Positions 1-32,759 of a stretch of 32,759 bases of DNA are shown piece after piece. This DNA is from a virus, in the IMG/VR virus record IMGVR_UViG_3300010883_000008, positions 66,668 to 99,426 of that record; one strand, written 5' to 3'. The notes beneath the pieces were generated by a model, which was not told where the DNA came from, did not search any database, and saw nothing but the letters and a program-made list of their open reading frames with translations. Both the position numbers and the translations under genes were made by a program. Numbering within the stretch: the first letter of the stretch is position 1; the number at the start of each line of letters is the position of its first letter.

Positions 1-763
1 TCGTGAAGATTTGATCCGTGAAGTACTGCCGGTGGTGGTCAAGCTGATGGTATCGCCGGTTAATGTCCGCGACTACGTTATCGATGCTACGTTCTTGAAA
101 GCGATTCGAGACCTTCGTGTTGTAGCAGAACGTACAGGGGAAACTGCACCCTCGGGTGGTCGTGATGTAGTGCCACTCGTGTTCCATACCCAACGGGAAG
201 ATCTTCTTAGGATCAGCCAGAGGCATGATGTCCTCAAACTTCGCACCCAAGTTAACTACTCCGTGCTGACCTGTCTCGACCGCTTTAACGATCCCCGAGT
301 TTGGGGTCCCAGCTACAATCAGATCTAGCCCATAGCATAGGCCCATATCTAGCTGCCAGAACGTACCCACACCTACCGTGCGAATGCCCATCTTCTTGAA
401 CATGTCGGCCAGTCGTGCGGCGACTACCGGCATATCGTTGCACTTGGAGGGCATGAAAGTGTCATCGTTCGACAGTACTACTACGTCAGGTTCCATCGAC
501 AGAACTGACTCGACAATGGAGTAAAGCATCGCGTCACAGCGACCTTCGACAGCATTCTCCAGCAGATCCGTACGCTCCATCAGTTCCCGCCAAGACCAAT
601 ACCGGGTAGCTGTTGTGGCCTCCGAATTGTAGATCGCCGTGTCCCAACCCGCTTCCTCAAAGTACGCAGCGTAATACGCTAACTCGATAGGCACCTTGTT
701 GTTATGGCTACCTACGAGACTGTACAGAGGAGGTTTGACAAATACAATTTTCTTCGGGGTCAT
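1..763 (-). CDS. B12-binding radical SAM enzyme, 3' end cut by window edge
   Basis: About 254 residues are visible and the frame runs open off the left edge. The N-terminus (KKIVFVKPP, then PIELAYYAAYFEEAGW) looks like a cobalamin-binding Rossmann domain. Around residue 203 the sequence RGCSFPCTFCYN gives the CxxxCxxC cluster (C206, C210, C213) that holds the radical SAM 4Fe-4S centre. Such enzymes often methylate or rearrange unactivated carbons. Next to a sugar aminotransferase and epimerase, a role in sugar or glycan modification is likely, but the substrate cannot be read. The ATG lies 2 nt after the stop of the aminotransferase, with AAGGA as ribosome binding site inside that gene. Family call is firm; the role is inferred. 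Confidence 0.88.
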   Translation of the reverse strand, partial: MTPKKIVFVKPPLYSLVGSHNNKVPIELAYYAAYFEEAGWDTAIYNSEATTATRYWSWRELMERTDLLENAVEGRCDAMLYSIVESVLSMEPDVVVLSNDDTFMPSKCNDMPVVAARLADMFKKMGIRTVGVGTFWQLDMGLCYGLDLIVAGTPNSGIVKAVETGQHGVVNLGAKFEDIMPLADPKKIFPLGMEHEWHYITTTRGCSFPCTFCYNTKVSNRFQERSIDNVVADINRRYHQLDHHRQYFTDQIFT

Positions 764-765
764 GG

Positions 766-1911
766 TCAATTATCCTTGAAGTATTCGCGGGTGGCGGTGA
801 TTACTCGGGTAACATCGTGGTTTGTTAGGAACTCGTGCATGGGTAGGCAAACATGATTCGCCGACCACTGTGCTGCCCCCGGGCAATCAACCCAGTTGAA
901 CCGATGCTTAAACGCGGGATGCCTATACACCGGGGAGGGGTATATCTTTCCCGAAAGTTGGATAGCGTGATCCTCCGCCAAGACGGTAGTGAAGTCATCC
1001 GCCCGAAAAGGTCCCCGCTTACTGGTTACGGGTAGCTTGTAGTAGTTACTCTTCCCGTAGTCAAAGAAGTGGAAATGCTCGGACAAAGTGTTCTGATATA
1101 TTTGAGCAATTTCTGCCCGCCTCTCAATGGCGTCGGGAACTGCCCGGATCGTAGCACATCCAATAGCGGCATCAATCTCAGAGAACCGACACGAATACCC
1201 AGGTACGTGACTCACCTGAGAATCCGCTCCGAATTGGGTAGACTTACCATGGCGAGCATACATCTCAGCATCCGCCACAGCCTCGTGGTGATATTGCGAA
1301 ACCAGAGCCCCGCCCTCCCCCGTGGTCATCGCCTTAGTAGCGAAGAACGAGAAGACTCCGAACCTCCCTAAGAGGCCCCCGTAATGCTCCGTTCCATCGG
1401 GGTCAGTACGTTGGGAACCGAAGCTATGTGCCGCGTCATCGATCAGAGCTACATTGTATTTATCGCAGATACTTTGAAGGACTGCGATATTACTGGGGAT
1501 TCGGCCCCCGTTACTCACCAAGTTAAAAGCTCGAACAAGCGTACATTTGCACAAACTTTCCAACTGCTCGGCGTCGGGGTCCATAGTGTCTGGGTCCACG
1601 TCAATGAACATGGGAATCATGCCTAGACGTTCAGCCGCGAATACGGGGGTGACATAGCCTGTAGCAAGGAAGACCATCACGTCTCCCGGGTGACATTTCA
1701 TAGCTCGAAAGAGACATTCTTGAGCAGAGGTGTTGCTACCGAAGAGGGCAGTGTACGAACCTTTAGTCCAAGACTGCAACATAGCCTTGAACTCAGGGAC
1801 ATACTTATTGTCAACCAGTCTCCCGGATTCCAAGACGTGCCGAACGTTATTTACAGCCTCGTCGATAACGCTGGGGGAGAATCCGACTTTTAAGCCGTGA
1901 ATAGGGTCCAT
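766..1911 (-). CDS. DegT/DnrJ/EryC1/StrS-family sugar aminotransferase
   Basis: 381 residues, full length for the family. PLP-dependent enzymes of this family put an amino group on a keto-sugar nucleotide. Visible signatures are GSNTSAQECL near 58-67, LIDDAAHSFGS at 156-166 and FFATKAMTTGEGG at 189-201, in which K193 should form the Schiff base with PLP. The start ATG has GGAG 6 nt upstream. It sits between a radical SAM gene (2 nt downstream) and an epimerase gene (19 nt upstream), as in gene sets for amino-deoxysugars. The exact sugar cannot be told. Confidence 0.93.
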   Translation of the reverse strand: MDPIHGLKVGFSPSVIDEAVNNVRHVLESGRLVDNKYVPEFKAMLQSWTKGSYTALFGSNTSAQECLFRAMKCHPGDVMVFLATGYVTPVFAAERLGMIPMFIDVDPDTMDPDAEQLESLCKCTLVRAFNLVSNGGRIPSNIAVLQSICDKYNVALIDDAAHSFGSQRTDPDGTEHYGGLLGRFGVFSFFATKAMTTGEGGALVSQYHHEAVADAEMYARHGKSTQFGADSQVSHVPGYSCRFSEIDAAIGCATIRAVPDAIERRAEIAQIYQNTLSEHFHFFDYGKSNYYKLPVTSKRGPFRADDFTTVLAEDHAIQLSGKIYPSPVYRHPAFKHRFNWVDCPGAAQWSANHVCLPMHEFLTNHDVTRVITATREYFKDN

Positions 1912-1930
1912 ATCTTACTCCAAGGTTCAG

Positions 1931-2863
1931 TTAAACAGGTAGTCTCCAAGGGACGATCAAGTCGGCTACGTTAGTGAAATCAATTACCTCCTGCAATCCG
2001 GTCTCCAGACCAACCTTGGCCGTGAATCCCGTAGCTTTGTGGAACTTCTGGTAGTTGACCTCATAATCACGGAAGTCCGGATCTTCCCCGGTCCCCTCAG
2101 CGATCAGCTTGTAGTTGTGCAATCGTTGCACTGTTTCAGCAAGGGCCAACTTAGTCAGGTTCATCCGTTCGTCGCCCACGTTGTAGGCTTCGCCCGAACA
2201 CGTCGTGTACTGAGCTAACGCCCGCACGTAAGCATCCACGGTATCTTCAATGTGCAGGAACGTACGTCTATCTGACCCACGATACAACACGATGTACTTG
2301 TCACGAACAGCCTTCCAACAAAAGTCGTTAGGCATCAGATCGTATCTCATACACGGGGACAAGCCAAACACAGTCGCAAACCGGAGACCCACGCCTCCAT
2401 ATGAGAGTACCGATTGCTCGGCCTCGAACTTAAATTTGCCGTACTCCGATTGCGGATTGGGAGTGGTGTCCTCCGTGCAGAGATCGTCAATCTGACCGTA
2501 AACAGATCCCGTAGAAGCGTATAATAGCGGAATGTCTTGGGCGTTGTGGCATGCTCGGATAACGTTCTGCGTACCTTCAACGATTATCTTGTGAGCCTCT
2601 ACCGGTTTACGGGCACAGATCGGAAAGCCGACCAGTGAGGCTAAGTGAAAAACTGCGTCATGTCCCAGTATGGCAGAGGACAAACTTGCGTCGTCCCGAA
2701 TGTCTCCCCGAATCAGCCGTGCCCCGGCCTTCTGTAAATACAGTGCGGGAGTGACTCCGTAGTCAAACGTGTCATAGACAGTAACTTCGTCTCCCCGAGC
2801 CAAGAGTCGACGTACTAAGCAGTTACCAATGTAGCCCGCTCCGCCTGTGACGAGAATTTTCAT
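1931..2863 (-). CDS. NAD-dependent sugar-nucleotide epimerase/dehydratase (extended SDR)
   Basis: 310 residues. The N-terminus MKILVTGGAGYIG carries GxxGxxG (G7, G10, G13) for NAD binding. The catalytic pair is Y141 and K145 (SEYGKFK), with ASTGSVYG at 116-123 supplying the Ser/Thr. This matches UDP-glucose 4-epimerase and dTDP-glucose 4,6-dehydratase-like enzymes. It overlaps the upstream SDR gene by 4 nt (ATGA). A copy of the dispersed GTGCAA palindrome lies inside it at 2117-2131, encoding V-Q-R-L-H. The substrate is unknown, but the neighbouring DegT gene fits an amino-sugar route. Confidence 0.92.
   Translation of the reverse strand: MKILVTGGAGYIGNCLVRRLLARGDEVTVYDTFDYGVTPALYLQKAGARLIRGDIRDDASLSSAILGHDAVFHLASLVGFPICARKPVEAHKIIVEGTQNVIRACHNAQDIPLLYASTGSVYGQIDDLCTEDTTPNPQSEYGKFKFEAEQSVLSYGGVGLRFATVFGLSPCMRYDLMPNDFCWKAVRDKYIVLYRGSDRRTFLHIEDTVDAYVRALAQYTTCSGEAYNVGDERMNLTKLALAETVQRLHNYKLIAEGTGEDPDFRDYEVNYQKFHKATGFTAKVGLETGLQEVIDFTNVADLIVPWRLPV
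2117..2131. repeat. Dispersed palindrome copy inside a gene, 15 bp
   Basis: GTGCAATCGTTGCAC with a 3-bp centre, in the epimerase gene; coding strand GTG CAA CGA TTG CAC. Confidence 0.7.
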
Positions 2864-3549
2864 AGCAGTCCCAAGTGTTCTGGTAAATCGTAGGTGTTTC
2901 CGGTCTTCAACTCCTCAGATTCTAACAGATCGTATAGGTCTTTGGCAACCTCCCCTGGTTCGCGAAACGGCATGGGGGCGTCTGTTCGCTTAGGGTTCCC
3001 GGGAGTATTCACCAGACCTGGGTAGATGGTTACGGCTTTCCGTCCCCGAGTACTGTGGGGTCGATCCGACTCGAACTGAGCGAAGGATCGGATGTACGAT
3101 TCCAGAGCCGCCTTACTAGCCGCGTATGCCGGGAAGTTTTTAGACCCTTTGGATATGAAACTGCCCAGTGCCCCGATGCGGCAATCCTCACTAATCTTGT
3201 TGGCAAACATCAGCCGCGAAATGAGGAAGGTATGACCTAAGAAGTTGGTCATCATGTGCTGGAGCATTTGCGAGTAGGTCCACTGGTTAGGTGGGTTGCC
3301 CCGCTGGTTCATTCCCGCACAAAGCCAGATGCGACTAAACCCGTTATGATTCTCGAAGTGATCGACCACGGGAAGACAGGCTTGAGGGTGGGCAAAGTCC
3401 GCAGGATACCACCGAAAATTGGGGTGGTCTAGAGCCTTATCCATCGTGCGGGAAAGTCCCACTACCACGTTCCCAGCGTCCAAGTTCTTTTCGACCAAAG
3501 CTCGACCGATACCCGAAGACGCACCTGTAACCAAAACCCACTGCATCAT
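2860..3549 (-). CDS. Classical short-chain dehydrogenase/reductase
   Basis: 229 residues with the classical SDR pattern: TGASSGIG at 8-15 (cofactor), N102, S130, and Y142-x3-K146 (AYAASKAAL). Such enzymes reduce or oxidise carbonyl groups using NAD(P). It may act on a sugar intermediate, given the aminotransferase and epimerase just downstream. Two start codons overlap the stop of the upstream gene (ATGATG at 3549 and 3546); the first is used here. SDR members act on too many substrates to be more specific. Confidence 0.88.
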   Translation of the reverse strand: MMQWVLVTGASSGIGRALVEKNLDAGNVVVGLSRTMDKALDHPNFRWYPADFAHPQACLPVVDHFENHNGFSRIWLCAGMNQRGNPPNQWTYSQMLQHMMTNFLGHTFLISRLMFANKISEDCRIGALGSFISKGSKNFPAYAASKAALESYIRSFAQFESDRPHSTRGRKAVTIYPGLVNTPGNPKRTDAPMPFREPGEVAKDLYDLLESEELKTGNTYDLPEHLGLL

Positions 3550-4046
3550 GTGTAATCTCTTATCACTAATAGAGTTATGTGGTATTCGTTGTCACCCACT
3601 TGAACTTTAGTATTGCGGGTGATCTCCATAGCGGTTCGGATAAAGCGTTCGTCCTTGGGCTCTTTACAGATTAGAAAGATCCCCGGCTTCCGGTTGAGGC
3701 GTTGAGCATACAGACTAGCTTGCCCAACGGCCTCATAGAATTTACTGGCCCAGTCCACCTCAAAGGCGATCTCTTCCGTGACGATATCACATCGACGATT
3801 GTCGTCTCCCGTGGACACCTCAATCTTCCCGTTGAAGATCTTTGCCAAGTAGTCCCGGTAGTATGCCTCGTTCTTAGGACGGCCCCCAGTAGCACCTAAG
3901 GCGTTTTCATTCACCCTCAAGTGTACGTCCTGATCTACGTCCTGCATACTAGCCACGTGCCGAAAACGTAAAATGTACATTCCCAACAGCACTATGATAA
4001 GGAACGCTAGTACTAAAAGCAAGTGTGGATCTGGACCGTTCATCAT
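3546..4046 (-). CDS. Membrane-anchored PD-(D/E)XK nuclease-like protein
   Basis: 166 residues from ATG 4046. A TTG nine bases upstream is possible, but the ATG makes an ATGA overlap with the preceding gene. Residues 8-27 form one hydrophobic helix (HLLLVLAFLIIVLLGMYIL). The rest has the pattern RCDIVTEEIAFEVDWASK with D87, E96, D98 and K102, followed by EAVGQASLYA and RKPGIFLI. That pattern occurs in a family of small phage and bacterial proteins related to PD-(D/E)XK nucleases. A membrane-tethered nuclease inside a sugar operon is odd and could act in exclusion or DNA turnover. Nuclease activity is inferred from motif resemblance only. Confidence 0.55.
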   Translation of the reverse strand: MMNGPDPHLLLVLAFLIIVLLGMYILRFRHVASMQDVDQDVHLRVNENALGATGGRPKNEAYYRDYLAKIFNGKIEVSTGDDNRRCDIVTEEIAFEVDWASKFYEAVGQASLYAQRLNRKPGIFLICKEPKDERFIRTAMEITRNTKVQVGDNEYHITLLVIRDYT

Positions 4047-4660
4047 ATTCCCCAAACAGTAGAACTCGGGTCAGTATCTAACAAATGACGCTCAACGTTA
4101 CGAGTCACTTCGTCCTCAATATCGATGTCGTCTACTCGATACCGAAGCATTGAGAAGGTATCCCCGATCCGCTTCATCCCGTATTCTAGGTCCAAGCATT
4201 TTAGCAGCATCTTATACTGCAAGACCGCAGAATACCAAGGGCCGATCTCCGGTCGGAACAGTGCAACTGGTTGCACAAACAATACTCGGCACGCAGGTGC
4301 AAGCATCCCGAACTGCTCCAAGTATCGGTACATCATCATGGGGCCGTAAACTAGCTCGTGAGCCGCCCGACTAAAGTGCAGTTGATCCGAGAGTCGGGGG
4401 TCACTTTCCTCCGGATGGGGAGGTATAAACGTGATACTTTCCACGCGTTCTCCCGATTCCCAAAGCTCTTGGTTGTCGTTCACAACCCCTATTACGTCTG
4501 AGGCCGATCCGAAGTCTGTCCGACACCACTGGTATTTTCCGGTAGTTGTCATGTCCGTTCGAGGGACCTTACCTACCATGAAGACAGGTATCGCCTTTGA
4601 CTCCAGATAGTTAGCTACTGTGACAGCCATTCCTGGGCCACTGTTTCCGATAATATGCAT
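4043..4660 (-). CDS. Rossmann-like protein, possibly degenerate SDR
   Basis: 205 residues. It opens with MHIIGNSGPGMAVTVANYL, a glycine-rich turn after a beta strand as in nucleotide-binding Rossmann folds. The C-terminal half has WYSAVLQYKMLLKCLDLEYG, which resembles the Y-K helix of SDR enzymes, but the Tyr-Lys spacing is not the standard YxxxK. It may be a diverged SDR or a different Rossmann enzyme. It lies between an AAA-lid-like gene and the nuclease-like gene. The palindrome copy at 4261-4276 falls in it and encodes V-Q-P-V-A-L. No function is assigned. Confidence 0.45.
   Translation of the reverse strand: MHIIGNSGPGMAVTVANYLESKAIPVFMVGKVPRTDMTTTGKYQWCRTDFGSASDVIGVVNDNQELWESGERVESITFIPPHPEESDPRLSDQLHFSRAAHELVYGPMMMYRYLEQFGMLAPACRVLFVQPVALFRPEIGPWYSAVLQYKMLLKCLDLEYGMKRIGDTFSMLRYRVDDIDIEDEVTRNVERHLLDTDPSSTVWGI
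4261..4276. repeat. Dispersed palindrome copy inside a gene
   Basis: GTGCAACTGGTTGCAC in the Rossmann-like gene; coding strand GTG CAA CCA GTT GCA C. Confidence 0.8.
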
Positions 4661-4668
4661 GTGTACTC

Positions 4669-5616
4669 TTACTCAATCCAGTTGTCCAGATAAGCCCTCC
4701 GCATGTCGTCCACCGAAGTGCCTACAGTTTTAGTTAGTGCCCATGCTCGACAGTCGTCCAACACAGGCTTAATGTCCGTATAGAATTGTTCAGCTTGCCG
4801 GGGGGAGCAGAATTTCAACTCATCCCGCAGATGCAAGTACAGCTTCCAATAGGGGAACACTGAGGACGCCATGTCCCGCAGTAACCAGCCCTCACAATAG
4901 AAGGCAACTTCCCCTAACCATCGTCCTCCTCCATCCAACGATAATTTCTTGCAGGTCGCCGACATGGCTGCTGAGCCCGGTCTCGTATGGATATCGACGG
5001 ACTCATATGGCAAGAAGTCTTGAAACTTAGTAAGTGGCTTAATCTCGTTGACAAGGGGCTTCGTCTTACACCCTGAGTCGCACAGGAAATAGGGGAGAGC
5101 CAAACCAAAGCCTCCCCGGGTGTTTTTGGACATTTGCTCCGCAAGGTCAAGGGTCCACGATACATCCTCATCACCACGCACCAAATCCAGTTGAGCAAAT
5201 GCATCAACACCCTCCTTCGCAAACGCGATTAAAACTCGGGCAAAGTCGCCTTGCCCGTTGTTAGTCAATGTCGCAAAGGCTTCCCGGCGAAGTCCTGATT
5301 CACCGAGAAGCATTCCCGCATGTCCGGAATCTCGATTTTTGGGGCCTTCCGCCATCGCCCGAGTAATGTCAATCAACTGAGGTAACGTACTTAGAGGTTG
5401 CCGAAACATTTTGGCTACTTCAAAGTTAGTCCCGCAATCCTCCGCCATCCAAGTCCAGGCACGTTTTATCGCAGCCTTGGGGTCCGTCTGCCACGCAACT
5501 TTTGCGAAGTTTATAGCCCCCAGAACGTCAGATCTTCGTATGCACTTTTGTGCCGCCGAAATGCTGAGATAGTAGACATTCTTATCGGGTTCCGTAGTGA
5601 AAGGCTTTATGTCCAT
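4669..5616 (-). CDS. Protein like the C-terminal region of RarA/MgsA, without ATPase
   Basis: 315 residues. Residues about 15-65 (YYLSISAAQKCIRRSD, then AWTWMAEDCG) resemble the C-terminal clamp-loader-like domain of RarA/MgsA (SA..KS.RGSD..AA, then ..ASEDIG). The Walker A and B ATPase part is absent, so the protein is the lid/oligomerisation region standing alone. Phages use such fragments as DNA-replication accessory proteins, but here the gene is inside a sugar operon. The rest is helical and unrecognised. The assignment rests on short motif similarity and is moderate at best. Confidence 0.5.
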   Translation of the reverse strand: MDIKPFTTEPDKNVYYLSISAAQKCIRRSDVLGAINFAKVAWQTDPKAAIKRAWTWMAEDCGTNFEVAKMFRQPLSTLPQLIDITRAMAEGPKNRDSGHAGMLLGESGLRREAFATLTNNGQGDFARVLIAFAKEGVDAFAQLDLVRGDEDVSWTLDLAEQMSKNTRGGFGLALPYFLCDSGCKTKPLVNEIKPLTKFQDFLPYESVDIHTRPGSAAMSATCKKLSLDGGGRWLGEVAFYCEGWLLRDMASSVFPYWKLYLHLRDELKFCSPRQAEQFYTDIKPVLDDCRAWALTKTVGTSVDDMRRAYLDNWIE

Positions 5617-5650
5617 AGGTCAATTTTCCAGTTCAAGTAGTATAGCCGAG

Positions 5651-6070
5651 TTACTTGGAGATAGCCAGTCCTTCGCCTTCGTTCGGGACGATGATAGAGC
5701 TTTTGGCTTTCTCTTGAGCGTCGATGATTTGGTTCTCCATCGATCCCGCTCGGTGTTCCAGCAGCAATCCAGTAGTCTCCGCCAGAACTTTCTGACTGTC
5801 CAACGGGAATGACATCATCAGGGCTTGCAGGGTCGCCCTTAAGACGTGGTTGTCGTACTCTAATGAAAGGTTGTCGCTATGACAATTCATCAGTGCATTT
5901 ACGATCCACTGAGGATCAAGTTGCTTATCAGCAGTCATGCCAACTTTGAACTTACCCCGATACTTTTTCATCACGTCCAGAACCTTCATGGCCCCATCTT
6001 TGATTTCGGGTCGGTCAAAGAACGGAATATCCTCAGTCTCGTCAACTGGAGGGGAGGTGGATTCGTCCAT
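5651..6070 (-). CDS. Hypothetical protein
   Basis: 139 residues from ATG 6070, which has GAGAGA about 8 nt upstream; a TTG at 6076 is the alternative. The N-terminal 20 residues are acidic and Pro-rich (probably disordered), then a helical body ending in a Glu/Lys-rich stretch. No cysteine cluster, membrane segment or known motif was found. The start overlaps the upstream cupin gene by 29 nt. Not recognised. Confidence 0.6.
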   Translation of the reverse strand: MDESTSPPVDETEDIPFFDRPEIKDGAMKVLDVMKKYRGKFKVGMTADKQLDPQWIVNALMNCHSDNLSLEYDNHVLRATLQALMMSFPLDSQKVLAETTGLLLEHRAGSMENQIIDAQEKAKSSIIVPNEGEGLAISK

Positions 6071-6533
6071 TTTCAATCTCTCTTAGTATTTTGTGTTCCA
6101 TCTCAAGGGGTTCAAATTCGATTGGAGTGATGGGCTCCTCACAATCATCCCAACGTTTGTCAATCATAGCTACCATCGAAAGGTCCGTAAGGGCCTTCAT
6201 GGTGTGTCCTGTTCCAATGGGGAAACAGATGCAATCTCCCGGGCCGAGTATCTCAAACGGATACTGGGACTGTCGGGCCTCAACTCGCTGCAATTGAATA
6301 AGCCGAGGAACGTACTCAAAATAGACAACTTGTCCCGAAGTTACTAAGATCCATTCGACGAATTCCTTATGGTAATGGAATCCCCGCATTTCACCTTTGT
6401 TGGTTTGGATCAAGTTGAATTCTTTGATCGTACGTCCCGCCGTCTCCTTGGGTAATGCCCAAGTGAAGATTCCTCCCCGGTCATCCGCCAAAGTTCCGAG
6501 GTTGCAGAAGGGCTTAACCAGTTCCATCGACAT
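6042..6533 (-). CDS. Sugar-nucleotide cupin (RmlC/FdtA/WxcM-like)
   Basis: 163 residues. DDRGGIFTWALP followed by GEMRGFHYHKEFVEWILVTSG and GPGDCICFPIGTGHTM is the double-stranded beta-helix pattern of sugar-nucleotide isomerases and epimerases; RGFHYH is comparable to RGLHYQ in RmlC. These enzymes epimerise or isomerise dTDP-4-keto-6-deoxysugars. It lies between a Gfo/Idh oxidoreductase and the downstream sugar genes, supporting deoxysugar synthesis. ATG 6533 has AAGGA about 9 nt upstream and overlaps the preceding gene by 20 nt. Whether it does 3,5-epimerisation or 3,4-isomerisation cannot be decided. Confidence 0.8.
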   Translation of the reverse strand: MSMELVKPFCNLGTLADDRGGIFTWALPKETAGRTIKEFNLIQTNKGEMRGFHYHKEFVEWILVTSGQVVYFEYVPRLIQLQRVEARQSQYPFEILGPGDCICFPIGTGHTMKALTDLSMVAMIDKRWDDCEEPITPIEFEPLEMEHKILREIENGRIHLPSS

Positions 6534-7407
6534 CGTAGCATTCCTTTTCTAACCATGCAAAGGTCTCCATGGACCGCAACACACGGTCTATCATTAGAGG
6601 CTTTTTGCGTTCAAAGTCCGTGATAGAGTGCCCATACATTGGATGCTCGTCAGGCCCCGTAAACGGCTTGTGGTGGCTGTGGTTTGTTTTTCGGGCGGTA
6701 GCACCCATCAACGGGCGGGACCATCCGGGAGCTTGATTAGGGCCTTTTCGGGTGCCCATGTATTGAGTGCATTGCTTGAAGGTTCGGGCGTTATCCGAGA
6801 ACTCCATCTCGTACCGTAGGCCAGGGCAGTCAAAGCCTGCATGGTAGATCCGGTCGTCCTTCCAGAAATCCCGAGCCGTATACTCCAAAGGTCCCGCCAA
6901 ATGACTCCCGAGCATGACCCCGTACCAAGCTATGTCCCAAGCCATTAGTTGGGTCCCGCCGCCTAAGGGTAGGTTCATCCACGACTTAGCATAGTGGACG
7001 CCTAATCGCACAAGGGATTCTCGCCGATCCATGTAGTTCATGCACTGGCAGGATACATCTAACCTTAACCCTTTGTTCTTAGCCATAGCGACCAAGTCCT
7101 TGACCCGATGTTCCGAGGTGGAGGGGGTCTTTTCCACCAGCACATTCTTCCCCGCGTCTAGACACGAATGCACGGTCAGAAAGTGTGATCTGGTAGGCGT
7201 GCAAATGTACACGTTCTCAACGGTAGGATCGTCCAACATGGTTTCTAGTGCAACCGTTTGCACAGATTTGTGGCTACCCACATATCGACCAAGTTCCAAC
7301 TCCCCCGGCGTGCGGGAGACATAGATGGTATCTCGGTCCTTGAAGTGCCGTAGCATCTTACGTTGGGCGAAACTTCCGGTTGGTGAAATGAATCCCCACT
7401 TACTCAT
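6514..7407 (-). CDS. Gfo/Idh/MocA-family oxidoreductase
   Basis: 297 residues. NVYICTPTRSHF at 65-76 and KNVLVEKTPS at 87-96 (E92, K93, P95, the EKP motif) identify this NAD(P)-dependent sugar dehydrogenase family. The usual N-terminal GxGxxG is modified to GFISPTGSFA. Family members oxidise sugar or inositol hydroxyls, often to make 3-keto or uronic sugars for DegT aminotransferases. A palindrome copy at 7248-7263 encodes V-Q-T-V-A-L at residues 49-54. It overlaps the upstream sulfotransferase-like gene by 8 nt. Confidence 0.88.
   Translation of the reverse strand: MSKWGFISPTGSFAQRKMLRHFKDRDTIYVSRTPGELELGRYVGSHKSVQTVALETMLDDPTVENVYICTPTRSHFLTVHSCLDAGKNVLVEKTPSTSEHRVKDLVAMAKNKGLRLDVSCQCMNYMDRRESLVRLGVHYAKSWMNLPLGGGTQLMAWDIAWYGVMLGSHLAGPLEYTARDFWKDDRIYHAGFDCPGLRYEMEFSDNARTFKQCTQYMGTRKGPNQAPGWSRPLMGATARKTNHSHHKPFTGPDEHPMYGHSITDFERKKPLMIDRVLRSMETFAWLEKECYDVDGTG
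7248..7263. repeat. Dispersed palindrome copy inside a gene
   Basis: GTGCAACCGTTTGCAC in the Gfo/Idh gene; coding strand GTG CAA ACG GTT GCA C. Confidence 0.8.
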
Positions 7408-8011
7408 ATCCTAGTACCTCAAAATCCTTACTCATGATGTTACGTAATCCATGTGCTAAAACGGGATCATCTTCACAGTACTTGGCCCCCGGTTGGAGGT
7501 AGGTACTTCGGTTAAAATGATACACGTCTTCCGGCCAACCTTGAGTTCGTGCAAAATCGGCGTAGTCCTGAGCTAAGTTCTCCACCCGCAGGATTCGGGA
7601 AGCTACTTGTTGTCCATTAGCGGATACCACGTTACCCCACTGAGGGGTGAATAGGTGAGCCGGTGCGGGGCTTTCCGGGGAGAATTCGCAGGTAAACACT
7701 CCCCGAGGAGTACACCCTTCCGGGAGCCATCCCTTTTCCCGGCAGTAGTTCCAAGCACTAATGAACCGGCTATGGGGGTGTCTTGCGGAAGTGACAATTT
7801 CATGTCCCTTCAAGTCATCCAAATGCGGCCAAACTATGTCGGCCAACCAGGGATAATGTAGTACTACGACCTTAAACTCCCGCAAGGCCAGTTGCAACGT
7901 GTCCCACGAGGGTGTCATCTCGTCAAGGCGAACTATGGAGGTAGCATCATTCATACTGTTGAGTATGGAGATACTTCCCGCTTTATAGTTGCATAAGTAT
8001 ACTACCGACAC
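7400..8011 (-). CDS. Sulfotransferase-like protein (Sulfotransfer_2 type)
   Basis: 203 residues from GTG 8011. This start lies 2 nt after the thyX stop with GGAG 9 nt upstream; longer starts would overlap thyX by about 140 nt. The N-terminus YLCNYKAGSISILNSM resembles the PAPS phosphosulfate-binding loop (PK.G..S), and VTSARHPHSRFISAWNY resembles the 3'-phosphate motif (R.P..R..S). Sulfotransferases move sulfate from PAPS to sugar hydroxyls. Two further sulfotransferase-like genes occur at 20324-20983 and 29359-29973. Activity is inferred, since the loop is diverged. Confidence 0.65.
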   Translation of the reverse strand: MSVVYLCNYKAGSISILNSMNDATSIVRLDEMTPSWDTLQLALREFKVVVLHYPWLADIVWPHLDDLKGHEIVTSARHPHSRFISAWNYCREKGWLPEGCTPRGVFTCEFSPESPAPAHLFTPQWGNVVSANGQQVASRILRVENLAQDYADFARTQGWPEDVYHFNRSTYLQPGAKYCEDDPVLAHGLRNIMSKDFEVLGYE

Positions 8012-8013
8012 GT

Positions 8014-8886
8014 CTAGTTCTCCGGGGCACACTCGTGCGGGAAAGTCTTTCGGTATTGTTGCCAACCGTGATAGGGACCACTGCGGAACCCCGTATACAT
8101 TGCTTGGGCGGGATGCTCGTGCGGGGACCAATGACCAAAGCCTGATCCCGTACACAGCCGATCAAACAATGTGAGGTCTTTATGCATATCCCGCACACCG
8201 TCTTGTGTGAGGTAACTTACCCGGGCACATCTCGCGGTAGATATCTTGCGTAGATCCCAGTCGGAGGACTCGGACAAGAGCTTCTTCTCCGAGGGCCAGA
8301 TGTAGGGTAAGTGCCACTCATCTTGGGCCAGAGCTTGCGGGGTACTCTCGTCAAGTAGGATGTTAGTTAGTTCCGCAAGTTCTTGGAAGTGAATCTCCGC
8401 ATCGGGATGCTTCCGCAAGCGGTGCCAATTCTCCCAGTTGGTAGCAGTCATTACTACCGTGATCCACATGAAAGGCTCAGTTAGCCGATTGATCAGGGAT
8501 TTATGAACACCTTGAACGTCCAGTTGGTTCGCCACATAAACGGCGTTATCTCGGGCCTGTAGCCAGTTAGCCCTGGCAAAGTCATGTTCTGTACCCTCAA
8601 GGTATTCAGAGGTTTGCATACCTTTCTGGGCCTTGCCGAATGCCACAGGGATGACCGGATCATTCAAGATCTGCTCCCGCATTTTCGGCCAGGGGATTGC
8701 CCGACTGGAAGCGGCGTTTCTCGCCCGGTCCCGGTGAGTCATAATCTCCGAGTGAATGAAGCGGGGATAGCGTAGCTCCATCGTGGTGATACGCTGTCCG
8801 GTGGGGTTGAGACTGTCAGCCACCAACTTAGCGGATATGCCCGAGGGCATCCTATGTTCGTCTAGGTATAGTTCGCTAGGGTCCAT
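8014..8886 (-). CDS. thyX: Flavin-dependent thymidylate synthase, ThyX type
   Basis: 290 residues. ThyX makes dTMP from dUMP using FAD, NADPH and methylene-tetrahydrofolate. The diagnostic motif RHRx7SxR is seen as MTHRDRARNAASSRAIP at 49-65 (H51, R52, S60, R62), in the variant form common in phage proteins. ARCARVSYL about 50 residues from the C-terminal end is a further family signature. It is preceded 10 nt upstream by a MazG-like gene, a frequent phage nucleotide-pool pairing. Start ATG 8886 has an AGAAAG purine tract upstream. Confidence 0.88.
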   Translation of the reverse strand: MDPSELYLDEHRMPSGISAKLVADSLNPTGQRITTMELRYPRFIHSEIMTHRDRARNAASSRAIPWPKMREQILNDPVIPVAFGKAQKGMQTSEYLEGTEHDFARANWLQARDNAVYVANQLDVQGVHKSLINRLTEPFMWITVVMTATNWENWHRLRKHPDAEIHFQELAELTNILLDESTPQALAQDEWHLPYIWPSEKKLLSESSDWDLRKISTARCARVSYLTQDGVRDMHKDLTLFDRLCTGSGFGHWSPHEHPAQAMYTGFRSGPYHGWQQYRKTFPHECAPEN

Positions 8887-8896
8887 GTCAATCTTT

Positions 8897-9283
8897 CTAA
8901 AGTAAGCGTTTGCCCGTCACTTTGTCGATTTTGTCGGCCCGTTCTTGGGCTTGTTCGTTAGAGTACACCCCCGCAGTGTACCGCTCCTTGAGTTTTGTTT
9001 GGTTCTGGACGAGGGTCTCAACCCGGGTGATCCCGCAGTTAGATCGAATGCCCTCCATGTAGAATTCAAGATCCCCGAGTTCTTCGACGACATTATGGTG
9101 ATTGAGTTCTTTACCATAAATGACGTGCTTTTTGATCGCGTCAAGCAGTTCCCCCGCCTCACCCGCGACCCCTGTAGCCATATGCCACAAGTCAGCCATT
9201 TCGGGGCTCAGGGAGTCAACGATGTCCCGTCCGTCTTTACGTAGGACGCGGACCATTTCAGCTTGCTTCTCTTCTATCGTCAT
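8897..9283 (-). CDS. MazG-like nucleotide pyrophosphohydrolase
   Basis: 128 residues. GVAGEAGELLDAIKKH (E42, E45) and NVVEELGDLEFYMEGI (E68, D71) form the ExxE...ExxD metal site of all-alpha NTP pyrophosphohydrolases. These clean up non-canonical dNTPs and, in phages, may lower (p)ppGpp. A GGAG ribosome binding site lies just before ATG 9283. A hairpin with a T-run lies between this gene and csrA, so its expression may need readthrough or processing. It works with the neighbouring thyX on the nucleotide pool. Confidence 0.87.
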   Translation of the reverse strand: MTIEEKQAEMVRVLRKDGRDIVDSLSPEMADLWHMATGVAGEAGELLDAIKKHVIYGKELNHHNVVEELGDLEFYMEGIRSNCGITRVETLVQNQTKLKERYTAGVYSNEQAQERADKIDKVTGKRLL

Positions 9284-9295
9284 GTAAGGTTCTCC

Positions 9296-9340
9296 AAAAA
9301 TATCCCGCCGTGGTCCCTATCCCTAGAGACAGACAGCGGG
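9296..9340 (-). terminator. Hairpin with T-run between csrA and mazG
   Basis: On the minus strand an outer stem CCCGC/GCGGG encloses an inner stem GTCTC/GGGAC and is followed by ATATTTTT. It looks like an intrinsic terminator for csrA. The loop holds two GGGA motifs, which could alternatively be CsrA contact sites. It ends right at the mazG ribosome binding site. Confidence 0.55.
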
Positions 9341-9347
9341 CTTTAAG

Positions 9348-9536
9348 CTACGTCCGATCTTCGTGACCGGATGACCCGTCTGACGCGTCTGGGTCTGTAG
9401 CCGGTACGGGAATGACTTGTAGGAAGGTTCCGGTGATACGAAGGAATACTTCATCCCCCGTGATAGCCGCAACCTCAATTTCTAGGTTGTTGTCAATTAC
9501 GATATTTTCACTGATTTCACGTGATAAGACGAGCAT
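9348..9536 (-). CDS. csrA: CsrA-like RNA-binding regulator, divergent C-terminus
   Basis: 62 residues from ATG 9536 with GAGGG upstream. MLVLSREISENIVI...LEIEVAAITGDEVFLRI matches CsrA beta strands 1-4, including L4 and the GDEV turn. CsrA dimers bind GGA motifs near ribosome binding sites. The last strand and helix are abnormal: the usual V.R.EIY segment holding the RNA-contacting Arg (R44 in E. coli) is replaced by LQVIPVPATDPD and an acidic tail. It may therefore bind weakly or differently. Hairpins with T-runs flank the gene, suggesting a monocistronic message. Confidence 0.85.
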   Translation of the reverse strand: MLVLSREISENIVIDNNLEIEVAAITGDEVFLRITGTFLQVIPVPATDPDASDGSSGHEDRT

Positions 9537-9545
9537 AGAGCCCTC

Positions 9546-9587
9546 AAAAAAGAAGAGGGCCGGACCCTCGCAAGGAGTCCGACCCAC
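9546..9587 (-). terminator. Intrinsic terminator upstream of csrA
   Basis: On the minus strand GGTCGGACTC, loop CTTGCGA, GGGTCCGGCC form a 10-bp stem (two G-T pairs), followed by CTCTTCTTTTTT. It should end the message of the upstream Ala-rich protein gene (stop at 9626). Confidence 0.75.
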
Positions 9588-9625
9588 CAGATCCAGTAGT
9601 GGCTTAGTCCTACACCACCACCTGA

Positions 9626-10042
9626 TTATGCAGTCGGAGCCGTTGCGTCGGTTGCCGTAGCACTTGTCGGAGCCGGTTCTTCGGTAGATGCAGCATCAAG
9701 CAATTGCGACCACTTACGGGAGGCAGCTTTGTGCTGTTTGCGGAGTTCTTTCACGTCAGCAGTCGAGCTATCGCGAAGGAGCTTTCGAGCAGCGTTCAGG
9801 GACTCTTGGGACATAGTGACAGCCGCTTTGGTCTTGGTGACCAGTTCGCCGCGTCGTGCCGCGATCTTCCCGTCGAGTTCGGACTGGAGCGAGGCTAGAT
9901 GACCGCGAATTTCTTCGGCGGAAGGCATCTCAGGAGCAGGTGCCGCAGCACAGGCTTCCGTGTCATCACAACATGTGACAATAGGTTCGGAACTTTCCGT
10001 AGCTGCTACGGCGGGGGCTGAGGGAGTAGAAACAGTGTTCAT
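9626..10042 (-). CDS. Ala/Glu/Lys-rich coiled-coil protein
   Basis: 138 residues from ATG 10042, preceded by a strong GGAGGA site. The N-terminal 45 residues and the C-terminal 20 are Ala/Pro/Thr-rich and likely disordered. Residues 45-115 are charged and helical (EEIRGHLASLQSELDGK, then RKLLRDSSTADVKELRKQHK), a coiled-coil pattern. No catalytic motif. Own promoter, strong ribosome binding site and terminator suggest high expression, as for a structural or scaffolding-type protein. Function unknown. Confidence 0.75.
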   Translation of the reverse strand: MNTVSTPSAPAVAATESSEPIVTCCDDTEACAAAPAPEMPSAEEIRGHLASLQSELDGKIAARRGELVTKTKAAVTMSQESLNAARKLLRDSSTADVKELRKQHKAASRKWSQLLDAASTEEPAPTSATATDATAPTA

Positions 10043-10072
10043 GGGTGGATTCCTCCGGGTAAGTGTAAAGGC

Positions 10073-10088
10073 GTGCAATCGATTGCAC
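10073..10088. repeat. Dispersed palindrome copy, perfect 16 bp
   Basis: GTGCAATCGATTGCAC is a perfect inverted repeat. It lies in the leader between the predicted promoter at 10116-10144 and the start codon at 10042. Candidate operator or RNA stem. Confidence 0.85.
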
Positions 10089-10115
10089 TTGAAACAACGT
10101 AGTAATTGAACCGTC

Positions 10116-10144
10116 AATATAGCATCAAACGACCAAGCGGGCAA
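10116..10144 (-). promoter_or_regulatory. Predicted sigma-70 promoter for the Ala-rich protein gene
   Basis: Minus strand TTGCCC, 17-bp spacer, TATATT, with TG one base before the -10 (extended -10). It overlaps the 3' end of the alpha-CTD-like gene. The -35 is weak, so the extended -10 carries most of the support. Confidence 0.5.
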
Positions 10145-10457
10145 GTTCTTCTTTGGACAAATCCGTTTCGTCCTTTGGGTTGTCATCCCGGAAGACTACC
10201 TCGTGGTCAGCGGGGATCTTCCATTCCGTTCGTCGGGGAACGCTGAAACCACACATACGTAAGGCTTCATACAAAGTAACCATAGCCCTCTCCCCGAATC
10301 CAAACCTTGAGAAGAGTTCTTCTCGCCGCCAAGACAGCAGGTCAGAGACCGTCTGAATGTTGGCCTTAGCCAGAACATTCATAGTCCGTACAGTGACTCC
10401 GTATATTTCTAGGGATGCGATATCCTTATCCATCCAGGCTAGTGTTCGTGGATTCAT
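10125..10457 (-). CDS. RNA polymerase alpha C-terminal domain-like protein
   Basis: 110 residues. Residues 14-73 (ASLEIYGVTVRTMNVLAKAN, then IQTVSDLLSWRREELF, then GFGERAMVTLYEAL) follow the helix-hairpin-helix pattern of the bacterial RNA polymerase alpha-CTD. R24 and N27 match the DNA-binding R265 and N268 of E. coli alpha, and G55 matches G296; K298 is Arg here. The alpha N-terminal domain is absent, so this is a free domain with an acidic C-terminal tail. It could bind UP-element DNA or activators and redirect host transcription. The start overlaps the stop of the upstream gene (TAATG). Confidence 0.75.
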   Translation of the reverse strand: MNPRTLAWMDKDIASLEIYGVTVRTMNVLAKANIQTVSDLLSWRREELFSRFGFGERAMVTLYEALRMCGFSVPRRTEWKIPADHEVVFRDDNPKDETDLSKEELARLVV

Positions 10458-10681
10458 TATTTCTCATGCCAGTGAAAGGTTTGCTCGGAACAGGTCTTAT
10501 GGACATGGGCTTGCTGAACCGAAGTCCAGGCTGTACCCGTTACCATGTAGAAGAATCTATTAGCAGCGGGGTCAAATTTCATCACTTCTAGAGTACCATC
10601 CAGCACTTGTTCTATGTCAGCATCAGTAGGGGCAGTAGCCGCCTGTGCGGTGGTGCCGTCCTCAAAGATGTAAAGGTACAT
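10457..10681 (-). CDS. Small phage-type hypothetical protein
   Basis: 74 residues from ATG 10681 with a strong GGAGG 8 nt upstream and a TAATG overlap with the preceding gene. It starts MYLYIFEDGTTAQAA and ends with a His/Cys-containing tail (HVHKTCSEQTFHWH). The central part has short strands and one helix. Small proteins opening with MYLYIFEDG are typical of phages, but I know no function. Confidence 0.7.
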   Translation of the reverse strand: MYLYIFEDGTTAQAATAPTDADIEQVLDGTLEVMKFDPAANRFFYMVTGTAWTSVQQAHVHKTCSEQTFHWHEK

Positions 10682-10803
10682 TAATCGTCCTCCGCTTCTG
10701 CCAGTAATGCAGATTCCATACGGGCTGTAGCAACACACTGACACACGATCATAATCACACCCGCTAACAGACCAACAGGTATTCCTAGTAAATCATAAGG
10801 CAT
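10681..10803 (-). CDS. Small single-span membrane protein
   Basis: 40 residues from ATG 10803. Residues 5-26 (LLGIPVGLLAGVIMIVCQCV) are one hydrophobic helix and the tail is acidic. A GTG start at 10875 would lie inside the dispersed palindrome and is rejected. No strong ribosome binding site is seen, but its stop overlaps the next start (TAATG), suggesting translational coupling. Function unknown. Confidence 0.5.
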   Translation of the reverse strand: MPYDLLGIPVGLLAGVIMIVCQCVATARMESALLAEAEDD

Positions 10804-10853
10804 CGTGCAGGTCCAATCTGCGGCTCGCCGCGAGTTGATGTTTTGTGTTAATT

Positions 10854-10883
10854 TATATAGTGCAATTGGTTGCACTGTGTTAA
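10854..10883 (-). promoter_or_regulatory. Candidate promoter with a palindromic operator in its spacer
   Basis: Minus strand TTAACA, 18 bp, TATATA. The spacer contains the whole 16-bp palindrome at 10860-10875. A protein bound there would block RNA polymerase. The -10 matches the consensus only partly. Confidence 0.4.
10860..10875. repeat. Dispersed palindrome copy, 16 bp
   Basis: GTGCAATTGGTTGCAC; intergenic, between a -35-like and a -10-like element, 57 bp upstream of the small membrane protein start. Confidence 0.85.
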
Positions 10884-10945
10884 TTATTGGTCGTACACAG
10901 CATATGGGCTATTTATATTAAACCCCAACGGAACAACGTTCCTAT

Positions 10946-10974
10946 AGGATAACACCAAAACCTTGTCCCGTCAA
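10946..10974 (-). promoter_or_regulatory. Predicted sigma-70 promoter
   Basis: Minus strand TTGACG, 17-bp spacer, TATCCT. The -35 overlaps the TGA stop of the coiled-coil gene ending at 10971. It would serve the genes from 10803 downward. Confidence 0.5.
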
Positions 10975-11477
10975 GCAAGGCTTCCGGGTGTCAAATATGC
11001 TTCCAAAGAGGGCAGCAGTATTGACCACTTTAGGGCGTGTTCTCCGGCCAGGTGTTTCCGTTCGTTAAATACTGTCTGTAAGGTCAGCTTAGTTTTGTCC
11101 CGAGCAGTTTTCATTTTGGTGTACTTTGCATCGCACACGTGATCCACCGCTTCTTGGGCCTCAGCGAGTTTCTTCGTGTAAAAGTTCCGTTGTTTGTCAC
11201 CCTCCGCCGTAGCGGGGATCTTGGCATAGTCCAACTTGCTTTTCCACAGAGCCACTTGTTTGTACGCCGCATCCAAGTGAATCTTGGTAGGTCCCAGAGG
11301 GGCCACTAGCTCATATGCCTCAAAGGCTTTTCGAGCGTCCACATAGGCAAGAATGATTTCCGCTATAGGTTGCTGCAATTCGGGGCAATCCCGAATAGCC
11401 AGATCAGCTTCGAGTTTGGCTTCCTTGAGTTTCAACGTGTTGAATCGTTCCTCAAGGGTTTTGATTGCTTTAGCCAT
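10971..11477 (-). CDS. Coiled-coil hypothetical protein
   Basis: 168 residues from ATG 11477, with GGAGGAG upstream and a TAATG overlap with the preceding gene. The sequence is almost all helix with Lys/Glu/Ala heptads (LEERFNTLKLKEAKLEADLA, then KLAEAQEAVDHV, then TARDKTKLTLQTV). No cysteine pairs or catalytic motif. Could be a scaffold or a DNA-transaction accessory protein; not recognised. Confidence 0.75.
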   Translation of the reverse strand: MAKAIKTLEERFNTLKLKEAKLEADLAIRDCPELQQPIAEIILAYVDARKAFEAYELVAPLGPTKIHLDAAYKQVALWKSKLDYAKIPATAEGDKQRNFYTKKLAEAQEAVDHVCDAKYTKMKTARDKTKLTLQTVFNERKHLAGEHALKWSILLPSLEAYLTPGSLA

Positions 11478-12001
11478 TAAGATAGCTCCTCCATAAGACG
11501 TTTCCCGTCGAGTTCTCGTATATGTATGTTGAAGACTTTCATCTTGTGGAGATCCGAGGCACACGGGTTTCCCGAAAAGACAAGCAGTGCCCCTATCGCC
11601 TCCCCGCGAAATACCGCCCCCGCTCCATGTATCTTAAGGTAGGCCGTCGCGTTTGCTTTGAACTTGGAGATGATCATTGCCCGCTCAAGTTTGTCGGCCT
11701 CGTCCGCAGACGCCCCCATCATAGACGAGAGATCCGCCCAGGAGCTTTTTTCTGGGGTGGCGGCTCGGATAAGAATTTCCGTCCAGGCGTCCTCAAATAT
11801 CAGCTTTCCGCAGATATTCTTAATGCAGATCCGAGCAGTCTTGGATCTATCCGCCGTGGGCCATAGCGTGACCCATTTTTTTACATGCTCTTGGCAGATT
11901 ACACATTCCGCTCCCCCCGGGCTGGCATGGTGAGAATGCTCCAGGGGAGACTGACGCCGTATTGCATCAGCCACGTCTTTGTCAAGGTACAGATCAGTCA
12001 T
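11477..12001 (-). CDS. Hypothetical protein with cysteine pairs
   Basis: 174 residues from ATG 12001, 2 nt after the upstream stop. Residues about 33-36 (CVIC) and a later C-x5-C (ARICIKNICG) may form a zinc site. The protein continues with helices and ends in a beta-rich part (AGAVFRGEAIGALLVFSG, then KVFNIHIRELDG). No known family was recognised. It is co-transcribed with a coiled-coil gene. Confidence 0.65.
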   Translation of the reverse strand: MTDLYLDKDVADAIRRQSPLEHSHHASPGGAECVICQEHVKKWVTLWPTADRSKTARICIKNICGKLIFEDAWTEILIRAATPEKSSWADLSSMMGASADEADKLERAMIISKFKANATAYLKIHGAGAVFRGEAIGALLVFSGNPCASDLHKMKVFNIHIRELDGKRLMEELS

Positions 12002-12003
12002 GA

Positions 12004-12405
12004 TTAGCTCGTATGTATTGCGGACTCCGTCACCCGACGTATCCGACGTTCTTGCTCCCAAATCAACCACGAGTAGTTGTCGCCATGAAGTTCGACTCGT
12101 TCGCGTACTCGGCGGGCGTTGGCATCATCCCACTCCAATACTTTGAACGTGTCGGGGTCAAGGTCGACGAGGTATTTATACCCAATGAACCCCTCCCGGT
12201 CAACCATTTCTTCTCCTATTTCGGGATCAATTATGACCCCTGAATGATATTCCTCATCACGATAGAAGAAGACCCCCAAGTCTCGAAGGTATTTCAAAGC
12301 CAATTCTAGGTCCTCCCCGGGGTCCGCATACGGGTCCTCAGGGAGTTCAAATTGAGTTCGAGCTTCGCGGGGGAGAGGTTTCAAGGTATAGATCTGGGCG
12401 AACAT
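12004..12405 (-). CDS. Acidic hypothetical protein
   Basis: 133 residues, strongly acidic in the middle (EDPYADPGEDLELALKYLRD), with mixed strand/helix character and an Arg-rich C-terminus (WEQERRIRRVTES). No motif recognised. It lies in the chain of small genes between the exonuclease and the alpha-CTD-like gene, with its start 1 nt past the upstream stop. Confidence 0.65.
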   Translation of the reverse strand: MFAQIYTLKPLPREARTQFELPEDPYADPGEDLELALKYLRDLGVFFYRDEEYHSGVIIDPEIGEEMVDREGFIGYKYLVDLDPDTFKVLEWDDANARRVRERVELHGDNYSWLIWEQERRIRRVTESAIHTS

Positions 12406-12406
12406 G

Positions 12407-12754
12407 TTAAACTAGCTCACAAATTAGGGCCGTGCCTCGATTGTTTTGACGCACGACTCGTAGCCGCGTGACCGTCAGATTTTCCGTACTCCCACCGTTT
12501 TGAGCAATAAGCTCGTCTTGGGCGTGAGGTAGGATCAAGCATTTCAAACCTCGACTCGATTCCATCAGGAACCAGCCGGTAGCTTCATCATCGATCAGAG
12601 CATTGGCGAACATGATTCGCTTAGGGCCTTGTCCGATGTCCGGCTTGTTGTCAAGGAATATCGACACAGGTTCCTTTGAGAAGGATTCAAGAATAGTCCC
12701 CGCCGAAGGTTTCTGGTCTAGTAGTGATTTGAAGTCGTTTGGTGCATCAGTCAT
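12407..12754 (-). CDS. Hypothetical protein
   Basis: 115 residues with alternating beta strands in the second half (RIMFANALI, GWFLMESS, LKCLILP, TVTRLRVV, TALICELV), suggesting a small beta barrel or sandwich. No motif recognised. Overlaps the upstream DUF6165-like gene by 8 nt. Confidence 0.65.
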   Translation of the reverse strand: MTDAPNDFKSLLDQKPSAGTILESFSKEPVSIFLDNKPDIGQGPKRIMFANALIDDEATGWFLMESSRGLKCLILPHAQDELIAQNGGSTENLTVTRLRVVRQNNRGTALICELV

Positions 12755-13274
12755 TGAGCCACTCAGTATATTGCTTATGTTCCGTCCACTTCGAGGGGAG
12801 CTTAATATCCACAGCTTTTTTCAGCCCGGATCTAACTTCATTCAACCGAGGAACATCTATCGCAAGACGGATGAACTCGGCCCTCTCCGCAGGGGTCCAA
12901 AGGTTTCGAGTTTTCAGCAGGGCTCGGAGGTCGTCCTCCACGTCCCACAACTTCTGGTTTGTACTCAATAAGTCATGATACTCAGGTAATGTTACAATCG
13001 GGAAAAACAGGTAGTCGTCTAGGGCAGCGGCTATCTCGATACCTTGTGCAAACGATTGCACAGATGCGGTCCCGGTTAGCCGTTGTCCTTTGATGGTTAG
13101 GATAGTTAGTCGATCCACTAAGTCCCCATAGCTCGTGGACAGGGTGGGAGCGACTTCTCGAAGGGATTTGCCCCACCTATTCAGACGCTTTATCAGTCCC
13201 ACTCGGGGCCGCGTCCATAACAGCTTTGCGATTAGTGTAAGTACGACCCGTAAGGCTCTCTTTAGGAAATTCAT
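12747..13274 (-). CDS. DUF6165-like protein
   Basis: Up to 175 residues. SYGDLVDRLTILTIKGQRL and the later LLSTNQKLWDVEDDLR match the opening (S.GEL.DKLTIL..K..R) of the DUF6165 family, often found near glycosyltransferase or LPS genes. Starting at ATG 13274 overlaps the upstream gene by 98 nt and gives a basic hydrophobic N-terminus; GTG 13202 would fit the family length better. A palindrome copy at 13046-13061 encodes V-Q-S-F-A-Q. The start is uncertain and the function unknown. Confidence 0.6.
   Translation of the reverse strand: MNFLKRALRVVLTLIAKLLWTRPRVGLIKRLNRWGKSLREVAPTLSTSYGDLVDRLTILTIKGQRLTGTASVQSFAQGIEIAAALDDYLFFPIVTLPEYHDLLSTNQKLWDVEDDLRALLKTRNLWTPAERAEFIRLAIDVPRLNEVRSGLKKAVDIKLPSKWTEHKQYTEWLND
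13046..13061. repeat. Dispersed palindrome copy inside a gene
   Basis: GTGCAAACGATTGCAC within the DUF6165-like gene, read on the coding strand as GTG CAA TCG TTT GCA C. Confidence 0.8.
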
Positions 13275-13689
13275 GTAATTTCAAATACGGCAATGGGTTA
13301 GCCTGTATCTCCTCACACATGTTACGTATTTCAAGCTCATGCTCAAATACTTTGTTGAAGTATTTTTCCCAATCGGTGTCTACCGTGGAATACTTCATCA
13401 AAGTTACTGCATGAGCCAGCCGAGTCTTCAATATACTGAAATTTCGAGAAGTCCGCAAGTAGATCTCATCCCGCAACTGTTTCATCTCAAATCTCGTTCG
13501 GAGAAGATCGTCTATTAGGAGATCATCCGAAAGTTCTTCGTGTGAGATCTGCTCAAGAAAGTTGAATACTGGCTCATGGCGACGTATTCTGCTGCAATGC
13601 CATTCCAGCCGGTCTCGGTGGGATATATTTTGTAGGGACTCTGGGAACTCATCATCAAGCACTCCCAGTAGAGGGTTGTCCATGCTCAT
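13177..13689 (-). CDS. Hypothetical helical protein
   Basis: 170 residues, rich in charged helices (FEMKQLRDEIYLRTSRNFSIL, then FEHELEIRNMCEEI). No motif, membrane segment or cysteine cluster. The start overlaps the exonuclease gene by 35 nt (ATG 13689, or ATG 13683) and the end may overlap the DUF6165-like gene. Not recognised. Confidence 0.6.
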   Translation of the reverse strand: MSMDNPLLGVLDDEFPESLQNISHRDRLEWHCSRIRRHEPVFNFLEQISHEELSDDLLIDDLLRTRFEMKQLRDEIYLRTSRNFSILKTRLAHAVTLMKYSTVDTDWEKYFNKVFEHELEIRNMCEEIQANPLPYLKLHEFPKESLTGRTYTNRKAVMDAAPSGTDKASE

Positions 13690-14254
13690 ATTCGATCCGT
13701 TGTATTTCCGCTAAAATGCCGTAAGCTGCTTGGGCGTCATATAGACCCCGGTGAGCGTACTCGTCTTCGTATGGAACTCCAAAGCGTTTACAGCAATTCT
13801 TCAATCCCCAAGATCGGGGCTTGATGCCATACCACGCACAGAATCCATACATCCACGAAGCTATATCAAATACGAAACCTGGGTGTGGATAACCCAAGTG
13901 ATACTTTTGGTACGCGGCTCGCAGCCATCCATGATCGTTAAGAGCATGAAACGCTGCCAGCCGTGTTCGGTTGAAGTCTGTGAATTCACAGAAGCATTCC
14001 CATGCCTTATCCCAAGTGGGGGCATCTTCCAACATCTCGGGAGTTATCCCCGTGATTCTAGTCGTTTGATCGGTGACAAACGCCATATTCTTAGGTTTGA
14101 TTAACTGCGAGTACGTATCTATTATAGAGAGGTCTCGCCCGATTTTAACGGCACCTAGATCGATCATTTCTGGGTGTGTTCCGTTAGATCGAGCTTCCTC
14201 CACATCAGAAACCTCCAGATCGATGATTACCATAGTGTCGTAGAAACTGATCAT
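13655..14254 (-). CDS. DnaQ-like 3'-5' exonuclease (DEDDh)
   Basis: 199 residues. Motif I is VIIDLE (D12, E14), RITGITPEML at 66-75 follows, motif II is AFHALNDHGWL (D107) and motif III is HRGLYDA (H168, D173), so all DEDDh catalytic positions are present. It degrades DNA or RNA from the 3' end and may proofread or process replication intermediates. It overlaps the upstream SWIM gene by 4 nt (ATGA), suggesting coupled translation. Confidence 0.85.
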   Translation of the reverse strand: MISFYDTMVIIDLEVSDVEEARSNGTHPEMIDLGAVKIGRDLSIIDTYSQLIKPKNMAFVTDQTTRITGITPEMLEDAPTWDKAWECFCEFTDFNRTRLAAFHALNDHGWLRAAYQKYHLGYPHPGFVFDIASWMYGFCAWYGIKPRSWGLKNCCKRFGVPYEDEYAHRGLYDAQAAYGILAEIQRIEYEHGQPSTGSA

Positions 14255-14547
14255 TTTCTTTTCCCGTCGTACCCATTGGCACTGTTAACTAAGGCATCAG
14301 AACGTTTGTCCCCTTTGTCCTTGCCGTGACGTTGCTCCATGAGATCGAAGACTTCACCCAGGTTCCCGACAACCCATGAGGCTAAATGTCGGCACATCTT
14401 GGGGCGTTTCTTAGAGTGCATCCAGCCGGGGCAAGAGCAGTAGAAGACATCGTCTCGACCGAGCTTGATGTCATAGAATCCTAGTCCCCGAGAAGAGGGG
14501 ACCGAGGCTAGAGTTTGTGTCTGCGTTTGATTGGGGAACAGCGACAT
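14251..14547 (-). CDS. SWIM-type zinc finger protein
   Basis: 98 residues. FYDIKLGRDDVFYCSCPGW, then KRPKMCRHLASW, gives C37-x-C39-x12-C52-x-H54, the SWIM zinc motif that binds DNA or partner proteins. A GGAG ribosome binding site and a strong promoter (14585-14613) lie upstream, so this is the first gene of its unit, followed directly by the exonuclease. A role in DNA metabolism is likely; the partner is unknown. Confidence 0.8.
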   Translation of the reverse strand: MSLFPNQTQTQTLASVPSSRGLGFYDIKLGRDDVFYCSCPGWMHSKKRPKMCRHLASWVVGNLGEVFDLMEQRHGKDKGDKRSDALVNSANGYDGKRK

Positions 14548-14584
14548 ATCAATACTCCACAGGTTCAGTTAGTAGGTTTCCCCC

Positions 14585-14613
14585 AATATATCCAGTCGTC
14601 AGCTTAATGTCAA
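14585..14613 (-). promoter_or_regulatory. Sigma-70 promoter for the SWIM-exonuclease unit
   Basis: Minus strand TTGACA, 17-bp spacer, TATATT. The -35 hexamer includes the TGA stop of the membrane-protein gene ending at 14610. Confidence 0.75.
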
Positions 14614-14834
14614 TTTTTCTTTACTGTATTTTGGAAGAAGTAAAGGGCTCCCAGCATTAAGACTACGTACTGAGGGATTAGATACGTAGGCCCTCCCGTC
14701 CAGTAGTGGAAAATCGTAGCTACGGCGGTAGCCAGTACCGGCAAGCTGATTCGCGAAGTGTCCCCGATACCTAACCGGTACTGCGGGGAACCTTCGGACA
14801 TTTTCTTAACTAGAGTCTTGATTTGCTCGGTCAT
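14610..14834 (-). CDS. Small two-span membrane protein
   Basis: 74 residues with two hydrophobic stretches (about 29-43, LPVLATAVATIFHYW, and 50-68, YLIPQYVVLMLGALYFFQ) and a Lys tail. This size and shape suits a holin-like or accessory membrane protein, but many small phage proteins look alike. The start overlaps the upstream membrane-protein gene by 29 nt. It is the last gene of the 17.45-14.6 kb unit. Confidence 0.65.
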   Translation of the reverse strand: MTEQIKTLVKKMSEGSPQYRLGIGDTSRISLPVLATAVATIFHYWTGGPTYLIPQYVVLMLGALYFFQNTVKKN

Positions 14835-15159
14835 GATGGTTTCTCATTATTCGGCGGAAAGTAACTTTGTCGGGAGTGTCCGAGCGGTCAGAGGTACTGA
14901 AAAAATACATAAAGAACAGGTCGAGTAGTATCTTTAGGATAAACCAAACTATCGGGTTTTTGTACTCTTGAGGGAGATCCGCATATACTTCTCGGGCAGT
15001 GACTTTTTTACCCCCCACTTTCTGGAGGTTCACGACACTGCGAAGGATCTGTTTAGTCGAATTACCCGAAAATCTTCGAGCCATCCGCAATCGAAAACTT
15101 CGCTTCTGGAGGATGTCCAAGAGTTGAGATTCTCGGGCCGGTGATAGGTGATCAACCAT
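14806..15159 (-). CDS. Single-span membrane protein
   Basis: 117 residues. A basic cytoplasm-like N-terminal part (LQKRSFRLRMARRFSG) is followed by a strong hydrophobic helix IVWFILKILLDLFFMYFF near 70-87 and a charged tail. The start overlaps the 58-residue gene upstream by 8 nt. Function not recognised. Confidence 0.65.
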   Translation of the reverse strand: MVDHLSPARESQLLDILQKRSFRLRMARRFSGNSTKQILRSVVNLQKVGGKKVTAREVYADLPQEYKNPIVWFILKILLDLFFMYFFSTSDRSDTPDKVTFRRIMRNHHDRANQDSS

Positions 15160-15328
15160 TGCGTTCTGCCCAGTCTTGTACGGATTTTAAGGTGGTTATC
15201 GCCTGCCGTAGAACCTTCTGAACGTCCGGATGCTTTATCGCGGACTCGGCAATACTATCAGACGTTGGAAGCCAAGAGCCTCGGGGTCGACCTAAGCCCT
15301 CGTCACTACGTTCGCGTTCATCGGACAC
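15152..15328 (-). CDS. Very small hypothetical protein (58 aa, GTG start)
   Basis: 58 residues opening MSDERERSDEGLGRPRGS. The GTG start at 15328 has an excellent AGGAGA 7 nt upstream, lies 2 nt after the stop of the gene before it, and the stop overlaps the next start by 8 nt. These features support a real gene. The N-terminus is acidic and the second half helical (DVQKVLRQAITTLKSVQDW). Function unknown. Confidence 0.65.
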   Translation of the reverse strand: MSDERERSDEGLGRPRGSWLPTSDSIAESAIKHPDVQKVLRQAITTLKSVQDWAERNG

Positions 15329-15330
15329 GG

Positions 15331-15729
15331 TTATCTCCTAAATCGACCAAAGATTCGTTTACGTTGATATGTCTTCTGTGAATACGTTTTGGTTGCGGGA
15401 GCAACTACGTTAGTAGGTGCTTGTCGCGTAGGAACTTTACACGTCCCCGAAGAACCGTCCAACTGCGGAGCGTTCTTATCAGAGGTCAGTTGCGGGATCT
15501 GAGGGAGAGGCTCCACGTATTCCGGAATCACACTGAGTCCGCATTCGCAACCTGGGCACACGCAACCACATTGACACTTAGATAGTGCAACCGATTGCAC
15601 TGCGGGTTCATCGGCTACAGGTTTTGTAACTACCGGGTCAGAAAGGTCCGAGGACGCACCCGTGCTTAACACGAGGCCCAGACTCAGAGCTAACGCAACA
15701 CCCAAAATTGAAGCTGTGGTATGTGACAT
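15331..15729 (-). CDS. Exported or membrane-anchored protein with a Cys-rich cluster
   Basis: 132 residues. Residues 7-25 form a hydrophobic signal or anchor segment. Residues 51-64, KCQCGCVCPGCECG, hold six cysteines (C52, C54, C56, C58, C61, C63) in a metallothionein-like spacing. The remainder is Pro/Thr-rich, ending in a basic tail (KRIFGRFRR). A palindrome copy at 15585-15600 encodes V-Q-S-V-A-L just before the Cys cluster. Metal or cluster binding is possible; no family recognised. The neighbour upstream is a papain-like peptidase. Confidence 0.65.
   Translation of the reverse strand: MSHTTASILGVALALSLGLVLSTGASSDLSDPVVTKPVADEPAVQSVALSKCQCGCVCPGCECGLSVIPEYVEPLPQIPQLTSDKNAPQLDGSSGTCKVPTRQAPTNVVAPATKTYSQKTYQRKRIFGRFRR
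15585..15600. repeat. Dispersed palindrome copy inside a gene
   Basis: GTGCAACCGATTGCAC within the Cys-rich protein gene, read on the coding strand as GTG CAA TCG GTT GCA C and followed by TATCTA. Confidence 0.8.
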
Positions 15730-15738
15730 GATTTCCCT

Positions 15739-16518
15739 TTAGGAAGTGACGGCTACGCGAGGGGCGACCGCGTCATCCGGAGTAGACTTGGATTCATTCA
15801 ACACAAAGTATCCCCGATCCCCGTAACTCTCACCCCAAGAGTTCATCTGACCGGTCCCATATCCGCCATTCTTCAACCTCAAAGGGTCCAATGCTGAGGT
15901 TTCGTGTCCCCACCAATCATACCCTACAGCTACAGGAATGCGATGAAATAGGCAACTCATTAGTTCTGAGAAGTTTCGGGGTCGCAAATCCCACCACTCT
16001 AGAACTTTGAAATCTTTTGCACTCGTCCAAGCCTCTTCGGTGTCATATCTACGGTCTATCGCGTTGACGGGCCACAATTCAGCGGGTACACAGCCATGCT
16101 CAACCATGTAAGCAAGTCCCTGCGTTCCCCATCCGCCCGAGTTCCGGAACCCTTTTATCTTGGCTCCAACACTTGCGGGGGAGAGTTCAACATGAGGCAT
16201 TCCCGAAACTACACGAGACGCCTCCAAGCAATATACTGGAGCGTTAATCCAGCAATAGTTCGTTCGTGCCTGATTCTTACATTTCAGGCCCGCTTGCCGA
16301 ATCAAGTCAGACAGCCGCGTCTTAGTGCGTTCCATCTCCTCAATACGTTCGTCCCATTCCGACTTATCCACAAGTAAGTGTGACGGAAACCCTCCCGAGA
16401 AAGCATTGCTCGCAAAGGGGTCTTTTTGCCAGTCTCGACGTTCCAGGCCCCGCCCCATCTCTGAGGGGAAGAGTTCCGTGTCCAAGGCTTTAGGATTGAT
16501 GTCGGATATGAAACTCAT
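15739..16518 (-). CDS. Papain-like cysteine peptidase (C1A type)
   Basis: 259 residues. The catalytic set is NQARTNYCWINA (oxyanion Q83, nucleophile C89), DWWGHETSALD (H205) and QMNSWGESYGDRGYF (N226, the NSWG motif). This is the papain order and spacing. There is no signal peptide; residues 1-75 could be a short pro-region or an extra domain. C1A peptidases are uncommon in phages; it could process virion proteins, attack host proteins or act in lysis. It is surrounded by small membrane proteins. Overlaps the upstream gene by 4 nt. Confidence 0.83.
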   Translation of the reverse strand: MSFISDINPKALDTELFPSEMGRGLERRDWQKDPFASNAFSGGFPSHLLVDKSEWDERIEEMERTKTRLSDLIRQAGLKCKNQARTNYCWINAPVYCLEASRVVSGMPHVELSPASVGAKIKGFRNSGGWGTQGLAYMVEHGCVPAELWPVNAIDRRYDTEEAWTSAKDFKVLEWWDLRPRNFSELMSCLFHRIPVAVGYDWWGHETSALDPLRLKNGGYGTGQMNSWGESYGDRGYFVLNESKSTPDDAVAPRVAVTS

Positions 16519-16934
16519 TCCAAGTTCTCCAAGATAGCTAAAACTTCCGACTCTTGAGCGGGTAGAGTTACGGATACTCCCGATTTGCCGTTACTTGCCG
16601 CCAACCAGGGCAACTCGTCCCGAGGAAGGTCCATAGCGTCCTTAACCCATTGAGGCGTACTATCAGAGAATACCGCGTGTTGATCCAACTTGCGGAAATC
16701 CCCACCTTGTTCAGTAATGTAGGCCCGAATCTTGGTACTGTATAGTACCGCTCCCCGATCCCCCGGCTCCCCCGATTCTTCTACGAATAGTACGCAAAGT
16801 TTATCTGCGGGAAAGGGGGCGGGATCTCCGCCTATAATAGGTAGCCCCGCGTCTTGCAGGACTACCACCAAACTAAACACCCAGCACGCTACCGCCAGTA
16901 GGGTTACCCAACTTCGAGAACTCGCAGGATTCAT
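16515..16934 (-). CDS. Membrane-anchored protein with possible thioredoxin-like fold
   Basis: 139 residues. Helix 8-27 (SWVTLLAVACWVFSLVVVL) anchors the protein. The soluble part starts KLCVLFVEESGE and ends GKSGVSVTLPAQESEVLAILENL, a strand/helix order like thioredoxin-like domains, but no CxxC active site is present. The fold call is weak. It overlaps genes on both sides by 4 nt. Confidence 0.6.
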   Translation of the reverse strand: MNPASSRSWVTLLAVACWVFSLVVVLQDAGLPIIGGDPAPFPADKLCVLFVEESGEPGDRGAVLYSTKIRAYITEQGGDFRKLDQHAVFSDSTPQWVKDAMDLPRDELPWLAASNGKSGVSVTLPAQESEVLAILENLE

Positions 16935-17209
16935 TCTTCGTGTTCCTCATTCACAGGTACAATGTAGTCTCGGAATACGTTACGAAGAGTCTGAATGTGG
17001 TCCTCACAGACATCACATTTGTTACATACTTTTTCCACGTGAATCATAAGCTCAAACATGGACGTACGTCGACTCTGCGTAGGTACTGCCAAAGTAGACT
17101 TCGGCCACCCTGCCAAAAGTGTCTTCTGGAGGGTGGGCCACGATGACCAGATGATCAAGACGGATGAGATCGCTAGACCTACATATCCCGCCCAGGTTGG
17201 TATTGCCAT
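16931..17209 (-). CDS. Small membrane protein with a Cys pair
   Basis: 92 residues. An N-terminal hydrophobic segment (WAGYVGLAISSVLIIWSSW) is followed by a basic linker and a C-terminal part with VCNKCDVCEDH, which could bind a metal ion. Function unknown. It is co-transcribed with the anchored protein and the papain-like peptidase downstream. Confidence 0.6.
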   Translation of the reverse strand: MAIPTWAGYVGLAISSVLIIWSSWPTLQKTLLAGWPKSTLAVPTQSRRTSMFELMIHVEKVCNKCDVCEDHIQTLRNVFRDYIVPVNEEHEE

Positions 17210-17247
17210 GGTGAATGCTCCCTATAGAGGTGCGTGGACAGAGGCAC

Positions 17248-17448
17248 TTAACCCATCTGCTTTACGCGGGCGGTGATAGCCCCGAGAACTTCAATCAGTG
17301 TGTTCTCAACATGCTCAGCTTTGAACATGATGTCCAAAAGACCTACGACATTGTCGTCAACTTGGAAGGGTGTGCGATCTGCAAGCCGGTTGAGCATTGC
17401 GACAATCTCATCACGAAGTTCTTTGCTAAGTTCGTCTAATTCAGGCAT
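17248..17448 (-). CDS. Small helical hypothetical protein
   Basis: 66 residues, all helical and acidic (LDELSKELRDEIVAMLNRLA). GAGGAA ribosome binding site upstream of ATG 17448, and a near-consensus promoter at 17498-17526 makes it the first gene of the membrane-protein/peptidase unit. No family recognised. Confidence 0.7.
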   Translation of the reverse strand: MPELDELSKELRDEIVAMLNRLADRTPFQVDDNVVGLLDIMFKAEHVENTLIEVLGAITARVKQMG

Positions 17449-17497
17449 GATTCAATTCCTCGGGTTATACGTCGGTTAGTGTCAAGGGCACTAATAG

Positions 17498-17526
17498 ACT
17501 ATAGCTTAGGAGGAAGTACCTGTCAA
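17498..17526 (-). promoter_or_regulatory. Sigma-70 promoter for the membrane/peptidase unit
   Basis: Minus strand TTGACA, 17-bp spacer, TATAGT, at the very end of the 17506-18369 gene. Drives genes from 17448 downward. Confidence 0.75.
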
Positions 17527-18369
17527 GTGATTTACCTGCTGAACAAATGCTTGCATAGCAGCATGTCGGATTCGTCCACGTTTCTGATTATCGTATTCTT
17601 GTTGCACGTCAGAAGTGTTAGCACCTAGTCGACAGATAACACTTCCCACTTTAGTTTGGCCGTAGAACTTAGACGGACGTTTTTCAGCATCAACTCGGAC
17701 ATGGGGTTCCCAGGCATCCCACTGTCCCCGAAGTCCGATCCTCCAAAGCAGTTCAACTTTGTCTACCATGGCATACGGGAGCTTTTCGTTGAACACTACG
17801 TCATGCTGCATCCCAAAGACCACTTGAGGTTCCGCAGGTCCTTTGACGAGTTTCCCGCCCACGCGAAACTCCATTTCAGGGTCGGGTTTCTGCCCGTAAT
17901 TCTCATTCAGCCCCATCCGCCAAGTCGGGACCGCGAAATACTGAGTCTCCGTATTTTGTGCAATCAGTTGCACAAGGGCCTCCCATTCCTGATGACGGAA
18001 GATACAGCCCCCATCTGAGGGCATTACGTGGGAAGCGGAGTACTTGTACTTCGCCAAGCGGATACAAGTATTTCTGGCGTTATTGACGTTACATAGGTAG
18101 TGAATCTGATCCCCCGAGCGGTTGCCTAAGTGGCTGTAGTGTGCCCGATTAAACAGGATCTCGTCGTAGCCACACCCGTGTTCCCTAAGTAAATTCGCCA
18201 AAGCCTCAGCTTTATCCGGGTCCACAATCCGATTCAGGAGAAACCGTTTCTCGCATCCCGGCAGGTGCGGTTCATTCTCTAAGATGAACTTCGTGTTTTT
18301 GTAGGTCTGATCCTCGTCGTGTCGCGGGGGCAGATCATTACCTAGAATACGGTACAGGATAAATGTCAT
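17506..18369 (-). CDS. Glycan-associated protein, glycosyltransferase-like
   Basis: 287 residues. It opens with FILYRILGNDLPPRHDEDQT, then KNTKFILENEPHLPGC and RFLLNRIVDP. I associate this pattern (RI.GNDLPPRH...N..FIL..EP...C.....NRI.D) with glycosyltransferase or methyltransferase-associated proteins of bacteria and viruses. ASHVMPSDGGCIF near 112-124 could be the nucleotide-sugar/metal site. The palindrome copy at 17958-17973 encodes V-Q-L-I-A-Q. It overlaps the GT29-like gene upstream by 4 nt, supporting a glycan role. The catalytic class is unproven. Confidence 0.6.
   Translation of the reverse strand: MTFILYRILGNDLPPRHDEDQTYKNTKFILENEPHLPGCEKRFLLNRIVDPDKAEALANLLREHGCGYDEILFNRAHYSHLGNRSGDQIHYLCNVNNARNTCIRLAKYKYSASHVMPSDGGCIFRHQEWEALVQLIAQNTETQYFAVPTWRMGLNENYGQKPDPEMEFRVGGKLVKGPAEPQVVFGMQHDVVFNEKLPYAMVDKVELLWRIGLRGQWDAWEPHVRVDAEKRPSKFYGQTKVGSVICRLGANTSDVQQEYDNQKRGRIRHAAMQAFVQQVNHLTGTSS
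17958..17973. repeat. Dispersed palindrome copy inside a gene
   Basis: GTGCAATCAGTTGCAC within the glycosyltransferase-like gene, read as GTG CAA CTG ATT GCA C on the coding strand. Confidence 0.8.
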
Positions 18370-18893
18370 AGCTCAGTTGCTCTACCTAAGGAGATTAGGA
18401 AATCGATGAACTGGCGTTCAATCGGGAACTTGTGAAGCGTATGGGACTCCCCATCGGGGTAGTAATGGATGTGTTTCTTCTTAGTTGATTGCCCGAATCC
18501 GCAGAAGTTGATTTTCTCGTACATCATCGAGAAGTGAGCTAGAGCATGGATACCCGTTGACCAGCACCACTTTTTACTGGGGATAATGTCCAAGACCTTC
18601 TCAATGTAGATCTGACCGAAGTCCCCCAGTATACGATCCCCTGGACGCTTCCAATTATGGGGCGGCATCGGGCGACCCCGGGAAATCTTTACGTAGGACT
18701 CCGTAGCAACCCGATGCTCTTGTACATAGGGGTGCCGCACCCAAATATGAGTATGGTTGCCTACATACCTTTCAAAGCCTTTGGTCTTGTATGCGTTAAG
18801 ACGTATCACCGTCTCATGCTCATCGATTAAATTTCCTAGCGGCTTGTCTAGCAAATTGGAACCATTCCCGACTAGTACGAGTTCCTTGCTCAT
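18366..18893 (-). CDS. GT29 sialyltransferase-like protein (first of two)
   Basis: 175 residues. ELVLVGNGSNLLDKPLG and ETVIRLNAY at 4-35 match sialylmotif L (VGNS..L....G..ID....V.R.N). WSTGIHALAHF and INFCGFG at 111-134 match motif S, H143-Y-Y fits motif III, and HKFPIE (H154, E159) is the HxxxxE of motif VS. GT29 enzymes transfer sialic acid from CMP-sialate. It is compact and has no membrane anchor. It overlaps a second GT29-like gene and lies downstream of NeuB- and NeuA-like genes, which would supply the donor. The acceptor is unknown. Confidence 0.75.
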   Translation of the reverse strand: MSKELVLVGNGSNLLDKPLGNLIDEHETVIRLNAYKTKGFERYVGNHTHIWVRHPYVQEHRVATESYVKISRGRPMPPHNWKRPGDRILGDFGQIYIEKVLDIIPSKKWCWSTGIHALAHFSMMYEKINFCGFGQSTKKKHIHYYPDGESHTLHKFPIERQFIDFLISLGRATEL

Positions 18894-19533
18894 TCATCAT
18901 CCCTTTATTTATCAGATCCGTAAGACGTACCACTTTGCCCTCAGCCATCAGTTCCCGAATCTTCTTTTCTTCGTAAGCCAAATCGTGCAACTTGAAGTTG
19001 TCCGAGGGTCGGTCAAAGTAGTGCTTCTTGTCCCGTTTCTTGAGAGTGTCGTCTACCGTACAAAACCCATGTATGCAGACTACCGAGTAGTCCAATAAGA
19101 ATCGCATTATCGCCAAATACCCGCTAGTCAAATTACGAGTTTTTTCATAGTCCTCAGAAGCTACCGTCTTAAACCGTATAGTATGCTTCTTGAAAAAGTC
19201 CGTCAATTGTTGTCGTCGAACATTATCTCGTCGATGACACGTGATCAGGTAATCTGCATCTTGTACAAGAGTGTCCTTCCCCTTAGTTACCAAGTTAACT
19301 ACTTGTCGTGAAGTGTTGATACCAATGTCGGTAACTTTTCGACCTGCATACATTGCCTTTACCGCGTTAGTGGCAATATCGTATCCCCGAAACCTACAGA
19401 TGCGGGGAAACGAGTCTATCGCCGCCGCAACTGGGTGTTTCAATATAGAAGCTCCGCTACCCACGATAATAGTGTGAGGTAGATAGTCCGGAAGGATTAT
19501 ACTCGGAGCTTCTGGTGTGCGGGTTTTTCCCAT
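18820..19533 (-). CDS. GT29 sialyltransferase-like protein (second of two)
   Basis: 237 residues. HTIIVGSGASILKHPV at 20-35 resembles sialylmotif L, LTSGYLAIMRFL and SVVCIHGF at 135-157 motif S, H171-Y-F motif III, and HDLAYEE (H183, E188) the HxxxxE of motif VS. It is more divergent than its neighbour and has an extra basic C-terminal tail of about 35 residues, whose coding overlaps the next gene by 74 nt. The start overlaps the neuB-like gene by 37 nt. Two different GT29-like proteins in a row suggest two linkages or a heteromer. Confidence 0.68.
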   Translation of the reverse strand: MGKTRTPEAPSIILPDYLPHTIIVGSGASILKHPVAAAIDSFPRICRFRGYDIATNAVKAMYAGRKVTDIGINTSRQVVNLVTKGKDTLVQDADYLITCHRRDNVRRQQLTDFFKKHTIRFKTVASEDYEKTRNLTSGYLAIMRFLLDYSVVCIHGFCTVDDTLKKRDKKHYFDRPSDNFKLHDLAYEEKKIRELMAEGKVVRLTDLINKGMMNEQGTRTSREWFQFARQAARKFNR

Positions 19534-20327
19534 TCTTTTAACTCCAAACTACCGTCGCCTAAGGCTACCGAAGCCCAATCCAACGTGGTTACTAGTTTAG
19601 CCAGTTCCTCAGGCTTCAAAGATGAGCTATGATCAGTTCCCCACATTGATCGATCTAGAGTTACATGTTTCTCAATCCACATAGCTCCCATCATGTAAGC
19701 CCAGACCGCAGGTTCAAGCTCCATCTCGTGCCCGGAGTAACCCCATTGAGTATCGTGCAGAGGTAGCTGTTTTTGAAGCTCCCGGATAGCCGCTAAGTTA
19801 CAATGGGCTAAGGGGGTAGGGTATTCACTCACCGAGTGCATAACTACCGGGCGGGGGAGAATCGACCAAGCTCGGACAATCTCGGAGATCGTAGACATGC
19901 CCGTGGACATGATTACTAAAGGTCCCGCATCTGCACAAGCCATGACCAGATCTCGGTCGGTAATGCTGGCAGAGGCAATCTTGATCCAAGGCGGGTCGAA
20001 TTCCATCAACCTATCGAGCGAGGGGAGATCCCAAACTGACGCCGACCATTCCAGCCCGATGTTTATGCAATGACTTTCGATTTCCGTGTATTGTTCTGGG
20101 GTGAACTCCATACGCTTTTTGTAATCAAAATACGTCATTTCCCCCCAAGGGGTTTGCCGCAGCTTCCCCCGCTCAGATTCGGGGACACATATCTCCGGAG
20201 TACGCATTTGAAACTTAGCGTAGTCCCCGCCTGCCTGCTTGATCGCAGAACATAGCTGCATAGCTGTGTCCACCGAACCATTGTGGTTGATGCCTATTTC
20301 GCCGATAACTTTAGGTGGATTCATCAT
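19497..20327 (-). CDS. neuB: NeuB-type nonulosonic acid synthase lacking the SAF domain
   Basis: 276 residues. NeuB condenses phosphoenolpyruvate with an N-acyl-hexosamine to make sialic-type acids. Seen are VIGEIGINHNG (E10), YAKFQMR (K38), PWIKIASASI (K116), MHSVSEYP (H164), GYSGHE and WGTDHSSSLKPEEL (D232, H233), the normal order of the TIM-barrel domain. Typical bacterial NeuB has about 340 residues with a C-terminal SAF (antifreeze-like) domain that gives an Arg to the partner's active site. Here the protein stops where SAF would begin. Neu5Ac, legionaminic and pseudaminic acid synthases cannot be separated by eye. Confidence 0.87.
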   Translation of the reverse strand: MMNPPKVIGEIGINHNGSVDTAMQLCSAIKQAGGDYAKFQMRTPEICVPESERGKLRQTPWGEMTYFDYKKRMEFTPEQYTEIESHCINIGLEWSASVWDLPSLDRLMEFDPPWIKIASASITDRDLVMACADAGPLVIMSTGMSTISEIVRAWSILPRPVVMHSVSEYPTPLAHCNLAAIRELQKQLPLHDTQWGYSGHEMELEPAVWAYMMGAMWIEKHVTLDRSMWGTDHSSSLKPEELAKLVTTLDWASVALGDGSLELKEWEKPAHQKLRV

Positions 20328-20983
20328 CTTCGTCCCTTTTTTCGTCTACGTTTCAGTTTCTCAACAGCCTTCTTTTTCTTAGCGTCCTCCCGTTTGATAT
20401 GATCTCGGGAGTACCGTTTTTTAGCTAACTCAAAACCTTCCACAAATTCCGGAAGATCTAGATGCCAAAAATCACCGATTCGCTGGATCGTTTCGATAGG
20501 CTCGTTAGTGACCTCCATGTAGGTCACATTCAGGACGGTCGTTCTACTAAGATCCGACCAAGCCTTCCATGTATCATAAAAGATTTGCATCTCAGTTATT
20601 AAGTCGGGGATAAACTGAGTATGCAGTTTAATATGGCTAGGCCCCATGGACCGTAAGTATGCTTGGGTCGCGGCTTCGGGTTCCCGAGTAAGCAATACTA
20701 TGGGTGTATCTTTGAGTATGTGCAGGTTGTGCAGCGTAGGTAGAACGTGCTGCTTGAATATGTACCCGGGAGCCGCCCACTTAGCGACTCTATCGGCGTC
20801 CAAAGTATCTACCGCATCCGAGTGCATATAGCCTAACTGGGGGAATACGAGATCCTTCTGAAAGGCGGGCCAAACATGCAACTCCGTACGAATAAAATCT
20901 TGTACCGCAGGCCAACCCAACACGTCCCCCAAGGACGCGAGTAAGCTACTAGATGCAGTTTTAGGTTGAGCCACTATGAGCAT
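20324..20983 (-). CDS. Sulfotransferase-like protein with a basic tail
   Basis: 219 residues. MLIVAQPKTASSSLLASLG at the N-terminus fits the PAPS-binding loop (PK.ASSSL), and IVLLTREPEAATQAYLRSM at about 94-112 fits the 3'-phosphate motif (R.P......S). The last 35 residues are very basic, ending KLKRRRKKGRR, perhaps for binding membrane, nucleic acid or an acidic glycan. It overlaps neuB by 4 nt, suggesting sulfation of the same glycan. Function inferred from motifs. Confidence 0.68.
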   Translation of the reverse strand: MLIVAQPKTASSSLLASLGDVLGWPAVQDFIRTELHVWPAFQKDLVFPQLGYMHSDAVDTLDADRVAKWAAPGYIFKQHVLPTLHNLHILKDTPIVLLTREPEAATQAYLRSMGPSHIKLHTQFIPDLITEMQIFYDTWKAWSDLSRTTVLNVTYMEVTNEPIETIQRIGDFWHLDLPEFVEGFELAKKRYSRDHIKREDAKKKKAVEKLKRRRKKGRR

Positions 20984-20986
20984 GAA

Positions 20987-21586
20987 CTACGCTCCAAGTG
21001 GGGGTTTAACGAACAAAGCCATACTTTGGGAAGGTTCCCAATTCCAATCCCTGCGTATCATCGGGGTCAAGGTAGTACCTGTAGCCAATTCAAACACTTG
21101 TGGGATCGTATAACTGCCGGGAGTCTTTCGAGCCGACTCTTTTATTTGACGGTATACTACGTAGATCCGTCCTCCGGGAGCCAACACTTTATCCGCCGCA
21201 CGTAGAAAGTAATTAGCTTGAGATAGTTTCAGGCTTGGTAGAAGCATGAATGCCCAAATGTAGTGGTACGGCCCTGGATCAAACGTGAACTGACTATCCA
21301 CCAATACCGAAGGTTGTTTCTCCAAGCAGAGTTCGGTGGATAACTCTTGATCCATCCCCGCTTCCACAAGTTCTTGACTGTTATCGAATCCGTGGTAGTT
21401 TCCCATGTTCAAATACGGGATGACTTTACGACCCAAACGAAAGGCTCCACAGCCCACATCTAGTAGACGATGGTTAGGTTGTAAGCCTTCCTGTAATAGG
21501 TAGGAGAATTGAGCTTGTCCCAAAGGTTCCCAACTATCGTGGCCCCGAGGACCTCCAATGTGTTTCTTGTAGTCGAATTCCGCCAT
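20987..21586 (-). CDS. Class I SAM-dependent methyltransferase
   Basis: 199 residues. HRLLDVGCGAFRLGRKVIPYL is motif I for S-adenosylmethionine binding, YHGFDNS follows as motif II, and LAPGGRIYVVY as the post-motif. The target may be a sugar hydroxyl or carboxyl, because it sits between sugar genes. Its start overlaps the HAD gene stop by one base. Confidence 0.82.
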   Translation of the reverse strand: MAEFDYKKHIGGPRGHDSWEPLGQAQFSYLLQEGLQPNHRLLDVGCGAFRLGRKVIPYLNMGNYHGFDNSQELVEAGMDQELSTELCLEKQPSVLVDSQFTFDPGPYHYIWAFMLLPSLKLSQANYFLRAADKVLAPGGRIYVVYRQIKESARKTPGSYTIPQVFELATGTTLTPMIRRDWNWEPSQSMALFVKPPLGA

Positions 21587-21915
21587 TATTCTAATTCCTC
21601 AATTCTCATTGATCGGTCGTCAATCAGCACGTCAAAGGGAGGCTTATTCCCCAGGTCCAGTCGATGATACTTGACCCCCCAATCCTGCAACTGAGATTCC
21701 GTAATAGTAAGGAGTCGAACTACGCGACGTTGGTTTGCGGGGGTCCCCGAACCTCGTGCTGTATACATGACGATGGTATGACCTTCGTCAAACAGCTTGT
21801 TGATTTTGGCAATCTGGTCGTACCGGGGAGTCGCGTTTTCGTAGTCGACTCCCACTGTGGTACAGATTGTATTATCGATGTCTACGTAATAGACGGAAGG
21901 TACAGGCATCTTCAT
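21586..21915 (-). CDS. HAD-superfamily phosphatase, capsule-biosynthesis type
   Basis: 109 residues. VYYVDIDNTICTT (D12, D14, T16) is HAD motif I, IVMYTARGS (T51 region) motif II, and KPPFDVLIDDRS motif IV. Small capless HAD enzymes of this kind occur in capsule and sugar clusters. Beside NeuB it could dephosphorylate a sugar-phosphate intermediate such as a nonulosonate-9-phosphate, which is inference only. ATG overlaps the upstream stop by one base. Confidence 0.8.
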   Translation of the reverse strand: MKMPVPSVYYVDIDNTICTTVGVDYENATPRYDQIAKINKLFDEGHTIVMYTARGSGTPANQRRVVRLLTITESQLQDWGVKYHRLDLGNKPPFDVLIDDRSMRIEELE

Positions 21916-22532
21916 CAGAGTACTCTACAGGTTAAGAAGGATTCGACGTTTTCTCGCCACCCCCCCATATCGTCTATTGGAGGACGGTCGGCACCTGAGG
22001 GCCAAAAGCCCCGAATATCATTGCGGCGTTTAGTATAGTCGAATCCCCGCTCCACGGTCTCCGCTCCTGAAAACAAAGATTCCAAGCATTTCGGGGAGAA
22101 TCTCCAATAGTCCATGGGGCAGGGGTGGTATCTCCAAGACCAAGGAACTACGGTAAAGATGTATCCTCCAGGCTTGGTGATCCGTTGAATCTGTTCGGCA
22201 CAGATCCAAGGCCGTTCTACATGCTCCAAGACATCAATTGAGATAACTACGTCGAAGGTGTTATCTGGGATCGTACATTCATGCAGATCTTGAATGTAAA
22301 TGTTGTCAGGCGACATTTCGGGAAAGGCCTTCTTTACCCGATTGATATTCAGATCTAATACTGAATACTGGGTCCCCGTAGGAACCAGCTTCCATGAAGC
22401 CTCCCGAGTTATCGGAGATTTCGTCGCCCCGATCTCCAACACGGAGGAGTTACTTGCCATCAATTTATACAGGCGTTGTAGGGCCTTACGCCATTGTCGA
22501 GGCTGTACTTCGGGAAGAGATTTAATTGCCAC
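21915..22532 (-). CDS. SAM-dependent methyltransferase (Methyltransf_11-like)
   Basis: 205 residues. SSVLEIGATKSPITREA is the SAM-binding region, QYSVLDLN the second motif, FDVVISIDVLEHVERPW and KPGGYIFTVVPW the later ones. This is the form common in O-antigen and glycan clusters. The C-terminal 40 residues are Pro/Gly/Trp-rich. It overlaps the NeuA-like gene by 11 nt. The target is unknown. Confidence 0.82.
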   Translation of the reverse strand: MAIKSLPEVQPRQWRKALQRLYKLMASNSSVLEIGATKSPITREASWKLVPTGTQYSVLDLNINRVKKAFPEMSPDNIYIQDLHECTIPDNTFDVVISIDVLEHVERPWICAEQIQRITKPGGYIFTVVPWSWRYHPCPMDYWRFSPKCLESLFSGAETVERGFDYTKRRNDIRGFWPSGADRPPIDDMGGWRENVESFLTCRVL

Positions 22533-23190
22533 GGTAAAGACGCTCCATTAGTTGGGCTTGTACTAGGTCCGCAGGTTCATCGATCTCAAGTCGGGGAGAC
22601 TCCGAGATGTGAAGTCCCGTCCTCCCGCAAAAGCGATTCTGAGTTTCAAGGAACAGCTTACGGCGGAATGCATAGACTGATCCGGTTTCCAAATACTTCG
22701 CAGGATACCGGTGACGTTGTACTCGCATAACATCTTCGTTATGTGTGATACCTTTACCCCCCGCTCCCCATATGAATCCATGGAAGGGGGCGACGGCTAA
22801 GGCCGAGTCGTATTCTCCCGACTGTACAAGAGCCGCAGTTCCCCGAATATCCTCCGCTGTAACGAAGGGGGAAGTGCATTGCACGAAGGCGACTACAGAA
22901 CAGTCTGAGGGCCAGAAATGTTCGATAGCGTAGACTAAAGATCCCTCACTCGGGGAATTATCCGTAGTTAGCCTTTCAGGAAGATTAATTATCCTTGCAC
23001 CGTAGGCCAAGGCTTCTTCTTTGATCGTAGGGCAATCCGTTGCGACTACACAAGGAGAATCAAGGAACGCCTCCTTAGCCGCAAGGACTGAACGTGCAAT
23101 CAGCGAGGTATTCCCCACCAGTTGCACATTCTTCATCGGGACGCCTTTAGACCCCCCGCGAGCCGGTATGATAACGTAGGCTTTGTCCAT
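22522..23190 (-). CDS. neuA: CMP-nonulosonate (acylneuraminate) cytidylyltransferase
   Basis: 222 residues from ATG 23190, chosen because GGAG precedes it and it makes a TAATG overlap; longer starts lack support. It activates sialic-type acids with CTP. The signature YVIIPARGGSKGVPMKNV at 5-22 holds the CTP-binding loop (R11, G12, S14, K15, N21). SLIARSVLAA, VATDCPTIKE and FVQCTSPFVTAEDI are typical of the family. It supplies the CMP donor for the GT29-like genes. Specificity (Neu5Ac, Leg5Ac7Ac or others) is unresolved. Confidence 0.88.
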   Translation of the reverse strand: MDKAYVIIPARGGSKGVPMKNVQLVGNTSLIARSVLAAKEAFLDSPCVVATDCPTIKEEALAYGARIINLPERLTTDNSPSEGSLVYAIEHFWPSDCSVVAFVQCTSPFVTAEDIRGTAALVQSGEYDSALAVAPFHGFIWGAGGKGITHNEDVMRVQRHRYPAKYLETGSVYAFRRKLFLETQNRFCGRTGLHISESPRLEIDEPADLVQAQLMERLYRGN

Positions 23191-23849
23191 TAGTCCCAAT
23201 CTCCGGGAGAGTGAAAGAAGCAATCCTTGCCAATGACGTAGCCAAGTTGTTCTACTTGATCCGTAATAGCCTGTTGGGACACGCCCTCCCGACCATGGAT
23301 CTCTACTGTAAGATTCGGGTGACAGTTCTCAAGCATTTGTAATGCTCCCGAGATCACGCGGTTTTCCGCACCCTCCACATCCAGATCCATCCAAGTGACC
23401 TCAGTGAAATTCAGGTCATCTAGTGTTGTGGTTAATGTAGTTCCTCCGGTATCCAACTTACATCCGCCCGATCCATAATTGCGGGGAGCCTCATGCACCG
23501 ATACCCGGTCTCCCGACGAGTCCCACAAAGCTCCGTTTATAGCTGTCACGTTAGTGATGTTGTTAGTCCGTAGATTATGTACTAGTAACGCGTATAGCTT
23601 AGGATCGGCCTCAAAGGTCGTCACATGGGCGACAACTTGCGATAGCCAAATGGGTGAGCTTCCGTAAAATCCTCCCGCGAATATCACATGAGACTCGGGG
23701 GTCAACCACTTGTGAGTGGCCCATTTCAGAAGGCGTACCTCCCAAGGGTCCCCGTGACTCATGGTGGCGAGAATGTCACAGTCCGCGTAGCCTCGGATTG
23801 TGGCATCTTTCCCATACGTTCGGATGACGGCATCCCGGAACATGCTCAA
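23190..23849 (-). CDS. FkbM-family methyltransferase
   Basis: 219 residues. HVIFAGGFYGSSPIWLS, VTTFEADPKLYALLVHNL, NVTAINGAL and WMDLDVEGAENRVISGALQML match FkbM proteins, in which the DxEGxE segment is diagnostic. FkbM enzymes O-methylate sugars and polyketides. It is the first glycan gene of the module and overlaps the NeuA-like start by one base. Confidence 0.83.
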   Translation of the reverse strand: MSMFRDAVIRTYGKDATIRGYADCDILATMSHGDPWEVRLLKWATHKWLTPESHVIFAGGFYGSSPIWLSQVVAHVTTFEADPKLYALLVHNLRTNNITNVTAINGALWDSSGDRVSVHEAPRNYGSGGCKLDTGGTTLTTTLDDLNFTEVTWMDLDVEGAENRVISGALQMLENCHPNLTVEIHGREGVSQQAITDQVEQLGYVIGKDCFFHSPGDWD

Positions 23850-24226
23850 TCCGCCACATGCTCAGTTAAGTAGTTTCGGACGATCTCAACCACGGCAAAC
23901 TTGCAGGGGCAATTATCGAGAAGGTTATTCAGTCTGGCGTCTGCATCGGCGTAGTCGTCGCAGAGGATCGTAATAGGCATCTCACGGATGACCACAGACA
24001 ACCCTTTGAGGGTTTCCGTAACGAAAATTCCCCGAGCTTCCGTAGCCTCTTGAGATTCAGGTCGCAGGGGCCAAAAGTCGTCGGTAACTTCCCCATACGT
24101 AGTACGCACAGGCTCAAGTTTTGAGACGTGAGTTCGTACTTGTTCAAATGCCAGTTCGGAATCTTCCATCTGGCGTCCAAACTTCCGATACGTCAGGCGT
24201 AGTTCAGTCTTCCACTTCCGGTCCAT
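23846..24226 (-). CDS. Hypothetical protein
   Basis: 126 residues, mixed helix and strand, with a C-terminal part ARLNNLLDNCPCKFAVVEIV. No motif recognised. Its start overlaps the HTH gene by 23 nt, and it ends with a 4-nt overlap on the FkbM start, so it is the link between regulator and glycan module. Confidence 0.6.
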   Translation of the reverse strand: MDRKWKTELRLTYRKFGRQMEDSELAFEQVRTHVSKLEPVRTTYGEVTDDFWPLRPESQEATEARGIFVTETLKGLSVVIREMPITILCDDYADADARLNNLLDNCPCKFAVVEIVRNYLTEHVAD

Positions 24227-24452
24227 GAGTTTCTCCCGCGAGGTTAAGTGGTCGCCCTGGTCGGCGACGGTCGTTGTCTCTGTACCAAACCAGTTCAGGT
24301 GCTTGGATTACCCAGGCACCTCCAATTTTCTGTCCAAAGTGTCCGTCTGCACATAAGTTACGTATTTGCTTCCCAGACACGCCGAGGAAAGCCCCGGCTG
24401 CGTTAGGGTCGAGCAAAACAACTCGTTCAGGTTTTGGAGGTTTCTCAGACAT
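24204..24452 (-). CDS. MerR/excisionase-like helix-turn-helix protein
   Basis: 82 residues. AAGAFLGVSGKQIRNLCADG, then IGGAWVIQAPEL (about 18-54) fits the winged HTH of MerR-like and excisionase-like proteins. The C-terminal tail is charged and probably disordered. A perfect consensus promoter ends 6 nt before the ATG, so the message is predicted to be leaderless. As first gene of the long glycan unit it could regulate that unit. Confidence 0.7.
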   Translation of the reverse strand: MSEKPPKPERVVLLDPNAAGAFLGVSGKQIRNLCADGHFGQKIGGAWVIQAPELVWYRDNDRRRPGRPLNLAGETHGPEVED

Positions 24453-24458
24453 GTCGGA

Positions 24459-24487
24459 ATTATAGCCACTCTCGGAAGTATTGTCAA
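24459..24487 (-). promoter_or_regulatory. Perfect consensus sigma-70 promoter
   Basis: Minus strand TTGACA, 17-bp spacer, TATAAT, all 12 hexamer bases matching. The -35 contains the TGA stop of the gene ending at 24484. The expected start point (about 24452) coincides with the ATG of the HTH gene. Confidence 0.85.
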
Positions 24488-25107
24488 ACCGGTTCCGGCC
24501 AAATCTCAGCTACCCCCGGTTTTACGTTAGGCCAAGTCTCTTGATAGAGCAAACCTCCCTGCAATCCTACAAGACGGCTGCGATGAAAATAGTGCAATGC
24601 GTCCCAATCCATCCACCAAGGAATCTCATGCTCGAATTTCGTAAGGTACTCCGGGGGATCGAGGGGGATCAGTCCTGTACCATCCGCACGCTTAACATCA
24701 GGCCAAAGTCTGAGTATCCAAGCATTCAAGAAATCATCATGACCTTTGAACATACGGAGAGCCGGATGATCCCTTCGCCAGCCCATAGCTATCGATGCGG
24801 GATACGGGGAGATCTCCTTCTGAATTATGGTCAGCGTCCGATACAGTTGACATTTTTCTTGTATCTGGAGACCATCATGAATGAGTCCTATGTGTTGTTC
24901 TGTGATGTAGGGTAACAGGCGGTTCTGGGAAATGAACTCGTATGCCCCCGAATTACCGTCTCCCCGCCACATCTCCTTACCGTTATCCCCGTCAAACACG
25001 ATGCATTCCTGACGTATGCCATGGGACGGACGCTTCTTTTTCGACCGTCTGAATCGCATAGTCATTCGACCGTGGTCAAATTCCTCAACGTAATCAACTA
25101 AATCCAT
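24484..25107 (-). CDS. Possible pyrimidine-dimer glycosylase/MSMEG_6728-like protein
   Basis: 207 residues from ATG 25107. ITEQHIGLIHDGLQIQEKCQ, then YRTLTIIQKE, GWRRDHPALRMFKGHDDFL and WPDVKRADG resembles the pattern LD..RL.KQR.E...IL, then GW..HPA..MW.G...AL seen in MSMEG_6728-type proteins annotated as pyrimidine-dimer glycosylases. The similarity is by eye only. A TTG start at 25161 would include the palindrome (25109-25125) in the protein. With the ATG, no ribosome binding site is seen because the palindrome occupies that place. Confidence 0.45.
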   Translation of the reverse strand: MDLVDYVEEFDHGRMTMRFRRSKKKRPSHGIRQECIVFDGDNGKEMWRGDGNSGAYEFISQNRLLPYITEQHIGLIHDGLQIQEKCQLYRTLTIIQKEISPYPASIAMGWRRDHPALRMFKGHDDFLNAWILRLWPDVKRADGTGLIPLDPPEYLTKFEHEIPWWMDWDALHYFHRSRLVGLQGGLLYQETWPNVKPGVAEIWPEPV

Positions 25108-25108
25108 T

Positions 25109-25125
25109 GTGCAACCCGATTGCAC
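25109..25125. repeat. Dispersed palindrome copy, 17 bp
   Basis: GTGCAACCCGATTGCAC with a 5-bp centre. Lies 4 bp after the stop of the DUF3268 gene and 1 bp before ATG 25107, where a ribosome binding site would be expected. Confidence 0.85.
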
Positions 25126-25129
25126 TGGG

Positions 25130-25528
25130 TTAAACGAAACCCAGTTCCCGTAACTTGTCAAAGTTCATGTGCATGGCTAGTTTACAGACTTGCATGCAGG
25201 TATCGTAGTTAAACTTCCCAATGTGGCAGTCCCGTTCGGACAGACCCAATTCGTCTGCCAGCCACGTGTATGCGGCCTTACGAGCCTTTCCGCGTTTTTT
25301 ACGCGACCCGTTGTTCCAAATTTTATCGAAGACTTCGTGGGCTGATGCCCGTGCCCGTCGCGTTAACCTGTCCGCAGGTTTCCCCATGGGTTCCTTGCTT
25401 CGTTGGTGGCAGCTATGCCGAATATCGCATCCTTGAGTCGGACAGAGGTAACGCCAGCCGAACTTTGGTGTCAGTACCAACTGCATAGGTATTTGGCAGT
25501 CTGGACACATCAATAGGAGGCGTCCCAT
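25130..25528 (-). CDS. DUF3268-family zinc-finger protein
   Basis: 132 residues. CPDC at the start and YLCPTQGCDIRHSCHQRS give the zinc-binding Cys/His set. KEPMGKPADRLTRRARASAH, then FDKIW, KAAYTWLADELGL and CHIGKFNYDTCMQV follow the DUF3268 pattern closely. The role of this family is unknown; the zinc ribbon plus basic helices suggests nucleic-acid binding. An intrinsic terminator lies upstream. Confidence 0.8.
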   Translation of the reverse strand: MGRLLLMCPDCQIPMQLVLTPKFGWRYLCPTQGCDIRHSCHQRSKEPMGKPADRLTRRARASAHEVFDKIWNNGSRKKRGKARKAAYTWLADELGLSERDCHIGKFNYDTCMQVCKLAMHMNFDKLRELGFV

Positions 25529-25542
25529 AATGTACTCCTACA

Positions 25543-25578
25543 TAAAGAAACCCGCCTGAGCGAATGCCCAGACGGGTT
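25543..25578 (-). terminator. Intrinsic terminator after the coiled-coil zinc-ribbon gene
   Basis: Minus strand AACCCGTCTG, loop, CAGGCGGGTT (10-bp stem with one G-T pair), followed by TCTTTATG. It starts 12 nt after the stop at 25590. Confidence 0.8.
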
Positions 25579-25589
25579 GGGGGATTGGA

Positions 25590-26600
25590 CTAGGCTACCG
25601 GAGCGACTTTTCCTTCCACTACCGGGCCATTATCCATCGGGGCCGCACTCTCGATGCAGAGCAACGGCTTAGAGATCGTAACCGACTTCATGATATCGTC
25701 GAAGTCAGGCAATGCCGTCCCTTTGGTGAGGGATTCGGGGAAGCTGTCCCGGACACCACATTCTCGACAATAGTAAGTCTGCCCATGCGGATTGATATTA
25801 GCACTTCCGCACCCTGAACACAGAGCCGAGTTCTCAATCCCTTGTTGCTTGACCGTGGCATCGAAGATCCCGAATAGATGCTCCGGGGTGACCTGATTGC
25901 GGAAGTGCCGAGTATCCGGCAATGCTTCCAGAATGGTCGTGGCATGCTCTGGCAATGTTGCTGCCGTCCACAGAGACTCCACCGCATGGTTTCGGGCGTC
26001 CTTCACCTGATCACGCAGCGTATTGAAGGAGTTGACCAAAGTCATTCTGCGAGCCATTTTGACCCCCTCTTCGGACTTGGTCAACTTGATCTGCTCCTTC
26101 TGAAAGGCCGTACGTTCCTCCGCAAGAGTTGACAGCTTCTTGGCAAATTTCTCGTCGACCGTGTCTCGGGCCAATCGAGATTCGTCCCGATGGCGACCTT
26201 TGATACGATCCTTCATACGTTCCAGACGTTCCAACTTACGGTTCAACTCTTCCTTGAGGTAGGTGTCAACCGCGTGGTATTCCGCCTGCCGAGTTGCATC
26301 CTGGCGTTCGATCTTCATATCCAGTTGGGCCGTCTGGGTAGCCAACTCGGAGATTGCGTCCTCCGAAGTGTTGGGCATGTGGGTGTTGGCTTCCTCCGCA
26401 AACTCCCGCATCTCCGTGAGGTATTCCAGAAGGGTTCCTTGACGCTTGTCGACCAGTTTTTCGATGCGTTCTTTTTCCCGGATGCTGAGGGCGGTAATCT
26501 TGACCGTTTTTTGGATCACAGTGATCGTCTTAGATCCGTTCTTTTCAGCCGCATCAACTTGCTTCATAACGTCTTGCGAGACTGATGTTGTTTTTCCCAC
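25590..26600 (-). CDS. Long coiled-coil protein with a C-terminal zinc ribbon
   Basis: 336 residues. The GTG start at 26600 is supported by GAGGAGA 8 nt upstream. Residues about 40-215 are heptad-rich coiled coil (YLKEELNRKLERLERMKDR, then FAKKLSTLAEERTAFQKEQ). Residues about 272-292 hold CSGCGSANINPH, then YYCRECG, a four-Cys zinc ribbon. The tail is Ala/Pro-rich. Terminators on both sides make it a single-gene unit, suggesting strong or separately timed expression. Could be a structural or DNA-organising protein; not recognised. Confidence 0.75.
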   Translation of the reverse strand: MGKTTSVSQDVMKQVDAAEKNGSKTITVIQKTVKITALSIREKERIEKLVDKRQGTLLEYLTEMREFAEEANTHMPNTSEDAISELATQTAQLDMKIERQDATRQAEYHAVDTYLKEELNRKLERLERMKDRIKGRHRDESRLARDTVDEKFAKKLSTLAEERTAFQKEQIKLTKSEEGVKMARRMTLVNSFNTLRDQVKDARNHAVESLWTAATLPEHATTILEALPDTRHFRNQVTPEHLFGIFDATVKQQGIENSALCSGCGSANINPHGQTYYCRECGVRDSFPESLTKGTALPDFDDIMKSVTISKPLLCIESAAPMDNGPVVEGKVAPVA

Positions 26601-26634
26601 GATAGAATCTCCTCAAAGGTTCAGTAAGGTAAAT

Positions 26635-26691
26635 GTAAAAGACCCACCCTGCCGGATCATAGGGGGGACGGACCCTCCCCGGCAAGATGGT
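26635..26691 (-). terminator. Intrinsic terminator after the Lys-rich protein gene
   Basis: Minus strand stem ACCATCTTGCCGG/CCGGCAGGGTGGGT (about 12 bp with some G-T pairs) around a G/C-rich loop, followed by CTTTTAC. It begins about 10 nt after the stop at 26701. Confidence 0.65.
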
Positions 26692-26700
26692 GTGTAGCGT

Positions 26701-27417
26701 TTAGGACTTGAGACGTTTTGCCAGGGCCTTGATCAGTTCCGGTCGACTCATGCGAGTGTACCCCGGAAGTTTAACCACCTTAGCCATGGTCTTGAGTGCC
26801 GAAGTGGTAAGCTCGTCATTTACTGACGATTTCTTAGCCACACGTTTGGTAGATTTCTTCGCGGCAACCTTTTTCTTGGTCACTTTCTTTTTGGTGGCCT
26901 TTTTCTTGGCCCGTTTGACCACCGCATCGGCCTTCTTTTTCACCGCCGCGATTTTCTTCTTTTCCGCCACCTTATTAGCCGCAGCCTTTTTCTTAAGCAC
27001 TTTCGTGGTAGCTTTTGCCGCCGCGACTTCTTTAGTAGTGTACTCGGTCGTTTTACCGTCGTACGCGGCCTTATAGTCTGCCTTGGTGATAACGCACTTT
27101 TTGGCAAGTACGCAAGTCCCCGTGACTCCCCCGTGAGAATCCGGACCAGACATGGTCACGTCTGCGGGGTCGACCAGCACTCGGAGAAGGACCTTACCAC
27201 CCGAGGTAAGTCGTAGACCGGGCTTGGTCACAAAGAGGTAGAATCCTGCGTGGGAGTCCGTCATTTTGGCTTCGAGTGTCCCAGGCCGCCAAACGAAGTA
27301 GAAAGTCGGGGAGACTAATTGATGATCTTTTCGTACCACCCACTTGTACGCATAGAAAGGCTGTCGGGGTAAGATAGCCTTGGTCGTTTGTGGGTCGTGC
27401 TTATATGACAAGCACAT
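26701..27417 (-). CDS. Lys-rich, histone H1-like protein with SAP-like C-terminus
   Basis: 238 residues with GGAGGA before ATG 27417. Residues 1-125 are a beta-rich globular part (FYAYKWVVRK, SPTFYFVWRPGTLEAKM, GFYLFVTKPG). Residues 130-200 are Lys/Ala repeats (KKKATKKKVTKKKVAAKK) like H1 and bacterial HU/Hc1 tails. The end, LPGYTRMSRPELIKALAKRL, resembles a SAP or Rho-N DNA-binding motif. Together this suggests a DNA-coating or nucleoid protein. The globular part is not recognised. Confidence 0.7.
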   Translation of the reverse strand: MCLSYKHDPQTTKAILPRQPFYAYKWVVRKDHQLVSPTFYFVWRPGTLEAKMTDSHAGFYLFVTKPGLRLTSGGKVLLRVLVDPADVTMSGPDSHGGVTGTCVLAKKCVITKADYKAAYDGKTTEYTTKEVAAAKATTKVLKKKAAANKVAEKKKIAAVKKKADAVVKRAKKKATKKKVTKKKVAAKKSTKRVAKKSSVNDELTTSALKTMAKVVKLPGYTRMSRPELIKALAKRLKS

Positions 27418-27420
27418 GCG

Positions 27421-27729
27421 TTAATCCTCCAGTTCAAGGTCAGGGTTTGCAGCTTTCCATATCCGTTTGGATACTTGCTGCGATATCAGCTTTCCCAGTG
27501 CCGCATACGTGGGCGAGGGTAACAGTGTTTCGAGCATGACACGAAGCCTTTCAGCGTCGTCGTGTACACTCTGGGACGAAGGCACCCCACCGGATGGGAT
27601 GATAGCAACGTTATACACCGAAGGACTCTCAAGGGCAACCACCGTAGCCACATGACTGCTCCCCAAAATTTCGATCCCCGGGGGCACCTTTGGGGGCGGC
27701 TCCGGAGGTCGAATTATCAGATCAGACAT
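27421..27729 (-). CDS. Pro-rich hypothetical protein
   Basis: 102 residues. The N-terminus is Pro-rich (RPPEPPPKVPPG), then beta strands (VATVVALESPSVYNVAIIP) and a C-terminal helix with an acidic end. No motif. It lies 3 nt from both neighbours in the 28.87-26.7 kb unit. Confidence 0.65.
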   Translation of the reverse strand: MSDLIIRPPEPPPKVPPGIEILGSSHVATVVALESPSVYNVAIIPSGGVPSSQSVHDDAERLRVMLETLLPSPTYAALGKLISQQVSKRIWKAANPDLELED

Positions 27730-27732
27730 AGG

Positions 27733-28182
27733 TTACTCGGATGGTGGGTCGGCGTCTTCGTTACATACTCGGTTAACATGTCGGTAGTAATCCGACTCGA
27801 TCTCAAGGATGTAGTGACACCCGTCAGAGATTATGACTGACGTGTCAGGCAGACCCCAATCCCGTTGATTGACTTTGGCCTGTTTGACCGCCCAGAACAC
27901 CGTCTTAGACGAGACAATATATTGAGGACGTTCCCGGGGGGGCTTAATGAACAGGGCGTAGGGTCCCGGTAAAGGCACTCCTCCCAGTTCAGATTGGCTC
28001 TCCCCGACGTACTCCACCACAAAGGTAGAATCTTTGTGAATGTTGTTCGAGAATATAGTAAACTCATCCATGTTGATCATTTCCCTGACTCCGGATACAG
28101 ATTCGGTCATCAGGTAAAGTGTACCACAGGACGAGCCTTTGCCACAAGGCGGATCGCGGTTATTCATCATCATCATCATCAT
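27733..28182 (-). CDS. Hypothetical protein starting in a run of six ATG codons
   Basis: 149 residues from the first ATG of the run (28182); M64-type starts down to 28167 are equally possible. The run comes from the GAT repeat that encodes the Asp tail of the upstream gene in another frame. GAGGA lies about 9 nt before the first ATG. The body has strands and ends with acidic residues (YRHVNRVCNEDADPPSE). An early C-x4-C (PPCGKGSSCG) may be metal-binding. No family recognised. Confidence 0.6.
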   Translation of the reverse strand: MMMMMMNNRDPPCGKGSSCGTLYLMTESVSGVREMINMDEFTIFSNNIHKDSTFVVEYVGESQSELGGVPLPGPYALFIKPPRERPQYIVSSKTVFWAVKQAKVNQRDWGLPDTSVIISDGCHYILEIESDYYRHVNRVCNEDADPPSE

Positions 28183-28645
28183 CGTCATCTTCCTCAGGTT
28201 CAGGGTGCTTAGATTTCCAATCTGCGTTGTCGGCAGGCGTAACGAAGAGATTACCCTTGCACAGTTCGCAAGATTTGGTCTCGGTGCTGAATACTCGGAG
28301 CCCATCTTTGTTACGGGTCCCGATTTGTACCGTCCCTTGGAATCCCCGACCTTCACAGTCCAGGCAAAGTTCCAAACCTTCCCGCATCAGTTCATCGGGG
28401 AGTTTCGCCCGTGAACCAATGTATTCTGCCAACGTGCTTCGTTGCACCGTTGTCGAATTGTTGTAGCGGGAGTTGCTCCCATTTACGAAGACTTGAGCCT
28501 CGTCATCGCAGGCAGACTCAGTTTCGTAGATGTTGGTCTTAAGGATGACCCCATGTCTTGGGTCCCGACCATGCCGAGTAAATACGAAGAAATCTCGTAC
28601 TTTCAAGCGTTCAACTACCACCTCTTGTTTAACTTGGATGGGCAT
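28160..28645 (-). CDS. Zinc-finger protein with a poly-Asp tail
   Basis: 161 residues. ELCLDCEGRGFQG near 94-106 and KSCELCKGN near 124-132 are two CxxC(x)G pairs like half of the DnaJ zinc finger. The N-terminus is beta-rich. The protein ends in an acidic tail of eight Asp. Start ATG 28645 has AGGA upstream. Its tail-coding repeat doubles as the start region of the next gene. Function unknown. Confidence 0.7.
   Translation of the reverse strand: MPIQVKQEVVVERLKVRDFFVFTRHGRDPRHGVILKTNIYETESACDDEAQVFVNGSNSRYNNSTTVQRSTLAEYIGSRAKLPDELMREGLELCLDCEGRGFQGTVQIGTRNKDGLRVFSTETKSCELCKGNLFVTPADNADWKSKHPEPEEDDDDDDDDE
28165..28182 (-). repeat. Trinucleotide microsatellite (GAT/ATG repeat)
   Basis: Six CAT units on the plus strand, i.e. 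a GATGATGAT run on the coding strand. It encodes Asp residues in one gene and tandem Met start codons in the next. Confidence 0.9.
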
Positions 28646-28654
28646 CGCATAATC

Positions 28655-28867
28655 CTATTTGAGTTTTCGCCACAATACGTCAACAAACAATACCGGCCAA
28701 ACTATGAAAATTATGATAGCTGTAAGGCCCGTCCACTCCGTGAGGGATTTGTACTCAGGTTCTTCGGGGTCTAACGCTCGGCATAACCCCACAAAGATGG
28801 GATAGGTAATAAATAACCCTATCGCAATGTGGAGAACAAAATAGATTTTGACTAGTTCCCAGAACAT
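28655..28867 (-). CDS. Small two-span membrane protein
   Basis: 70 residues with hydrophobic helices at about 7-27 (KIYFVLHIAIGLFITYPIFVG) and 47-63 (LTAIIIFIVWPVLFVDV) and a basic end. GGGAG ribosome binding site, and a predicted promoter at 28912-28940, make it the first gene of its unit. Holin-like in size, but no proof of function. Confidence 0.68.
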   Translation of the reverse strand: MFWELVKIYFVLHIAIGLFITYPIFVGLCRALDPEEPEYKSLTEWTGLTAIIIFIVWPVLFVDVLWRKLK

Positions 28868-28911
28868 GATTAACTCCCGCAGGTGCGTGTAATGTTTCCG
28901 ACGTTGGAGCC

Positions 28912-28940
28912 ATTATTGCATGCAACCACCTTCGAGTCAA
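28912..28940 (-). promoter_or_regulatory. Predicted sigma-70 promoter with extended -10
   Basis: Minus strand TTGACT, 17-bp spacer, AATAAT with TG one base before the -10. Drives the genes from 28867 down to the terminator at 26635-26691. Confidence 0.6.
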
Positions 28941-28948
28941 ATCACCTG

Positions 28949-29332
28949 CTACATATTATGGCGACGTTGTTGGGTCTCTTTAACCGTCAACAAAGTGAAG
29001 GGCTTTTGGATGATAGGTGTGTAGGGCTGAATCATCCCTAAAGCATCGACCCGATAGGTCTCCTTGCCCAAGCGTAGAGCTTGCTGTAGTTCGGCCCATA
29101 CTCCCGAGCCCCAACTGAGGTCTGAATAGTGCATCGCTACTACGAGGTCACAGGTAGGTATTACAGCCTCCAAGAAGTAGTCCATTCCCGACTCAGCGTA
29201 TTGGACTTGATGTTCGCCCTCTTCGGGGTCAATTATGTGGGCACCTTCCCATCGATGCTCTATAGCCCATCGGGGGCGACGTTTCTTCTCAAAAGGTAGG
29301 GGTACGGGATGGGCAAAATATATTTGGAGCAT
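28949..29332 (-). CDS. Nucleoside 2-deoxyribosyltransferase-like protein
   Basis: 127 residues. LQIYFAHPV at the start, MDYFLEAVIPTCDLVVAMHY and SWGSGVWAELQQALRLGK at about 70-95 follow the pattern of the nucleoside deoxyribosyltransferase/DUF4406 superfamily (YFA.P, then CD.VVA, then GSGVW.E...A...GK). It may salvage or alter nucleotides. No ribosome binding site is seen because the palindrome at 29340-29355 lies 8 bp before the ATG. Confidence 0.62.
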   Translation of the reverse strand: MLQIYFAHPVPLPFEKKRRPRWAIEHRWEGAHIIDPEEGEHQVQYAESGMDYFLEAVIPTCDLVVAMHYSDLSWGSGVWAELQQALRLGKETYRVDALGMIQPYTPIIQKPFTLLTVKETQQRRHNM

Positions 29333-29339
29333 GATTCTA

Positions 29340-29355
29340 GTGCAATTGATTGCAC
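29340..29355. repeat. Dispersed palindrome copy, 16 bp
   Basis: GTGCAATTGATTGCAC. It begins 3 bp after the stop of the sulfotransferase gene (29359) and ends 7 bp before ATG 29332, directly followed by TAGAAT on the minus strand. Confidence 0.85.
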
Positions 29356-29358
29356 AGC

Positions 29359-29973
29359 CTAAAACTGAAAGTTGAATTTCTCGATGATAGGAAGGTTCAG
29401 GTTATATACCCGCTCAATCTCGCGGGGGCTACGAAACCAGTCTTGTCGATGTTGCTTACGTCGACCCGCCTTGTCATGAATTAGATCAGGCAGATCCACA
29501 CCCAACCTCGTACTGAGAGATTTGAGGTCTTCTGTTAAGTTATCAAATCTTATATACGTGTCCGCATAGGGTAACCCTGAAAGGAAGGTGTACGGAAGGT
29601 TGGAGTATTTTAGACAGATGCTACGGAGAGCTTTGGGAGATTTTTGAGTACCCGGTTTCCCAGTGTCTTTGGACAGAAACCAGAAATACAGAGACACACA
29701 AACGTCCCAAGGGTTCCTAACGAGGGTAAACTTGTGGTAAGATTTCCAGGCTTGCGGGAACCATCGCTTTATGTGGTAAGCCGTAGCGTGAGGGGGGCAG
29801 CCTGATATGTAACCTACTGAAGGTAGCTGAAGGGGTCCCGTAGGTCGGTACAGACGAAGAGACGTAGCTACATCGCGAGGGCCTAAGATTTGCCGCAATG
29901 CGAACTCAATCGAGGACGAGGCGACCTTTTTAGGTCGGATAAAGATAAACCGGTGCTTATGTGATATGATCAA
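29359..29973 (-). CDS. Sulfotransferase-family protein
   Basis: 204 residues from TTG 29973 with AAGG upstream. A GTG at 30033 would put the coding start through a terminator-like hairpin, so I reject it. ISHKHRFIFIRPKKVASSSIEFAL resembles the PAPS-binding region (PK.ASSS), and YHKFTLVRNPWDVCVSLYFWF is the classical R.P...S. motif. Sulfation of a surface sugar is the likely role. A promoter (30045-30073) and hairpin (29985-30020) upstream suggest attenuation. Confidence 0.72.
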   Translation of the reverse strand: MIISHKHRFIFIRPKKVASSSIEFALRQILGPRDVATSLRLYRPTGPLQLPSVGYISGCPPHATAYHIKRWFPQAWKSYHKFTLVRNPWDVCVSLYFWFLSKDTGKPGTQKSPKALRSICLKYSNLPYTFLSGLPYADTYIRFDNLTEDLKSLSTRLGVDLPDLIHDKAGRRKQHRQDWFRSPREIERVYNLNLPIIEKFNFQF

Positions 29974-29984
29974 AATTCCAACCT

Positions 29985-30020
29985 TAAAAATCCCCCGACA
30001 GTCCGAGAACTGCCCGGGGG
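29985..30020 (-). terminator. Terminator-like hairpin between promoter and sulfotransferase (attenuator?)
   Basis: Minus strand CCCCCGGGCAGT, loop TCTCGG, ACTGTCGGGGG, followed by ATTTTT. The stem starts about 18 nt after the expected start point of the promoter at 30045-30073, so most transcripts could end here. Confidence 0.75.
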
Positions 30021-30044
30021 AGAAACCCACCAAGGTTAGCCCTT

Positions 30045-30073
30045 AGTATAACGCACTAAGTCCAACCTGTCAA
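30045..30073 (-). promoter_or_regulatory. Sigma-70 promoter upstream of the attenuator-like hairpin
   Basis: Minus strand TTGACA, 17-bp spacer, TATACT. Located just after the small zinc-ribbon gene. Confidence 0.75.
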
Positions 30074-30078
30074 TAGAA

Positions 30079-30219
30079 TTAACTATCGTCGATAGTCACG
30101 TCTTCGACGTATTCAACCCGTTCTTCGAGCGGGGCGTCTGATACAGTTCGAGTACGAGATTCGTACTTGGTCGCACAGTTACAAGTCGTACACTTCACAA
30201 CAGTCCACTTAGTAGCCAT
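30079..30219 (-). CDS. Very small zinc-ribbon-like protein (46 aa)
   Basis: 46 residues: MATKWTVVKCTTCNCATKY, then an acidic end (EERVEYVEDVTIDDS). The C-x2-C-x-C group could bind zinc. AAGGAGG lies 7 nt before ATG 30219, a strong ribosome binding site, which supports a real gene despite its size. Function unknown. Confidence 0.7.
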   Translation of the reverse strand: MATKWTVVKCTTCNCATKYESRTRTVSDAPLEERVEYVEDVTIDDS

Positions 30220-30263
30220 GACAGCCTCCTTGTAGGGTTAGAGAAGACTGCATTGTAGCTGAG

Positions 30264-30545
30264 TTAGTGTACTCCGTCAAGTTTTAGAGCGTACTCAAGA
30301 AGGACTTTGGTTACTAACGTGTTCAGGGACACTTCCTGATCCCTAGCGGCGATCACGAGCGATTCTTTGAGGTGTTTCGGGATGCGGGGAGTAATCATCG
30401 CATGATCTTTGGGGATGAAACTTTTACGTTTCTTCACAGAGGGAGCGGGTGGTGGTGGTGTGATTCCCATCTCTTGCGTTAAAGGGTCCGTCTTATTGGC
30501 GTTAAGTACTTTGGTGATAGCTCCGAAGGTTTTGTCGAAAGCCAT
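30264..30545 (-). CDS. Ribbon-helix-helix (Arc/HicB-like) DNA-binding protein
   Basis: 93 residues. The N-terminal half is Pro/Lys-rich. PRIPKHLKESLVIAARDQEV, then SLNTLVTKVLLEYAL at about 53-86 matches the RHH fold (beta strand, helix, helix, with SLN at the turn). RHH dimers bind short palindromic operators. AAAGGAGA precedes the ATG. Two dyads lie just upstream: TTACCCGGGGGTAA (30558-30571) and the dispersed palindrome (30576-30592). It is the best candidate in the window for the protein that reads those sites, with autoregulation likely. This link is inferred. Confidence 0.7.
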   Translation of the reverse strand: MAFDKTFGAITKVLNANKTDPLTQEMGITPPPPAPSVKKRKSFIPKDHAMITPRIPKHLKESLVIAARDQEVSLNTLVTKVLLEYALKLDGVH

Positions 30546-30557
30546 GGTGTTCTCCTT

Positions 30558-30571
30558 TTACCCGGGGGTAA
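30558..30571. promoter_or_regulatory. Dyad TTACCCGGGGGTAA (operator candidate, copy 1)
   Basis: Near-perfect 14-bp inverted repeat upstream of the RHH gene. Its exact reverse complement occurs at 30902-30915. Confidence 0.6.
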
Positions 30572-30575
30572 ATTT

Positions 30576-30592
30576 GTGCAATCGAGTTGCAC
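30576..30592. repeat. Dispersed palindrome copy, 17 bp
   Basis: GTGCAATCGAGTTGCAC with a 5-bp centre. It overlaps the last base of the stop codon of the 30592-30855 gene and lies 30 bp upstream of the RHH gene start. Confidence 0.85.
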
Positions 30593-30855
30593 TAGTGATG
30601 AATTTCTCTAATAAACTGATCTACCCATTTGGTGATGGTGTCCCGAACGATGGTCGTGCTGGGCGGGTCCTGATGTTTACGGGAGGACTTGGAGTGGTAG
30701 ATCTTACGGTGTATGAACTCGGCTAGATATAGCTCGATTTCGCCATCGGTTACTTTGGCGGAAGCCTGAACTTCTCTGGCAACGTAATCATAGCAAGTCT
30801 GGTAGTTGAGTTCAAACTTGTCGGATTTGGTAGGCTTGGCAGGATCAGTGGTCAT
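30592..30855 (-). CDS. Hypothetical protein
   Basis: 87 residues from ATG 30855; a GTG at 30879 lacks a ribosome binding site. Helical, with EIELYLAEFIHRKIYHSKSS, then TIVRDTITKWVDQFIREI. No motif recognised. Flanked by the two TTACCC dyads. Confidence 0.6.
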   Translation of the reverse strand: MTTDPAKPTKSDKFELNYQTCYDYVAREVQASAKVTDGEIELYLAEFIHRKIYHSKSSRKHQDPPSTTIVRDTITKWVDQFIREIHH

Positions 30856-30901
30856 GTTGGACTTTCTGAGCGTAAGCACGCGAGGTTAAGGAATGGAACT
30901 T

Positions 30902-30915
30902 TTACCCCCGGGTAA
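30902..30915. promoter_or_regulatory. Dyad TTACCCCCGGGTAA (operator candidate, copy 2)
   Basis: Exact reverse complement of copy 1; includes the stop codon of the 30902-31246 gene and lies about 47 bp upstream of ATG 30855. Confidence 0.6.
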
Positions 30916-31246
30916 CTTTCTCGATGGATGCCAGCATCTCGGCCCCTTTGGCGTAATGCGGTGACACCCGAGGTAAGAGCCAGAGTAAGAGTTCTACTTG
31001 TATGTCGTCATGGGCATTAACGGATCTTCCGTCGTCATACCATACCATCTGTTCATGAATGACGTTTTCTACGGAGTTATTCATTACATGGATCTTTTCT
31101 TTGTCACCACGTACTTGAGCAAGGCCCGGACGTTCATTGGTTTTCTCAAAGATGTACCATTCGAGTACGTCTGGACCCATTAGCTTGTATTGTCGTAAAT
31201 TGATGTCAGACTCGCCCGGCACCAGTTGGAAGGCAGATTCTCGCAT
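30902..31246 (-). CDS. Hypothetical protein
   Basis: 114 residues, with AAGGA upstream of ATG 31246. Mixed fold; ends LLLWLLPRVSPHYAKGAEML, then SIEKVTRG. No membrane helix or recognised motif. Its stop lies in the second TTACCC dyad. Confidence 0.65.
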   Translation of the reverse strand: MRESAFQLVPGESDINLRQYKLMGPDVLEWYIFEKTNERPGLAQVRGDKEKIHVMNNSVENVIHEQMVWYDDGRSVNAHDDIQVELLLWLLPRVSPHYAKGAEMLASIEKVTRG

Positions 31247-31268
31247 GGTTATGTGTCCTTAGTTGGCC

Positions 31269-31481
31269 TTAGGATTTGATTAGTCGAGTAGCTTTGACCG
31301 CAGACCAATCGAAGGATAGTCCACTTACCCAGTTGCAGGGACATAGCCATACTTCCCCCGCAGCATCCCGACCTACCGAAGCCAGAGACGATCCCCCGCT
31401 GTTCCAGTAGATCTTGTATAGACCCGAAGGTAGCTTATCCCGGCCCCCTGTAGTGTAGGGTACTTTCACGTGTTTAGCCAT
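31269..31481 (-). CDS. Small beta-rich hypothetical protein
   Basis: 70 residues, GGGAGA 7 nt before ATG 31481. Short strands (GLYKIYWNSGG, EVWLCPCNWV, FDWSAVKATRLI) suggest a small beta domain. C-x-C at about 47-49. Function unknown. The palindrome at 31503-31519 lies 21 bp before its start. Confidence 0.68.
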   Translation of the reverse strand: MAKHVKVPYTTGGRDKLPSGLYKIYWNSGGSSLASVGRDAAGEVWLCPCNWVSGLSFDWSAVKATRLIKS

Positions 31482-31502
31482 TAGATTCTCCCGATTTTGC
31501 TA

Positions 31503-31519
31503 GTGCAATTGGGTTGCAT
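31503..31519. repeat. Dispersed palindrome copy, 17 bp, one end mismatch
   Basis: GTGCAATTGGGTTGCAT; the last base differs from consensus, and there the site overlaps the TAA stop of the small membrane protein gene. Confidence 0.8.
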
Positions 31520-31656
31520 TAAATCCAGTTACAAATTGCGTAAACTACTAGGAACGCGACACTTACGATGAACGCCGTTGAGGGAGGTATTCTGTGCATG
31601 TGCTGGTGATATACATGCAAGGGGCTCCCATAAAATCTGTGGTTGTGTTCAGTCAT
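31519..31656 (-). CDS. Small single-span membrane protein
   Basis: 45 residues from ATG 31656 with AAGGGA upstream: a His-rich N-terminal half (HVYHQHMHRIPP), then the hydrophobic helix STAFIVSVAFLVVYAICNWI. Overlaps the preceding gene by 8 nt. Longer starts are possible in the same frame but would run antiphase through the neighbour. Moderately supported. Confidence 0.5.
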   Translation of the reverse strand: MTEHNHRFYGSPLHVYHQHMHRIPPSTAFIVSVAFLVVYAICNWI

Positions 31657-31843
31657 TATCGAATATCCCTTCTGTGAAGATGATTTTAGTCCGAGCCACC
31701 AAGCCCTCAGCGGATGATTCTTGTGCTTCCCCGAGATCCCCGTGTGCATGCACCCAATATAAGGCATGACCTCCATCCCAGCAACGCCTACTCCACAGTA
31801 AAACAAATAGGGTACTTAAATGCGTAAGCACGCGGGAGTTCAT
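31649..31843 (-). CDS. Possible small hypothetical protein
   Basis: 64 residues; the second half (GHALYWVHAHGDLGEAQESS, then ARTKIIFTEGIFDND) looks like true protein sequence. The ribosome binding site at ATG 31843 is weak (GAGA) and the first 20 residues are less protein-like. The 8-nt overlap with the next gene agrees with the local style. Uncertain. Confidence 0.4.
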   Translation of the reverse strand: MNSRVLTHLSTLFVLLWSRRCWDGGHALYWVHAHGDLGEAQESSAEGLVARTKIIFTEGIFDND

Positions 31844-32129
31844 GTGTCTCGTCTTAAGTGGCGGAGGAGGCAGGAGTTAGCACATCTTGCCCGAAAGTGT
31901 TAACGTTCCCTTACATAGAGGCACGTGGGTCTATGTAGTTGCACGGCAAATTCGTGGGAATGCGTGTCTCACGTGGTGATCTTGGTGGGGGGAAATCCCG
32001 TGTGTTTGATACCCTAAAAAAATACTACCAAAAAAATAAAAATGCACAAGCCTAAGTAGTTTCGCAAAGGCGACCCAGATACCGGACATACCCCAGTTGA
32101 CCCAGAGTACCCAAAGTACCAAGCAAAAT

Positions 32130-32237
32130 GATACATATGTATCGTTTTGATACGTATCATAATGCAACACGTGTATCAAAACAATACACGTGTATCAAAA
32201 TGCAACACACGCGGCATAATGATACACGTGTATCATT
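32130..32237. repeat. Cluster of GATAC-type palindromes
   Basis: Perfect inverted repeats GATACATATGTATC (32130-32143), TGATACGTATCA (32148-32159), ATACACGTGTAT (32184-32195) and a 20-bp perfect one at 32218-32237 (AATGATACACGTGTATCATT), plus partial copies at 32168-32176 and 32240-32246. The shared half-site is GATAC. Confidence 0.88.
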
Positions 32238-32251
32238 GTGATACACAATTG

Positions 32252-32270
32252 CCCCCGTGTTAAGCGGGGG
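32252..32270. other. GC-rich hairpin CCCCCG/CGGGGG
   Basis: 6-bp stem with a 7-base loop just right of the palindrome cluster. It lacks a good T-run on either strand, so it is at best a weak terminator. Confidence 0.5.
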
Positions 32271-32282
32271 GGTTTGTGATAT

Positions 32283-32299
32283 GTGGTTAGAATAACCAC
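32283..32299. other. Hairpin at the end of the membrane-protein gene
   Basis: GTGGTTA/TAACCAC, 7-bp perfect stem, 3-base loop, spanning the stop codon at 32287. No T-run follows. Confidence 0.5.
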
Positions 32300-32613
32300 G
32301 TTAGACCGAGTAGGCAACATACACACGCAAGGCCAATTATAAGCCCCCGTGTTACGCAACCCACCAACATTGCCAAGTCCAGTGTATTGTCCGCAATATA
32401 CCCAGTTGCCCAACGTGTCATATTGTCGCGTATCGCACCGTCAAGACGTTTGAGGATGATGAGCGGGTTGTACGGTAGTTTCCCGTCCCGGTTGCGTAAG
32501 GCATCAACGTAGGTAGCCGGGGGGTATGTTTTGGAGGGTATCGTCAAAGCCAAAAACCACGTAAGGGAAACAGCCCCCGTAGCGAGTAGCACAATGAGAA
32601 GTAGGTCAGGCAT
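32287..32613 (-). CDS. Two-span membrane protein
   Basis: 108 residues, GGGGA before ATG 32613. Hydrophobic segments at about 3-24 (DLLLIVLLATGAVSLTWFLA) and 82-106 (MLVGCVTRGLIIGLACVCCL). The loop between is basic and Pro-containing. Function unknown. It is separated from the gene to its right by a long hairpin. Confidence 0.65.
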   Translation of the reverse strand: MPDLLLIVLLATGAVSLTWFLALTIPSKTYPPATYVDALRNRDGKLPYNPLIILKRLDGAIRDNMTRWATGYIADNTLDLAMLVGCVTRGLIIGLACVCCLLGLTWLF

Positions 32614-32661
32614 AATAGTCCCCGATTAAGGGTTGTGACGTTAGTAACGAAACAGAGAGAA

Positions 32662-32705
32662 GGGGGGTTGCGTTAGTGGGATTGTCCCGGTTATCGCAAC
32701 CCCCC
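32662..32705. terminator. Long stem-loop, 11-bp perfect stem
   Basis: GGGGGGTTGCG (32662-32672) pairs with CGCAACCCCCC (32695-32705); the loop has an inner stem GGGA/TCCC. On the minus strand it is followed by TTCTCTCTGTTTC, a poor T-run. Likely the transcript end of the gene stopping at 32727, or a structural element. Confidence 0.5.
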
Positions 32706-32726
32706 AAGGGAGTGTAACGTAGGGGG

Positions 32727-32759
32727 TTATTTAACCCCGGCAGCAAGTGCAGCAAGTTC
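32727..32759 (-). CDS. 3' end of a gene entering from the right edge
   Basis: Ten codons ELAALAAGVK then TAA on the minus strand, followed by the long hairpin. Too short for any assignment; the reading frame is only probable. Confidence 0.35.
   Translation of the reverse strand, partial: ELAALAAGVK

Follow-up and report, generated by a model that had tools for sequence, protein, structure and literature searches.

Evenly spaced palindromes and the phrog_17202 protein in distantly related phages point to an unreported genome-wide control or organisation system

Several described systems rely on a short DNA site that is present in many copies or on proteins that load at such a site. The stoperators of Cluster A mycobacteriophages (L5/Bxb1) number about 20-30 dispersed sites, most of which are not in promoters; they occur as phage-specific variants and are bound by a phage regulator (PMC6550527). 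The Cluster O mycobacteriophage Corndog carries 34 invariant copies of a 17-bp palindrome, TGTTCGG-N3-CCGAACA, with 14 copies in intergenic DNA and the others inside or at the start of genes. These palindromes have no clear orientation, no lysogens were recovered, and their function is unknown (PMC4351075). The KorB operators of plasmid RK2 are likewise palindromic, are scattered over an extrachromosomal element and mediate long-range repression (PMC11790492). ParT of plasmid SCP2, a DNA-binding protein with no CTPase domain, forms a CTP-independent ParB-like clamp that loads at an 18-bp inverted repeat (PMC12260392).

The stretch analysed here, referred to as the window, comprises 32,759 nucleotides and corresponds to positions 66668-99426, the terminal part, of a 99,426-bp virus record in which 138 of the 141 genes in our gene call lie on the minus strand. 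An earlier note on this DNA, made from the sequence alone, had listed 12 copies of the palindrome GTGCAA-N3..5-TTGCAC and considered them far beyond chance. Eleven copies were found to be exact at the listed places, and the spacers were as claimed: eight copies have 4 bp, three have 5 bp and one has 3 bp. The twelfth copy, at 31503-31519, reads GTGCAATTGGGTTGCAT; it has the 5-bp spacer TTGGG, and its single mismatch is the last base of the right half-site (TTGCAT). The half-sites are nearly invariant in this phage, with a YYRR-like centre, and about half of the sites lie in short gaps ahead of the next start codon, the remainder being within genes. The palindromes carry no strand assignment; all the genes named below are on the minus strand. 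Genic copies are GTGCAA-TCG-TTGCAC (2117-2131) in an epimerase-like gene (1931-2863), GTGCAA-CTGG-TTGCAC (4261-4276) in gene 4043-4660, GTGCAA-CCGT-TTGCAC (7248-7263) in an oxidoreductase gene (6514-7407), GTGCAA-ACGA-TTGCAC (13046-13061) in gene 12747-13274, GTGCAA-CCGA-TTGCAC (15585-15600) in ORF 15331-15729, which our gene caller did not retain, and GTGCAA-TCAG-TTGCAC (17958-17973) in gene 17506-18369. Outside genes, GTGCAA-TCGA-TTGCAC (10073-10088) occupies the gap separating genes 9626-10042 and 10125-10382, GTGCAA-TTGG-TTGCAC (10860-10875) is intergenic and upstream of a small gene ending at 10681, GTGCAA-CCCGA-TTGCAC (25109-25125; 5-bp spacer) lies in the short interval separating gene 24484-25107 from gene 25130-25387, and GTGCAA-TTGA-TTGCAC (29340-29355) in that separating gene 28949-29332 from gene 29359-30033. 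The copy GTGCAA-TCGAG-TTGCAC (30576-30592; 5-bp spacer) is upstream of a HicB-like RHH gene (30264-30545), and the one-mismatch copy is upstream of gene 31269-31481.

Shuffling bore out the claim that these numbers exceed chance. Against the 11 exact copies in the window, 100 dinucleotide-preserving shuffles contained none, and codon-preserving shuffles, in which protein and codon usage were kept within called genes, gave a mean of 0.09 and a maximum of 2. The rest of the genome also carries the motif: the whole record holds 23 exact copies, to which one-mismatch copies add three or four, compared with a mean of 0.23 and a maximum of 1 in codon-preserving shuffles. A reversed control pattern had no copies across the 99,426-bp record, and spacer lengths other than N3..5 showed no excess.

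The motif is not peculiar to this phage. As the earlier note had proposed, the complete genome, related phages and host DNA were scanned, and the motif was found throughout the phage group and in chance numbers in the host chromosomes checked. A scan of IMG/VR yielded many contigs with repeated copies, and named relatives were reached by protein searches that started from the capsid gene and from genes of the replication module. The core proteins of the IMG/VR relatives mostly share about 20-35% identity with those of the window phage. A palindrome search that presupposed no motif led to the same core in most relatives, and the window palindrome is one form of a conserved family of 14-16-bp palindromes with the core TGCAA-N4-TTGCA. 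With a symmetric weight matrix, 16-84 sites were counted per phage genome, compared with about 0.2-1.2 in Markov shuffles; Vibrio phages SIO-2 and HC, which had seemed motif-free at first look, proved to have degenerate sites by a palindromic weight matrix. The carriers are distantly related, mostly unidirectional phages of 70-110 kb that infect Vibrio, Rhizobium, Rhodobacter, Aeromonas, Stenotrophomonas, Agrobacterium and Pseudomonas, together with a Rhizobium phage-plasmid. Flanks and centre are phage-specific, as in GTGCAATCGATTGCAC, TTTGCAACCGGTTGCAAA in HJ05, TGCAACNNGTTGCA in L338C and plasmid p7, TGCAAACGTTTGCA in Agrobacterium JP1 and TGCAARCGYTTGCA in Pseudomonas PaMx31. An unrelated 31-kb prophage with three sites (G015) was excluded from the comparison. 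In three bacterial genomes that have such a phage among their contigs (4.8, 6.4 and 4.5 Mb), 1, 4 and 2 sites lay outside the phage contig, compared with 1, 6 and 4 for the controls. A literature search for the motif strings found nothing relevant.

Half-site changes were one-sided at 202 sites and complementary on both sides at 24, which favours a DNA site over an RNA stem. Genic copies occupy all three reading frames, with a preference for the frame free of Cys and stop codons; a protein motif was therefore rejected as their cause, and such frame use is expected if the DNA itself is selected. We regard it as highly improbable that the palindromes act as RNA hairpins, GUGCAA-YYRR-UUGCAC, for example to mark points of processing or termination in transcripts or to be bound by the phage CsrA homologues. 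Such hairpins would suit genomes with nearly all genes on one strand and two encoded CsrA homologues, and sites are indeed oriented in some phages, the central CA:TG ratio being 173:105 overall, 36:2 in fragment G001, 3:13 in HJ05 and balanced in other phages. However, changes in one arm mostly go uncompensated in the other, the conservation is one of sequence beyond mere pairing, and several sites lie upstream of the -35 box. CsrA, moreover, needs GGA in the loop, and the loop here is without it.

The candidate binder is phrog_17202, a PHROG of unknown function whose members are annotated elsewhere as hypothetical or 'ribonuclease E/G family'. In the window record it is gene 25 (G000:14228-15235), outside the window and adjoining recombination/replication genes; in most relatives its gene comes after ruvC in the recombination module. 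DLP05_067 of DLP5 and gp66 of RcZahn are members of the family. Of the complete genomes examined, all that bear the motif also have this family. Three relatives with the capsid or RecA protein in common, PBP180, LuckySocke and Kumao, showed neither the motif nor a phrog_17202 match, as judged by profile for the first two and by non-appearance in tblastn hit lists for Kumao. The motif occurs without phrog_17202 in two fragments, G001, which is without nearly the whole replication module, and G007, which retains RecA, DnaB and RuvC. A site lies at most 200 bp upstream of the phrog_17202 gene in 14 of 19 genomes, as against 18% of all genes, and this is the highest upstream-site share of the 19 conserved families tested. 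All seven further records had an upstream site, one of them with one mismatch, bringing the combined count to 21 of 26 genomes (about 1e-11 by a binomial that ignores relatedness). In the window phage, G005, SIO-2 and HC the gene has no site directly ahead of it, and by our gene call G046 has none either. The core is predicted as a compact domain (pLDDT 90, pTM 0.80) of six helices, including an HTH-like pair with a conserved RKAxY, and the protein is probably DNA-binding. Searched against the PDB, neither the full-length model (pLDDT 71) nor that of the core (pLDDT 90) had a significant match, Raf1 and P1 ParB being the only weak ones, and no ParB_N (CTPase) domain was detected by Pfam. The occurrence of 'RKAR' in phages with TGCAAC..GTTGCA is suggestive, with HJ05 breaking the pattern.

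It is quite unlikely, in our assessment, that the sites are bound by another phage protein, or by a conserved host factor, for which phrog_17202 is merely the most consistent target. In its favour, motif divergence follows phrog_17202 no more closely than it follows RecA or capsid, and coevolution of motif and protein does not exceed what phylogeny gives; an AAA ATPase family, present in each of the 16 genomes that were compared first, also has upstream sites, in 12 of 20; and G007 has sites although phrog_17202 is missing. Against a host factor, which we rejected as binder, stand the chance numbers in the host chromosomes checked and a host range spanning Vibrio to Rhizobium and Stenotrophomonas. 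The ParB_N, RHH and alpha-CTD-like phage proteins are not universal. Two suggested by the earlier note were dropped as not conserved in the phage group: the HicB-like RHH protein of the window is in no other genome compared, and the alpha-CTD-like protein is in fewer than six. ParB_N proteins were rejected too: many members have one, but none turned up in G023 or either Vibrio phage, their architectures are mixed, and an upstream site is present in only 3 of 15 cases.

Across the 16 compared genomes, 318 of 572 sites (about 55%) are intergenic, in phages where non-coding DNA mostly makes up about 10% of the genome. Intervals are more even than under uniform placement in most genomes (CV 0.4-0.7; range 0.40-0.69), the exceptions being G021 and G023. 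At a minority of sites, the end of the palindrome is followed after about 9 bp by a TTGACA/TTTACA-N17-TAnnnT promoter, at a fixed distance and on the coding strand only, with the palindrome centre about 52 bp upstream of the predicted start; in sum, TAnnnT is found at +46..50 for 44 sites, compared with about 12 expected. Most intergenic sites are without a recognisable promoter at this distance.

We lean, with some reserve, towards reading the palindromes as dispersed operators of an autoregulated phrog_17202 protein that regulates transcription genome-wide, in a stoperator-like or KorB-like manner. A phrog_17202 dimer, or two subunits, would sit on the two TGCAA half-sites, TGCAATYRATTGCA being the putative target, at some 20-80 sites placed one per 1-4 kb along a genome with genes running nearly all one way. 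A site just upstream of a sigma-70 promoter would act as an operator, whereas a promoterless site may serve as an elongation roadblock or silencer, as stoperators do, or as a loading site for a spreading repressor, as with KorB. Binding of phrog_17202 to the sites, regulation of transcription and its direction are what we infer.

The life styles of the carriers bear on this reading. Stenotrophomonas phage DLP5 is kept as a phagemid in its lysogens (PMC5834331) and DLP3 forms lysogens (PMC7326821), whereas nothing indicates lysogeny in RcZahn (PMC8601537). On a 109-kb plasmid of Rhizobium bangladeshense the replication and recombination module recurs together with 62 sites at no more than one mismatch, and so the plasmid looks like a phage-plasmid of this type. 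In a Hyphomicrobium MAG, a unidirectional phage block with 23 sites is embedded in a contig that has chromosomal genes; when the ends of this prophage were sought, no repeat of the tRNA-Pro sequence turned up. Given RcZahn, it is unlikely that the protein acts purely as a lysogenic repressor throughout the group, and the system is not simply a lysogenic immunity device.

Dispersed operators are the most economical reading; the main rival gives the same protein a part in genome architecture or partition. Here phrog_17202, or a ParB-like protein, would load at even sites and organise, condense, bridge or partition the genome, in the manner of Noc, MatP, KorB or ParT, and autoregulation would be a by-product. 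We consider this possible but doubtful. The spacing is clearly more even than random, many sites are inside genes or distant from promoters, some members are extrachromosomal phage-plasmids, ParB_N proteins occur in many members, and ParT shows that CTP-independent clamps exist (PMC12260392). However, RcZahn appears virulent yet retains the system, the ParB_N proteins are neither universal nor uniform in architecture, a subset of sites has fixed promoter geometry, and the structure search returned no significant ParB match. Among the alternatives raised in the earlier note, partition and silencing are both possible, and packaging gains no specific support. A further proposal, which we put forward speculatively and judge unlikely, is that phrog_17202, an HTH protein without the ParB CTPase domain, loads at the near-even palindromes, spreads or bridges, and sets both how the genome is transcribed and what physical state it takes, in phage-plasmids as well as virulent phages of many proteobacterial hosts, which would constitute a previously unrecognised class of phage genome-organising system.

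Taken together, an evenly spaced palindrome and phrog_17202 in distantly related phages point to an unreported genome-wide control or organisation system. One control element would unite poorly annotated phages of the Vibrio SIO-2/HC type, Rhizobium L338C and TM16, Rhodobacter RcZahn and RcTiptonus, Stenotrophomonas DLP5, Pseudomonas Samunavirus, Agrobacterium JP1 and Aeromonas HJ05, and an uncharacterised protein family gains a named, testable role as candidate binder. As tractable systems, these phages could help to explain the presence of dispersed palindromes by the tens in some phage genomes, a puzzle posed already by the Cluster O mycobacteriophages, and the control of transcription in genomes with genes nearly all in one direction.

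The likeness to stoperators drawn in the earlier note holds in part. The sites are many and phage-specific, lie mostly outside promoters with an intergenic bias, and in most genomes include one upstream of the candidate regulator gene; dispersed copies (22-84 in most genomes here) with a promoter-linked minority are again reminiscent of stoperators. In contrast, a stoperator is an asymmetric site of 13 bp, whereas the sites here are palindromes of 14-16 bp. Relative to transcription, stoperators mostly point one way; the sites here are strongly oriented only in some phages. The repressor identity and roadblock function proven for stoperators compare with a predicted binder here. Cluster O shares the tens of palindromes at intergenic and genic places, but differs in sequence and spacer from the TGCAA-N4-TTGCA consensus; phrog_17202 has no match in any Mycobacterium record, and the present motif extends over a much broader phage group and comes with a candidate protein. 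KorB has a ParB CTPase domain, which Pfam does not detect in phrog_17202, and a ParB/KorB type of system is further set apart by the ParB_N protein not being in all members here. ParT acts at a mapped parS site with a ParA partner, as opposed to tens of dispersed sites, and the analysis showed no link in sequence or fold between it and phrog_17202. The system departs in one tested defining feature each from stoperators (asymmetry), Cluster O (sequence) and KorB (the CTPase domain), while it plausibly works like them.

The phrog_17202 domain, the candidate binder of the dispersed palindromic sites, occurs as two or three paralogues per genome in six of the compared genomes (G021, G023, G035, G040, G046 and G048), where the main copy is followed a few genes downstream by a short paralogue (~170-180 aa). 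A further paralogue lies in a second block (229-264 kb) of the 309,581-bp Hyphomicrobium MAG contig (stretches L223-L238), which carries 6 sites and a tyrosine-integrase-like gene at 264295-265476 and may be a split prophage or a second one. On contig 4 of G048 (115348-115644, + strand; stretch L228), a short XRE-type HTH gene adjoins an acetyltransferase-like gene; this HTH gene is conserved across several such phages (G040, G035, Rhodobacter phage RcZahn, Rhizobium phage TM16 and G046). In the motif-bearing fragment G007 (L162-L164), coding density was just 0.73 when genes were called with the standard code, which might reflect a reassigned stop codon or many missed genes.

Within the window, nonulosonic-acid/sugar pathway genes (DegT aminotransferase, epimerase, oxidoreductase, NeuB synthase and cytidylyltransferase) occupy 766-7407 and 17506-23849 and, together with neighbouring glycosyltransferase- and sulfotransferase-like genes, suggest glycan modification by the phage. 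The window also encodes a papain-family cysteine peptidase (15739-16518, - strand; weak Peptidase_C1 match) and, at 26701-27417 (- strand), a product with a Lys/Ala-rich, histone-H1-like stretch and a weak C-terminal Rho_N match, possibly a DNA-compacting protein. Two CsrA homologues (Pfam CsrA), both on the - strand, were identified in the phage, at window 9348-9536 and at 6096-6278 of the whole record (G000); several relatives likewise carry CsrA-like genes (family of G001_59).
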